Source: Mycobacterium stomatepiae (GTDB lineage Bacteria > Actinomycetota > Actinomycetes > Mycobacteriales > Mycobacteriaceae). Taken from it: 64,000 bases of DNA. The position numbers and the translations under genes are program-made. Location: contig NZ_AP022587.1 of the NCBI RefSeq assembly GCF_010731715.1, forward strand, positions 2,914,001 through 2,978,000. Direction: 5' to 3'. Shown in pieces: positions 1 to 64,000 of the stretch; the first letter of the stretch is position 1; every line of letters starts with the position of its first letter. The notes beneath the pieces were generated by a model. It searched no databases, was not told the DNA's origin, and was given only the letters and a program-made list of their open reading frames with translations.

Positions 1-1
1 A

Positions 2-109
2 CACGCGACCGTGATCCCGGCGCACTACCCCGGCCACGGGGGCGCGTCGATCCGCGCCGTCGCCGATCAATTCGAGGTCGACGAATGGCTGGACATCGAA
101 CCGCTATGA
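2..109 (+). CDS. C-terminal end of an upstream protein, possibly metallo-beta-lactamase fold (partial)
   Basis: Only the last 35 codons are in the window; the frame is open from the left edge to a TGA at 107-109. The visible tail contains IPAHYPGHGGAS, whose H-x-PGHG pattern resembles the late histidine motif of metallo-beta-lactamase-fold hydrolases. That is a weak assignment from a short fragment. The stop codon overlaps the ATG of the next gene (ATGA), so the two are probably translationally coupled and in one operon. Confidence 0.45.
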   Translation, partial: HATVIPAHYPGHGGASIRAVADQFEVDEWLDIEPL

Positions 110-1137
110 CTTATCGGATGGTGCAATGGTCGACCGGCAACATCGGCAAGCGAGCCTTGGGCGCCCTGATCGACCGCCGCGATTTCGACGTCGTCGGCGT
201 CCACGCCTTCGGGTCGGACAAAGTGGGTTGTGACGCAGGACTTCTCGCCGAGCGTCCCCCGATCGGTGTAACCGCGACCGACGATGTCGACGCAGTGATC
301 GCGCTGGCACCGGATTGCGTGAGCTACATGCCGCGCGCCATCGACTTCGAACTGGTGGCCCGGCTCCTGCGCAGCGGCATCAACGTGGTGACCACGGGAG
401 ACTTCCTGACCGGTTCCCATCACCCGGCGGAACACGCGGCACTCGAGGCCGCGGCGCACCATGGCGGTGCGACCTTCCTAGGAACGGGATTCGAGCCGGG
501 TTTCATCAATGTCGTCGCCGGCTTCCTCACCGGCGCGTGCCGAAAAGTACACAGCGTCAAGCTTGTTGAGACGTTGGACTGCACCACCTATCCCGTCCAA
601 GACGTATGGAAGGTGCTCGGATTCGGCAAGTCCCCGCGGGAACGGGTGAAATCGATTGACCCGCAGATCCAAAAGTATGGCCTCGGATACTTCGAGACGC
701 TCGACATGATCGCAGGCATGCTCGGCGTCGAGCTGGACTCGACGGACGCATTCGTCGAGAACGCGATTCTGACCCGAGATGTGCACCTGGGCTGGACGGA
801 CTACGCCGCCGGCACGACCGGAGGTCAGCGCCGCAGCTACCGCGGGCACCGCAACGGCCGTCCGGTGATCGAGCTGGCGATCTGTTGGACGATGAGCAGC
901 GACGCGCTCGATCCGCAATGGGAAGACCCCGAGGGTTTCAGCGTGGTGATCGACGGCGAACCGTACGTCGACGCGACGATCCGATTCGGCCATCCGGGTC
1001 AGGACGCCATGACCGTCCTGATGGACAGCACCGCCATCGCGGCGGTCAACGCCATACCCTTCCTCTGCGAGGCGCCGCCGGGCGTCATCACCCCGATCGA
1101 TCTGCCGATCATCGGATCTCAGGGCGCATTGGTCTAG
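106..1137 (+). CDS. DapB-fold NAD(P)H-dependent oxidoreductase (dihydrodipicolinate reductase-like)
   Basis: The 343-residue protein starts MTYRMVQWSTGNIGKRAL. This has the Rossmann glycine pattern of the dihydrodipicolinate-reductase-like / amine dehydrogenase family that is common in mycobacteria. The ATG at 106 is preferred over an upstream in-frame start at 85 because it gives an ATGA overlap with the preceding stop and puts the cofactor loop right at the N-terminus. The family uses NAD(P)H in the cytosol; the substrate cannot be read from sequence. The 3' end overlaps the convergent kinase gene by 29 bp. Confidence 0.75.
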   Translation: MTYRMVQWSTGNIGKRALGALIDRRDFDVVGVHAFGSDKVGCDAGLLAERPPIGVTATDDVDAVIALAPDCVSYMPRAIDFELVARLLRSGINVVTTGDFLTGSHHPAEHAALEAAAHHGGATFLGTGFEPGFINVVAGFLTGACRKVHSVKLVETLDCTTYPVQDVWKVLGFGKSPRERVKSIDPQIQKYGLGYFETLDMIAGMLGVELDSTDAFVENAILTRDVHLGWTDYAAGTTGGQRRSYRGHRNGRPVIELAICWTMSSDALDPQWEDPEGFSVVIDGEPYVDATIRFGHPGQDAMTVLMDSTAIAAVNAIPFLCEAPPGVITPIDLPIIGSQGALV

Positions 1138-2632
1138 GGGTCTGGTCGACCATGTCCGAGAACGTCTCTGCCGCAGTTCGTTTGCGAATGTCGCGCAGCG
1201 CGTAGTAGAGCTCCTGAAAGCCCGCGAACTTTTCGTCGTAATACTCACGATGGGCAATTTGCGGCTCGAAAATGCGGTCGAACCGGACAAGCCGTCGCAC
1301 GGCGTCACTCATGCAGCGAACCGTTTGGGTGCCCACACCCGCCAGCAGGGCTGCACCGAGAACCGCGGCGTTCGCCACCGCACTGCGCCGAAGCGGAAAG
1401 CCGAGAACATCGGCGCGGATCTGACACCAGGTATCTGATCGAGAACCGCCACCGCTTATATTTGCCTGCGATACATCAAGATTCGCCGACCGCTGCAACG
1501 CTTGGAAAGCCCACCGCGCCGAGAAGGCCACCCCTTCCATCACGCTGCGCGCCATCTCGGCGGCTCCTGCCTGGGAACCGATGCCCGCGAACGCGCCCTT
1601 CGAGCCGGCATCCCAGATCGGCGCACGCTCACCCTCCAAGTGCGGCAGAAACAACGGCACGGACGGTCCCGGCTTAGTTCCTGCCGCCAGCACCGACAAC
1701 TGAGCGGGCGTCCTGCCGAGTAACTCCGAAACCCATTGCAGTGCGGCCCCTCCGGATTGGGTAGGCGCTGCGTGGAGTACGACGTTGTCATACGAGGGGA
1801 ACACGACCACGCCTCGCGTGGGGTTGACGGTCGGCAAGATGATACCCAAGATCTCGCTCGTGCCGCTTTGATACATCGCGTCACCGTCGCGCAGCACGCC
1901 GGAACCATACATACCGGCCCACGCGTCCATAGCACCTACAACTACCGGCGTTCCGGCACAAGGCATCCCTTCGCGCACCCGTCCTGCCACATGATGAAAG
2001 CCTCGCAACGACGGCAGCAACTCCTGCGCTCGCGGCGCCAGGTCGAGCAACTGGTTTACGTAGCCTTGCCTGCCGGCCAGGCGGACCGCTGAGATCGTGT
2101 CGGAGAACACCGCCCCGGTCAGCCGCATTACGCAATAGTCCTTCGGCAGCAGGACATGTCGAGTCTTCGCGTAGACCTCGGGGTACATGCGCGCGACATA
2201 CGCCAACCGAGCCAACGCGTGACTCGCGTCGATCGGAGCCGGCGTACCGAACCATGCTTGTTGCTGCTCGGCGTCGACTTGCGCCGCGAGCACCGCAGCG
2301 TCGGATGCGCAGCGGGTGTCTTGCCACGTGATAGCGGGCATCAGAGTCTCGCCCTCTGGTCCGACGAATACATGCGTGTTCACTTGCGATGTGATGCCGA
2401 TTCCGACGAGTCCGGAAAGGTCTTGCTCGAACTCAAATTCCGTCAGCGCGGTCAGCACCCCGTCAATCCAAGCGGCTGGATCCTGCTCCACGTGGCCCGC
2501 CGAGGGTCGCGACAACGCCAGTGGGTATGTGCAATCAGCCAGCCGGTTGCCGTCGGTATCGATCAGTATCGCCTTGACAGCACTCGTACCGACGTCAAGG
2601 CCGACCAAACAGCTGTGTGCCACAATTGGCAC
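1109..2632 (-). CDS. FGGY-family carbohydrate kinase (xylulokinase-like)
   Basis: The 507-residue protein has the FGGY kinase layout. An N-terminal phosphate-binding loop (GLDVGTSAVKAI) is followed by an early substrate-loop region (ITWQDTR), and a C-terminal ATPase half carries GGGSRSDTWCQI and NAAVLGAALLAG. Length is normal for xylulokinase and related sugar kinases, which phosphorylate a ketose or polyol with ATP. The exact sugar is not determinable; a xylB-like gene also lies near spc in M. tuberculosis (from memory). The likely start is GTG at 2632. It sits inside a perfect inverted repeat, GTGCCA-4 nt-TGGCAC (2617-2632), that could be an operator. The AraC regulator lies 91 bp upstream on the same strand and is the obvious candidate regulator. 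Confidence 0.82.
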   Translation of the reverse strand: MPIVAHSCLVGLDVGTSAVKAILIDTDGNRLADCTYPLALSRPSAGHVEQDPAAWIDGVLTALTEFEFEQDLSGLVGIGITSQVNTHVFVGPEGETLMPAITWQDTRCASDAAVLAAQVDAEQQQAWFGTPAPIDASHALARLAYVARMYPEVYAKTRHVLLPKDYCVMRLTGAVFSDTISAVRLAGRQGYVNQLLDLAPRAQELLPSLRGFHHVAGRVREGMPCAGTPVVVGAMDAWAGMYGSGVLRDGDAMYQSGTSEILGIILPTVNPTRGVVVFPSYDNVVLHAAPTQSGGAALQWVSELLGRTPAQLSVLAAGTKPGPSVPLFLPHLEGERAPIWDAGSKGAFAGIGSQAGAAEMARSVMEGVAFSARWAFQALQRSANLDVSQANISGGGSRSDTWCQIRADVLGFPLRRSAVANAAVLGAALLAGVGTQTVRCMSDAVRRLVRFDRIFEPQIAHREYYDEKFAGFQELYYALRDIRKRTAAETFSDMVDQTPRPMRPEIR

Positions 2633-2723
2633 TCTGCCAGAGGTTCACAGCCGCTCTTCTCACAACGTCGGCATTGGCCAAGACGTCACGCTGAGTTCCC
2701 GGCCGGGAAGCACGCTGTGCGTG

Positions 2724-3587
2724 CTACCAGCTCTGACGGAGTCGGCTCCCCCGCCAGTCGCGCGGCGTCATGCCGTGTTCCCGGCTGAACAACCGGGTGA
2801 AGTAGCCGGGATCGAAAACCCCGACCCGTCGCGCGATCTCGGCGATCGGGAGATCTGTTTCCTCCAGCAAGGTGCGCGCTTCGGCCATTCGGCGTTCGAT
2901 GATCCACTCCTGCACTGTGCGTCCGGTGCGGCGGCGTACGACGGTGGTCAAGTGCCCCGGCGTCAAGCCGACCTCACCGGCGACGTCGCGCAGCGACAGC
3001 GGTTCACCGTGTCGTCGGTCGATCACCGCGAACACGTCGGCCAGCAGCGGTTCACCGCTGCGCCGCAGGCCAGCCACCACGTCGCGGGCTAGGCGCACGA
3101 GCTCGATCAGCAGCAGCGTCAGGTGCGCCAGGGCTGCCTGCCGATGGCCCTCCTGCCGGGTGGTGAGTTCGGTTTCGATCGATTGGATCGCGTTGTCCCA
3201 CATGGGCCGTCGGTCCTCGGGTATCTCCAGCCGCAACACCCCACCGGAATATCCGTGCAGGAACGGAAAGAGCAGCGGGCGGCACCGCCAGGCCGGCCAT
3301 GGCGAGCGTGCATCCTCGCCGAGCGCGGCGGGATCGAAGAACACCGCGACACCGGCATCCAGATCTACCAGCTGCCCGGGATCCAGCACCTCGCCCGCGG
3401 CAGCCACATACACCAGGCCGGCAGCGGGGAGATACCACAGCGCCGGGAAGTCGTGAATGTGGCGGCCCCGCTCGCCAAGCTCGCCCATCTGACGATGCAG
3501 CGACACTGGAGACATGTCCGGTTCGTTCCGATATTGGTAGATCGGCACACCGCCGCGGTGGCCGGCCAGTCGGGGCGCCTGCCTCAT
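2724..3587 (-). CDS. AraC-family transcriptional regulator
   Basis: The 287-residue protein has an N-terminal cupin-like sensor region (HDFPALWYLPAAGLVYV, with the HIHDFPALW metal/effector-site pattern). A C-terminal double helix-turn-helix follows (LSLRDVAGEVGLTPGHLTTVVRRRTGRT and the signature around GVFDPGYFTRLFSREHGMTP), typical of AraC/XylS proteins. I chose the ATG at 3587 rather than the longer open frame to 3680. The longer frame would run across the divergent promoter and the neighbouring start, and the shorter one has a TATATT hexamer exactly 7 nt upstream. It probably regulates the co-oriented sugar kinase and perhaps the divergent methyltransferase. Confidence 0.85.
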   Translation of the reverse strand: MRQAPRLAGHRGGVPIYQYRNEPDMSPVSLHRQMGELGERGRHIHDFPALWYLPAAGLVYVAAAGEVLDPGQLVDLDAGVAVFFDPAALGEDARSPWPAWRCRPLLFPFLHGYSGGVLRLEIPEDRRPMWDNAIQSIETELTTRQEGHRQAALAHLTLLLIELVRLARDVVAGLRRSGEPLLADVFAVIDRRHGEPLSLRDVAGEVGLTPGHLTTVVRRRTGRTVQEWIIERRMAEARTLLEETDLPIAEIARRVGVFDPGYFTRLFSREHGMTPRDWRGSRLRQSW

Positions 3588-3594
3588 ACTGCAG

Positions 3595-3600
3595 AATATA
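3595..3600 (-). promoter_or_regulatory. -10 element of the AraC gene (leaderless)
   Basis: TATATT on the minus strand lies 7 nt before the ATG at 3587. This spacing puts the transcription start at or next to the A of the ATG, the usual geometry of leaderless mycobacterial mRNAs. No Shine-Dalgarno sequence is visible. On the other strand, TTGACG at 3610-3615 with a 17-bp spacer to a poor -10 at 3633 may serve the methyltransferase at 3653. Confidence 0.5.
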
Positions 3601-3652
3601 GTCCAACTTTTGACGAGGATTACCCAATTCTTTACGGGGCCACCGGCCCACA

Positions 3653-4318
3653 ATGAGTGATATGACAAAACATCATCCACATGACTACCTTCCCGCGACC
3701 GGTCATGCCGCCTTTCTGCCGGCGTACGACTTGATCGCCCGGCTGATGGGCCTCGGCAGCGTCTATCGAAAGCTGGTCAGCCAGGCGGATATCTCCGACG
3801 GTCAGCGTGTATTGGAAATAGGCTGTGGTACAGGAAATCTCGCGATCCACGTCAAGCGGACCCACCCTTGCGCGGACGTAACCGGCTGTGACCCGGACCC
3901 GCGAATCTTGGCGGTCGCAAAACGAAAGGCCAACCGGTTGACCGGGATTCGCTTCGATCAAGGCTATGCCGAACGGCTGCCCTACGCCGACGGCGAATTC
4001 GACCGGGTTCTGTCATCGATGATGCTGCATCACGTCAACGACGACGCAAAGCCGCGCGCCGCGGCGGAAATATTTCGTGTGTTGCGTCCCGGTGGGAGAC
4101 TGCACCTGGTCGACATCAGCGGCGACACGACCAGCGGTGGCTTGTCGGCACGGCTCATCCGGCACAACCATCACGCGGCCGGCAACCTAGGGGACGCGGT
4201 GCCCAAGCTGCTGCGCGCGGCGGGGTTCGACTGCATCGAACTCGCCACCAAGCCGCAACGGATCGTCGGTCAACTCAGCTTCTATCAGGCCACCCGGCCC
4301 GACTATGCGCAAGATTGA
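3653..4318 (+). CDS. Class I SAM-dependent methyltransferase (UbiE/COQ5 type)
   Basis: The 221-residue protein carries the Rossmann-fold methyltransferase motifs in order. Motif I is VLEIGCGTGNLA (about residues 50-61), followed by the acidic end of beta-2 (TGCDPDPRIL), motif II/III (FDRVLSSMMLHHV) and post-motif LRPGGRLHLVDISG. This is a small-molecule methyltransferase of the Methyltransf_11/25 type. The substrate is unknown. It is divergent from the AraC regulator with a 65-bp intergenic region, so co-regulation is possible. Confidence 0.8.
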   Translation: MSDMTKHHPHDYLPATGHAAFLPAYDLIARLMGLGSVYRKLVSQADISDGQRVLEIGCGTGNLAIHVKRTHPCADVTGCDPDPRILAVAKRKANRLTGIRFDQGYAERLPYADGEFDRVLSSMMLHHVNDDAKPRAAAEIFRVLRPGGRLHLVDISGDTTSGGLSARLIRHNHHAAGNLGDAVPKLLRAAGFDCIELATKPQRIVGQLSFYQATRPDYAQD

Positions 4319-4321
4319 CCG

Positions 4322-4692
4322 ATGATCGAGATCGGGTACGAACGGGACAGAATCGCCTAGGTCACGCTCAACCGACCACAGCTGAAGAACGCCGTCACCC
4401 CGGATATGCACTAGGAGCCCTGCCGCTTCCGGGACAACGACGACGCGGATGTCGCGATATTGACCGGTGTCGGTGACGCCTTCTGTGCGGGCGCGGACCT
4501 GGCGAGACCGTCGCCGCCGTCAACGGGTGGGCGCTGACCGGTGGCCCCGAACTCACGCCGGCCTGCAATGTCCGCGTCGCCTCCGAACGCGCGATGTTCG
4601 GATCCTTCCAGGCACGACGCGGATTCCATCATGGCGATGGCGGCATCAGGTGGTTGGTCAACACATATGGCGTCGGCGTTGCGTTCGCCATC
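4322..4692 (+). pseudogene. Decayed enoyl-CoA hydratase/isomerase (crotonase) remnant
   Basis: Reading from the ATG at 4322 gives MIEIGYERDRIA-stop-VTLNRPQLKNAVTPDMH-stop, and then DVAILTGVGDAFCAGADLAR. In another frame follows ETVAAVNGWALTGGPELTPACNVRVASERAMFGS (written across the junction). These are recognisable crotonase segments: VTLNRP, the oxyanion-hole GxGxxFCAGADL, and NGxAxGGGxEL, here with GGP. At least two in-frame stops, a frameshift with internal deletion near 4500 and loss of the C-terminal half show a dead gene. No intact crotonase lies nearby. Confidence 0.8.
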
Positions 4693-4755
4693 CGTCAAGG
4701 TTGCCCCGAATCGCGAGAAGCGTACAGCGGGAAAGCTTGTTATATCGGCTAAGCA

Positions 4756-4784
4756 TTAACGAAGGTAAGCTAAATACATACGAT
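4756..4784 (+). promoter_or_regulatory. Candidate SigA-like promoter for the tandem methyltransferases
   Basis: TTAACG (4756-4761), a 17-bp spacer and TACGAT (4779-4784) make a reasonable -35/-10 pair. They lie 14 nt before the ATG at 4799, with a strong AGAAGGGG ribosome-binding site at about 4786. The local sequence is much more AT-rich than its surroundings. It would drive the first two coupled methyltransferase genes. Confidence 0.45.
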
Positions 4785-4798
4785 AGAAGGGGCACCCA

Positions 4799-5749
4799 AT
4801 GACTTCCACCAGATACGAGGGCGATACCTGGGACCTGGCGTCCAGCGTCGGGGTAACGGCCACGATGGTCGCGGCCGCACGGGCGATCGCGACCCGGGCC
4901 GAGCGCCCACTGATCAACGACCCGTTCGCCGAACCGCTGGTCAAGGCCGTCGGTGTCGACCTACTCTCCCGGCTGGCCACCGGCGAACTCGACCCCGCCG
5001 AGCTGAACGACGTGCACGACGGGGCCACCGGATCGGCCGGGGCGATGTCGCGCATGGCCGACAACATGGCCGTGCGCACCAAGTTCTTCGACGAGTTCTT
5101 CACCGACGCCACGACGGCGGGTATCAAGCAGGTTGTGATCCTGGCGTCGGGGCTCGATTCCCGTGCCTACCGGTTGGCGTGGCCCGCCGGCACCGTCGTC
5201 TACGAGGTCGACCAGCCGCAGGTGATCGAATTCAAAACCAGGGCCCTGGCCAACCTGGGAGCCGCGCCGACCGCCGACCGGCGGGTGGTGGCCATCGATC
5301 TGCGTGACGACTGGCCCACCGCGCTGCGCACCGCCGGCTTCGACCCGGCACAGCCCGCGGCGTGGAGCGCCGAGGGCCTGCTCGGCTACCTGCCGCCGGA
5401 CGCCCAGGATCGGCTGCTGGACACCATCACCGCACTGAGCGCGCCGGGCAGCCGGGTGGCCATCGAGAGCGCGCCGAACCCCGAGCCGGGTGAACAGGAC
5501 AAGCTGCGGGAGCGTATGCAGACCATCGCCGAGCGCTGGCGCGCCCACGGCTTCGATCTCGACATGGCCGGCCTGGTCTACCTCGGCGACCGCAACGAAG
5601 CGGTCGGATACCTCGCCGACCGCGGCTGGAACCTGGCCGGCAAGAGCATTCAGGAGTTGTTGGCGGACAACGGCTTTGCCCCGCTCAAGGACGACGACAT
5701 GCGGATGGGTGAAATGCTCTACACCAGCGGAACCCTGGAGAAGAAATGA
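4799..5749 (+). CDS. TIGR00027-family SAM-dependent methyltransferase, copy 1
   Basis: The 316-residue protein belongs to the leucine-carboxyl-methyltransferase-like family (PF04072/TIGR00027), strongly expanded in mycobacteria. Family hallmarks visible are [46 protein letters not shown] (SAM-binding), [12 protein letters not shown] and the [12 protein letters not shown] block. Substrates of this family are mostly unknown. The start is fixed by a strong ribosome-binding site 6 nt upstream. Its stop overlaps the ATG of copy 2 (ATGA), so the two are translationally coupled. Confidence 0.88.
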
Positions 5750-6660
5750 CAGCCGAGACGGGGCGCACCGACGGCGACAGCTGGGACCTTGCCAACAGCG
5801 TGGGAGCGACGGCCACGATGGTCGCCGCCTCCCGCGCCGTGGCGTCGCAGGGACCCGACGCGCTCCTTGACGATCCCTACGCCGATCCGCTGGTGCGGGC
5901 CGTGGGGCTGGATGTGTTCGTCCGTGTCATCGACGGGGAGATCAATTTCGAGGACGACGCGCTGCTCAACCGTCAGGCGCGGATTCATCAGATGACGGTG
6001 AGGACCAGGTTTTTCGACGACTTCTTCACCGCCGCAACCGAAGACGGTGTGCGACAGGCGGTGATCCTGGCGTCCGGCCTGGACACCAGGGCCTATCGTT
6101 TGCCATGGCCGGCGGGCACCGTGGTGTACGAGATCGACCAGCCGCAAGTCATCGCGTTCAAAACCGACACGCTGGCCGGCCTTGGCGCCGCTCCGAGCGC
6201 CGAGCGGCGCACGGTCGCGATCGACCTGCGCGACGACTGGCCCGCGGACCTGCGGGCGGCCGGCTTCGACGCCACCCAGCCGACCGCGTGGAGTGCGGAA
6301 GGCCTGCTGCCGTACCTGCCGCCGGAAGCTCAAGACCGGCTGTTCGACCACATCACCGCTCTGAGCGCGCCGGGCAGCCGCCTTGCCACCGAGCATGTGC
6401 CCGATCCCAACGCGTTCACCGACGAGCGCTTGCAGCAGATCAGCGACCGGTGGCGCAGCTTCGGGTTCAACCTCAACGCGGCCGATCTGTTCTACCCGGG
6501 TGAACGCAGTGTCGTGGTGGAGTATCTGACCACGCATGGCTGGCAGGTCACGGCGCATTCCGCCAAGGAGCTGTATGCCCGCAACGGGTTTGAGTTCCCG
6601 TCGGACGAGATGACGGCCGTCTTCGGTGACATGAGCTATGTCGCCGCGACTCTGAAATAG
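5746..6660 (+). CDS. TIGR00027-family SAM-dependent methyltransferase, copy 2
   Basis: The 304-residue paralogue of the preceding gene shows the same motifs: [63 protein letters not shown]. It starts inside the stop codon of copy 1, so it is expressed from the same message. The N-terminal helical region is shorter than in copy 1 (no [10 protein letters not shown] segment), closer to copy 3. Position and family match the pair I recall near sppA in M. tuberculosis (Rv0725c/Rv0726c). Confidence 0.88.
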
Positions 6661-6723
6661 GGCTTGGCTACCGTCGATTGCCCGATTCCCCAGCGCGCCT
6701 TACGGCGCACATCGTCGCCGGGC

Positions 6724-6729
6724 TAAAGT
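6724..6729 (+). promoter_or_regulatory. -10 element of methyltransferase copy 3 (leaderless)
   Basis: TAAAGT ends 7 nt before the ATG at 6737 with no Shine-Dalgarno between them, the geometry of a leaderless transcript. It lies in the 76-bp gap after copy 2 and suggests that copy 3 can be transcribed on its own. Confidence 0.45.
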
Positions 6730-6736
6730 CCTCCCC

Positions 6737-7651
6737 ATGCCTCGCGCACACGACGATAATTGGGATCTGGCGTCCAGCGTTGGCGCGACCGCGACCATGG
6801 TCGCGACCGGGCGCGCCATGGCGACCAAGGATCCGCGCGCTTTGATCAACGATCCGTTCGCCGAACCACTCGTGCGCGCGGTCGGGGTGGATTTCTTCAC
6901 CAAGATGATTGACGGCGAGCTCGACCTGTCGGCCATCGAGAACGCCACCCCGGTCCGCATGCAGTCGATGGTCGACGGAATGGCGGTGCGCACCAGGTAT
7001 TTCGACGACTACTTCTCGGACGCCACCGCCGCCGGTGTACGCCAGGTGGTGATCCTCGCGTCCGGGTTGGACGCGCGCGCCTACCGGTTGCCGTGGCCCG
7101 CCGAGACGGTGGTGTACGAAATCGACCAGCCGCAGGTAATCGATTTCAAGACAAGCACTTTGGCCGACATCGGGGCACAACCCACCGCAACCCGGCACAC
7201 CGTTCCGATCGATCTGCGCCAGGACTGGCCGGCGGCACTACGAGCCGCCGGGTTCGACACCAGCACGCCGACCGCGTGGTTGGCCGAGGGGCTGTTGATC
7301 TACCTGCCACCGGAGGCCCAGGACCGGCTGTTCGACAACATCACCGCACTGTCCGCGCCGGGCAGCACGATCGCCACCGAATTCGTGCCGGGCATAGTCG
7401 ATTTCGACGCCGATCGGGTACGGGAGATGTCGGGCTCGTTCCGGGAGCACGGCGTCGACATCGACATGGCGTCGCTGGTGTACGCCGGGCAGCGCAACCA
7501 CGTCGTCGACTATCTTCACACCTTGGGCTGGAGCGTCGAGGGCGTCACGCGAACCGAATTGTTCGGCCGCAACGGCCTGGAAGTCCCCCCGCCGGAAAAC
7601 GACGACCCGCTCGGCGAGATCATCTTCATCAGCGGCCGGCTGGCCGGCTAG
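6737..7651 (+). CDS. TIGR00027-family SAM-dependent methyltransferase, copy 3
   Basis: The third tandem paralogue (304 residues) has [60 protein letters not shown] and [19 protein letters not shown]. It appears to have its own leaderless promoter. The 3' end overlaps the convergent sppA stop by 4 bp. Confidence 0.88.
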
Positions 7652-9450
7652 AAGCGCGACTCCCCCAGCCACAGCACGCTGGCACCGTTGACCGCCTGCT
7701 CGAGGTTCTCCACGATCGCGGCGACCGTACGCCCGAGCAACGCGCCCACCGCGTCCGGCAGCGACGCGGCGGCCGGTTGCGAGGATGCCCGGGGGCGCAC
7801 CAGCTGAAGCAGCGAGGATCCCGGGAAGCCGACGACCCGGACCTCGGCGTCCTCGTCCAGACCGGCCAGGACCTTGGCGCGGCGCACCGCGGTGCGCAGG
7901 CCCCCGAGCTCGTCGACCAGGCCACGCTCGAGGGCGTCGGCGCCGGTCCACACCCGCCCCTGGGCAACGGCGTTGACGGCCTCGGTACTGAGGTTGCGAC
8001 CCTCGGCGACGCGCTGCACGAAGTCGGCGTAGATCAGGTCCGCCTCGGCCTCCCGATCGGCGCGCTGCTGCGCCGTGAAGGGCACATCGGTCGACCACGC
8101 GTCGGCATTGGCGTTGGTGCGCACCGCATCCGAGACGACTCCGAAGCGCTCCTTGAGATCGCGGAACACCAGCTTTCCGGTGATCACACCGATCGAACCG
8201 GTGATCGTGGTCGCGTTGGCCACGATCACGTCGGCGGCCATCGCGGCGTAGTAGCCACCGGACGCGGCCACCGAGCCCATCGATGCCACCACCGGTTTGC
8301 CGCGTTCGCGGGCCCGCGCCACCTCGCGCCAGATGGTCTCCGACGCGGTGACCGAGCCGCCGGGGCTGTCGATCCGCAGCACGATCGCCGACACCGAATC
8401 GTCGCCGGCCGCCTCACGCAGCGCCGCCGCGATCGTGTCACCGCCCACGCTCGAGTTGCCGAACGGCAGGAATTGCGGCCCGCCGCGGCCGTTGACGATC
8501 GGACCCTGCAGCGTGATCACGGCGAAGGTGGGCTTGGGTCGGCGGCCGGGAATCGGTGGCGTCGGTGGCACCAGCCGCGACCGGGACGCGGCAGCATAGC
8601 GGGTCAGGTTGAGCCGCGGCGCCAGCTTCTCGGGATCGGTCTCGGCGTCGTCTTTGTCAGACGAAACACCTTCCACGCCAACTAGTTCCGCGATCCGCGC
8701 GTGAGCTTGATCGCGGAAGCCGATGCGGTCGACTAGGCCGGAGGACACGGCGTCGTCGCGCAGCAGCGGAGCACGGTCGGCCAGCGCGTCGAGCGCGGCG
8801 GAGTCGATCCTGCGAGACTCCGCGATCGCGCGCCACACCTGATCCTGCAGGCTTTCCAGCATCCGGGTTACCGCTTCGCGATGAGCCTCGGTAAAACCCT
8901 CTTCGGTGAAAACGTTTGCCGCCGACTTATATTCGCCCCTGGCGACGAACTCGGCGCCGATTCCCGCCTTGTCCAGCGCGGTGCGCAGGAAGGTCGCGTT
9001 GCTCGCGAATCCGATCAGCCCGACAGTGCCCGAGGGCTGCATCCAGACCTCGCTGAACGCCGACGCCAGGTAGTAGGACAGCGTGCCCGGGTAGGTCTCG
9101 GCCCAGGCCAGCGATGGCTTCACCGCGCTGAACGCAGCGATCGCCTCGCGCAGCTCCTGGACCACCGCCGGCGGTGCGGCCGCGAGCTGCACCCGGGAGA
9201 TCAGGCCGGCGACCCGGGGATCCTCGGTGGCGCGGTGGATCGCGGCGACCGCCTGGCGCAGCGTTATCGGCCGCTGCGCCCCGGTGACGAGCGCCATCGG
9301 GTCGAAGCCCGCCGTCTCAGGCGGCAGCGAGCGCAGATCGAATTCGAGCACGCAGCCATTGGGGACGCCGTGGTGTCGAGCCGTGTCGACACGGCCGGCC
9401 AGGGCGCGCACGTCGTCGATACCAGGCAGAGAGGGCAGGAAGGCGAACAT
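7648..9450 (-). CDS. sppA: Signal peptide peptidase SppA (protease IV, 67K type)
   Basis: The 600-residue protein has the two tandem Clp/crotonase-like halves of 67K-type SppA. The Lys of the Ser-Lys dyad is in the N-terminal half (RGEYKSAAN, about K175). The nucleophile is in the C-terminal half ([11 protein letters not shown], about S397). The [12 protein letters not shown] and [10 protein letters not shown] segments of the family are also present. SppA degrades cleaved signal peptides at the membrane. No convincing N-terminal membrane helix is visible here, so membrane association may be peripheral. In M. tuberculosis sppA directly follows rplO (from memory); here three genes have come between them. 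Confidence 0.92.
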
Positions 9451-9457
9451 GCTCTGC

Positions 9458-9483
9458 AGCGTACCGATCGGCGCCCGTAGGGT
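9458..9483. promoter_or_regulatory. Back-to-back leaderless promoters for sppA and the LLM gene
   Basis: On the minus strand TACGCT (9458-9463) ends 7 nt before the sppA ATG at 9450. On the plus strand TAGGGT (9478-9483) ends 6 nt before the GTG at 9490. Both fit TAnnnT -10 elements with the transcription start at the start codon. The whole divergent intergenic region is only 39 bp, so the two promoters must interfere or be co-regulated. Confidence 0.5.
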
Positions 9484-9489
9484 GAGTTC

Positions 9490-10419
9490 GTGAGGTTCTC
9501 GATTGCGATCCCCCAGTTCGACTACGCGGACTTCGACCGAGACGGCCTGCGCTCATACGTGGAGCGCGCCGAAGAACTCGGATTCGAGGGGATCTGGACG
9601 CTCGAGCAGACCATCGGCCGCGCGCCGCTGCTGGCGCCGCTGGAGTTGCTGTCTTTTTGCGCGGCCTTCACGCAGCGATTGCGGCTCGGGGTGGCCGTGC
9701 TGGTGACGTCGCAGCACGAGCCGCTTCAGCTGGCCTCCGCGGTGGCCACGGTCGACCGGATCAGCCACGGCCGCCTGGATATCGGTGTCGCACCCGGGCG
9801 CGGCGGGCCCACGCTCGCGGCGTTCGGCGTCGACAAGGACACCTTCATCTCCTGGTTCAACGAAGGCCTCACCCTGATGAAGGCGGCCTGGTCCGACGAG
9901 CCGACGGTGGACTTCCACGGCCGGTTCCGCGAGGTCGCCAATCTGCCGTTCCAACCCAAGCCGGTGCAGCGCCCGCACCCGCCGATCTGGTTCGGCGGCA
10001 TGGCGCCCAAGGCCTTGGCCCGGGCGGTGCGCCACGGCGACGCCTTCATGGGCGCGGGCGCGTCGCCGACCGAAGCCTTCGCCGAAGCCGTCCCGATCGT
10101 GCTTCGCGAGCTCGACGAACAGCAGAAGGACCCGGCGCACTTTCCGATCAGTAAGCGCGTTTATCTGATGGTCGACGACGACGCCGCACGCGCCCGCGAG
10201 CGAGTGCTGGACGGGTTGGAGCGCACTTACAGCGGTGTGATACCCGGCATCGAGGCGGTCCCGGTGTCCGGCACGCCCGACGATGTCGCCCGCGGGCTCC
10301 AAGAGGTGCTCGATGCCGGCGCCCAGACGCTACTGCTGAACCCGCTGGGTGCCGACGTCGGAGAGAACCGTGAGCAGATGGAACGCCTTGCCGCAGAAGT
10401 GATTCCGCAGCTCGGTTAG
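9490..10419 (+). CDS. LLM-class flavin/F420-dependent oxidoreductase
   Basis: The 309-residue protein is a bacterial-luciferase-like TIM-barrel enzyme. Visible family segments are VERAEELGFEGIWTLEQ, LRLGVAVLVTSQHEPLQLAS, DRISHGRLDIGVAPGRG and PPIWFGGMAPKALARAVRHGDAFMG. It begins with GTG at 9490 (MRFSIAIPQFDY). In mycobacteria many such enzymes use F420 and others FMN; the sequence does not settle which. It is divergent from sppA and convergent with the hydrolase gene. Confidence 0.82.
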   Translation: MRFSIAIPQFDYADFDRDGLRSYVERAEELGFEGIWTLEQTIGRAPLLAPLELLSFCAAFTQRLRLGVAVLVTSQHEPLQLASAVATVDRISHGRLDIGVAPGRGGPTLAAFGVDKDTFISWFNEGLTLMKAAWSDEPTVDFHGRFREVANLPFQPKPVQRPHPPIWFGGMAPKALARAVRHGDAFMGAGASPTEAFAEAVPIVLRELDEQQKDPAHFPISKRVYLMVDDDAARARERVLDGLERTYSGVIPGIEAVPVSGTPDDVARGLQEVLDAGAQTLLLNPLGADVGENREQMERLAAEVIPQLG

Positions 10420-11327
10420 TCAGTTACCCAGTTTCTTGCGCAGCCAGTCGCCGATCTCGGCGATCGCGTCGTCGACCTCGGGCACCCAGCCCGCGGCGAC
10501 GATGAAGGAGTGCTGGCCCCCTTCGACCTCGCGCACCAGGACGTCGTTTCCGGCCGCCTCGATGCGACGGGCGAATTCGGCGTCCTCACCGGCGAGCAGT
10601 TCGTCGGCGCCCCAGAACACCGCGGTCGGCGGCAGCCCGGACAGATCCGCGCCAAGCAGGCTCACCCGCGGGTCGTCGAAGGCCACGCCGGTGCCGTCCA
10701 GCCAGGACGAGCGGAAGAACTCCGCGAGCGGCCGCGACAGCAGCCGGTCTCGCTCCGCATTGGTGGTGTACGTCTCGTTCGTCATCGTCAGATCGACCCA
10801 CGGGGAGATCGACACGATCTCCCCGGCAGCGCGGCTCCTTCGTCGCGCAGCGCGATGGCCAGACCGACCGCAAAGTTGCCGCCGACCGAATGCCCAACAC
10901 TGGCAATGTTTTCCGGTTGGTACCCCTGTGCCAGCAGCCAGTTGTAGGCATTGCGCACGTCTTCGATCTGGGCGGGGAATTTGTGTTCCGGCGAGCGCCG
11001 GAAGTTGAGTACCAGGGCGCGCGCGCCCGCCGCCTTCGCGATGTGCGCCGCGGCCTTGCGATCCGAGTGCATGGACGCGACGACGGTGCCGCCCAGGTGA
11101 CTGTGCAGCAGCACGCGGTCCTGGTCGGCATCGACGGGAATGCACCACAGCGCCTCCACCCCGCCGGCATCCACTTCGGCGTAGGTCACACCCTCGGGCT
11201 CCTTGGTGGCCAGATGCATCGTCTCGATGACATCGCGCACCGTGCCGATGTCGAAATTGGGGTTGGCGGACCGCGCGCTCAGGGCGCCGAAGAAATCGGC
11301 GAACTCTTTCGCCTGCGTGCTGACCAT
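10420..11327 (-). pseudogene. Alpha/beta hydrolase (HSL/esterase type), one frameshift
   Basis: Two overlapping frames together make one hydrolase of about 302 residues. The first part (to about 10822) has LLHSHLGGTVVASM (oxyanion-hole region, a variant of HGGG), NFRRSPEHKFPAQIEDV and the nucleophile elbow VGHSVGGN. The second part carries SPWVDLTMTN, the acid (GADELLAGEDAEF) and the catalytic His (GGQHSFI). The frame changes at a G run near 10820, where one G seems missing (GGGGA where GGGGGA would keep ALPGEIVSISPWVDL). It is a sequencing error or a very recent mutation, since the rest is intact. It is divergent from a TetR gene, its likely regulator. Confidence 0.75.
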
Positions 11328-11361
11328 CGGATGCCTTTCGCCGTACTCGTTGAATCACGAT

Positions 11362-11381
11362 CGTTATCGTAACGGACGTTA
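11362..11381. promoter_or_regulatory. Overlapping palindromes, candidate TetR operator
   Basis: CGTTA-TCG-TAACG (11362-11374) and TAACG-GA-CGTTA (11370-11381) are two perfect, overlapping inverted repeats sharing the central TAACG. They lie in the divergent region between the hydrolase (start 11327) and the TetR gene. Such palindromes are typical of TetR-family autoregulatory operators. The second one runs into the probable -10 (TATTCT, 11380-11385) of the TetR gene. Confidence 0.55.
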
Positions 11382-11421
11382 TTCTATGATGGTGCGAACG
11401 TCAAGCAGAAGGGCGGGACCA

Positions 11422-12021
11422 GTGAGATATCCACCAGGCCAGAAGGCACGCGCGCGCGACGCCCTCGTGCGCGCCGGCACCCGCTCGCTCAAGACGAGCG
11501 GATTCAACGGCATCGGCGTCGACGGGCTGGCCGCCGCCGCTGGCGTCACGTCGGGCGCGTTCTACTCGAACTTCCCGAGCAAGACCGCGATTCTCGAGGC
11601 CGTCGTCGAGGCGGGGTTGGGCGAACCGTTCGTGACGGATACGGGTGCAATGACCCACGCCGAGGCGCGGGCGCACATGGTCGCTTTTCTCCACGGATAC
11701 ATGAACACCGATCACAGCCTCGATGTGGCGGGCGGGTGCGTGATGCCCGCGCTGAGCGCGGACGTGTCCCGCGCCGAACCGTCCGTCAAAGAGACCTACG
11801 AACGCAAGATGATCGCCCTGATCGACCGGATCACCGAGCTGCTCGATGGCGACGAGTCCGACCGTCGGCGACGGGCATGGAGCATTGTCGCCTTGATGGT
11901 CGGATCGGTCCTGATCTCGCGCGGCATGCCCGAACAGAGCGAAACCCGAAGCGCGGCACTAGATTCCGCGCTCGCTACCGTGTCCGCATTGATGGATGTC
12001 GGGGCCGAAGCGCAGCGTTAG
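11422..12021 (+). CDS. TetR/AcrR-family transcriptional regulator
   Basis: The protein of about 199 residues has an N-terminal HTH ([35 protein letters not shown]) and a C-terminal ligand-binding domain with [14 protein letters not shown], as in many TetR proteins. I prefer the GTG at 11422 because AGAAGGG lies 8 nt upstream. The in-frame ATGs at 11386/11389 abut the probable -10 and have no ribosome-binding site. It probably represses itself and the divergent hydrolase. Its stop overlaps the convergent rplO stop. Confidence 0.85.
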
Positions 12022-12461
12022 GAGAGCTCGGTGGCCGAGCCCCCGGCGGCGGTGATCTTGTCGCGGGCGCTGCCGCTGAACTTGTGCGCCGACACCTCGA
12101 CCTTGACGGTCAGGTCGCCGTCGCCGAGCACCTTCACCAGCGAGTTCTTCCGAACCGCGCCCTTGGTAACCAGCTCGGCGACGCCGATGGCGCCGCCCTC
12201 GGGGAACAGCCGGCTGATGTCGCCGACGTTGACGATCTCGTACTCGGTGCGGAATCGGTTCTTGAATCCCTTGAGCTTGGGCAGCCGCATGTGGATCGGC
12301 ATCTGACCACCCTCGAAGGTCACCGGCACGTTCTTGCGTGCCTTGGTGCCCTTGGTACCGCGGCCGGCGGTCTTACCCTTAGAACCCTCACCGCGACCGA
12401 CGCGGGTGCGCGCCGTCTTCGACCCGGGGGCCGGCTTCAGGTCGTGCAGCTTGATGGTCAT
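12018..12461 (-). CDS. rplO: 50S ribosomal protein L15
   Basis: The 147-residue protein begins [20 protein letters not shown] and has the Gly-rich [16 protein letters not shown] segment and [18 protein letters not shown] of L15. It is the last gene of the spc operon here; the normally following secY is not in the window. The ATG overlaps the rpmD stop by 4 bp (ATGA), indicating coupling. Confidence 0.97.
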
Positions 12462-12640
12462 TTGGTCTCCTCCACCTCAACCAGGTGGTTCACCACCGCG
12501 ATCAGCCCGCGGGTCTGGGGGTTGTCCTCGCGGACCACCGACTGGCGAATCTTTCGCAGCCCCAGGGTGCGCAGGGACTCGCGCTGCTTCCAGCGCGCCC
12601 CAATCGTGCCGCGCACCTGGGTGATCTTCAGCTGGCTCAT
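12458..12640 (-). CDS. rpmD: 50S ribosomal protein L30
   Basis: The 60-residue L30 starts [14 protein letters not shown] and contains the family segment [23 protein letters not shown]. Length is normal for bacterial L30. It overlaps rpsE upstream and rplO downstream by 4 bp each. Confidence 0.96.
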
Positions 12641-13320
12641 TGCTGTGCCGTTCCTTCACGCGCGGCACTGGCGGCCAGCGCTTCACTTTCCCGTCGCGCC
12701 TTCAGCATCCCGGCCGGGGCGACATCCTCGATCGGCAGACCGCGACGAGCGGCCACCTCCTCCGGGCGCTGCAACATCTTGAGCGCCGCGACCGTGGCGT
12801 GCACCACGTTGATCGCGTTGTCGCTTCCCAGCGACTTGGCCAGGATGTCGTGCACTCCGGCGCATTCCAGCACAGCACGTGCCGCACCGCCCGCGATCAC
12901 ACCGGTACCCGGGCTGGCCGGGCGCAGCAGCACCACACCAGCGGCCGCCTCACCCTGCACCGGGTGCGTGATCGTGCCGCCGATCAGCGGGACCCGGAAG
13001 AAGCCCTTGCGCGCCTCTTCCACGCCCTTGGCGATCGCGGCCGGAACTTCCTTGGCCTTGCCGTAGCCGACGCCGACCATGCCCGCGCCGTCACCCACGA
13101 TGACCAGGGCGGTGAAGCTGAATCGCCGACCGCCCTTGACCACCTTGGAAACACGGTTGATCGCGACGACCCGTTCCAGGTAGTTGCTCTTGTCGCCATC
13201 GCGGTCGCGGCCGCGGCCACCGCCGCCGTCGCGCCGACCCCGCCCGTCACGGGAGTCGCGGGAATCGCGGCCGTCACGGCTGTCCGGGGCGCCTTGCCCC
13301 CCAGCGGACTGCTCCACCAT
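12637..13320 (-). CDS. rpsE: 30S ribosomal protein S5
   Basis: The 227-residue S5 has a core from [21 protein letters not shown] through [15 protein letters not shown] and [17 protein letters not shown]. The N-terminal tail of about 45 residues is low complexity, with repeated [11 protein letters not shown] units, and is longer than in most bacteria. Arg/Asp-rich tails on S5 are known in actinobacteria. S5 helps form the mRNA entry site and affects decoding accuracy. Confidence 0.96.
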
Positions 13321-13342
13321 TATGCGGTCCTTCCAGTTGTCA

Positions 13343-13744
13343 TCAGAATTTCAATCCGTTCTCACGGGCGGCATCGGCCAGCGCCGCGATCCGTCCGCCG
13401 TAGCTGTATCCGCCACGGTCGAACACCACGTTGTCGATGCCGGCGGCCTTGGCGCGCTCGGCGATCAATTGGCCGACCCGCACGCTGTGGGCTTTCTTGT
13501 CACCGTCGACGCCACGCACGTCCGCTTCGATCGATGATGCGGCGGCCACCGTGGTGCCGGTCAGGTCGTTGACCAGTTGCACGTGGATGTGTCGCGCGGA
13601 CCGGTTCACCACCAGGCGGGGACGCTCCGAGGTGCCGGCGATCTTCTTGCGCAGCCGCGCGTGCCGGCGCAGCCGTGCGACACGTCGAGTGGCGGAGATG
13701 TTCTTACCCACCGACTTTGGCGCGTCAGCCTGTGTTTTCGCCAT
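13343..13744 (-). CDS. rplR: 50S ribosomal protein L18
   Basis: The 133-residue L18 is a 5S rRNA-binding protein with [31 protein letters not shown] and [24 protein letters not shown]. The N-terminus ([17 protein letters not shown]) extends slightly beyond the commonest length of about 120 residues. It follows rplF with a 2-bp gap. Confidence 0.96.
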
Positions 13745-13746
13745 GA

Positions 13747-14286
13747 CTACTTACCTGTCTTTCCGACCTTGCGGCGGACCTGCTCACCCTCGTAGCGCAC
13801 GCCCTTGCCCTTGTAGGGGTCGGGACGGCGCAGGCGACGGATGTTCGCCGAAATCTGGCCGACTTTCTGCTTGTCGATCCCGGTGACGCTGAACTTCGTC
13901 GGCGTCTCCACCGCGAACGTGATGCCCTCGGGCGCCTCGATCAACACGGGATGGCTGTAACCGAGCGCGAACTCGAGGTTGGAGCCCTTGAGCTGCACCC
14001 GGTAGCCGACGCCGAAGATCTCCATCTTGGTGGTGTAGCCCTGCGTGACGCCGGTGACCAGGTTGGACACCAGGGTGCGCGAAAGCCCGTGCAGCGAACG
14101 GTTTTCCCGCTCGTCGTCCGGACGGTTGACCACTATCGCACCGTCTTCGCTGCGTACCACCGTGATCGGCTCGGCGACCGTCAGGTCCAGGGTGCCCTTG
14201 GGACCCTTCACCGAGATCTTTTGGCCGTCGATCGTGACATCGACCCCGGCGGGAACCGGAATCGGCTTCTTACCAATGCGCGACAT
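13747..14286 (-). CDS. rplF: 50S ribosomal protein L6
   Basis: The 179-residue L6 starts [17 protein letters not shown] and ends with the conserved [20 protein letters not shown] region. L6 sits near the factor-binding site of the large subunit. It is in canonical spc order between rpsH and rplR. Confidence 0.97.
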
Positions 14287-14308
14287 AGTTTCTTGTTACC
14301 TCCCGCCC

Positions 14309-14707
14309 CTACCACACGTACGCGAGGACTTCGCCGCCCACGCCCTGTCTGGCTGCCTGACGATCGGTCAGCAGGCCCGAGGATGTCGAGATGATCGCGA
14401 CACCCAGGCCGCCGAGCACGCGGGGCAGGCCGGTGGATTTCGCGTACACCCGCAGACCGGGCTTGGAGACCCGACGCAGGCCCGCAATGCTGCGTTCCCG
14501 GCTGGGTCCGTACTTGAGCTGAACCACCAGCGACTTGCCGACCCGAGCATCTTCGGTCCGGAAGTCGCTGATGTAGCCCTCGCTCTTGAGGATCTGGGCG
14601 ATGTTGGCCTTGATCTTGGAGTGCGGCAACGTCACCTCGTCGTGATACGCCGAATTGGCGTTGCGCAGACGTGTCAAAAAGTCTGCGATCGGGTCCGTCA
14701 TTGTCAT
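14309..14707 (-). CDS. rpsH: 30S ribosomal protein S8
   Basis: The 132-residue S8 starts [18 protein letters not shown] and ends with [26 protein letters not shown], the rRNA-binding C-terminus of the family. The open frame extends upstream to 14902 but that part overlaps rpsZ; the ATG at 14707 gives the normal S8 length. In enterobacteria S8 is the spc translational repressor; whether that holds here is unknown. Confidence 0.96.
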
Positions 14708-14793
14708 GACAGCGTCTGTAACCTTCCTCGCGATGGTTCCCGTTAGGGGCCTGTCGCGCACCTGTTCTGGGTTGGTCTCTCGTCCTGTGCCTG

Positions 14794-14979
14794 TTACCAG
14801 CTGCTCTTCTGCACGCCGGGCAGTTCGCCCGCGTGCGCCATTTCGCGCAGGCAGATCCTGCACAGCCCGAATTTGCGGTAAACCGCACGCGGACGTCCGC
14901 ACTTGTTGCAGCGCGTGTAACCACGCACCTTGAAGCGCGGTTTGGCGTTGGCCTTGTTAACGAGCGCCTTCTTAGCCAT
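14794..14979 (-). CDS. rpsZ: 30S ribosomal protein S14, zinc-binding type Z
   Basis: The 61-residue S14 has two CxxC pairs ([20 protein letters not shown]), marking the C+ zinc-binding form. Mycobacteria usually also carry a zinc-free S14 under Zur control elsewhere, so this is the zinc-replete paralogue. Its ATG is 4 nt after the rplE stop. Confidence 0.95.
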
Positions 14980-14983
14980 CTAC

Positions 14984-15547
14984 TCAGTTCTCCTTGAACG
15001 GAAAGCCGAGGGCCCGCAACAGCGCTCGTCCTTCGTCGTCGTTCGTCGCCGAGGTGACGACGTTGATGTCCATGCCGCGGACCCGGTCAATCTTGTCCAC
15101 GTCGATCTCGTGGAACACCGACTGCTCGGCCAGTCCGAAGGTGTAGTTGCCGACCCCGTCGAACTGCTTCGGCGAAAGGCCGCGGAAGTCGCGAATACGG
15201 GGTAGCGCAATGGATGTGAGTCGGTCAAGGAACTCCCACATCCGGTCTCCCCGCAGGGTGACCCGCGCGCCGATCGGCATGCCCTCGCGCAATTTGAACT
15301 GCGCGATGGACTTGCGGGCCTTGCGGATTTCGGGTCGCTGCCCGGTGATCAGGGCCAGGTCGCTGACCGCGCCGTTGATCAACTTGGCATCCCGGGCGGC
15401 GTCACCGACGCCCATGTTGACGACGACCTTGGTCACCGTCGGGATCTGCATGACGTTGGCGTAGGCGAACTCCTTGTGCAGCGCATCGCGAATCTCGTTG
15501 CGGTAGCGCTCTTTCAGGCGCGGCTGCACTTTCTCTGCGGTGGTCAT
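14984..15547 (-). CDS. rplE: 50S ribosomal protein L5
   Basis: The 187-residue L5 starts [19 protein letters not shown] and carries [34 protein letters not shown] and [19 protein letters not shown], diagnostic of L5 (5S rRNA binding). The frame is open further upstream to 15622, but that overlaps rplX; the ATG at 15547 directly follows the rplX stop. Confidence 0.97.
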
Positions 15548-15548
15548 G

Positions 15549-15866
15549 TCAGATGTCCTTGCCGTTGCGCTTAGAAATACGGACGCGCTTGCCGGTCTCC
15601 TCGTCGACCCGGTAGCCGACACGAGTCGGCTTACCGTCGGAGTCGACCACCATCACGTTCGAGACGTGAATCGGCGCTTCCTGGGTGACGATTCCGCCCG
15701 AGCGGGCGCCGCGCTGGTTCGTCGAAACCGCGGTGTGCTTCTTGATCGCGTTGACACCCTCGACCAGCACGCGGTCGCGGTCCGGGTAAACCTTCAGCAC
15801 TTTGCCTTTGGCGCCCTTGTCCTTGCCCGCGATCACCAGGACGGTGTCGTCCTTCTTGACCTTCAT
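15549..15866 (-). CDS. rplX: 50S ribosomal protein L24
   Basis: The 105-residue L24 has an N-terminal KOW motif ([23 protein letters not shown]) and [14 protein letters not shown]24 is an early assembly protein of the large subunit. It abuts rplN (0-bp gap) and rplE (1-bp gap). Confidence 0.97.
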
Positions 15867-16235
15867 CTACAAAACCTCCGGAGCCAGCGAGATGATCTTC
15901 ATGAATCGCTTCTCGCGCAGTTCGCGCCCGACGGGCCCGAAGATGCGGGTCCCGCGCGGGTCGTTGTCGGGCTTGATGATTACCGCGGCGTTCTCGTCGA
16001 ACTTGATATAGCTGCCGTCGGGGCGCCTGCGCTCCTTGACGGTGCGCACCACGACGGCCTTGACGACATCACCGCGCTTGACGTTGCCACCCGGGATGGC
16101 GTCCTTGACGGTGGCGACGATGACGTCACCGATGCCGGCGTAGCGTCGCGACGAGCCACCGAGCACCCGGATGCACAAGATCTCCTTGGCGCCGGTGTTG
16201 TCGGCGACCTTCAGCCGCGATTCCTGCTGAATCAC
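15867..16235 (-). CDS. rplN: 50S ribosomal protein L14
   Basis: The 122-residue L14 starts [19 protein letters not shown] and has [30 protein letters not shown] and [19 protein letters not shown]. It is the first gene of the spc operon, about 165 nt downstream of a strong candidate promoter. The upstream gene on this strand is the sulfatase-cluster DUF4436 gene. Confidence 0.97.
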
Positions 16236-16404
16236 TCGATCTCCTGACTGAGTTCACGTGTGCACGGCAGGAGGACACCTCGGCAAACCTCCAGAAAGCA
16301 AGGCCCACCACAAACCTGACGTGCGCGGTCTTTGTTACCGAAGGGCACGCAGGGCCTGTGACGCTTGCACGCACCAGCCGAGGTCTGCCCAAGGCAACCC
16401 CTAG

Positions 16405-16433
16405 AGTCTAGGTGAAGACCTGCTCAGCGCCAA
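16405..16433 (-). promoter_or_regulatory. spc operon promoter (SigA-like)
   Basis: On the minus strand TTGGCG (16428-16433), a 17-bp spacer and TAGACT (16405-16410) make a well-spaced -35/-10 pair. The -10 is embedded in a perfect CTAGA-G-TCTAG palindrome (16401-16411). The resulting leader to the rplN ATG at 16235 would be about 160 nt. The S10 promoter near 31.1 kb has the same layout. Confidence 0.65.
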
Positions 16434-16528
16434 ATTCCTGGCCGGGCAGAGCTCGCCGGGCGCGCGACCCGCCGGCGCCGCTCGGCCGCACCCGTGTCTA
16501 GCAGCGGCGATGCCGGCCCTCGCGCGCC

Positions 16529-17482
16529 TCAGTCGCCTTGGCGGACCCAGGCAAGGATGTACAGACTCATCGCCACCACCAACGCGATCAGCACCCACTG
16601 CACGATGGCCTGGTCGATCCAGGAGCCCGGCGGTGGCGAGCCCGGCAGGATATTTCGCAGCGGGACGATCGCGAACAGCATCGCGGCGTACCAGGTTCCG
16701 AACGGGGGCACGAACTTTCTGCGGCCCATCACCATCGGAATGGCCACCAACAGCGCCAGGGTCGGCAGGGTGATCAGGACGACGCAGATGAAAAGGTCAA
16801 AGACCAGCGGCCCCTTGGCCCGCTTCAGCGTGATGACTAGCTGCGCGTCATCGAGACCGCGCGAGTTGACGTTGCTGGTTTCGTCGACGCGGCTGATGTC
16901 GACATCCCAGCCATCCAAGCTTCCGGTCACTTCGACCCGGGCGGGCAGTTTTTTGCGCTCATCGCCCGAGCCGATCAGGGCATCGGACGAGATTTTCTCG
17001 GTTTTGTACGTGTCGAGCGGCCAGTTGGCCGGGTCCCCGTGCGCCTCGATCGTGGTCTCGACCTGCGCGGGCGCCTTGCCCTTCGGGAACTGCAGATCCC
17101 CGAGGTCGCTCGTGGGATATAGACGCACCGCAACATCGGTGTTCAGCACGTCGAATCGCTTGTCGTACAGCGAATCCGGGGGATAAACGAGCACGTCCAC
17201 CTTGAGCCGATTGGCAGTGGTTTTGAAGTCATCGAGGCGCAACTGCACGATGGTGTCGTTGCCGCCGCCCTCGCTCAGGTCCAGTGGCGGCAGCGGTCCC
17301 GCCGTCCGCTGCAAGTAGTGCACCCCGAACAGTGAGAAGGCGTAGCAGCCGATGACGACAGCCAGGATGAATGCCCCGAGTGACAGGCGCGGCCGGTGCC
17401 GGCTGAAAAAGCCGACCGGCCCCGGCTTCGACGGCTGCTCCGGCTCTGCGGACGCCTGCGTCGGAGGCGTCTCAGTGGTCAT
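16529..17482 (-). CDS. DUF4436 membrane protein, paralogue 1
   Basis: The 317-residue protein starts MTTETPPTQ at 17482; the longer open frame upstream is rejected because its N-terminus looks random. A Pro-rich cytosolic tail and one N-terminal helix (LGAFILAVVIGCYAFSLFG) lead to an extracytoplasmic domain of about 170 residues. Three C-terminal helices follow (DLFICVVLITLPTLALLVA; TWYAAMLFAIVPLRNIL; VQWVLIALVVAMSLYILAWV). It matches DUF4436, whose function is unknown. Rv0713 is the corresponding gene next to rplN in M. tuberculosis (from memory). Confidence 0.85.
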   Translation of the reverse strand: MTTETPPTQASAEPEQPSKPGPVGFFSRHRPRLSLGAFILAVVIGCYAFSLFGVHYLQRTAGPLPPLDLSEGGGNDTIVQLRLDDFKTTANRLKVDVLVYPPDSLYDKRFDVLNTDVAVRLYPTSDLGDLQFPKGKAPAQVETTIEAHGDPANWPLDTYKTEKISSDALIGSGDERKKLPARVEVTGSLDGWDVDISRVDETSNVNSRGLDDAQLVITLKRAKGPLVFDLFICVVLITLPTLALLVAIPMVMGRRKFVPPFGTWYAAMLFAIVPLRNILPGSPPPGSWIDQAIVQWVLIALVVAMSLYILAWVRQGD

Positions 17483-17617
17483 CGGTCCGGGCCGGCAACT
17501 CGCTGGCGAGGCACAGCTTGAAGGGGCGACACGGGCAGATGGTAGCGAACATCCACACCGCCGGCGCAACTAAATCCGGCGCCCTGCATAGTTCTGTCAC
17601 CTGCCCGAAAGCCGTCG

Positions 17618-18517
17618 TTAACGCGCGGCGGCCGATCCATGGTCGGCGACGCAGCGAAATCCGATATGGGTGGTGGCGGTGTCCTGTGATTGCGGCGACC
17701 GGGCGGCCGGACGGTAGCGATGGCAGTACTCCGGCGCGCACAGGTGCGAGCCACCCTTCAGCGCCTGACTGACGGCCGGGTCCGCGGGCCCCGAGGGTGT
17801 ACAGCAGGCCTTCGGTGGCTCGTCGAGCCGATGATGCGCGGAAAACTCGGTGGCCGTCCACTCCCAGACATTGCCGATCATGTCGTGCAGTCCGAACCCG
17901 TTCGGCGCAAACTCGCCCACCGGCGACGTTCCCACCCAGCCGAGCGCACCGTCGTTGCGGTACGGGAAGTCGCCCTGCCAGGTGTTGGCCATCAGTTGCC
18001 CGTCGGGTTTGGGCTCCTCGCCCCAGGCATAGGTCGTCTCGCGTCCGCCGCGCGCCGCGTACTCCCACTCCGCCTCCGTCGGCAGCCGTCGCCCCGCCCA
18101 GCGCGCGTAGGCGGCGGCGTCCGGATACGCGACCTGCACGACGGGGTGGTCGGCCCGGTCCGCGACATCGCTGTCCGGCCCGAACGGATGGCACCAACTC
18201 GCGCCGGGCACCCAGTCCCACCACTGCCGCCAGTCGCGCAGATCGACCGGGCCGGGGGTGGGACGGAAAACCATCGCACCCGCGCTCAGCTCGCCGGGAT
18301 CCACACCGGGGTACAGCGCCGGGTCGATCGGCTGCTCAGCGACCGTGACATAGCCTGTGGCAGCGACGAATTCGGCAAACTGCGCGTTGGTCACCGGGTA
18401 CCGCTCCACGGCGAAGGGACCCACGGTCACGGTGTGGATCGGCGCCTCTTCGGGGTAGAAGCTCGTCGAGCCCATCCGGAAGGTGCCGCCGGGGAGGTCG
18501 ACCAGCTCGGTGAGCAC
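17618..18517 (-). CDS. Formylglycine-generating enzyme (sulfatase activator)
   Basis: The 299-residue FGE/SUMF1 protein starts at GTG 18517 with LPGGTFRMGS and continues through RLPTEAEWEYAARGG, IGNVWEWTATEF and GGSHLCAPEYCHRYRPAAR to GFRC. The two cysteines of HLCAPEYC (about C260 and C265) are the copper-binding redox pair. FGE oxidises the cysteine of a CxPxR sulfatase motif to formylglycine. Its obvious client is AtsA in the same neighbourhood. It lies between two DUF4436 genes on the same strand, 39 bp after paralogue 2. Confidence 0.93.
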   Translation of the reverse strand: MLTELVDLPGGTFRMGSTSFYPEEAPIHTVTVGPFAVERYPVTNAQFAEFVAATGYVTVAEQPIDPALYPGVDPGELSAGAMVFRPTPGPVDLRDWRQWWDWVPGASWCHPFGPDSDVADRADHPVVQVAYPDAAAYARWAGRRLPTEAEWEYAARGGRETTYAWGEEPKPDGQLMANTWQGDFPYRNDGALGWVGTSPVGEFAPNGFGLHDMIGNVWEWTATEFSAHHRLDEPPKACCTPSGPADPAVSQALKGGSHLCAPEYCHRYRPAARSPQSQDTATTHIGFRCVADHGSAAAR

Positions 18518-18556
18518 CCCCTCAGGGTAGGCGGCGCCCGACCTGCGTTGGGCGCG

Positions 18557-19459
18557 CTAGTCCGATTGCTTGTACCAGGTGAACATGTAGAGGCCCATCG
18601 CCCCGACCAGCCCGATCAGCACCCAGATCACCAAGGCCTGATCAATCCACGCGCCCGGCGGCGGCGCGCCGGGGAGGAAGTTACGTATCGGGATAACGGC
18701 GAACAGCATCGCCGCGAACCAGGTGGTGAAGGGTGGCACGAATTTCCGCCGGCCCAGCGCGATCTGGATGGCCACTGCGAACGCCAAGGCCGGCAGGCTG
18801 AACAGGACCAGGCAGATACCAAGGTCGAAGATCAGCGGGCCCTTAGCCCGGTGCAACGTGATGATCACACTGTCCCCGCGGTCCGAGTCCTGGCTGGCCT
18901 CGCCGACGTGCCGGACGCTGACGTCCCAACCGTCCAGCGCACCGGTGACCTCCACCCGGGCCGGGATGTATTGGCGAGCATCCCCGGCCCCGACGAGCAC
19001 GTCCGCGGAAAGCGTGTCGGTGCTGTAGCTGTCGAACGGCCAGTTACTCGGGTTGCCGTGTGCCTCGATCGTGGTGGCGACCTGTGCGGGCGACTTTCCC
19101 GCCGGGTATTGCAGGTCGCCCAGATCGTTGGGCGGATCCATCCGCACCGCGGTATCGGTCTTCAGCACGTCGAGTCGCTTGTCGAACATCGAATCCTGAG
19201 GAATCACAAGAACCTTCACCGTGAGGCGGTTGGCGATGGTCTCCAGCTTCTCCAGCCGGACCAGAACCACGGTGTCGTCGGTCGCATTGAGGTCAGGCGC
19301 CTTGATCGGGGCCCCGGACTCCGCCAGCAGGTGGAACCCGAACAACGACAGGCTGTACACCACGATGAAAGCGAAGAGCACGCCCAGACCGAGCAGCAGG
19401 CGGCCCTTCTTTTTGGGCGGTGGCGGGGCGGCGTGCGTTGGCGGGGCTTGCGTGGTCAT
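18557..19459 (-). CDS. DUF4436 membrane protein, paralogue 2
   Basis: The 300-residue protein has the same architecture as paralogue 1: Pro/Lys-rich tail, N-terminal helix (LGLGVLFAFIVVYSLSLFGFHLL), soluble domain with VRLEKLETIANRLTVKVLVIPQDSMFDKRLDV, and three C-terminal helices. A GGAGG ribosome-binding site precedes the ATG. It is the first gene of the FGE sub-operon (paralogue 2, FGE, paralogue 1). Function is unknown; the position suggests envelope or sulfatase-related work. Confidence 0.85.
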   Translation of the reverse strand: MTTQAPPTHAAPPPPKKKGRLLLGLGVLFAFIVVYSLSLFGFHLLAESGAPIKAPDLNATDDTVVLVRLEKLETIANRLTVKVLVIPQDSMFDKRLDVLKTDTAVRMDPPNDLGDLQYPAGKSPAQVATTIEAHGNPSNWPFDSYSTDTLSADVLVGAGDARQYIPARVEVTGALDGWDVSVRHVGEASQDSDRGDSVIITLHRAKGPLIFDLGICLVLFSLPALAFAVAIQIALGRRKFVPPFTTWFAAMLFAVIPIRNFLPGAPPPGAWIDQALVIWVLIGLVGAMGLYMFTWYKQSD

Positions 19460-19922
19460 CGGTTACCTCCACGGCGGACAACTGGCAGCAGACTCTCATA
19501 GCTGGGCAATTCCAGCTAACCCGAGACGACACGAGGTCAGATGGTAATCAACCCGTCTCAATCGCATCGAAAATGCGACTATTCGCAAACTGCCTTAGTC
19601 ATCCTGTCACCTTCGGCCGACATTGCAAACTTTCAATTCATCTGATGTTTGTTTGCGCGTCGCTTCGATAACTGCGAATGTCGACGTGTGTCGAACGCGG
19701 GGTGGACATGCGCCCCGAAACCGGGCTCGCCGCCGACGCCGGGCGCCGTCTTCGCCGTCCAGGCTACCCAGGCTGCCGGAGACTGAGTGCGCACCCGCCA
19801 GGCGGCGCTCCAGTTGATGCGGTTACCCCAGCTCATCGCCGCTATGGACAACCAGCATCGCTAGACTTTGGTCACCGCCCAAGGCCGTCTCACCGGCTGT
19901 CGTTCGCGAGGAGGCAATCAAC
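19460..19922. other. Divergent intergenic region, no convincing gene
   Basis: This 463-bp stretch separates the divergent DUF4436 paralogue 2 and PstS-like genes. It holds an AT-richer core (about 19540-19680) with a small hairpin, TCGCAT-CGAAA-ATGCGA (19562-19578). A TAGACT hexamer at 19862-19867 could be the -10 of the PstS-like gene. A GAGGAGG ribosome-binding site lies just before the GTG at 19923. Short open frames here lack family features or coding character. Confidence 0.5.
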
Positions 19923-21050
19923 GTGAAGCACAACAAACCGGCTGCCGCCATCAGGGTGCTGACCGCGGCCGCATTGGTGATCTCAGGCTGCGGCAAGCCC
20001 CACACATCCCTTTCTTACGCCAACGGAGCGCGGGTCGATTGCGGCGGCAAACAAGACCTCGCCGCCAGCGGTTTGACGGCGCGGGCAAATGCAATGAAGC
20101 GATTCGTCGACGCATATGGGAAGGCCTGTAAGGGACAACGTCTCTCCTACACCGCAAATGCGTCAGCAGCGGGAGTCACCGACTTGCTGGCCGGCAAGAC
20201 CGACTTCGCCGGCTCGGACGTACCCCTTGCCGGCGACCAATACGCGGTGGCCAAGCAGCGGTGCGGCGGCGCCGATGCCTGGAACCTGCCCGTGGTGTTC
20301 GGCCCGATCGCTATTACCTACAACCTCAACGCGATCGACTCGCTGGTGCTCGACGCGCCCACGCTGGCCAAGATTTTCAACGGCACCATCACGCGCTGGG
20401 ACGATCCGGCCATCACCGCGATGAACGCGTCAATGCCGCCGGAGAACATCCATGTCGTCTACCGCGCCGACCCGTCCGGCACCACCGCACACTTTCAGGC
20501 CTACCTGCAGGCCGCCTCCGGCGGGGCCTGGGACAAGGGCACCGGCAAGACCTTCAACGGTGGCGTGGGTACCAGCGCTCACGGCAATATCGGCACCTCG
20601 GCGCAGGTGAAGAACACCGAGGGCGCGATCTCCTACAACGAGTTGTCGTTCGCGATGGACCAGGGGCTGTTCGCCGCCCAGATCAAGACTCCGGCGAGCC
20701 GGAAATCCTTGCGCCCGGTACGCATCGGGTCCGACACCGTCGGCAAGACCATCGCGAATGCCAAGATCATCGGCAAGGGCAACGACCTAGTGCTGGACAC
20801 CGCGCCCTTTTACAACCCCACCCAGCCAGACGTGTACCCGATCGTGATGGTTACCTACGAGATCGTCTGCTCGAAATACCCCGACCCCGCCGTCGGCCAA
20901 GCGGTCAAGGCGTTCCTGCAAGCGGCCGTCGGGCCGGGCCAGGCCGACCTCGACAAAAACGGCTACATCCCGCTGCCGCCCGACTTCCAATCGAGGGTCT
21001 TCACCGCTATCGACGCCATCACCTCGGCGTCGATAGAGAATGTGCGGTAA
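19923..21050 (+). CDS. PstS-like phosphate-binding lipoprotein (orphan)
   Basis: The 375-residue protein starts at GTG 19923 after a strong ribosome-binding site. A lipoprotein signal peptide ends in the lipobox VISGC (C23). The mature part is a periplasmic phosphate-binding protein: [68 protein letters not shown] (phosphate-contacting) and [13 protein letters not shown]. Mycobacteria carry several PstS proteins that feed the PstABC transporter. No pstA/B/C gene is near, and the gene sits alone against the direction of the sulfatase cluster, so it looks inserted. Confidence 0.88.
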
Positions 21051-21080
21051 GGCTTTTCGCGCTCTAGGTCTTCCGCGGCG

Positions 21081-22010
21081 TCAGGTCTTGTTCGGCGTCT
21101 TTCGATCTCGATGCCGCCACCAGGCCGAGACGAAGATCGTCATGGCGGCGACCAGGCCGATCAACACCCACAGCACGACGGCTTGGTCGATCCAGGAACC
21201 GTACGGTGGATTGCCGGGCAGGATATTGCGCAGCGGGACGATGGCGAACAGCATCGCGCCGTACCAGGTGATGAACGGCGGGAGGAACGACGTCCTGCCC
21301 AACGCCATTGGGATGGCCACCCACATCGCCAGAATCGGCAGAGTGATCAGCACCAGGCACACGCCGACATCGAAGATCAGCGGGCCCTTGGCCCGGTGCA
21401 GCGTGATGACCACATCATCCATCACATTGGAATCGGCGTCGTCGGGGTCGTGAATGCGGGTGACGGTGGCGTCCCAGCCGTCCAGCTTCCCGGTGACTTC
21501 CACACGTGCGGGGGACTTTTCGCGGTTCTGGCCGGTTCCGGTGAAGACGTCGGCGGCGATGATACCCGTTTTGTAGGAGTCGAACGGCCAGTTACCGGGA
21601 TCGCCCTGTGCCTGGATGGTGGTGGAGACCTGCGCCGGCGCTTTTCCTACCGGGTACTGCAGATCGCCCAGGTCGTTGTCGGGATACAGTCGCACCGCCG
21701 CGTCGGTGGTCAGCACCCCGAAGTTCTTGTCGTACAACGAATCCTTCGGGTACACAAGCACATTCACGGTCAGGCGATTCGCCACGGTTTTTAGCTCGCT
21801 GAGATTCACCTGCACGACACTGTCCTCGGCCTCGACCTTGCTGAAATCCACCGCGGGCAGCGGCGGCGCGGACTTGGCCAACAGGTGCACCGCTATCAGC
21901 GAGAGGACGTAGACACAGACCAGGGCTACGAGAATCCCGAAAGCTATTGCGACTTGCCGCCCGCGCGAATCTGGTTTCGACGGCGGCAGCGGCGGAGCTT
22001 CAGCGGTCAT
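21081..22010 (-). CDS. DUF4436 membrane protein, paralogue 3
   Basis: This 309-residue third paralogue has an N-terminal helix (VAIAFGILVALVCVYVLSLIAVHLLA), a soluble domain with VNLSELKTVANRLTVNVLVYPKDSLYDKNFGV, and three C-terminal helices including AMLFAIVPLRNILPGNPPYGSW. The C-terminal tail is basic (AWWRHRDRKTPNKT). It is convergent with the PstS-like gene (30-bp gap) and lies 86 bp after the lipoprotein gene. Confidence 0.85.
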   Translation of the reverse strand: MTAEAPPLPPSKPDSRGRQVAIAFGILVALVCVYVLSLIAVHLLAKSAPPLPAVDFSKVEAEDSVVQVNLSELKTVANRLTVNVLVYPKDSLYDKNFGVLTTDAAVRLYPDNDLGDLQYPVGKAPAQVSTTIQAQGDPGNWPFDSYKTGIIAADVFTGTGQNREKSPARVEVTGKLDGWDATVTRIHDPDDADSNVMDDVVITLHRAKGPLIFDVGVCLVLITLPILAMWVAIPMALGRTSFLPPFITWYGAMLFAIVPLRNILPGNPPYGSWIDQAVVLWVLIGLVAAMTIFVSAWWRHRDRKTPNKT

Positions 22011-22096
22011 CGGACATCACCACCACGACTAGAACGGATAGTTTGCGCCATTCCCAGCAGGCACGGGGTCAGATGCTAGCAGTCGGGCGCCCCTTT

Positions 22097-22825
22097 TCAG
22101 GGGATAACGACCGCAAATTGCTGCATCACCGTGGATTTCGCCGCGCTGTGCCCCGGCGCACTCGCAGGACCCTCCAGATGGATCACCACCAGAAAGGCCT
22201 TGGTGTTCGTCCAGATGTGAGTGATGCGGTCGGCGAAGGCGACCCCACCGGCTCCGCCGCTGAGCAATTGACTGCTGTATCCGCAGAACTGAGCCGCCTC
22301 GACGCTGACCTGGACGCCGGGCGTGGCGGTGCGCAGGTCGGCGCCGTAGCGCAGGAACGCGCCGCCGGGCTCGAGATCGGTCGGGGCGATCGTCACCTTC
22401 GCCGATAGCCCGTCGGGCCCGGTCGCGGTCAGTGCCACATCACCGTCACCCGGCGCCGAGCTCCAGCCGTCGGGCAGCGGCACCGTGAGCTTGGGCGCCA
22501 CCGGATCCGACACCGATGCCGCGGTCATGCGGCCGTTGCCGGTGGCAGCCGGCAGGCAGGCCAAGGCGTTGGGCGGAATATGGTCGGGAGGTGTGGCCTC
22601 GACGCCGGGCACCGGCTCGGCCGGGTCGGATCTGCGCGGTTTCGTCGTAGAAGTCGGCGCCGAGGACGCGGTCGACGCCGTCGTGCTGGCCCGAACGGCG
22701 TTGCCGCCGATGGTTTTTCCGCATCCGACGACCCCACCTGCCAGCGCACAGATCACGCCCGCGGCGGCAAGCGTGACAAGCCCAGCCAGTCGTGAGTGTT
22801 CAGTCTCGCGAAAATGCAAGCGCAA
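22097..22825 (-). CDS. Lipoprotein, LpqN/LpqT-like
   Basis: A protein of about 240 residues has a signal peptide (LVTLAAAGVICALAGGVVGC) ending in a lipobox cysteine and a Ser/Thr/Pro-rich linker. A domain with LTVPLPDGWSS follows, resembling mycobacterial LpqN/LpqT lipoproteins; I am only moderately sure of that family. The start is uncertain: TTG at 22825 or 22819, both inside the last codons of atsA, are plausible, while an ATG at 22882 gives an unnatural N-terminus. The overlap with atsA suggests one transcript. Confidence 0.65.
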   Translation of the reverse strand: MRLHFRETEHSRLAGLVTLAAAGVICALAGGVVGCGKTIGGNAVRASTTASTASSAPTSTTKPRRSDPAEPVPGVEATPPDHIPPNALACLPAATGNGRMTAASVSDPVAPKLTVPLPDGWSSAPGDGDVALTATGPDGLSAKVTIAPTDLEPGGAFLRYGADLRTATPGVQVSVEAAQFCGYSSQLLSGGAGGVAFADRITHIWTNTKAFLVVIHLEGPASAPGHSAAKSTVMQQFAVVIP

Positions 22826-25160
22826 GTTCGGATTCCACGTCTTGGTAGGGTCGCCCGGACAAGTCGATGGTGACCGCGGCAATGGTTCCGCCGGTGAAGA
22901 CGAACGGCGCCTTGTACCGGCTGGACACTCCAGACCCGCCGTTTCGGCCGACGGTGATGCCGGCCCCCGCCAATCCGAAGGTGCCAGGGTGGGTAGTTAC
23001 ATCCGCGAGTGTGCCGACCACCTGGTCGTCGATGAACAGGGAGACGTCACCCAGCGGAGTATGGCTCTTCGGCACGGTCCCGGTGCGGGCGTAACTGGCG
23101 CCGAAAAGGTGCCTGCCCAACGGCACCGCGGCCGAAGAGGACACTAGCTGCTGGCGCTCGCCCAGGAAGTTGTAGACGTAGTGCAGGCGTCCGTCCTGAA
23201 TGAACAGCACATGCCCGCCATGCGCACCGCCCTGCTTGTACAGCACGCCTTCGGCGCCGGTGGTATCCAGCGTCACGTCGGCCAGCAACACGAACGAGCG
23301 GCCACGAATCTCAGCGGCGGCACCGATGCCCACGTCGGCGCAGTCCGGATAGTAGATGTAACTGTCCCGTTCGCCGACCAGGTAGGGCCGGAATCTGGTC
23401 AGCGTCTCCATCATATTAAGGTCGCCCAACGGCAACCCGTTGTACTTGGCGGCTTCGGAAAACCACAGCGCCTTGAGCTCTTCCAGCTTCTCTGGTTGCT
23501 CGGCGGCCAAATCATGGCACTGGCTGCGATCGGCCTCGATGTGGAATAGCTCCCAGCGATCGGCGTCGAAGCGCGACCAGCCCGCCGGCGAGGCGGCATG
23601 CACGGTGTTGGCGAACCAGCCCTGATGCCAGATACCGCGCGTCCCAAGCATCGTGTAGAACTGCGTCTGCTTGCCGGTGTCGGCTGTTGAATCCGCAAGT
23701 GCCGCTTTGAAGCTCACGCCGTCCAGTGGCTTCTGCGGGATGCCCTTCACGGTGTCCGGCGGCGTCATGTTCAGCAGGTCATAGATCGTCGGGGTGATGT
23801 CGGCAACGTTGACATAGTTGTCGCGGAACTCGCCGTGTGCGGTAATTCCGTTGGGCCAGGACACGATTGCGGTGTCGGCGATACCGCCTTCGTGCGAGGC
23901 GTAGCGCTTGTAGAGCTTGTAGGGCGTGTTGAATGCCATCGCCCAGCCGATCGGGTAATGGTTGTAGGTCTCCGGCCCGCCGAGGTGGTCGAAGAGCTTC
24001 ATGCTCTCCTCGACGGTGTCGATGTAACCGTTGAAGAACTTGCCCTCGTTCACCGATCCGTTCGGACCCCCCTCACCGCTGGCGCCGTTATCGGAGATCA
24101 CCACGATGATCGTGTTGTCCAGCTGGCCGGATTCCTTGAGATAGTCCAGGATTCGACCGATCTGGGCGTCGGTGTAGCTCAGGAAGCCGGCGAACACCTC
24201 GGCCATCCGCGAAAACAGCTTGCGCTCTTCATCGTTGAGCGAGTCCCAGGGGCGAACCGTGTCCTGCAGCGGCCACGGCTCACCGTTGGGCCCCTTGACG
24301 TCGAGATACGGGTTGACGGGCGACAATTCGGTGTCGGGGGGCACCACGCCCAGCGACTTCTGCTTCTCCAGGACGATTTCGCGGTAGCGCTCGTAGCCCA
24401 TATCGAACTTGCCGGCGTACTTGTCGGCCCATTCCTTGAACACGTGATGCGGGGCGTGTCCCGCACCGGGGCACACATAGCTGAACCACGGCTTGTCCGG
24501 CGCGATTACCTTTGCGTCGCGGATGAATTCGATCGTCTTGTCGGCGAGGTCCTTGGACAGATGGTAGCCGTCCTCCGGGGTGCCGGGCGGGTTCACCGGG
24601 TGGTTGTCATAGACCAGGTCGGGGTACCACTGGTCGGTCTCGCCCCCCATGAACCCGTAGAACCGCTCGAAGCCGCGTGAGGTAGGCCAGTGCCGCTTCG
24701 TCGAGGCCATGCTGCATTCCTCGAGCGGCGTCAGGTGCCACTTGCCGACACAGTAAGTGTTGTAACCACGTTCGGCGAGCACCTCGGAGACCAACGCGGT
24801 ATCGGTTGGGATCCGGCCGCTGCAGTTCGGGAAACCGTCGGTGAATTCTTCGATGGTGGCCATGCCCACCGTGGTGGCGTTACGGCCGGTCAGCAGTGAG
24901 GCGCGGGTCGGCGAGCACAGCGCGGTGGTATGAAATTGCGATAGCCGAATGCCTCGCTCGGCAATCCGCGTCATCGCGGGCATCTCGACCAGGCCGCCGA
25001 AGCAGTCCCAGGTGGCGATGCCGGTGTCGTCCCAGACCAAGTACAGGATGTTCGGCGAATTCTCCGGAGCTGTCGGCGCCGCGTACGGGCCCCAATCCGG
25101 TTCCGAATCGCGAATGTCCAGCTCGATCTTGCCGTTGAAGTCACGTGATTCAGGGGACAT
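22800..25160 (-). CDS. atsA: Arylsulfatase AtsA
   Basis: The 786-residue protein starts MSPESRDFNGKIELDIRDSEPDWG at 25160; the longer frame to 25256 crosses the terminator and is rejected. It is an alkaline-phosphatase-superfamily sulfatase. ILYLVWDDTGIATWDCFGG carries the metal-binding Asp pair. CSPTRASLLTGRN carries the Cys (about C82) to be converted to formylglycine. VISDNGASGEGGPNG carries the second metal-binding DN. A C-terminal lectin-like beta domain follows. It hydrolyses sulfate esters. From memory it closely matches M. tuberculosis AtsA (Rv0711), about 787 residues. FGE lies about 4 kb downstream on the same strand. Confidence 0.94.
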   Translation of the reverse strand: MSPESRDFNGKIELDIRDSEPDWGPYAAPTAPENSPNILYLVWDDTGIATWDCFGGLVEMPAMTRIAERGIRLSQFHTTALCSPTRASLLTGRNATTVGMATIEEFTDGFPNCSGRIPTDTALVSEVLAERGYNTYCVGKWHLTPLEECSMASTKRHWPTSRGFERFYGFMGGETDQWYPDLVYDNHPVNPPGTPEDGYHLSKDLADKTIEFIRDAKVIAPDKPWFSYVCPGAGHAPHHVFKEWADKYAGKFDMGYERYREIVLEKQKSLGVVPPDTELSPVNPYLDVKGPNGEPWPLQDTVRPWDSLNDEERKLFSRMAEVFAGFLSYTDAQIGRILDYLKESGQLDNTIIVVISDNGASGEGGPNGSVNEGKFFNGYIDTVEESMKLFDHLGGPETYNHYPIGWAMAFNTPYKLYKRYASHEGGIADTAIVSWPNGITAHGEFRDNYVNVADITPTIYDLLNMTPPDTVKGIPQKPLDGVSFKAALADSTADTGKQTQFYTMLGTRGIWHQGWFANTVHAASPAGWSRFDADRWELFHIEADRSQCHDLAAEQPEKLEELKALWFSEAAKYNGLPLGDLNMMETLTRFRPYLVGERDSYIYYPDCADVGIGAAAEIRGRSFVLLADVTLDTTGAEGVLYKQGGAHGGHVLFIQDGRLHYVYNFLGERQQLVSSSAAVPLGRHLFGASYARTGTVPKSHTPLGDVSLFIDDQVVGTLADVTTHPGTFGLAGAGITVGRNGGSGVSSRYKAPFVFTGGTIAAVTIDLSGRPYQDVESELALAFSRD

Positions 25161-25242
25161 GCGCCGAGCGTAACGCCACGGCGAGAATTCCGATCTTTTT
25201 TCGCCCTGGCGCTGCCCCCGCAAGCGGGCGGTGCCCCCGGCT

Positions 25243-25286
25243 CTCGGGCGAAGCAAACGCCCGAGACCATGAGGCCTCGGGCGTTT
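25243..25286 (-). terminator. Stem-loop downstream of rpsQ, two alternative hairpins
   Basis: An 11-bp perfect stem pairs AAACGCCCGAG (25255-25265) with CTCGGGCGTTT (25276-25286) around a 10-nt loop, 15 nt after the rpsQ stop. The centre arm can instead pair with a third copy of CTCGGGCG at 25243-25250, giving a mutually exclusive 8-bp hairpin. On the minus strand the first stem ends in GGGCGTTTGC, so the U-tract is short, as is common in mycobacteria. It probably ends the S10 transcript before atsA. Confidence 0.6.
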
Positions 25287-25301
25287 CTTGTCGATCGGGA
25301 G

Positions 25302-25646
25302 TTACTTGGCCTTTTCCAGCACCTCGACTAGGCGCCACCGCTTGGTGGCCGAAGTCGGGCGCGTCTCCATCAGCGAGACGCGGTCGCCGACGCCGGCGAC
25401 GCTGTTCTCGTCGTGCGCCTTGACCTTCTTGGTCGTCCGGATGATCTTGCCGTACAGCGCGTGACGCATACGGTCTTCCAGCTCGACCACGATGGTCTTC
25501 TGCATCTTGTCGCTCACCACGTAGCCGATACGCGTCTTGCGGCGGCCACGCGTCTTCGGGTTCGCCGGGGTGTGCTGCGGGCCCTTCTCTTTCGAAGCGC
25601 CATCCGCCGCAGCGGCCTTCTTGGGGGCGGCCTTAGCTTCTGCCAT
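25302..25646 (-). CDS. rpsQ: 30S ribosomal protein S17
   Basis: The 114-residue S17 has an Ala/Lys-rich N-terminal extension of about 35 residues ([16 protein letters not shown]) before the conserved core [25 protein letters not shown] and [24 protein letters not shown]. The extension is typical of mycobacteria. The ATG at 25646 overlaps the rpmC stop by one base. It is the last gene of the S10 operon, before a stem-loop. Confidence 0.95.
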
Positions 25647-25891
25647 CACGATTCCTTATTTCCGTCGGATCCATCAGGACCGCTGGCCAGGCCCAGCTCT
25701 CGTTCACGCAGCACCGTGTACACACGGGCGATTTCCGAACGCACCGTGCGCAGCCGGCGGTTGTTGCTGAGCTGTCCCGTCGCCATCTGGAAACGGAGGT
25801 TGAACAGCTCCTCCTTCGATTCGCGCAGGCGGTCGGTTAGCTCCTCGTTGGTGAGCTCGCGCAGTTCGCCAGGCGAAATACCCACTGCCAT
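25646..25891 (-). CDS. rpmC: 50S ribosomal protein L29
   Basis: The 81-residue L29 starts [18 protein letters not shown] and has [40 protein letters not shown], the helical hairpin of the family. The ATG at 25891 overlaps the rplP stop. The frame is open upstream to 26035 but that part overlaps rplP. L29 lines the peptide exit tunnel. Confidence 0.95.
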
Positions 25892-26307
25892 CAGAACTGG
25901 TCCTCTCGGGTGATGATGCGTGCCTTGATCGGCAGCTTGTGGATTGCTCGGGTGAGCGCCTCGCGGGCGGTCTGCTCGTTGGGGTAGCTGAGCTCGAACA
26001 GCACCCGGCCCGGCTTGACGTTGACCACCCACCACTCCGGCGAGCCCTTACCCGAACCCATCCGGGTTTCCGCGGGCTTCTTGGTCAACGGGCGGTCGGG
26101 GAAGACGTTGATCCACACCTTGCCGCCACGCTTGATGTGCCGGTTGATCGCGATACGAGCGGACTCGATCTGCCGGTTGGTGACGTAGGCGTGCTCGAGG
26201 GCCTGGATCCCGAAGTCGCCGAAGTTCACCTGGGTGCCACCGCTGGCGATGCCTCGCTGGCGTGGATGGTGCTGCTTGCGGTGCTTAACTCTGCGGGGAA
26301 TCAACAT
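25891..26307 (-). CDS. rplP: 50S ribosomal protein L16
   Basis: The 138-residue L16 starts [19 protein letters not shown] and has [34 protein letters not shown], which is diagnostic. L16 helps shape the A-site tRNA binding region. There is a 3-bp gap from rpsC, and the stop overlaps rpmC. Confidence 0.97.
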
Positions 26308-26310
26308 GAT

Positions 26311-27700
<1,390 letters not shown>

Positions 27701-27704
<4 letters not shown>

Positions 27705-27982
27705 CGGCGCTTGGCCTTTCGGTCGTCCTTGATGTGGCCCTTGAAGGTGCGCGTCGGCGCGAACTCACCGAGCTTGTGGCCGACCATCGCCTCGGTGACG
27801 AACACCGGGACGTGCTTGCGGCCATCGTGCACCGCGAAGGTGTGGCCAATGAAGTCGGGAATGATCGTCGAACGGCGCGACCAGGTCTTGATGACCTGCT
27901 TGCTGTTCTTCTCGTTCTGTACGTCCACCTTCTTGAGCAGGTGGTCGTCGACGAACGGTCCCTTTTTCAGGCTGCGTGGCAT
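27701..27982 (-). CDS. rpsS: 30S ribosomal protein S19
   Basis: The 93-residue S19 starts [20 protein letters not shown] and has [47 protein letters not shown] (core listed by pattern). S19 sits in the 30S head near the A-site tRNA. There is a 29-bp gap from rplB. Confidence 0.97.
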
Positions 27983-28011
27983 CTGCTGGTACTCCTAGTC
28001 CTGGGACTTCC

Positions 28012-28854
28012 TCAGCGCCCGTGCTTCTTGCCGGTGCGCCGGCGTCGGACAATGAGCTTGTTACTGGCCTTGTTCGGCTGACGGGTACGGCCCTCGGGCT
28101 TACCCCACGGGCTGACCGGGTGACGACCACCTGAGGTCTTGCCCTCACCACCACCGTGCGGGTGGTCCACCGGGTTCATCACGACACCACGGACGGTCGG
28201 ACGCTTGCCCTTCCAGCGCATACGACCGGCCTTGCCCCAGTTGATGTTCGCCTGCTCGGCGTTGCCCACCTCGCCGACGGTGGCGCGGCAGCGCACGTCG
28301 ACGCGGCGGATCTCACCACTGGGCATACGCAGCGACGCGTAGGTGCCTTCTTTACCGAGCAGCTGGATGCTGGATCCGGCCGACCGCGCCATTTTCGCGC
28401 CACCGCCCGGCCGCAGCTCCACGGCGTGGACCAACGTACCGGCCGGGATGTTGCGCAGCGGCAAGTTGTTACCCGGCTTGATGTCGGCGTTGGCACCGGA
28501 CTCCACAACGTCGCCTTGCGAGAGACCCTGTGGGGCAATGATGTAGCGCTTTTCCCCATCCAGGAAGTGCAGCAGCGCGATGTTCGCGGTGCGGTTCGGG
28601 TCGTATTCGATGTGCGCGACCTTGGCGTTGACGCCGTCCTTGTCGTTGCGCCGGAAGTCGATCTCCCGGTAGGCGCGCTTGTGGCCACCACCCTTGTGCC
28701 GAGTGGTGATGCGGCCGTGCGCATTGCGTCCGCCGTGACCGTGCAACGGGCGCACCAGCGACTTCTCCGGCTCCGTCCGAGTGATCTCGGCGAAGTCGGA
28801 CACGCTCGCGCCGCGGCGACCGGGGGTCGTCGGCTTGTATTTGCAAATTGCCAT
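28012..28854 (-). CDS. rplB: 50S ribosomal protein L2
   Basis: The 280-residue L2 starts [20 protein letters not shown]. It has the RNA-binding core and the conserved C-terminal [19 protein letters not shown], whose His is implicated in peptidyl transfer. Length is normal. Confidence 0.98.
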
Positions 28855-28883
28855 GTCTTATCAGGTCTTTCTCTCGCGCGCGG

Positions 28884-29186
28884 CTAGGCCGGTGCTCCGA
28901 ACAGGTCAATCGGCTTGCTGCCCGCGGCCAGGGTGACAATCGCGCGCTTGGTGCCCTTGCGCTTGCCAAACCCGGTCCGGGTGCGCTTCCGCTTGCCCTG
29001 CCGGTTCGCGGTGTTCACCGATGCGACCTTGACGGAGAAGATCTTCTCGATAGCGATCTTGATCTGCGTCTTGTTCGAATCGGGGTGCACCACAAAGGTG
29101 TACACGTTGTCGTCGAGCAGTCCGTAGGACTTCTCCGAGATGACCGGAGCCAGAATGATGTCGCGTGGGTCAGTGACGGTCGCCAT
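28884..29186 (-). CDS. rplW: 50S ribosomal protein L23
   Basis: The 100-residue L23 starts [21 protein letters not shown] and has [39 protein letters not shown]23 forms the exit-tunnel docking site for trigger factor and SRP. The ATG overlaps the rplD stop by one base. Confidence 0.97.
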
Positions 29187-29842
29187 CAGGCCGAAACCTC
29201 CTCGGTGCTAGCCGTATTCGCCGCGATGTAGGCGTTGAGCGCCTCGACGCTGAACACCACGTCGTCGGCACGCAGCACGTCATAGGTGTTGAGCTGACCC
29301 GGCGCCAGGATGTGCACACCGGGAAGGTTGCGCACGCTCTTGGCACCGGCCTCATCGGTGCTGCCGATGACGACCAGCACCTGCTTGCGATCGGTCAGCG
29401 TGCTCAGAAATGCCTTGGCGCTCTTGGTCGACGGAGTCTGGCCCGACACCAGCTCGGTGATCGCGTGGATGCGGCCGTTGCGGGCCCGATCCGACAGCGC
29501 CCCGCGCAGAGCGGCGGCGATCATCTTCTTCGGGGTGCGCTGGCTGTAGTCGCGCGGCTTGGGGCCGTGCACGGTGCCACCGCCGGTGAACTGCGGGGCA
29601 CGGGTCGAACCCTGCCGCGCACGTCCGGTGCCCTTCTGCCGGTACGGCTTGCGGCCACCACCGCTGACCTCGCCGCGGGTCTTGGTCGAGTGCGTGCCCT
29701 GGCGAGCCGCCGCGCGCTGCGCGGTGACCACCTGGTGCATCAACGCGATATTGGCTGGGGCGTCGAACAATGCGGCGGGCAGCTCGATCGAGCCGTCGAC
29801 CTTGCCGTCCGGCGTCTTGACGTCAATCTTCTGGGCTGCCAT
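29186..29842 (-). CDS. rplD: 50S ribosomal protein L4
   Basis: The 218-residue L4 has [21 protein letters not shown], the tunnel loop ([29 protein letters not shown], read by pattern) and [22 protein letters not shown] at the C-terminus. In E. coli L4 autoregulates the S10 operon; this is not established for mycobacteria. The ATG overlaps the rplC stop. Confidence 0.97.
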
Positions 29843-30495
29843 TACTTCTCACCTCGTTTGATCGCGGTGCGAACCACAACAAGTCCGCCGGTGCGGCCGG
29901 GGACCGCACCCTTGATCAACAGCACGCCGTTCTCGGCATCCACCTTGTGCACCACCAGGTTCTGCACGGTCACCCGGTCATTACCCATCCGACCCGCCAT
30001 CCGCGTGCCCTTGAAGACACGCGCGGGAGTGGCGCAGCCACCGATGGAACCCGGACGACGGTGCACCGCCTGGGCACCGTGGCTGGCGCCCTGACCGCGG
30101 AAGCCATGACGCTTCATGGTTCCGGCGAAGCCCTTGCCCTTGGAGGTACCGGTCACGTCGACATAGGCGCCGTCGGCGAAGATCTCCGCCGTCAGCTCCT
30201 GGCCGACCTCGTATTCGGCGGCCGCCTCCGGGTTGTCCAGGCGCAGCTCGGCCAGGTGCCGGCGCGGGTTGACGCCCGCGGCGGTGTACTGACCCGTGAC
30301 GGGCTTGTTGACCTTGCGTGGGCTGATTTCGCCATAGGCCAACTGCACGGCGCTATAACCGTCGAGTTCCGGGGTGCGGATCCGCGTGACCACGTTGGGC
30401 CCCGCCTTGACCACAGTCACCGGCACGACCCGGTTGTTCTCGTCGAACACCTGCGTCATGCCCAGCTTGGTACCCAGAATGCCTTTTCTTGCCAT
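29842..30495 (-). CDS. rplC: 50S ribosomal protein L3
   Basis: The 217-residue L3 starts [19 protein letters not shown] and has the [44 protein letters not shown] loop that reaches the peptidyl-transferase centre. Length is normal, and there is a 15-bp gap from rpsJ. Confidence 0.98.
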
Positions 30496-30510
30496 GAGTT
30501 CGCCGATCCC

Positions 30511-30816
30511 CTACTGGATGTTGACGTCGACACTGGCCGGCAGATCGATGCGCATCAAAGCGTCAACGGTCTTCGGCGTCGGATCAAGAATGTCGATCAA
30601 CCGCTTGTGGGTGCGCATCTCGAAGTGCTCCCGCGAGTCCTTGTACTTGTGCGGGGAGCGGATGACGCAATACACATTCTTCTCGGTCGGCAGCGGCACC
30701 GGCCCTACGACGCTGGCACCCGCACGGACGACGGTCTCGACGATCTTGCGCGCCGAGGCGTCAATAGCCTCATGGTCGTAGGCCTTAAGCCTGATGCGGA
30801 TCTTCTGTCCCGCCAC
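30511..30816 (-). CDS. rpsJ: 30S ribosomal protein S10
   Basis: The 101-residue S10 starts with GTG at 30816 ([19 protein letters not shown]) after an AGGAG ribosome-binding site. It has [39 protein letters not shown]. It is the first gene of the S10 operon; S10 (NusE) also takes part in transcription antitermination. Confidence 0.98.
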
Positions 30817-30841
30817 GCTTCTCCTACCCTCACTCCTCTTG

Positions 30842-30861
30842 AGGCCCGGGCATCCGGGCCT
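30842..30861 (-). promoter_or_regulatory. Stem-loop in the rpsJ 5' leader
   Basis: AGGCCCGG (30842-30849) and CCGGGCCT (30854-30861) form a perfect 8-bp stem with a 4-nt loop, 25 nt before the rpsJ start codon. No U-tract follows on either strand, so it is not an intrinsic terminator. It could be a leader structure affecting S10 operon expression. Confidence 0.4.
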
Positions 30862-31097
30862 GGTGCCACCGGCGCGCCGACTCGAACCAGCCCAGCTGGG
30901 GCCGATCGAGCGCTGCGCCGGATACTGCGCCGCTGTTTACCTGTCGTGGTTCACCGGCCCCCGCGGTCGGGCGTGTCACCCTCACACAGCCTTGTTCGCG
31001 GACAAAATAGTCGCTCCAAGGATGGGACCGGACGCGCCCGTTTGAGCGCTGGTCGTATACCCAGCCAGGCGCAAACCCGGCTCAAGGCAACCCGAAC

Positions 31098-31126
31098 AGT
31101 ATGCCCTAGATCATGGCTATGGCCAA
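31098..31126 (-). promoter_or_regulatory. S10 operon promoter (SigA-like)
   Basis: On the minus strand TTGGCC (31121-31126), a 17-bp spacer and CATACT (31098-31103) form a -35/-10 pair with the same spacing and -35 core as the spc promoter. The leader to the rpsJ start would be about 275 nt. No open frame with coding character occupies it (30817-31090), so it is probably an untranslated, possibly regulatory leader. Confidence 0.6.
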
Positions 31127-31201
31127 ATCCCGGGAGCGTGCGGTAGTGGGTCAGTTTGAATCAATGTTTCGTAGCCCGGGTAGGATTGTCCGCGCCGCCG
31201 C

Positions 31202-31207
31202 TACGCT
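31202..31207 (+). promoter_or_regulatory. -10 element of the small operon at 31214 (leaderless)
   Basis: TACGCT ends 6 nt before the ATG at 31214, with no ribosome-binding site between them. This is the leaderless geometry. It is back-to-back with the S10 promoter about 75 bp away. Confidence 0.45.
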
Positions 31208-31213
31208 GGGGTT

Positions 31214-31459
31214 ATGCCTGAACGGTCTCGCAAACGCCCACGCGACCTGAACGCGCTCGCTGCCGCCATCGTCGGTGAGGCAACGGGCGAAGACGCTGAG
31301 CCCGAATGGCACACCGACGGTAACGACCCGAGTGCCGTTGAGCGCGGCCGAGCAGGCGGCTTGAAAGGCGGCAAAGCCCGCGCAGACAAGCTCACCCCCG
31401 AACAGCGGTCAGAGATCGCGAAACATGCCGCAGCCGCACGCTGGCACTCGGAGGCGTGA
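31214..31459 (+). CDS. Small basic protein with GGKARA...EIAKHAAAARW motif
   Basis: The 81-residue hydrophilic protein has a charged N-terminus (MPERSRKRPRD) and a C-terminal segment GRAGGLKGGKARADKLTPEQRSEIAKHAAAARW. Segments of this kind recur in small actinobacterial and phage proteins of unknown function; a nucleic-acid-binding role is a guess from charge. Its TGA overlaps the GTG of the next small gene (GTGA), so the two are coupled. Confidence 0.65.
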   Translation: MPERSRKRPRDLNALAAAIVGEATGEDAEPEWHTDGNDPSAVERGRAGGLKGGKARADKLTPEQRSEIAKHAAAARWHSEA

Positions 31460-31620
31460 CACCGCGCGAATACCGGGTGCTCGAAGCCGTCCGATCCGAA
31501 GCCGAGGGATTGAGGTTTGCGGTAGTTGAAATCGCGGATGATGAAGCCCGCGAGGTGGCGCGGTTCTATCGTCGCGACGAGGCCGACATCTACGCTGCTT
31601 GGCGTCTTCGCGAAAGCTAA
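31456..31620 (+). CDS. Small hypothetical protein coupled to the preceding gene
   Basis: The 54-residue protein starts at GTG 31456 within the stop of the upstream gene and reads MTPREYRVLEAVRSEAEGL, then RFAVVEIADDEAREVARFYRRDEADIYAAWRLRES. It is acidic, complementing the basic first protein, and predicted mostly helical. The overlap, the size pair and the opposite charge suggest the products act together. I do not recognise the family. Confidence 0.5.
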   Translation: MTPREYRVLEAVRSEAEGLRFAVVEIADDEAREVARFYRRDEADIYAAWRLRES

Positions 31621-31644
31621 AGGCCAGTTCGCTGGCATATGTCG

Positions 31645-31764
31645 TATAATTATCGGTAGAGACAACTACATCAGGCCCCAAAGATAGGGGCCGGTGACGC
31701 CCGCCCTGCCAGACGTAACGCCACCGGCCGATTCGCCGGTCGGGTGCTCGAGTTCACCCGACCG
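31645..31764 (+). ncRNA. Structured element with three inverted repeats behind a TATAAT
   Basis: A perfect TATAAT at 31645-31650 is followed by three stems. GGCCCC-7 nt-GGGGCC spans 31674-31692. GGCCGGTG (31689-31696) pairs with CACCGGCC (31722-31729). CGGTCGGGTG (31737-31746) pairs with CACCCGACCG (31755-31764) around an 8-nt loop. The first two share four bases and could be alternatives. No coding frame or U-tract accompanies them. It may be a small RNA, a cis-regulatory leader or a recombination site; a -35 is not evident. Confidence 0.35.
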
Positions 31765-31807
31765 ACTTCCACTAAAGGGTTGCTGGGGTTGGAAGCCAGG
31801 TTCCCCT

Positions 31808-32296
31808 CTAGGGCAAACCTCCCATCTCTTGGGATGAGCTGTCAGGCTCCTCGCCTACCTCAACCCCGGTGGTGACCGGGGTTGAGGAGTCTCTTAGGGC
31901 AAAGCGCCCTCGCCCTTTCTTGATGAGCCCGTGTGAGCCAGCGGCCGCGTAGTTGCCAGCTGCGTAGTAGAGCGCGTTCCGCACGCTTCCGGCCCCAACC
32001 TGCAGGCCATTCTCCCTCAGGCGAGCGATGACCTCGTCGGCGTCAAGTACGGCGTCCGGATCATCCAAGAAGACCTGGACAACCTGATCGGTGAGGGATG
32101 CCTTTGTTGACTTCCCCGTAGAAGGTTGACCATGCACCACCGCACTTCTGACGGCGAAAGCGTATTTGAGGAGCTGCTCGGTGTGCTGCCGCAGCGCGCG
32201 AAGTTCAGCTAGGCGGCGTTCAGCGTCAAGGATGTCTTGATCGAGCTGCGCGGCCAGCGCCGGGAGATCAACTCCAGAGGCCGATGCGGTGGTCAT
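31808..32296 (-). CDS. Hypothetical protein, coiled coil plus winged-helix-like C-terminus
   Basis: The 162-residue protein starts MTTASASGVDLPALAAQLDQDILDAERRLAELRAL, a likely N-terminal coiled coil. A segment LTDQVVQVFLDDPDAVLDADEVIARLRENGLQVGAGSVRNALYYAA...GLIKKGRGRFAL follows, with the spacing of a winged-helix DNA-binding domain. The frame is open to 32596 but that part is a shadow of the transposase gene. It is divergent from the transposase, and I do not know its family. Confidence 0.6.
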   Translation of the reverse strand: MTTASASGVDLPALAAQLDQDILDAERRLAELRALRQHTEQLLKYAFAVRSAVVHGQPSTGKSTKASLTDQVVQVFLDDPDAVLDADEVIARLRENGLQVGAGSVRNALYYAAGNYAAAGSHGLIKKGRGRFALRDSSTPVTTGVEVGEEPDSSSQEMGGLP

Positions 32297-32405
32297 GACT
32301 CCAGGATACACGATTTTTTTGAAATCCGACGGGATCTTCAAATCCTGAGTGTTGAATTTTGAAAATTGTCTTGGAACTGGCCCTTTGGTCAAGCATAATT
32401 GAGGC

Positions 32406-33260
32406 ATGGTCAACCGGCTCTCCACCGATAAGCGGGCGCAGATCGTGTCCTGCCTGTGCGAGGGCATGTCCATCCGCGCCACTGTGCGCGTGACAGAGGC
32501 GGCGAAAAACACCATCACCAAACTTCTGGTCGAACTTGGTGCGGCGTGCGCCGCATACCAAGACGCGGCACTATTTGACTTGCCCTGCAAGAACATTCAG
32601 TGCGATGAGATCTGGTCTTTCTGCTACAGCAAGCAGAAAAACGTGCCCGATGAGCACCAGGGCGAGTTTGGTTACGGCGACGTGTGGACATGGACGGCGT
32701 TGTGCGCCGACACCAAACTGGTCCCCACCTGGCTCGTGGGTGAGCACACCGCATTCGATGCGGAAATGTTCATACGCGACCTGGCCCGTCGGCTCGCCAA
32801 TCGGGTCCAGCTCACCACCGATGGCCTGCGCCTGTACATCAACGCTGTTGAGAACACCTTCCACGGCGACATCGACTACGCGATGCTGCACAAGATCTAC
32901 AACATGCCAGCCGGTGTTGAAAACGAGCGTCGGTACAGCCCGGCCGTCTGCACCGGGATCGACGTGCGCAGCATCAACGGCAACCCTGACCTGTCCAAGG
33001 CCAGCACGTCCTACGTGGAGCGCCAGAACCTCACCATGCGGATGGGTATGCGCCGATACACAAGGCTCACAAACGCTTTCAGCAAGAAAGTTGAGAACCT
33101 GGCACACGCGGTGTCGCTGCACTACATGTACTACAACTTCGCGCGGCCCCACCAGACGCTCACTAAGGACAACGGCGGCAAGAAGACCACTCCCGCGATG
33201 GCCGCAGGGATCGCCAACCGTGTCTGGACCTACCGCGACATCGCAGCCCTACTCGACTAG
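32406..33260 (+). mobile_element. IS1-like DDE transposase
   Basis: The 284-residue single-frame protein has an N-terminal HTH (GMSIRATVRVTEAAKNTITKLL). The DDE core residues are CDEIWSFCY (first D), TTDGLRLY (second D) and SYVERQNLTMRMGMRRYTRLTNAFSKK (E). It ends with HYMYYNFARPHQTL, characteristic of IS1-type/InsB-like enzymes. Unlike classical IS1 it is not split by a programmed frameshift. I could not find terminal inverted repeats or a target duplication, so element ends are undefined. Confidence 0.75.
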
Positions 33261-33406
33261 AAGGCGTTCAACGGCATCGCTCTTAGGGTATCCAGCACGG
33301 CGGGGCGCGGAACTTACATGACTATTGGGACAAATTGCACCCAGGATCAGAGGGCTTGACATACCGTCGTGCCATACTGGCGCCAAGCAGGCGAAAGGAG
33401 GTTGTG

Positions 33407-33856
33407 ATGGCGGACTACACGGCACGAGAGATCGCAGAATGGTTCTTGGCGTGGGCCGATGACACTGAGGCCGACATCTCTAACCTGAAGCTGCAGAAGT
33501 TGCTGTACTACGCACAAGGTCACTACCTAGCGACGAGTGGCAAGCCCCTCTTCGATGACGAGATCCAGGCTTGGGCACACGGGCCGGTTGTTCCAGCGGT
33601 CTATCACGCCTTCAAGAGTTACGGCCGCGGCCCAATCGATTTCGATGAAATAGGCGAGGACTTCGATTGGGACCGGTTCAAAGGTGTTGAAGAATTCGTG
33701 CTTCACATCTGGGGTAGGTACGGAAGCCTCGCGGCGTGGACGCTGCGTGAGAAAACGCATCGAGAGCCGCCCTGGCGTGATGCGTTCGAGGATGGCGTGC
33801 GCCATACCGGTATTGCGCATAACAGTATGCGCGCCTACTTCCTGACGGTGTCCTGA
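33407..33856 (+). CDS. Panacea-domain protein (PanA/SocA-like antitoxin)
   Basis: The 149-residue protein starts at ATG 33407, 5 nt after a perfect AAGGAGG. It has the Panacea (DUF4065) signature: ISNLKLQKLLYYAQGHYLATSGKPLFDDEIQAWAHGPVVPAVYHAFKSYG (read by pattern). Panacea proteins are antitoxins that pair with very different toxins, or protease adaptors such as SocA. The gene is followed after 4 bp by a small unassigned gene, the arrangement of a two-gene toxin-antitoxin operon. Confidence 0.85.
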   Translation: MADYTAREIAEWFLAWADDTEADISNLKLQKLLYYAQGHYLATSGKPLFDDEIQAWAHGPVVPAVYHAFKSYGRGPIDFDEIGEDFDWDRFKGVEEFVLHIWGRYGSLAAWTLREKTHREPPWRDAFEDGVRHTGIAHNSMRAYFLTVS

Positions 33857-33860
33857 AGCA

Positions 33861-34271
33861 TTGCTACCGAAGCCAAAGAAGGGCAACAAGCCCGGACAGG
33901 TTCCAGCGACTGATCCCGCCGACGGAGGAAAGGCGCCCGGCGCTGGCTATCCCGTGCTGTGCCTCCGCCACTTGCAACCGGGATGGGGATTCGAAGAGGC
34001 TGCGGCCGACCAATGCCAGGCATTCCTGATCAAGTGGGCGAAGCGCGCTTCCTTCACGTGGACAGAACTTGTACAGCACCACAAGCACGGGCTTGGTTCT
34101 GAAAAGATTCCGAGGAGCAAGATCAACCCACAAATCCCCCCGCACCTAGAACTCGATGACTACGTCGTGTTCCGGCACCAGCAGAACCTCCCCTTCGTAG
34201 GATTCCGCAGTGGGGATGTCTTCCATGTCCTTTGGGTCGAACGCGAGTACAACGAGCTGTACCAGCACTAG
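33861..34271 (+). CDS. Partner of the Panacea protein, candidate toxin
   Basis: The 136-residue protein starts at TTG 33861, the only plausible start after an in-frame stop at 33843. The N-terminus is Lys/Pro-rich. The C-terminal half (FTWTELVQHHKHGLGSEKI, then LPFVGFRSGDVFHVLWVEREYNELYQH) looks like a compact beta-rich domain; the ending FHVLWVE...LYQH recalls the last strands of RelE/ParE-like folds, but this is a weak resemblance. Its place directly after a Panacea antitoxin is the main reason to call it a possible toxin. Confidence 0.55.
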   Translation: MLPKPKKGNKPGQVPATDPADGGKAPGAGYPVLCLRHLQPGWGFEEAAADQCQAFLIKWAKRASFTWTELVQHHKHGLGSEKIPRSKINPQIPPHLELDDYVVFRHQQNLPFVGFRSGDVFHVLWVEREYNELYQH

Positions 34272-34481
34272 TTAGTTGAGACGCGGTGCCTCCGAGTCAC
34301 GATCTGGGCATGAGCAGGTGAAATCCCACCGTTCGGGCCATGATCCGGTGAGGTCTCCGTAGCAGCAGAAGCGGATACGTTCGCCGGTATCGCTGGTGAG
34401 GGTGACTTCGTGCCAGTCCTCCCACACACGGGTGGACCACATGTACAACCGGCGGGACAACCAACGGCGAAAAGCAACCAT
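34272..34481 (-). CDS. Small Trp/Cys-rich hypothetical protein
   Basis: The 69-residue protein starts MVAFRRWLSRRLYMWSTRVWEDWHEV and contains FCCYGDLTGSW and FTCSCPDRD. The CC...CxC pattern could bind a metal. Composition (six Trp, four Cys) is unlike a random shadow frame in GC-rich DNA. The stop abuts the convergent candidate toxin gene. No family is recognised and the ribosome-binding site is poor. The following 236 bp (34482-34717) hold nothing I can identify. Confidence 0.4.
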   Translation of the reverse strand: MVAFRRWLSRRLYMWSTRVWEDWHEVTLTSDTGERIRFCCYGDLTGSWPERWDFTCSCPDRDSEAPRLN

Positions 34482-34717
34482 CGCGAACGCCTATCAGGAC
34501 TCCACGCAAGCGCGAAGACCTCAGCCTAGCGCGACACCAAAGAACCGCCTGCAAGAGCGTGTGATCTCGCATCAAACTGACCCACTATCGAGCGTGCTCT
34601 TCCAGCATGCTTGTTAGGCACTGTCAGAACCGAATAATCAGCACAAAGCATGCCCCGAAGCCCCGACCCGCTCGTCCACTCCCGAGGTCTGGCAGCGCAG
34701 GTCGTATGGTCCACCGA

Positions 34718-36280
34718 TTAGTCGACGGTGCCAGCCAGGCCGAAGTCAGCCAGTGTCTTTTCAGCCAACTCATACAAGGCCCGCCGTGTGTTCTGTGCAC
34801 CCGGTTGATAAGCGTAGATACTGAGCCGAATCGAGTCTTGGAGGAGCCAAGACTGCACGACCATTTGGCCGCCGGCTCGTTCAAGGCACTGTCGACTTTC
34901 GTGCTGGTTGACCACTCGCGCCATGATCCACTCAGAGTCAGTGCCGTCAAGACGACAGAACACCGGGTCCACCTCGCCGAGGTAAGAGCAAATCACCGTG
35001 GAATTAGGGTCGGCGAACATCGCATCGAACATCCGTTTCCACACCCGCTTCCTCCTGAACCCAACCAACCGGAGGTACTGCGATGAATCATCGCCCGCCT
35101 CCCGTAGCGTCCTCAGCCCCTGCCTGATGCCGGCACGCACCTCACGCAGATCTATCGTTACCAGCGTCGGATCGAGGCTAGTGGTCACCGAAGTGGTTAC
35201 AAATGACGTTGCGTTCGCATGCGTCTCCCCCGCCGGGCGCCCGCTAATCGGCAAGGACAAAGTGACGGCACCGTCACCAGGACGTTGACGCCCCATGCGC
35301 TCCGCAAATTTCGCAGTCCACCCGGCAACTAACGTCTGAGTCGTCCCGCCAAGAGCGTCCGCACAAGCCTGCCAATCATCCAAGCTGACCTGGATCGTGA
35401 CAGTGGGCGCGACGACGGTGTCATCGTCGTCGCCTTCGTTGACGTTGACGTTGACGTTGACGTTGGTGGGAGGCGATACCGATGGCTGGCCAGCACCTCG
35501 AAGGCGACGAGCCCGTTTTGTCACCGCGGCAGCCGCACGGGCAACTTCCGGTACATCCCGTATGGTCCGGCGGGCGTCCTGAGCGAGCGCGCGCCGTCGA
35601 GTGCGCGAATCCGGCGGCGGCAAACCCAGATCGCGTGTGTTGCCCAAGACCGCATCGGTGACCTCGGCGATAAGCCCGAAACCATCGATTAGATAGTGGG
35701 AACACACCAAGGTAACCGCGGTCGAACCGTCCGTCAGGGGAAGAACACCGAGATGCCAACCGGGACCGCGCTCCGGGTCTACGGGCACTAGTGAGCGCTC
35801 ATCAGCCCAATCACTGAGTTCAGCGCGTGGACGGGCGCACTCAGCGATATCGATGTCCACCGGTTTCTCGCCTAACACCCACCTATTCCGGGCAAACTTC
35901 AGCGGCGAACGCTCGATACGCCGTCGCAATAGCCCCAGACCGAGATTGTGGTGAAACTGCTTGAGGCCATCGAGGTCGATATCGGTGTCATAAACCCACA
36001 CACATTGGATAACCGCATTGCACCCGATGGCGCGATGCAATGTGAAAAAGCCGTTATCGCCGAAAGCGAGCGAATGGTCCCGTTGTGTATCAACGTCGGA
36101 TGCGCGGCGTTTACGAGCGGCTCGTGAAAGGCGCCGGGGGGCTGACACGGACCGACTTCCTGCCAGACGGGATTCCTCCGGACCGCTTTGCAGAACGTAC
36201 GCGTGGTCACGAAGTTCCAGGCGACGCCGCGCGGCGTCAAGCTCGCCAGCTAATGCCAACGAATTAAGTGTTCGAGACAT
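34718..36280 (-). CDS. Condensation/PapA-like acyltransferase coupled to the NRPS
   Basis: The 520-residue protein has the acyltransferase motif HxxxDG in VCSHYLIDGFGLIAE and a two-lobed layout like NRPS condensation, PapA and WS/DGAT enzymes. The second lobe includes VTLSLPISGRPAGETHANATSFVTT and VICSYLGEVDP. A linker holds a low-complexity NVNVNVNVNE-GDDDD insert between the lobes. The ATG overlaps the NRPS stop (TGATG), so translation is coupled. It probably acylates, esterifies or otherwise tailors the NRPS product. It is not a PKS-type free-standing carrier protein or a thioesterase. Confidence 0.75.
   Translation of the reverse strand: MSRTLNSLALAGELDAARRRLELRDHAYVLQSGPEESRLAGSRSVSAPRRLSRAARKRRASDVDTQRDHSLAFGDNGFFTLHRAIGCNAVIQCVWVYDTDIDLDGLKQFHHNLGLGLLRRRIERSPLKFARNRWVLGEKPVDIDIAECARPRAELSDWADERSLVPVDPERGPGWHLGVLPLTDGSTAVTLVCSHYLIDGFGLIAEVTDAVLGNTRDLGLPPPDSRTRRRALAQDARRTIRDVPEVARAAAAVTKRARRLRGAGQPSVSPPTNVNVNVNVNEGDDDDTVVAPTVTIQVSLDDWQACADALGGTTQTLVAGWTAKFAERMGRQRPGDGAVTLSLPISGRPAGETHANATSFVTTSVTTSLDPTLVTIDLREVRAGIRQGLRTLREAGDDSSQYLRLVGFRRKRVWKRMFDAMFADPNSTVICSYLGEVDPVFCRLDGTDSEWIMARVVNQHESRQCLERAGGQMVVQSWLLQDSIRLSIYAYQPGAQNTRRALYELAEKTLADFGLAGTVD
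35438..35465 (+). repeat. Hexanucleotide microsatellite (GTTGAC)4 inside the acyltransferase gene
   Basis: Four perfect copies of GTTGAC plus a partial GTTG encode NVNVNVNVN on the minus strand, followed by an acidic run of Asp codons. The 6-bp unit means copy-number changes keep the frame, so length variation would alter the inter-lobe linker without inactivating the enzyme. Confidence 0.8.
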
Positions 36281-39200
36281 CAGAGCAGTCCGAGCTGTTG
36301 CAGGTTGGTGATGTATTGGATGATGATCGGCGCCGTGACGTGGGGGATGTCGTTGGTGGGGCCGATTTGGGCTTGTTGCACCGCTGCACGGAATCGGTCG
36401 GTCGATGGTGTGCGTTCACGGGGCGGCGGTGGGGCTTTGAGCTCATTGGAATCACGCTGCAACACCATCTCCAACAGTGAGTGCTGACGCTGTGGTTCCG
36501 TTAAAGCACGCAGGCCAGTCTCCAACCGCTGAAACCACTCCCCGAAGTCATCGACACGCTCGATCGGGTAGCCGGCTTCAATCACCCAGTCGACGTACTG
36601 ATCGGGTCCGATGCCGTCGTCGTCGTGAGGGTTCATGACGTGATAGGTCTCGAACCCGTCGGTTACTTGGGCGCCCAGCGTTGTGATCGCCTCGGCAACG
36701 AACTCGACGGGTAGTCCGTTGAAGTGCGTGGGCTGCCGATTGCCCGCGTCGTCGAGTTGGAAGAACGAGGTCGGTGCCACCCGGTGGCCACCACGCTGAG
36801 CACCGTCCGGGTGACCATGTCCGACATGTGGAGCTGGCCCGTATACGTGGTGTCGGCAAGGATCATCCCGGAACGAAATACCGCGACCGGGAGCCCGCAT
36901 AGGTCGTTAGCTTCCCGTAGTAGCACCTCACCAGCCCATTTGCTGTTGCCATAGCCATTGGTCGGGCTGTTGTCGACGACCCGGGTCGGGCTGATACTGC
37001 GGATGTCCGCATCCTCGGTAAACGAGGCCGGCTCGATCTGGCGGCCCACATCGGCGGTCGACACGTACGTGAACGGCTTGAGCCTGGTGGTGAGTGCGAG
37101 TCGGATCAGCTCGGCAGTGCCCACGACGTTAGACGCAAACACTTCGCTGTAGGGCAGAAAGCCGTTGACATGGGCTGCTGAATCGACAATCAGATCGACA
37201 GTCTCGGCCAGCCGCTGCCAGGTTTGCTGGTCCACGCCCATGTTGGCTTGGCCCTTATCGCCGGCAAGGACCTCCAGATGATCGGCGGCCAGTTCCTGGA
37301 AATGACGCAGCAACTGCGCGTCACCGCTGTCGAAAGTCTTCTCCAAACGTTGGCGAGCATCCTCATCGGACTTCGCCCGCACCAGGCAGACCAGCTTGCC
37401 GCCGGCCCGCTCCATCCGTTCGAGCCATTCCAGTGCCAAGTAGCGTCCGAGGAATCCCGTAGCTCCGGTGAGCAGAACAGTCCGCGCCTCTGTGACCGGA
37501 CCCGGCACCGTGGTGGCGCCGGCCAATGTCTCGGCATCGATGAATTTGTCCAGGGTCAGATCGCCGGCATGCACCTCGGTGGCGCCGCGGCCGTGTACGG
37601 CCGCATAGAGCTCCGACACTGCCTCCTGCGCGCTGGTGTAGTTCTGCACCTGCTCGTTCAAGCCGCTCACGGACGGCGCGTCGAAGACCGTGCGTACAGC
37701 CAGGTTGGTGCCGAAGGCGTTGTTGACTGCGGCGAGCACCCGCATCACCGACAACGAATCCCCACCCAGATCGAAGAAGGAGTCATCAACCCCGACCCGC
37801 TCCACACCCAACACTTGGGCGAAAATCCCGGCCAGGATCTCCTCAGCGGCGCTTTGCGGTGCCCGATACCGTTGCGCATCCCCATATTCAGGAGCCGGCA
37901 ACGCCCGCACATCCAACTTGCCGTTGACCGTCAACGGCAACACATCCATAACGACCACAGCCGCGGGCACCATATACGACGGCAACCGCCGCCCCAGCTC
38001 CTCGCGCACCACCACCGAATCCACCATCCCGGCCACGGATTCGGTGACATAACCGACCAGCCGCTTGACCCCCGGCGTGTCCTCACGCGCGATCACGACC
38101 GCCTGATCCACACCCTCTAAACCAGCAAGTGCTGCGCGTACTTCACCCAACTCAATGCGATACCCACGAATCTTGACCTGCTCATCAACACGCCCCACAT
38201 ACCGCAACTGACCATCCGGACCCCAGGACACCACATCCCCAGTCCGATACATCCGCGCACCCACACCCCCAAACGGGCACGCCACAAACCGCGAACCAGT
38301 CAACCCCGACCGACCCACATACCCCACACCCACACCACGACCAGCCACATACAACTCACCGGCCACACCCACCGGCACCGGACGCAACCACCCATCCAGC
38401 ACCAACAACGCCGCCCCCGACACCGGCCCACCAATCGGCGCCACACCCGATTCCGCCACCATCGGTGCACTAAATGTGGCAAATACCGTGGTTTCGGTGG
38501 GGCCGTAGCCGTTGATCATCACCCGGCCGGGCGCCCACTGCTCCACTAATTCAGGTGGGCATGCTTCACCACCGAGCAGCAATGCCACTGATTCCAAACC
38601 CTGCGGGCTCAATGCTGCGACCGCTGACGGGGTCTGGGCCAACACCGTGACCTGCTCGGCCACCAACAGGGCGTGGAAATCCTGCGGCGAGGCGACCACG
38701 TCCTCGGGCACCACGACTAGGCGCCCGCCATGCAGCAGTGCGCTCCACAGTTCCCATACCGAGAAATCGAAGGCATAGGAGTGGAACTGCGTGCACACCT
38801 GCCCCGCCGACAACGCGAAAAGTGCATCCGGTTGTTCGAAGAGCCGGGTGATGTTGTGGTGGGTGACAGCAACACCTTTAGGCACACCGGTGGTGCCCGA
38901 GGTGTAAATGACATACGCAATATCGTCAGGAGCCGGACCCGCGGTCACCGCGGTCGCCGGTTGAGCCGCGATCGCCGGGTCATCAACATCAATGACCCAC
39001 AGATCACGGCCAGCCAGACCCTCGAGGCGCTCAGCAAGGACCGCTGTGGTGATCACCGCGACCGGCGCGGCATCGGTGAGCACGAACTCGATGCGGGTAT
39101 CAGGCACACTGGGATCGATCGGGACATAGGCCGCCCCCGACTTGAGCACCCCCACAATCGCGGTGATCGCCTCAACTGAACGCGGCATCACCAACGCCAC

Positions 39201-40862
39201 ACACTGCCCAGCCCCCCACACCACGGCCAACCAACCACTGCGCCACCCGGTTTGAAGCCTCATCCAGTTGCCGATACGTCAACGACGCACCAGCGAAACT
39301 GACCGCCACCGCCTCTGGGACGCGGGTGACCTGCTGGGCGAACAACGCCGGCACCGACACCGGTACGGGACCCACCACCTCGAGCACGTCGCGGTTACTC
39401 CACCGATCCAACCGCGCCCGCTCACCAGCCTCGAGCACCTCGATCGACGACAACCGGACACCCGGCTCAGCGGTCATCGCCTCCAACACCCGCTGCAACC
39501 GCTCGATCAACGTTTCGATCGTGGCGGGGTCGAACACATCAGTGCGAAACTCCACCGACCCTCGATCCCGGCGGGTTCACCCGTGGCAGTCCAACGTTCA
39601 GCCAACGACAACGACACATCCATGCGCGCGGTGCGCGTCTGCACCGGCACCGGAGTCAACGTCACATCACCTAACGCCAAACCCCCCGCCGAATCATCAG
39701 CACCCAAACCGAGGTTCTGCCACGCCAACATCACCTGAACCAACGGATGATGCGCCATCGACCGCGTCGGATTCAGGTGCTCCACCAGGACCTCAAACGG
39801 CACATCCTGATGCTCGAACGCTTCCAAACTGCGGGTACGGACTTGACCCAACAACTCCCCCACCGTCAGATCCGCACCCAGATCCACCCGTAACACCAAC
39901 GTGTTAACGAAAAACCCGATCAACGGCTCCAACGCCGGATCACGACGCCCCGCGATCGGGAACCCCACCGCCACATCAGAGCTGGCACTCAGCTGCGACA
40001 GCAACACCGCCAACCCAGCCTGAACCACCATGAAACTCGTCGCGTTATGCGCACGCGCCACCGCAGCGATCCGCTGCTGCAACGACACCGGCCACACCAC
40101 GGGCACACTGGCTCCGCGCTGATCAGCGACCACCGGATACGGCCGATCCGTGGGCAACACCAACCGCTCAGGAAGCCCCGCTAACGCCTGGCGCCAATAC
40201 GCCAGCTGCCCCGCGATACGACTACCACTATCCGCGACATCACCGAACTGAGCATGCTGCCACAACGTGTAATCGACATACTGCACCGCCAACGGCTCCC
40301 ACCCCGGAGCCTGCCCGCCACAGCGCGCGGTATACGCCGCACCCAAATCCGCCACCAACGGTGCAATCGACAAACCATCAGCAGCAATATGGTGAGCCAC
40401 CGCCACTAACACATGCTCGACATCACTGACCCGGAAAAGCTTCGCCCGCAACGGAATCTCACGAGCCAAATCAAAACAATGCAACACCACCGCTTCAACG
40501 GCCCGCTCAAGCTCACCGGGCGCCCACCCCGCGGTATCGACCACGTCCCACCCGAAAACAGCATCTTCGGCGGCCACCACGACCTGGCGCGGGACCCCGT
40601 CAACCACCGCAAACACCGTCCGCAAACTCTCATGACGAGCCACCACATCAGCAAGCGCGGCCCCCAACACCACCGCATCCAACACCCCACTGATCCCCAA
40701 CACCGTCGGCATGTTGTACACCGGCGACGGCCCCTGCAACTGATCCAGGAACCACAACCGCGACTGCGCAAACGACAACGGCACCACCTGCGGACGCGGC
40801 CGCGCCACCAACGGCTCCACCACACCCCGACCACCAGCTGCATCCAGCCGGGCCACCAACCC
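36280..40862 (-). other. NRPS module 8: C-A-PCP-R, terminal reductase release
   Basis: LCL-type C domain (about 40862-39560), then an A domain with [36 protein letters not shown] and [13 protein letters not shown] read the pocket as D-F-W-A-L-G-G-V-F-K. The PCP is diverged after [11 protein letters not shown] ([21 protein letters not shown]). The C-terminal domain (about 37520-36283) is a thioester reductase: [17 protein letters not shown] (NAD(P)H site), YVSTADVG and [12 protein letters not shown] (catalytic Tyr/Lys). It reduces the PCP-bound thioester to an aldehyde or on to an alcohol, as proposed for GPL synthetases. Frameshifts lie near 39560, 39214 (one extra C) and 36781 (one base missing). 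Confidence 0.85.
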
Positions 40863-43800
40863 CGCCACCGTGGGCGCCTCAAACACCGCACGCACCGAAA
40901 GACCCACACCCAAACCAGAATTCACCGCGGCAACCACACGCATCACCGACAACGAATCCCCACCCAGATCGAAGAAGGAGTCATCAACCCCGACCCGCTC
41001 CACACCCAACACTTGGGCGAAAATCCCGGCCAGGATCTCCTCAGCGGCGCTTTGCGGTGCCCGATACCGTTGCGCATCCCCATATTCAGGCGCCGGCAAC
41101 GCCCGCACATCCAACTTGCCGTTGACCGTCAACGGCAACACATCCATAACGACCACAGCCGCGGGCACCATATACGACGGCAACCGCCGCCCCAGCTCCT
41201 CGCGCACCACCACCGAATCCACCATCCCGGCCACGGATTCGGTGACATAACCGACCAGCCGCTTGACCCCGGCGTGTCCTCACGCGCGATCACGACCGCC
41301 TGATCCACACCCTCTAAACCAGCAAGTGCTGCGCGTACTTCACCCAACTCAATGCGATACCCACGAATCTTGACCTGCTCATCAACACGCCCCACATACC
41401 GCAACTGACCATCCGGACCCCAGGACACCACATCCCCAGTCCGATACATCCGCGCACCCACACCCCCAAACGGGCACGCCACAAACCGCGAACCAGTCAA
41501 CCCCGACCGACCCACATACCCCACACCCACACCACGACCAGCCACATACAACTCACCGGCCACACCCACCGGCACCGGACGCAACCACCCATCCAGCACC
41601 AAAAAACCAAGATGGCTCAACGGCACACCAATCGGGGAAGCACTGCTGTCGACATCGCCGAGCGTGACCTCACGAAACGACGCATGCACCGTCGTCTCGG
41701 TGGTCCCATACATGTTGATCAACCGCGGCAAACCCGCATGGTTGTCCAACCACGCCCCCAGCCGCGCCGGCTCCAACGCCTCACCAGCGAACACCACAGC
41801 CTCAAGCGTGAGTTGACTCGCCAACTCACGCTGCGACACATCAACACTTTGCAACGCATAAAACGCCGACGGGGTCTGACTCAACACCGTGACCTGCTCG
41901 GCCACCAACAACGCATGGAAATCCTGCGGCGAGGACACCACCTCATCAGGCACCACCACCAGCCGGCCCCACGCAGCAGAGCACCCCAGATCTCCCACAC
42001 CGAAAAGTCGAAGCTATTGGAGTGGAACTGCGTCCACACACCTTCACGTGGCAGTCTGGAATCCAGCGAGTCGATCAGGTCGGTGACGTTGTGATGCGCA
42101 ATCCCAACACCTTTAGGCACACCGGTGGTGCCCGAGGTGTAAATGACATACGCAATATCGTCAGGAGCCGGACCCGCGGTCACCGCGGTCGCCGGCTGAG
42201 CCGCGATCGCCGGGTCATCAACATCAATGACCCACAGATCACGGCCAGCCAGACCCTCGAGGCGCTCAGCAAGGACCGCTGTGGTGATCACCGCGACCGG
42301 CGCGGCATCGGTGAGCACGAACTCGATGCGGGTATCAGGCACACTGGGATCGATCGGGACATAGGCCGCCCCGACTTGAGCACCCCACAATCGCCGTGAT
42401 CGCCCGAGCACCACGCGGCATCACCAACGCCACACACTGCCCAGCCCCCACACCACGGCCAACCAACCACTGCGCCACCCGGTTTGAAGCCTCATCCAGT
42501 TGCCGATACGTCAACGACGCACCAGCGAAACTGACCGCCACCGCCTCTGGGACGCGGGTGACCTGCTGGGCGAACAACGCCGGCACCGACACCGGTACGG
42601 GACCCACCACCTCGAGCACGTCGCGGTTACTCCACCGATCCAACCGCGCCCGCTCACCAGCCTCGAGCACCTCGATCGACGACAACCGGACACCCGGCTC
42701 AGCGGTCATCGCCTCCAACACCCGCTGCAACCGCTCGATCAACGTTTCGATCGTGGCGGGGTCGAACACATCAGTGTCGAACTCGAGACGAAGCGCCAAT
42801 TCATGGCCGGGAGCAACCTGAATCGACAAGGGATAATGGTTGTATTCACGGCTGCTAAACCCGGTGATCGCTAACCCGTCAGCACCCAGCGGGGCTCGGT
42901 ATCGACCGGGTAATTCTCAAACGCAAACAACGTGTCGAACAACCGGTCATGCCCGGCCACCCGGTGGATCTCGGTCAGCGAAAGATACTGATGATCCAAT
43001 ACTTTCACGTGCTCATCGGTGAGCTGCTCCAACAACTCGATACTCGTCGTCGCCGCGGTGATCGTGGCGCGTACCGGCACGGTGTTGATCAACAACCCGA
43101 CCATCGATTCCACACCCACCAACTCGGCCTCACGCCCGGAGACCGCAATACCGAACACCACATCCTGGTGACCGGTCAACGACACCAACAACTGCGCCCA
43201 ACCGGCCTGAAGCACCGTGTTGACCGTGGTGTGACAACGACGCGCCAACACACCGATCGCCTCAGTAAGCTCAGCGGTGAGTTCACACGATTCAATTCCG
43301 CGTTGCCCCAACACCATCGGCTCAGACGGACCCACCAACGTCGGAGTCTGCAACCCGGCCAACACTTCACCCCACGCAGCCCGAGCACGATCGAGGTCTT
43401 GCTCAGCCACCCACGTCACAAACCGGCGATACGGCGTCGCCACCGCCAACCGCTGCCCGTAATAACTAGCAAAGATCTCCTGCAACAAGATCGGCAACGA
43501 CCAGCCATCCAACACGATGTGATGATTAGTCAACACAAACCGGTACTGATCTGGTGCCGTGCAGATCAACGCCACCCGAGAAGCCGGCTGATGCTCCAGA
43601 TCACACACCGCGCCACGCTCAGCCGCACACACCTGCTCAATCTGCACCTCAACATCACCAGCATCAGCAGCGCAAGCCGTGAGGTCTACATACCGCCACC
43701 CCACCACAGGATCGGCCGAAATCACCTGCACCGGCTGATCGAACTGCTGGCTAAACCGCGCCACCAAATGCGGGTGACGACCCACCACCACAGCCACCGC

Positions 43801-46800
43801 ATCACGCAACCGACCCACATCAAGAGCCCCCCGTAACGCAATATCGAGCTGCACCGCATACACATCACCGTGATCCCCCACCGCGCTGTGATCCGCCTGG
43901 GCGATATTGGCGTGAAAAAGCCCCTGCTGCAACGGAGTCAACGGCAACACATCAGCCACCACACCCACTGACACCAACTCATCAATCTGCTGCTGACTCA
44001 ACACCACCGGCGCAATATCAGACGGGGTCAACCCACCCCCGCCACCACGAACACACGCACACATCCCGGCCAACGCCTCAAACCACAACTCACTAAGCCG
44101 ACCAACCGCCGCCTCATCGACCACCGAAGGCGCCCACATCCAGTTCGCACTCAGCGACGGGCCAGCAGCACCATCGATAGTGACCGCATTGAGTTCCACC
44201 GAGTGCGCCAACGGCATCGGTATCGCCCCAGTAACACCCACCGAGGACACACCCTGCTCACTGAAAAGCCATAACTCATCGGACAACTCGCCCGGGCCCG
44301 CACCCACACGCCCCAAATAGTTGAACCCGATGGTGGGTTCAGGCCCCGACAATTCCACCTCAGGGTTCAGATACCGCAACAACCCATACGTCACACCATC
44401 AGGCAACGCCCGTAATTGTTCTTTGACGTCTTTGATCACCGCACCCAACGCGGGATCCCCGGCCACCACCTGCGCCCACGACAACCCACCCAGCCTCAAC
44501 GACACCGGATACTTCGTCGTGAACCACCCCACCGTGCGCGACAAATCAACATCACCAGCAAGCTCTTCGTGACGGCCGTGACCCTCAACATCAATACCCA
44601 CCGGCACACCATCACCAGCACCAAGGAACTGCGCCCACGCCAACCCGTACGCAATCAACAACATGTCGTTGATCCCCGCATGAAACGCCGCCGGCACCTC
44701 ACCCAACAACATCCGAGTCGTCTCAACATCCAACGACGCCGACAACCGCCCCGCCGTAGCAAACGTATCCACACCCGGCGTCACCGCCGCCAACACCGCC
44801 GGGTGTCCAACACCTGCTCCCACACCGGCAGCTGCGCAACAACCTCAGGCGCTAACGCATACTCGGCCAACACCGAGGACCACCGCTGAAACGACGACCC
44901 CGACGCCAACAACGCAATCGGCGCACCAGCCCGATGCTGAGCCCACCCAATATTGATGTCTTCCAACAAGATCCGCCACGACACCCCATCAACAGCCAAA
45001 TGATGCACAATCAGCACCAACTGAGCCGTCGAGGCCACCCACAACGCGCTGAGCATCACCCCGGCAGCCGGATCCAACCGCGACCGCGCCCCTACCAACG
45101 CCTCATCACTGAGCACATCCACCGACGCCACACACCCGCGGCATCCACCGACCCGCCGGCGGCACCCACAACGACCAACCACCCACACCATCGTCATCCA
45201 CACGCAACCGCAACATCGCATGCCGATCCAGCAGCGCCTGCACCACCACCACCACATCAGCCAGGCCCACCCCGGCTGGAGCCGACACCACCACCGTCTG
45301 GTTGAACTGCCCTACCGGGCCATCCACACCCTGCAACCAACGAATGATCGGAGTCGCCACCACCGACCCCACACCCTCATCAACAGCCACCTCACCGGCA
45401 ACCCCACCACCCGAGCCAACCGCGCCACCGACTGCTCCACAAAATGTCCCGCGGCCGACACACCAACCCGCCGCACGAGCATGCCCCACCACCTGCATCG
45501 ACAAGATGGAATCCCCACCCAGATCGAAGAACGAGTCATCAACCCCGACCCGCTCCACACCCAACACTTGGGCGAAAATCCCGGCCAGGATCTCCTCAGC
45601 GGCGCTTTGCGGTGCCCGATACCGTTGCGCATCCCCATATTCAGGAGCCGGCAACGCCCGCACATCCAACTTGCCGTTGACCGTCAACGGCAACACATCC
45701 ATAACGACCACAGCCGCGGGCACCATATACGACGGCAACCGCCGCCCCAGCTCCTCGCGCACCACCACCGAATCCACCATCCCGGCCACGGATTCGGTGA
45801 CATAACCGACCAGCCGCTTGACCCCGGCGTGTCCTCACGCGCGATCACGACCGCCTGATCCACACCTCTAAACCAGCAAGTGCTGCGCGTACTTCACCCA
45901 ACTCAATGCGATACCCACGAATCTTGACCTGCTCATCAACACGCCCCACATACCGCAACTGACCATCCGGACCCCAGGACACCACATCCCCAGTCCGATA
46001 CATCCGCGCACCCACACCCCCAAACGGGCACGCCACAAACCGCGAACCAGTCAACCCCGACCGACCCACATACCCCACACCCACACCACGACCAGCCACA
46101 TACAACTCACCGGCCACACCCACCGGCACCGGACGCAACCACCCATCCAGCACCAAAAAAAACCAAGATGGCTCAACGGCACACCAATCGGGGAAGCACT
46201 GCTGTCGACATCGCCGAGCGTGACCTCACGAAACGACGCATGCACCGTCGTCTCGGTGGTCCCATACATGTTGATCAACCGCGGCAAACCCGCATGGTTG
46301 TCCAACCACGCCCCCAGCCGCGCCGGCTCCAACGCCTCACCAGCGAACACCACAGCCTCAAGCGTGAGTTGACTCGCCAACTCACGCTGCGACACATCAA
46401 CACTTTGCAACGCATAAAACGCCGACGGGGTCTGACTCAACACCGTGACCTGCTCGGCCACCAACAACGCATGGAAATCCTGCGGCGAGGACACCACCTC
46501 ATCAGGCACCACCACCAGCCGGCCCCCACGCAGCAGAGCACCCCAGATCTCCCACACCGACACATCGAACGCATACGAATGCCACTGTGACCAGACCTGT
46601 CCCGCCGACAACTCCACATGAGTATCGAACGCGTCGATCAACTCGGTGACGTTGTGATGCGCAATCCCAACACCTTTAGGCACACCGGTGGTGCCCGAGG
46701 TGTAAATGACATACGCAATATCGTCAGGAGCCGGACCCGCGGTCACCGCGGTCGCCGGCTGAGCCGCGATCGCCGGGTCATCAACATCAATGACCCACAG

Positions 46801-49800
46801 ATCACGGCCAGCCAGACCCTCGAGGCGCTCAGCAAGGACCGCTGTGGTGATCACCGCGACCGGCGCGGCATCGGTGAGCACGAACTCGATGCGGGTATCA
46901 GGCACACTGGGATCGATCGGGACATAGGCCGCCCCGACTTGAGCACCCCACAATCGCCGTGATCGCCCGAGCACCACGCGGCATCACCAACGCCACACAC
47001 TGCCCAGCCCCCACACCACGGCCAACCAACCACTGCGCCACCCGGTTTGAAGCCTCATCCAGTTGCCGATACGTCAACGACGCACCAGCGAAACTGACCG
47101 CCACCGCCTCTGGGACGCGGGTGACCTGCTGGGCGAACAACGCCGGCACCGACACCGGTACGGGACCCACCACCTCGAGCACGTCGCGGTTACTCCACCG
47201 ATCCAACCGCGCCCGCTCACCAGCCTCGAGCACCTCGATCGACGACAACCGGACACCCGGCTCAGCGGTCATCGCCTCCAACACCCGCTGCAACCGCTCG
47301 ATCAACGTTTCGATCGTGGCGGGGTCGAACACATCAGTGCGAAACTCCACCGACCCTCGATCCCGGCGGGTTCACCCGTGGCAGTCCAACGTTCAGCCAA
47401 CGACAACGACACATCCATGCGCGCGGTGCGCGTCTGCACCGGCACCGGAGTCAACGTCACATCACCTAACGCCAAACCCCCCGCCGAATCATCAGCACCC
47501 AAACCGAGGTTCTGCCACGCCAACATCACCTGAACCAACGGATGATGCGCCATCGACCGCGTCGGATTCAGGTGCTCCACCAGGACCTCAAACGGCACAT
47601 CCTGATGCTCGAACGCTTCCAAACTGCGGGTACGGACTTGACCCAACAACTCCCCCACCGTCAGATCCGCACCCAGATCCACCCGTAACACCAACGTGTT
47701 AACGAAAAACCCGATCAACGGCTCCAACGCCGGATCACGACGCCCCGCGATCGGGAACCCCACCGCCACATCAGAGCTGGCACTCAGCTGCGACAGCAAC
47801 ACCGCCAACCCAGCCTGAACCACCATGAAACTCGTCGCGTTATGCGCACGCGCCACCGCAGCGATCCGCTGCTGCAACGACACCGGCCACACCACGGGCA
47901 CACTGGCTCCGCGCTGATCAGCGACCACCGGATACGGCCGATCCGTGGGCAACACCAACCGCTCAGGAAGCCCCGCTAACGCCTGGCGCCAATACGCCAG
48001 CTGCCCCGCGATACGACTACCACTATCCGCGACATCACCGAACTGAGCATGCTGCCACAACGTGTAATCGACATACTGCACCGCCAACGGCTCCCACCCC
48101 GGAGCCTGCCCGCCACAGCGCGCGGTATACGCCGCACCCAAATCCGCCACCAACGGTGCAATCGACAAACCATCAGCAGCAATATGGTGAGCCACCGCCA
48201 CTAACACATGCTCGACATCACTGACCCGGAAAAGCTTCGCCCGCAACGGAATCTCACGAGCCAAATCAAAACAATGCAACACCACCGCTTCAACGGCCCG
48301 CTCAAGCTCACCGGGCGCCCACCCGCGGTATCGACCACGTCCCACCCGAAAACAGCATCTTCGGCGGCCACCACGACCTGGCGCGGGACCCCGTCAACCA
48401 CCGCAAACACCGTCCGCAAACTCTCATGACGAGCCACCACATCAGCAAGCGCGGCCCCCAACACCACCGCATCCAACACCCCACTGATCCCCAACACCGT
48501 CGGCATGTTGTACACCGGCGACGGCCCCTGCAACTGATCCAGGAACCACAACCGCGACTGCGCAAACGACAACGGCACCACCTGCGGACGCGGCCGCGCC
48601 ACCAACGGCTCCACCACACCCCGACCACCAGCTGCATCCAGCCGGGCCACCAACCCGCCACCGTGGGCGCCTCAAACACCGCACGCACCGAAAGACCCAC
48701 ACCCAAACCAGAATTCACCGCGGCAACCACACGCATCACCGACAACGAATCCCCACCCAGATCGAAGAAGGAGTCATCAACCCCGACCCGCTCCACACCC
48801 AACACTTGGGCGAAAATCCCGGCCAGGATCTCCTCAGCGGCGCTTTGCGGTGCCCGATACCGTTGCGCATCCCCATATTCAGGCGCCGGCAACGCCCGCA
48901 CATCCAACTTGCCGTTGACCGTCAACGGCAACACATCCATAACGACCACAGCCGCGGGCACCATATACGACGGCAACCGCCGCCCCAGCTCCTCGCGCAC
49001 CACCACCGAATCCACCATCCCGGCCACGGATTCGGTGACATAACCGACCAGCCGCTTGACCCCCGGCGTGTCCTCACGCGCGATCACGACCGCCTGATCC
49101 ACACCCTCTAAACCAGCAAGTGCTGCGCGTACTTCACCCAACTCAATGCGATACCCACGAATCTTGACCTGCTCATCAACACGCCCCACATACCGCAACT
49201 GACCATCCGGACCCCAGGACACCACATCCCCAGTCCGATACATCCGCGCACCCACACCCCCAAACGGGCACGCCACAAACCGCGAACCAGTCAACCCCGA
49301 CCGACCCACATACCCCACACCCACACCACGACCAGCCACATACAACTCACCGGCCACACCCACCGGCACCGGACGCAACCACCCATCCAGCACCAACAAC
49401 GCCGCCCCCGACACCGGCCCACCAATCGGCGCCACACCCGATTCCGGCACCAACGGTGCACTGATCGAGGCAACCACCGTCGCCTCGGTCGGGCCATAAG
49501 CGTTGAGCATCACCCGGCCGGGCGCCCACCGATCCACCAATTCAGGCGGGCAGGCCTCACCACCAAGCAGCAACGCCACCGATTCCAAACCCCGCGGCGA
49601 CAACGCCGCCACCGCCGACGGGGTCTGAGTGAGCACGTCGACTTTCTCGTCGACCAACAAGGCCTGGAAATCCTGCGGCGAGGACACCACCTCCTCGGGC
49701 ACCACCACCAGCCGGCCCCCACGCAGCAGGGCACCCCAGATCTCCCACACCGAAAAGTCGAACGCATACGAGTGGAACTGCGTCCACACCTGCCCCGACA

Positions 49801-52800
49801 ACAGGTCCTCAGGCAATGGCTCCGCCAAGTGCGTCAGATTGTGGTGGGTAATCCCAACACCTTTGGGGGTGCCGGTGGTGCCCGAGGTGTAAATGATGTG
49901 TGCAATATCGTCAGGAGCAGGACCCGCGGTCACCGCGGTCGCCGGTTGAGCCGCGATCGCCGGGTCATCAACATCAATGACCCACAGATCACGGCCAGCC
50001 AGACCCTCGAGGCGCTCAGCAAGGACCGCTGTGGTGATCACCGCGACCGGCGCGGCATCGGTGAGCACGAACTCGATGCGGGTATCAGGCACACTGGGAT
50101 CGATCGGGACATAGGCCGCCCCCGACTTGAGCACCCCCACAATCGCGGTGATCGCCTCAACTGAACGCGGCATCACCAACGCCACACACTGCCCAGCCCC
50201 CACACCACGGCCAACCAACCACTGCGCCACCCGGTTTGAAGCCTCATCCAGTTGCCGATACGTCAACGACGCACCAGCGAAACTGACCGCCACCGCCTCT
50301 GGGACGCGGGTGACCTGCTGGGCGAACAACGCCGGCACCGACACCGGTACGGGACCCACCACCTCGAGCACGTCGCGGTTACTCCACCGATCCAACCGCG
50401 CCCGCTCACCAGCCTCGAGCACCTCGATCGACGACAACCGGACACCCGGCTCAGCGGTCATCGCCTCCAACACCCGCTGCAACCGCTCGATCAACGTTTC
50501 GATCGTGGCGGGGTCGAACACATCAGTGCGAAACTCCACCGACCCTCGATCCCGGCGGGTTCACCCGTGGCAGTCCAACGTTCAGCCAACGACAACGACA
50601 CATCCATGCGCGCGGTGCGCGTCTGCACCGGCACCGGAGTCAACGTCACATCACCTAACGCCAAACCCCCCGCCGAATCATCAGCACCCAAACCGAGGTT
50701 CTGCCACGCCAACATCACCTGAACCAACGGATGATGCGCCATCGACCGCGTCGGATTCAGGTGCTCCACCAGGACCTCAAACGGCACATCCTGATGCTCG
50801 AACGCTTCCAAACTGCGGGTACGGACTTGACCCAACAACTCCCCCACCGTCAGATCCGCACCCAGATCCACCCGTAACACCAACGTGTTAACGAAAAACC
50901 CGATCAACGGCTCCAACGCCGGATCACGACGCCCGCGATCGGGAACCCCACCGCCACATCAGAGCTGGCACTCAGCTGCGACAGCAACACCGCCAACCCA
51001 GCCTGAACCACCATGAAACTCGTCGCGTTATGCGCACGCGCCACCGCAGCGATCCGCTGCTGCAACGACACCGGCCACACCACGGGCACACTGGCTCCGC
51101 GCTGATCAGCGACCACCGGATACGGCCGATCCGTGGGCAACACCAACCGCTCAGGAAGCCCCGCTAACGCCTGGCGCCAATACGCCAGCTGCCCCGCGAT
51201 ACGACTACCACTATCCGCGACATCACCGAACTGAGCATGCTGCCACAACGTGTAATCGACATACTGCACCGCCAACGGCTCCCACCCCGGAGCCTGCCCG
51301 CCACAGCGCGCGGTATACGCCGCACCCAAATCCGCCACCAACGGTGCAATCGACAAACCATCAGCAGCAATATGGTGAGCCACCGCCACTAACACATGCT
51401 CGACATCACTGACCCGGAAAAGCTTCGCCCGCAACGGAATCTCACGAGCCAAATCAAAACAATGCAACACCACCGCTTCAACGGCCCGCTCAAGCTCACC
51501 GGGCGCCCACCCGCGGTATCGACCACGTCCCACCCGAAAACAGCATCTTCGGCGGCCACCACGACCTGGCGCGGGACCCCGTCAACCACCGCAAACACCG
51601 TCCGCAAACTCTCATGACGAGCCACCACATCAGCAAGCGCGGCCCCCAACACCACCGCATCCAACACCCCACTGATCCCCAACACCGTCGGCATGTTGTA
51701 CACCGGCGACGGCCCCTGCAACTGATCCAGGAACCACAACCGCGACTGCGCAAACGACAACGGCACCACCTGCGGACGCGGCCGCGCCACCAACGGCTCC
51801 ACCACACCCCGACCACCAGCTGCATCCAGCCGGGCCACCAACCCCGCCACCGTGGGCGCCTCAAACACCGCACGCACCGAAAGACCCACACCCAAACCAG
51901 AATTCACCGCGGCAACCACACGCATCACCGACAACGAATCCCCACCCAGATCGAAGAAGGAGTCATCAACCCCGACCCGCTCCACACCCAACACTTGGGC
52001 GAAAATCCCGGCCAGGATCTCCTCAGCGGCGCTTTGCGGTGCCCGATACCGTTGCGCATCCCCATATTCAGGCGCCGGCAACGCCCGCACATCCAACTTG
52101 CCGTTGACCGTCAACGGCAACACATCCATAACGACCACAGCCGCGGGCACCATATACGACGGCAACCGCCGCCCCAGCTCCTCGCGCACCACCACCGAAT
52201 CCACCATCCCGGCCACGGATTCGGTGACATAACCGACCAGCCGCTTGACCCCCGGCGTGTCCTCACGCGCGATCACGACCGCCTGATCCACACCCTCTAA
52301 ACCAGCAAGTGCTGCGCGTACTTCACCCAACTCAATGCGATACCCACGAATCTTGACCTGCTCATCAACACGCCCCACATACCGCAACTGACCATCCGGA
52401 CCCCAGGACACCACATCCCCAGTCCGATACATCCGCGCACCCACACCCCCAAACGGGCACGCCACAAACCGCGAACCAGTCAACCCCGACCGACCCACAT
52501 ACCCCACACCCACACCACGACCAGCCACATACAACTCACCGGCCACACCCACCGGCACCGGACGCAACCACCCATCCAGCACCAACAACGCCGCCCCCGA
52601 CACCGGCCCACCAATCGGCGCCACACCCGATTCCGGCACCAACGGTGCACTGATCGAGGCAAACACCGTCGCCTCGGTCGGGCCATAAGCGTTGAGCATC
52701 ACCCGGCCGGTCGCCCACCGATCCACCAATTCAGGCGGGCACACCTCAGCGCCGATCACCAACGCCACCGATTCCAAACCCCGCGGCGACAACGCCGCCA

Positions 52801-55800
52801 CCGCCGACGGGGTCTGAGTGAGCACGTCGACTTTCTCGTCGACCAACAAGGCCTGGAAATCCTGCGGCGAGGACACCACCTCATCGGGCACCACCACCAG
52901 CCGCCCCCCATGGAACAGGGCACCCCAGATCTCCCACACCGAAAAGTCGAACGCATACGAGTGGAACTGCGTCCACACCTGCCCGGCTGACAACTCCAAA
53001 TGAGTATCGAACGAGTCGAACATCCGGGTGACGTTGTGATGGGTGACAGCAACACCTTTAGGCACACCGGTGGTGCCCGAGGTGTAGACGATGTGTGCAA
53101 TATCGTCAGGAGCCGGACCCGCGGTCACCGCGGTCGCCGGCTGAGCCGCGATCGCCGGGTCATCAACATCAATGACCCACAGATCACGGCCAGCCAGACC
53201 CTCGAGGCGCTCAGCAAGGACCGCTGTGGTGATCACCGCGACCGGCGCGGCATCGGTGAGCACGAACTCGATGCGGGTATCAGGCACACTGGGATCGATC
53301 GGGACATAGGCCGCCCCGACTTGAGCACCCCCACAATCGCCGTGATCGCCCGAGCACCACGCGGCATCACCAACGCCACACACTGCCCAGCCCCACACCA
53401 CGGCCAACCAACCACTGCGCCACCCGGTTTGAAGCCTCATCCAGTTGCCGATACGTCAACGACGCACCAGCGAAACTGACCGCCACCGCCTCTGGGACGC
53501 GGGTGACCTGCTGGGCGAACAACGCCGGCACCGACACCGGTACGGGACCCACCACCTCGAGCACGTCGCGGTTACTCCACCGATCCAACCGCGCCCGCTC
53601 ACCAGCCTCGAGCACCTCGATCGACGACAACCGGACACCCGGCTCAGCGGTCATCGCCTCCAACACCCGCTGCAACCGCTCGATCAACGTTTCGATCGTG
53701 GCGGGGTCGAACACATCAGTGTCGAACTCGAGACGAAGCGCCAATTCATGGCCGGGAGCAACCTGAATCGACAAGGGATAATGGTTGTATTCACGGCTGC
53801 TAAACCCGGTGATCGCTAACCCGTCAGCACCCAGCGGGGCTCGGTATCGACCGGGTAATTCTCAAACGCAAACAACGTGTCGAACAACCGGTCATGCCCG
53901 GCCACCCGGTGGATCTCGGTCAGCGAAAGATACTGATGATCCAATACTTTCACGTGCTCATCGGTGAGCTGCTCCAACAACTCGATACTCGTCGTCGCCG
54001 CGGTGATCGTGGCGCGTACCGGCACGGTGTTGATCAACAACCCGACCATCGATTCCACACCCACCAACTCGGCCTCACGCCCGGAGACCGCAATACCGAA
54101 CACCACATCCTGGTGACCGGTCAACGACACCAACAACTGCGCCCAACCGGCCTGAAGCACCGTGTTGACCGTGGTGTGACAACGACGCGCCAACACACCG
54201 ATCGCCTCAGTAAGCTCAGCGGTGAGTTCACACGATTCAATTCCGCGTTGCCCCAACACCATCGGCTCAGACGGACCCACCAACGTCGGAGTCTGCAACC
54301 CGGCCAACACTTCACCCCACGCAGCCCGAGCACGATCGAGGTCTTGCTCAGCCACCCACGTCACAAACCGGCGATACGGCGTCGCCACCGCCAACCGCTG
54401 CCCGTAATAACTAGCAAAGATCTCCTGCAACAAGATCGGCAACGACCAGCCATCCAACACGATGTGATGATTAGTCAACACAAACCGGTACTGATCTGGT
54501 GCCGTGCAGATCAACGCCACCCGAGAAGCCGGCTGATGCTCCAGATCACACACCGCGCCACGCTCAGCCGCACACACCTGCTCAATCTGCACCTCAACAT
54601 CACCAGCATCAGCAGCGCAAGCCGTGAGGTCTACATACCGCCACCCCACCACAGGATCGGCCGAAATCACCTGCACCGGCTGATCGAACTGCTGGCTAAA
54701 CCGCGCCACCAAATGCGGGTGACGACCCACCACCACAGCCACCGCATCACGCAACCGACCCACATCAAGAGCCCCCCGTAACGCAATATCGAGCTGCACC
54801 GCATACACATCACCGTGATCCCCCACCGCGCTGTGATCCGCCTGGGCGATATTGGCGTGAAAAGCAGCCCTGCTGCAACGGAGTCAACGGCAACACATCA
54901 GCCACCACACCCACTGACACCAACTCATCAATCTGCTGCTGACTCAACACCACCGGCGCAATATCAGACGGGGTCAACCCACCCCCGCCACCACGAACAC
55001 ACGCACACATCCCGGCCAACGCCTCAAACCACAACTCACTAAGCCGACCAACCGCCGCCTCATCGACCACCGAAGGCGCCCACATCCAGTTCGCACTCAG
55101 CGACGGGCCAGCAGCACCATCGATAGTGACCGCATTGAGTTCCACCGAGTGCGCCAACGGCATCGGTATCGCCCCAGTAACACCCACCGAGGACACACCC
55201 TGCTCACTGAAAAGCCATAACTCATCGGACAACTCGCCCGGGCCCGCACCCACACGCCCCAAATAGTTGAACCCGATGGTGGGTTCAGGCCCCGACAATT
55301 CCACCTCAGGGTTCAGATACCGCAACAACCCATACGTCACACCATCAGGCAACGCCCGTAATTGTTCTTTGACGTCTTTGATCACCGCACCCAACGCGGG
55401 ATCCCCGGCCACCACCTGCGCCCACGACAACCCACCCAGCCTCAACGACACCGGATACTTCGTCGTGAACCACCCCACCGTGCGCGACAAATCAACATCA
55501 CCAGCAAGCTCTTCGTGACGGCCGTGACCCTCAACATCAATACCCACCGGCACACCATCACCAGCACCAAGGAACTGCGCCCACGCCAACCCGTACGCAA
55601 TCAACAACATGTCGTTGATCCCCGCATGAAACGCCGCCGGCACCTCACCCAACAACATCCGAGTCGTCTCAACATCCAACGACGCCGACAACCGCCCCGC
55701 CGTAGCAAACGTATCCACACCCGGCGTCACCGCCGCCAACACCGCCGGGGTGTCCAACACCTGCTCCCACACCGGCAGCTGCGCAACAACCTCAGGCGCT

Positions 55801-58800
55801 AACGCATACTCGGCCAACACCGAGGACCACCGCTGAAACGACGACCCCGACGCCAACAACGCAATCGGCGCACCAGCCCGATGCTGAGCCCACCAATATT
55901 GATGTCTTCCAACAAGATCCGCCACGACACCCCATCAACAGCCAAATGATGCACAATCAGCACCAACTGAGCCGTCGAGGCCACCCACAACGCGCTGAGC
56001 ATCACCCCGGCAGCCGGATCCAACCGCGACCGCGCCCCTACCAACGCCTCATCACTGAGCACATCCACCGACGCCACACACCCCGCGGCATCCACCGACC
56101 CCGCCGGCGGCACCCACAACGACCAACCACCCACACCATCGTCATCCACACGCAACCGCAACATCGCATGCCGATCCAGCAGCGCCTGCACCACCACCAC
56201 CACATCAGCCAGGCCCACCCCGGCTGGAGCCGACACCACCACCGTCTGGTTGAACTGCCCTACCGGGCCATCCACACCCTGCAACCAACGAATGATCGGA
56301 GTCGCCACCACCGACCCCACACCCTCATCAACAGCCACCTCACCGGCAACCCCCACCACCCGAGCCAACCGCGCCACCGACTGCTCCACAAAAATGTCCC
56401 GCGGCCGACACACCAACCCCGCCGCACGAGCATGCCCCACCACCTGCATCGACAAGATGGAATCCCCACCCAGATCGAAGAACGAGTCATCAACCCCGAC
56501 CCGCTCCACACCCAACACTTGGGCGAAAATCCCGGCCAGGATCTCCTCAGCGGCGCTTTGCGGTGCCCGATACCGTTGCGCATCCCCATATTCAGGAGCC
56601 GGCAACGCCCGCACATCCAACTTGCCGTTGACCGTCAACGGCAACACATCCATAACGACCACAGCCGCGGGCACCATATACGACGGCAACCGCCGCCCCA
56701 GCTCCTCGCGCACCACCACCGAATCCACCATCCCGGCCACGGATTCGGTGACATAACCGACCAGCCGCTTGACCCCCGGCGTGTCCTCACGCGCGATCAC
56801 GACCGCCTGATCCACACCCTCTAAACCAGCAAGTGCTGCGCGTACTTCACCCAACTCAATGCGATACCCACGAATCTTGACCTGCTCATCAACACGCCCC
56901 ACATACCGCAACTGACCATCCGGACCCCAGGACACCACATCCCCAGTCCGATACATCCGCGCACCCACACCCCCAAACGGGCACGCCACAAACCGCGAAC
57001 CAGTCAACCCCGACCGACCCACATACCCCACACCCACACCACGACCAGCCACATACAACTCACCGGCCACACCCACCGGCACCGGACGCAACCACCCATC
57101 CAGCACCAACAACGCCGCCCCCGACACCGGCCCACCAATCGGCGCCACACCCGATTCCGGCACCAACGGTGCACTGATGGCCACACACATCGTGGTCTCG
57201 GTTGGGCCATAAGCGTTGAGCATCACCCGGCCGGTCGCCCACCGATCCACTACCTCAGGCGGGCAGGCCTCACCGACTGCGACGACGGTCACTGATTCCA
57301 AACCCCGCGGCGACAACGCCGCCACCGCCGACGGGGTCTGAGTGAGCACGTCGACTTTCTCGTCGACCAACAAGGCCTGGAAATCCTGCGGCGAGGACAC
57401 CACCTCCTCGGGCACCACGACCACCCGCCCCCCACGCAGCAGGGGCCCAAAGATCTCCCACACCGACACATCGAATGCCAACGAATGGCACTGAGGCCAA
57501 ACACCCTCGCGTGGCAGGCTGGAATCCAGCGAGTCGATCAGGTCGGTGACGTTGTGATGCGCAATCCCAACACCTTTGGGGGTGCCGGTGGTGCCCGAGG
57601 TGTAAATGACATACGCAATATCGTCAGGAGCCGGACCCGCGGTCACCGCGGTCGCCGGTTGAGCCGCGATCGCCGGGTCATCAACATCAATGACCCACAG
57701 ATCACGGCCAGCCAGACCCTCGAGGCGCTCAGCAAGGACCGCTGTGGTGATCACCGCGACCGGCGCGGCATCGGTGAGCACGAACTCGATGCGGGTATCA
57801 GGCACACTGGGATCGATCGGGACATAGGCCGCCCCGACTTGAGCACCCCACAATCGCGGTGATCGCCTCAACTGAACGCGGCATCACCAACGCCACACAC
57901 TGCCCAGCCCCACACCACGGCCAACCAACCACTGCGCCACCCGGTTTGAAGCCTCATCCAGTTGCCGATACGTCAACGACGCACCAGCGAAACTGACCGC
58001 CACCGCCTCTGGGACGCGGGTGACCTGCTGGGCGAACAACGCCGGCACCGACACCGGTACGGGACCCACCACCTCGAGCACGTCGCGGTTACTCCACCGA
58101 TCCAACCGCGCCCGCTCACCAGCCTCGAGCACCTCGATCGACGACAACCGGACACCCGGCTCAGCGGTCATCGCCTCCAACACCCGCTGCAACCGCTCGA
58201 TCAACGTTTCGATCGTGGCGGGGTCGAACACATCAGTGCGAAACTCCACCGACCCCTCGATCCCGGCGGGTTCACCCGTGGCAGTCCAACGTTCAGCCAA
58301 CGACAACGACACATCCATGCGCGCGGTGCGCGTCTGCACCGGCACCGGAGTCAACGTCACATCACCTAACGCCAAACCCCCCGCCGAATCATCAGCACCC
58401 AAACCGAGGTTCTGCCACGCCAACATCACCTGAACCAACGGATGATGCGCCATCGACCGCGTCGGATTCAGGTGCTCCACCAGGACCTCAAACGGCACAT
58501 CCTGATGCTCGAACGCTTCCAAACTGCGGGTACGGACTTGACCCAACAACTCCCCCACCGTCAGATCCGCACCCAGATCCACCCGTAACACCAACGTGTT
58601 AACGAAAAACCCGATCAACGGCTCCAACGCCGGATCACGACGCCCGCGATCGGGAACCCCACCGCCACATCAGAGCTGGCACTCAGCTGCGACAGCAACA
58701 CCGCCAACCCAGCCTGAACCACCATGAAACTCGTCGCGTTATGCGCACGCGCCACCGCAGCGATCCGCTGCTGCAACGACACCGGCCACACCACGGGCAC

Positions 58801-61800
58801 ACTGGCTCCGCGCTGATCAGCGACCACCGGATACGGCCGATCCGTGGGCAACACCAACCGCTCAGGAAGCCCCGCTAACGCCTGGCGCCAATACGCCAGC
58901 TGCCCCGCGATACGACTACCACTATCCGCGACATCACCGAACTGAGCATGCTGCCACAACGTGTAATCGACATACTGCACCGCCAACGGCTCCCACCCCG
59001 GAGCCTGCCCGCCACAGCGCGCGGTATACGCCGCACCCAAATCCGCCACCAACGGTGCAATCGACAAACCATCAGCAGCAATATGGTGAGCCACCGCCAC
59101 TAACACATGCTCGACATCACTGACCCGGAAAAGCTTCGCCCGCAACGGAATCTCACGAGCCAAATCAAAACAATGCAACACCACCGCTTCAACGGCCCGC
59201 TCAAGCTCACCGGGCGCCCACCCCGCGGTATCGACCACGTCCCACCCGAAAACAGCATCTTCGGCGGCCACCACGACCTGGCGCGGGACCCCGTCAACCA
59301 CCGCAAACACCGTCCGCAAACTCTCATGACGAGCCACCACATCAGCAAGCGCGGCCCCCAACACCACCGCATCCAACACCCCACTGATCCCCAACACCGT
59401 CGGCATGTTGTACACCGGCGACGGCCCCTGCAACTGATCCAGGAACCACAACCGCGACTGCGCAAACGACAACGGCACCACCTGCGGACGCGGCCGCGCC
59501 ACCAACGGCTCCACCACACCCCGACCACCAGCTGCATCCAGCCGGGCCACCAACCCGCCACCGTGGGCGCCTCAAACACCGCACGCACCGAAAGACCCAC
59601 ACCCAAACCAGAATTCACCGCGGCAACCACACGCATCACCGACAACGAATCCCCACCCAGATCGAAGAAGGAGTCATCAACCCCGACCCGCTCCACACCC
59701 AACACTTGGGCGAAAATCCCGGCCAGGATCTCCTCAGCGGCGCTTTGCGGTGCCCGATACCGTTGCGCATCCCCATATTCAGGCGCCGGCAACGCCCGCA
59801 CATCCAACTTGCCGTTGACCGTCAACGGCAACACATCCATAACGACCACAGCCGCGGGCACCATATACGACGGCAACCGCCGCCCCAGCTCCTCGCGCAC
59901 CACCACCGAATCCACCATCCCGGCCACGGATTCGGTGACATAACCGACCAGCCGCTTGACCCCGGCGTGTCCTCACGCGCGATCACGACCGCCTGATCCA
60001 CACCCTCTAAACCAGCAAGTGCTGCGCGTACTTCACCCAACTCAATGCGATACCCACGAATCTTGACCTGCTCATCAACACGCCCCACATACCGCAACTG
60101 ACCATCCGGACCCCAGGACACCACATCCCCAGTCCGATACATCCGCGCACCCACACCCCCAAACGGGCACGCCACAAACCGCGAACCAGTCAACCCCGAC
60201 CGACCCACATACCCCACACCCACACCACGACCAGCCACATACAACTCACCGGCCACACCCACCGGCACCGGACGCAACCACCCATCCAGCACCAACAACG
60301 CCGCCCCCGACACCGGCCCACCAATCGGCGCCACACCCGATTCCGGCACCAACGGTGCACTGATCGAGGCAAACACCGTCGCCTCGGTCGGGCCATAAGC
60401 GTTGAGCATCACCCGGCCGGTCGCCCACCGATCCACCAATTCAGGCGGGCAGGCCTCACCACCAAGCAGCAACGCCACCGATTCCAAACCCCGCGGCGAC
60501 AACGCCGCCACCGCCGACGGGGTCTGAGTGAGCACGTCGACTTTCTCGTCGACCAACAAGGCCTGGAAATCCTGCGGCGAGGACACCACCTCCTCGGGCA
60601 CCACCACCAGCCGCCCCCCATGGAACAGGGCACCCCAGATCTCCCACACCGACACATCGAACGCATACGAATGCCACTGTGACCACACACCCTCACGAGG
60701 CAGTCTGGAATCCAGCGAGTCGATCAGGTCGGTGACGTTGTGATGCGCAATCCCAACACCTTTAGGCACACCGGTGGTGCCCGAGGTGTAAATGACATAC
60801 GCAATATCGTCAGGAGCCGGACCCGCGGTCACCGCGGTCGCCGGCTGAGCCGCGATCGCCGGGTCATCAACATCAATGACCCACAGATCACGGCCAGCCA
60901 GACCCTCGAGGCGCTCAGCAAGGACCGCTGTGGTGATCACCGCGACCGGCGCGGCATCGGTGAGCACGAACTCGATGCGGGTATCAGGCACACTGGGATC
61001 GATCGGGACATAGGCCGCCCCCGACTTGAGCACCCCCACAATCGCCGTGATCGCCCGAGCACCACGCGGCATCACCAACGCCACACACTGCCCAGCCCCC
61101 ACACCACGGCCAACCAACCACTGCGCCACCCGGTTTGAAGCCTCATCCAGTTGCCGATACGTCAACGACGCACCAGCGAAACTGACCGCCACCGCCTCTG
61201 GGACGCGGGTGACCTGCTGGGCGAACAACGCCGGCACCGACACCGGTACGGGACCCACCACCTCGAGCACGTCGCGGTTACTCCACCGATCCAACCGCGC
61301 CCGCTCACCAGCCTCGAGCACCTCGATCGACGACAACCGGACACCCGGCTCAGCGGTCATCGCCTCCAACACCCGCTGCAACCGCTCGATCAACGTTTCG
61401 ATCGTGGCGGGGTCGAACACATCAGTGTCGAACTCGAGACGAAGCGCCAATTCATGGCCGGGAGCAACCTGAATCGACAAGGGATAATGGTTGTATTCAC
61501 GGCTGCTAAACCCGGTGATCGCTAACCCGTCAGCACCCAGCGGGGCCTCGGTATCGACCGGGTAATTCTCAAACGCAAACAACGTGTCGAACAACCGGTC
61601 ATGCCCGGCCACCCGGTGGATCTCGGTCAGCGAAAGATACTGATGATCCAATACTTTCACGTGCTCATCGGTGAGCTGCTCCAACAACTCGATACTCGTC
61701 GTCGCCGCGGTGATCGTGGCGCGTACCGGCACGGTGTTGATCAACAACCCGACCATCGATTCCACACCCACCAACTCGGCCTCACGCCCGGAGACCGCAA

Positions 61801-64000
61801 TACCGAACACCACATCCTGGTGACCGGTCAACGACACCAACAACTGCGCCCAACCGGCCTGAAGCACCGTGTTGACCGTGGTGTGACAACGACGCGCCAA
61901 CACACCGATCGCCTCAGTAAGCTCAGCGGTGAGTTCACACGATTCAATTCCGCGTTGCCCCAACACCATCGGCTCAGACGGACCCACCAACGTCGGAGTC
62001 TGCAACCCGGCCAACACTTCACCCCACGCAGCCCGAGCACGATCGAGGTCTTGCTCAGCCACCCACGTCACAAACCGGCGATACGGCGTCGCCACCGCCA
62101 ACCGCTGCCCGTAATAACTAGCAAAGATCTCCTGCAACAAGATCGGCAACGACCAGCCATCCAACACGATGTGATGATTAGTCAACACAAACCGGTACTG
62201 ATCTGGTGCCGTGCAGATCAACGCCACCCGAGAAGCCGGCTGATGCTCCAGATCACACACCGCGCCACGCTCAGCCGCACACACCTGCTCAATCTGCACC
62301 TCAACATCACCAGCATCAGCAGCGCAAGCCGTGAGGTCTACATACCGCCACCCCACCACAGGATCGGCCGAAATCACCTGCACCGGCTGATCGAACTGCT
62401 GGCTAAACCGCGCCACCAAATGCGGGTGACGACCCACCACCACAGCCACCGCATCACGCAACCGACCCACATCAAGAGCCCCCCGTAACGCAATATCGAG
62501 CTGCACCGCATACACATCACCGTGATCCCCCACCGCGCTGTGATCCGCCTGGGCGATATTGGCGTGAAAAGCAGCCCTGCTGCAACGGAGTCAACGGCAA
62601 CACATCAGCCACCACACCCACTGACACCAACTCATCAATCTGCTGCTGACTCAACACCACCGGCGCAATATCAGACGGGGTCAACCCACCCCCGCCACCA
62701 CGAACACACGCACACATCCCGGCCAACGCCTCAAACCACAACTCACTAAGCCGACCAACCGCCGCCTCATCGACCACCGAAGGCGCCCACATCCAGTTCG
62801 CACTCAGCGACGGGCCAGCAGCACCATCGATAGTGACCGCATTGAGTTCCACCGAGTGCGCCAACGGCATCGGTATCGCCCCAGTAACACCCACCGAGGA
62901 CACACCCTGCTCACTGAAAAGCCATAACTCATCGGACAACTCGCCCGGGCCCGCACCCACACGCCCCAAATAGTTGAACCCGATGGTGGGTTCAGGCCCC
63001 GACAATTCCACCTCAGGGTTCAGATACCGCAACAACCCATACGTCACACCATCAGGCAACGCCCGTAATTGTTCTTTGACGTCTTTGATCACCGCACCCA
63101 ACGCGGGATCCCCGGCCACCACCTGCGCCCACGACAACCCACCCAGCCTCAACGACACCGGATACTTCGTCGTGAACCACCCCACCGTGCGCGACAAATC
63201 AACATCACCAGCAAGCTCTTCGTGACGGCCGTGACCCTCAACATCAATACCCACCGGCACACCATCACCAGCACCAAGGAACTGCGCCCACGCCAACCCG
63301 TACGCAATCAACAACATGTCGTTGATCCCCGCATGAAACGCCGCCGGCACCTCACCCAACAACATCCGAGTCGTCTCAACATCCAACGACGCCGACAACC
63401 GCCCCGCCGTAGCAAACGTATCCACACCCGGCGTCACCGCCGCCAACACCGCCGGGGTGTCCAACACCTGCTCCCACACCGGCAGCTGCGCAACAACCTC
63501 AGGCGCTAACGCATACTCGGCCAACACCGAGGACCACCGCTGAAACGACGACCCCGACGCCAACAACGCAATCGGCGCACCAGCCCGATGCTGAGCCCAC
63601 CCAATATTGATGTCTTCCAACAAGATCCGCCACGACACCCCATCAACAGCCAAATGATGCACAATCAGCACCAACTGAGCCGTCGAGGCCACCCACAACG
63701 CGCTGAGCATCACCCGGCAGCCGGATCCAACCGCGACCGCGCCCCTACCAACGCCTCATCACTGAGCACATCCACCGACGCCACACACCCGCGGCATCCA
63801 CCGACCCGCCGGCGGCACCCACAACGACCAACCACCCACACCATCGTCATCCACACGCAACCGCAACATCGCATGCCGATCCAGCAGCGCCTGCACCACC
63901 ACCACCACATCAGCCAGGCCCACCCCGGCTGGAGCCGACACCACCACCGTCTGGTTGAACTGCCCTACCGGGCCATCCACACCCTGCAACCAACGAATGA
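36280..64000 (-). CDS. Giant nonribosomal peptide synthetase, at least 8 modules, 3' end in window, many frameshifts
   Basis: All sequence from the right edge to 36280 encodes consecutive NRPS domains on the minus strand, with no gap or start region that would divide it into separate genes. Order N to C: E (partial module) | C-A-PCP | C-A-PCP-E | C-A-PCP | C-A-PCP | C-A-PCP-E | C-A-PCP | C-A-PCP-R. That is over 9,000 residues in the window, and the gene continues upstream. The frame is interrupted about 35 times by single-base length differences, nearly all in short homopolymers (mostly C on the plus strand). Different copies are intact at different sites, so a full frame can be rebuilt by comparing copies. 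Product: a peptide of at least eight residues released reductively. Confidence 0.85.
40863..43955 (-). other. NRPS module 7: C-A-PCP (Thr-like pocket)
   Basis: The DCL-type C domain (about 43955-42800) has an intact start ([17 protein letters not shown]), unlike modules 2 and 4. The A domain shares the [10 protein letters not shown] and [14 protein letters not shown] core with module 6 but has FDFSVW. I read the pocket as D-F-W-S-V-A-M-V-H-K, close to the Thr code. There is no E domain, so an L-residue is expected. Frameshifts lie near 42896, 42367-42390, 41968 and 41268. Confidence 0.82.
42800..45790 (-). repeat. Near-identical NRPS block (PCP-E-C), copy 1 of 3
   Basis: The block PCP-E-C(DCL) at about 42.8-45.8 kb recurs at about 53.7-56.7 kb and again from 61.4 kb to the window edge. 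By eye the copies are virtually identical apart from one-base differences in homopolymers. The seven copies of the A-domain N-terminal segment lie about 3.2 kb apart, or about 4.5 kb apart when an E domain lies between. Such long direct repeats should recombine and collapse in assemblies. Confidence 0.8.
43956..48655 (-). other. NRPS module 6: C-A-PCP-E (D-residue, Thr-like pocket)
   Basis: LCL-type C domain (about 48655-47345). The A-domain core is of a different type from modules 2-5: [37 protein letters not shown] and [16 protein letters not shown] read the pocket as D-V-W-S-V-A-M-V-H-K. Positions 322-331 (M-V-H) match the known Thr code D-F-W-N-I-G-M-V-H-K, so Thr or a close analogue is likely. 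The PCP (LGGDSIL) is followed by an E domain (about 45430-43956). Frameshifts cluster near 46150 (8 A where module 7 has 6), 46935, 47355, 45826, 45864, 45400 and 45130. Confidence 0.82.
48656..51850 (-). other. NRPS module 5: C-A-PCP
   Basis: An LCL-type C domain (about 51850-50540) and an A domain with [26 protein letters not shown] and [16 protein letters not shown] read the pocket as D-F-W-T-L-G-A-V-V-K. The pocket differs from module 2 at two positions (236 and 331), so the substrates may be related. PCP is LGGDSLSV. Frameshifts lie near 51511, 50932, 50544 and 48655. The A domain runs unbroken from 50539 to the PCP. Confidence 0.82.
51851..54895 (-). other. NRPS module 4: C-A-PCP
   Basis: A DCL-type C domain (about 54895-53745) follows the module 3 E domain. 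The A domain (about 53745-52100) has [26 protein letters not shown] and [13 protein letters not shown] read the pocket as D-F-W-T-V-G-A-V-F-K. The segment around IGAEVC is unique to this copy. PCP serine motif LGGDSLSV is near 51945. Frameshifts lie near 54862, 53838, 53394 and 53316. Confidence 0.82.
53745..56760 (-). repeat. Near-identical NRPS block (PCP-E-C), copy 2 of 3
   Basis: Copy 2 of the PCP-E-C block. It shares the one-base deletion near 53838 with copy 1 (42896), whereas copy 3 (61545) is intact there. It has the longest uninterrupted PCP-E frame of the three copies and is a good reference for repairing the others. Confidence 0.8.
54896..59555 (-). other. NRPS module 3: C-A-PCP-E (D-residue, possibly aromatic)
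   Basis: The C domain (about 59555-58250) starts [17 protein letters not shown] and has [11 protein letters not shown], the LCL type. The A-domain core differs from the others: [26 protein letters not shown] and [16 protein letters not shown] read the pocket as D-V-W-T-V-V-A-M-C-K. W239, T278, A322 and C331 match GrsA (Phe, DAWTIAAICK), so an aromatic residue is a reasonable guess. The PCP has LGGDSILSM, the form that precedes E domains. The E domain spans about 56380-54896. This is the only LCL copy with an unbroken C-to-A junction (CCCC at 58252). Confidence 0.82.
59556..62610 (-). other. NRPS module 2: C-A-PCP (accepts a D-residue donor)
   Basis: The C domain (about 62610-61455) begins [11 protein letters not shown] and has [12 protein letters not shown]; this start is typical of C domains that follow an E domain (DCL). 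The A domain (about 61455-59800) has [39 protein letters not shown] and NGKLDVR. I read the ten-residue pocket as D-V-W-T-L-G-A-V-F-K; I cannot assign it securely. The PCP (near 59660) has LGGDSLSV, the phosphopantetheine serine. Frameshifts lie near 62575, 59966 and at the PCP/C junction near 59553. The A-domain half is the best-preserved copy. Confidence 0.82.
61455..64000 (-). repeat. Near-identical NRPS block (E-C), copy 3 of 3, cut by the window edge
   Basis: Copy 3 of the block covers the E domain and the following C domain; the PCP part lies beyond the right edge. The C domain here is intact from 62533 into the A domain, so this copy shows the correct reading across the C-A junction that is broken in copies 1 and 2. 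Confidence 0.78.
62611..64000 (-). other. NRPS module 1 (partial): epimerization domain
   Basis: The visible part is an E domain. It starts near 63990 ([16 protein letters not shown]) and has [18 protein letters not shown] (HHxxxDG), [19 protein letters not shown] and TIGFNYLGR, the core E motifs. The C, A and PCP domains of this module lie beyond the window. It makes the residue attached here D-configured. Apparent frameshifts lie at about 63712, 63787 and 63806, where runs are one base shorter than in the 56-kb copy. Confidence 0.85.

What the first reader, a model, noticed from the sequence alone, without database searches (positions are those of the whole stretch)
36280..64000. Very large mycobacterial NRPS with at least eight modules and reductive release
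Seven complete C-A-PCP modules plus a preceding E domain are visible, with E domains after visible modules 1, 3 and 6 and a terminal thioester reductase. The best-known mycobacterial cell-surface NRPS systems (GPL Mps1/Mps2) make a tetrapeptide ending in an amino alcohol. This one would make at least an octapeptide with the D/L pattern D-x-D-x-x-D-x-x, released as aldehyde or alcohol. The product is unknown to me and may be a new lipopeptide class. Domain order is read from sequence; the product is inference.
Basis: partly seen in the sequence, partly recalled or inferred. Interest (0 to 1): 0.8.

Follow-up and report, generated by a model that had tools for sequence, protein, structure and literature searches.

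The report
Eight-module mycobacterial lipopeptide synthetase, self-homogenised
A Mycobacterium related to M. montefiorense carries a giant enzyme gene that should build an eight-amino-acid surface lipid, and its eight repeating units have been copied over one another until they are almost identical except in the small patch that chooses each amino acid.

Summary
Window 36280-64000 (minus strand) has seven C-A-T modules, the E domain of module 1 and a terminal thioester reductase. The genome beyond adds module 1 with a starter-type C domain and an MbtH gene: eight modules, E after 1, 3 and 6, with T and C types that agree. The window part is split into 28 open pieces; two other NRPS loci of this genome are open, so unpolished read error in repeats is likeliest.

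Mycobacterial octapeptide synthetases are already known: M. abscessus GL8P (PMC11978893). The window enzyme shares eight modules, E at 1/3/6 and Thr1, Phe3, Thr7 codes, but differs in starter C, positions 2, 5, 6, 8 and reductive release.

The unexpected part is evolutionary. Module flanks are 96.5-100% identical within the genome but about 74-85% identical to the positional orthologue. The substrate-binding A cores stay divergent and pair by class across species. A second locus 1.18 Mb away shares the flanks. It is a strong new case of a known process.

The parts
36280..64000 (-). eight-module NRPS; the gene continues to window coordinate 67170 (ATG, genome 2981170); window part in 28 open pieces
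36280..37472 (-). terminal thioester reductase (TR), in two pieces; GATGFLG and YGNSK motifs
37700..40790 (-). module 8: C8 39409-40790, A8 38319-39342, T8 near 37766; variable A core 38468-38806
40900..43956 (-). module 7 (Thr-class core): C7 42641-43956, A7 41516-42574, T7 near 40964; core 41671-42041
44365..48584 (-). module 6 (Thr-class core) with E: C6 47204-48584, A6 46168-47137, T6 near 45519, E6 44365-45026; core 46227-46604
48700..51772 (-). module 5: C5 50393-51772, A5 49310-50326, T5 near 48757; core 49459-49791
51900..54832 (-). module 4: C4 53586-54832, A4 52499-53519, T4 near 51946; core 52648-52986
55314..59484 (-). module 3 (Phe-like core) with E: C3 58103-59484, A3 57023-58036, T3 near 56470, E3 55314-56257; core 57172-57504
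59650..62539 (-). module 2: C2 61292-62539, A2 60209-61225, T2 near 59657; core 60358-60690
63021..63680 (-). E domain of module 1; T1 near 64174, A1 (Thr-class) and starter C1 lie beyond the window end, up to 67170 (L011)
34718..36280 (-). intact acyltransferase-like gene directly downstream (WS/DGAT match below Pfam's cut-off; called PapA-like here); likely tailoring gene
28012..30495 (-). S10 ribosomal operon genes (L2, L4, L3) that mark one side of the conserved insertion site; not part of the pathway

Best explanation
This is a GPL/GL8P-like assembly line for a cell-surface lipooctapeptide. The starter-type C1 acylates residue 1. Eight modules then build acyl-D-Thr1-X2-D-Phe3-X4-X5-D-Thr6-Thr7-X8, where X2, X4 and X5 look aliphatic and X8 is open. 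The terminal TR reduces the thioester to an aldehyde or an amino alcohol, as the GPL Mps2 TR is known to do. A clustered glycosyltransferase, an acyltransferase-like protein, a P450-like protein and transporters probably decorate and export it. The modules evolve in concert: recombination among them, and with a two-module paralogue 1.18 Mb away, keeps each domain class (C after an L residue, C after a D residue, A flanks, T, E) almost identical within a genome. The roughly 340-bp A core is left divergent, presumably because converting it would change the product. Shown: domain order, identities, positional orthology, tree conflict. Inferred: substrates, acyl start, alcohol end, glycosylation, surface location, recombination as the cause, and selection as the reason the cores are spared.
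For: Domains. E after modules 1, 3 and 6 is matched by T domains reading GGDSI (3 of 3) against GGDSL (5 of 5), and by a separate C class at the next module (C2, C4, C7 about 100% alike; C3, C5, C6, C8 about 100% alike; about 60% between classes). The same rule holds in orthologue V (T: 2 of 2 and 4 of 4). Starter-type C1: its best solved relatives are the chains also hit by C1 of the GL8P-type locus, including CDA synthetase I (no extension C domain was run as a control). The Phe code at module 3 is identical to GL8P-type module 3. Homogenisation: flanks within W 98.3 and 97.3%, within V 98.7 and 97.0%, between 75.7 and 84.3%; cores 78.2, 80.6 and 72.7% (sliding windows; flanks cut further from the core). 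Flank tree: W and V each 100/100; core tree: a mixed-species Thr clade 97/99; a Thr clade in flanks is rejected, p-AU 6e-33. W and V are positional orthologues between the mycofactocin and S10 operons. W C1 against the paralogue's C1 jumps from 68-87% to 92-100% partway along. Control: of 18 NRPS loci processed 16 had two or more usable modules, and only W and V have all flanks near-identical with divergent cores. dN/dS 0.15-0.23 in four W-V module pairs.
Against: The frame is broken 27 times in the window part of this assembly. W C1 reads HHxxxDA where V and S keep HHxxxDG. No acyl ligase or PKS gene turned up among the neighbouring genes I scanned. The AU test does not reject W-only monophyly of cores (p 0.196). 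Substrate codes rest on a recalled residue register, and the GL8P paper itself mispredicted position 6 (Thr predicted, Leu found).
Confidence: 0.75

Rival explanations
1. The locus is a decaying pseudogene: the frame breaks are real and no product is made.
For: 27 junctions between open pieces, one of them in the same frame. The G142 two-module paralogue carries the same TAA codon in both modules, so disruption may occur in this family. W C1 has lost the Gly of HHxxxDG.
Against: 26 of 27 junctions are shifts. Frame-breaking gap events between copies touch homopolymers of 3 or more in 4 of 4 (A1-A3), 6 of 7 (E), 2 of 3 (C) and 8 of 14 (A8-T) cases. The six-module locus (frames 4454 and 3524 aa) and GPL locus (3438 and 2562 aa) of the same genome are open. 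V has open frames of 4760 and 3011 aa. dN/dS 0.15-0.23.
Confidence: 0.12
2. The repeated modules are an assembly artefact.
For: 300-bp blocks at 100% identity in seven copies. The M. montefiorense draft contig starts just before the acyltransferase-like gene, where an assembly of such repeats would stop.
Against: A cores differ between most modules, C and E order is coherent, and an independent single-contig genome has the same kind of line at the same site with six modules. Cores of W1, W6 and W7 are 96-100% alike, so the exact count could still be off.
Confidence: 0.06
3. No continuing conversion: each lineage recently amplified one module and then imported foreign A cores.
For: Recombination mostly exchanges A cores in other NRPSs (PMC8097286, passages). 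AU does not reject W-only cores. Near-identical module pairs with identical cores, i.e. plain duplication, occur in G340, G241 and G101.
Against: Same-class cores differ between W and V by about as much as the flanks do (Thr class 79-82%, W2/4/5 against V2/4 81-84%, W3-V3 82%; flanks 74-86%), as expected of cores inherited since the split. Two extension C classes are each homogenised separately in both genomes.
Confidence: 0.15
4. It is simply the GL8P synthetase of M. abscessus in another species.
For: Eight modules, E at 1, 3 and 6, Thr1, Phe3 (identical code) and Thr7 shared.
Against: Starter C only 26.7% identical to the GL8P-type one, while GL8P-type, GPL and six-module starters share 51-63%. 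Codes at 2, 5, 6 and 8 differ. The G087 line ends E8-C-T and the paper annotates a Te, not a TR. G087 also has a separate NRPS with the W-type starter.
Confidence: 0.1

Closest known systems
GL8P synthetase MAB_4691c/MAB_4690c of M. abscessus (PMC11978893; abstract, sections 6 and 12, part 1 of section 8, and passages read)
   Same: octamodular; D residues at 1, 3 and 6; Thr1, Phe3, Thr7; MbtH and glycosyltransferase genes nearby
   Different: GL8P has E at 8 as well and residues A2, I4, O-methyl-Y5, L6, T8; two genes; different starter C; the paper annotates a Te and I saw no TR in the G087 locus. The window line has TR release and self-homogenised modules
Mycobacterial GPL synthetase Mps1/Mps2 (own copy at 1170-1186 kb; identified by module pattern)
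   Same: MbtH gene, TR (74% aa over 184 residues to the own GPL TR), E domains
   Different: four modules with E at 1, 2 and 3; starter C 24% identical; no module homogenisation (preA flanks 66.8-74.4%)
M. avium R-variant lipooctapeptide and M. avium subsp. paratuberculosis PstA lipopentapeptide (as mentioned in PMC11978893)
   Same: lipopeptides longer than the GPL core
   Different: not compared by sequence here
Concerted evolution of PKS/NRPS modules, with syringopeptin NRPS and mycolactone PKS as extreme cases (PMC4256081, passages read)
   Same: domains of one cluster more alike than orthologous domains
   Different: here the A core is spared in a sharp window, two extension C classes are homogenised side by side, and a distant second locus takes part
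A-core recombination in NRPSs (PMC8097286 and PMC9205934, passages read)
   Same: the A core is the unit that differs between otherwise alike modules
   Different: there cores are imported by recombination; here flanks appear overwritten around inherited cores

Membership tests
multimodular NRPS | repeated C-A-T modules with intact core motifs | tested here: met
   HHxxxDG in C2-C8 and in E1, E3, E6; GGDS in 8 of 8 T domains
multimodular NRPS | single intact reading frame | tested here: not met
   28 open pieces in the window part of this assembly; sequencing error likely but unproven
lipopeptide NRPS | starter-type C domain at module 1 | tested here: met
   by sequence hits only; HHxxxDG degenerate in W
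lipopeptide NRPS | acyl chain on the product | not testable with these tools
   needs LC-MS
GL8P synthetase | eight modules, E at 1, 3 and 6 | tested here: met
   In G087 my scan matched three E motifs (1, 3, 8); its E6 is inferred from T6 type and spacing
GL8P synthetase | E domain at module 8 and a non-reductive end | tested here: not met
   module 8 is followed by TR
GL8P synthetase | A codes for T-A-F-I-Y-L-T-T | tested here: not met
   1, 3 and 7 agree, 4 is similar, 2, 5, 6 and 8 differ
GL8P synthetase | orthologous starter C | tested here: not met
   26.7% aa over 330 residues
GL8P synthetase | MmpL/MmpS genes beside it | not tested
   an MFS gene was found; MmpL was not searched for
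GPL Mps1/Mps2 | four modules, E at 1, 2 and 3, Phe-Thr-Ala-Ala codes | tested here: not met
   the genome has a separate locus that fits
GPL Mps1/Mps2 | terminal thioester reductase | tested here: met
concerted evolution | within-genome identity exceeds that between orthologues, by tree | tested here: met
   two genomes only
concerted evolution | specificity region exempt and older than the flanks | tested here: inconclusive
   mixed-species Thr clade 97/99, but AU against W-only cores p 0.196

The most novel reading that the evidence does not exclude
The line is a self-copying cassette system. Conversion keeps all connecting domains interchangeable across two loci, so A cores and whole modules can be reshuffled without breaking domain contacts, and the module number (2, 6 or 8) and residues of a surface lipopeptide change quickly between lineages. 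That would be a natural plug-and-play NRPS and a possible source of antigen diversity.
Probability: 0.2. Interest if true: 0.75.

Novelty: new variant of a known kind. Interest (0 to 1): 0.5.

Why it matters
It extends the lipooctapeptide class to relatives of M. montefiorense, outside the M. abscessus complex, with a reduced end. It also gives a clean natural map of which parts of an NRPS module are interchangeable and which roughly 340 bp carry identity, the practical question in NRPS engineering. And it suggests that such loci are easily broken or missing in draft and unpolished genomes, so surveys may undercount them.

Tried and rejected
Homology by the acyltransferase-like protein alone: 317 of 396 genus genomes have a relative (up to three candidates scored per genome); the closest outside the window's genome are G249 (87%) and G142 (66%), then 61%. 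A DNA search with a module flank scored two candidates per genome and matched in 250 of 396, so it cannot count clusters and I did not use it for distribution. A 'relatives' search covered 119 genomes at E <= 1e-180 and found only the window's own. Earlier literature searches did not list the GL8P paper; one search did. Calling the enzyme a GL8P orthologue was rejected on starter C and TR. Assembly duplication was rejected on core differences and the G142 orthologue. I did not use structure prediction, the large protein-database search, the phage/plasmid/E. coli collections or metagenome scans; one scan of genome contigs was used.

Results against my reading: AU does not reject W-only cores; W C1 has HHxxxDA. 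In the control two of 18 loci gave no usable modules (G142c, G221); G340 has two modules identical throughout, cores included, and G241 and G101 each hold a near-identical pair, cores included, which is plain duplication; G249c has cores (91.7%) more alike than flanks (59.5 and 79.4%). Besides W and V, holds 13 of the 47 starter-C places, picked by hand, plus the GL8P-type locus and two loci of the own genome; some stretches cover part of the NRPS only (G093: 20 kb of a longer frame). ownGPL gave 3 of 4 and own6 5 of 6 usable modules. In the V flank windows the core region ranges from 64 to 100%.

Full report
Names used.

Observation. The window is G000:C1:2914001-2978000 of a single-contig 6.21 Mb genome. 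The closest named relative of the gene beside the NRPS is M. montefiorense (84-87% aa), so the host is a related Mycobacterium whose name I was not given. Condensation, adenylation, carrier, epimerisation and reductase domains lie on the minus strand from 36280 to beyond 64000. The genome upstream gives the missing first module, starting with an ATG at window coordinate 67170 (L011:9629-11170), and an MbtH gene at genome 2981448-2981603. Order: C1-A1-T1-E1, C2-A2-T2, C3-A3-T3-E3, C4-A4-T4, C5-A5-T5, C6-A6-T6-E6, C7-A7-T7, C8-A8-T8-TR.

Frames. The window part, as I tiled it, falls into 28 open pieces with 27 junctions; 26 are shifts and one is in the same frame. Frame-breaking gap events between copies touch homopolymers of three or more in 4 of 4 (A1-A3), 6 of 7 (E), 2 of 3 (C) and 8 of 14 (A8-T) cases, the last partly because modules with and without E really diverge there. 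In the same genome the GPL locus (3438 and 2562 aa frames) and a six-module locus (4454 and 3524 aa) are open; the other clearly broken multi-module locus there, S, shares the repeats. This fits long-read error that short reads could not polish in repeats. That cause is inference; decay remains a rival.

D/L pattern. T domains before E domains read GGDSI (3 of 3) and the others GGDSL (5 of 5). C domains fall into a starter, a class after E (C2, C4, C7) and a class elsewhere (C3, C5, C6, C8). Each of the two latter classes is about 100% identical inside, and they are about 60% identical to each other. V obeys the same rule with E domains after modules 3 and 4. So D1, D3, D6 rests on three agreeing features. 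Residues by code, read by motif register (PheA positions recalled, not from a call): W1 DFWSVAMVH (Thr), W2 DVWTLGAVF, W3 DVWTVVAMC (Phe), W4 DFWTVGAVF, W5 DFWTLGAVV, W6 DVWSVAMVH (Thr), W7 Thr class by DNA (core about 100% to W1), W8 DFWALGGVF. Calibrators: the own GPL locus gives DFWTVAGVC (Phe), DYWSVGMVH (Thr), DVWCFAAIY and DVWGVAAIY (Ala), assigned by the known GPL order.

Start and end. C1 hits the same solved C domains as C1 of K, including CDA synthetase I, ObiF1 and EntF; V C1 does too. That the top hit 7c1k is a lipo-initiating starter C domain is recalled. No extension C domain was run as a control in that search. W C1 has HHxxxDA; V and S have HHxxxDG. The TR has a nucleotide-binding motif and YGNSK, and is 74% identical to the own GPL TR over 184 residues.

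Site and neighbours. The island lies between mycofactocin genes (MftF, MftE, MftD, radical SAM maturase) and the S10 ribosomal operon (L3, L4, L2). V lies at the same site, and in M. montefiorense the acyltransferase-like gene adjoins L3, L4 and L2. Cluster genes: P450-like (447 aa, below NCBIfam cut-offs), MFS transporter, EryCIII-like glycosyltransferase, SfLAP (Gap-like) protein, MbtH, NRPS, acyltransferase-like protein. The P450-like gene had no match in the V stretch searched.

Homogenisation. Within W, 400 bp around and before A3 are 98.3% identical on average and the A5-T stretch 97.3%; within V 98.7 and 97.0%; between W and V 75.7 and 84.3%. The A core is 78.2% within W (65.9-100), 80.6% within V (69.9-100) and 72.7% between (60.8-84.3). 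With flanks cut further from the core: W 98.3 and 99.5, V 99.1 and 99.5, between 73.9 and 84.9. In W, sixty-base windows are at 94-100% outside the core and 66-92% inside it. The flank tree separates W and V (100/100 each). The core tree has a Thr clade of both species (97/99). A Thr clade in flanks is rejected (p-AU 6e-33); W-only cores are not rejected (p 0.196). Same-class cores differ between species about as much as flanks do, which fits cores inherited since the split while flanks were overwritten. S shares 97-100% (before A3) and 95-100% (A5-T) with W modules, and W C1 against S C1 changes from 68-87% to 92-100% partway along, which looks like the edge of a conversion tract. Control: of 18 loci processed 16 were usable, and only W and V have all flanks near-identical with divergent cores; K flanks are 64 and 70% and the own six-module locus 72 and 74%. 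G340, G241 and G101 hold near-identical module pairs whose cores are identical too. dN/dS for W-V A5-T is 0.15-0.23 in four module pairs.

Known relatives. PMC11978893 (abstract, sections 6 and 12, part 1 of section 8, passages) describes M. abscessus GL8P: eight modules, predicted E domains at 1, 3, 6 and 8, peptide TAFIYLTT. G087 holds a locus with 8139 and 2756 aa frames, about 600 kb from frames that fit GPL, as the paper says of M. abscessus. Its codes, placed beside the published peptide, are Thr DFWSVGMVH, Ala DVWSVAAVY, Phe DVWTVVAMC, Ile DFWTVGVMW, Tyr DAESLAAIC, Leu DFWTLGAVY, Thr, Thr. My scan matched its E motifs at 1, 3 and 8; E6 is inferred from T6 type and spacing. W and K agree at 1, 3 and 7 and are similar at 4. 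Their starters are 26.7% identical. The W-type starter occurs in 42 of 396 sampled genus genomes at E <= 1e-100, the window's own included, so it marks a wider family. Concerted evolution and A-core exchange in NRPSs are published (PMC4256081, PMC8097286, PMC9205934; passages). I found no paper on this cluster in ten searches; the library lacks most subscription papers, and the GL8P paper's supplementary table of second loci in other species could not be read here.

Verdict. A real octamodular lipopeptide-type synthetase, ordinary in mechanism, with a published octapeptide precedent, and an unusually clear case of module homogenisation that spares the specificity core.

Noticed in passing
L057 (G142:C1:1764712 and 1767958): The two-module paralogue in G142 has the same TAA codon at the same place in both modules, whose 400 bp before A3 are 100% identical. 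A nonsense change may have been copied between modules, or it is a repeated base-call error.
   Followed up: partly
G000:C1:1790000-1797700 (L013): A two-module Thr-Thr NRPS with E, TR and a nearby MFS transporter shares the window's repeats and is also frame-broken; it would make an acyl-dipeptide.
   Followed up: partly
window 32406-33260 (+) and 33335-33856 (+): IS1-like transposase and a SocA-like antitoxin domain protein between the island and the S10 operon; the transposase has an 85% relative on the same side in G142.
   Followed up: no
window 38000-64000: Strong strand bias along the NRPS: GC skew about -0.20 to -0.38 and AT skew about +0.25 to +0.40 per 2 kb, unlike the rest of the window.
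   Followed up: no
G000:C1:4312000-4335000 (L054, L055): A six-module NRPS with five DFWTLGA[IV][MY] codes and a last Thr code, open in frame. The commonest code equals that of K module 6, where GL8P holds Leu.
   Followed up: partly
G087:C1:4820249-4828517 (L064): The GL8P-type second protein ends E8-C-T with no reductase seen, so how GL8P is released is open; the paper annotates a Te.
   Followed up: no
L079 (G249:C7:360001-370500): The opposite pattern: two modules with A cores 91.7% alike but flanks 59.5 and 79.4%, as if a core had been copied alone.
   Followed up: no
G093:C115 and G070:C24: Open NRPS frames of 10417 and 10696 aa in other mycobacteria, of the same order as or larger than the window's enzyme.
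   Followed up: no
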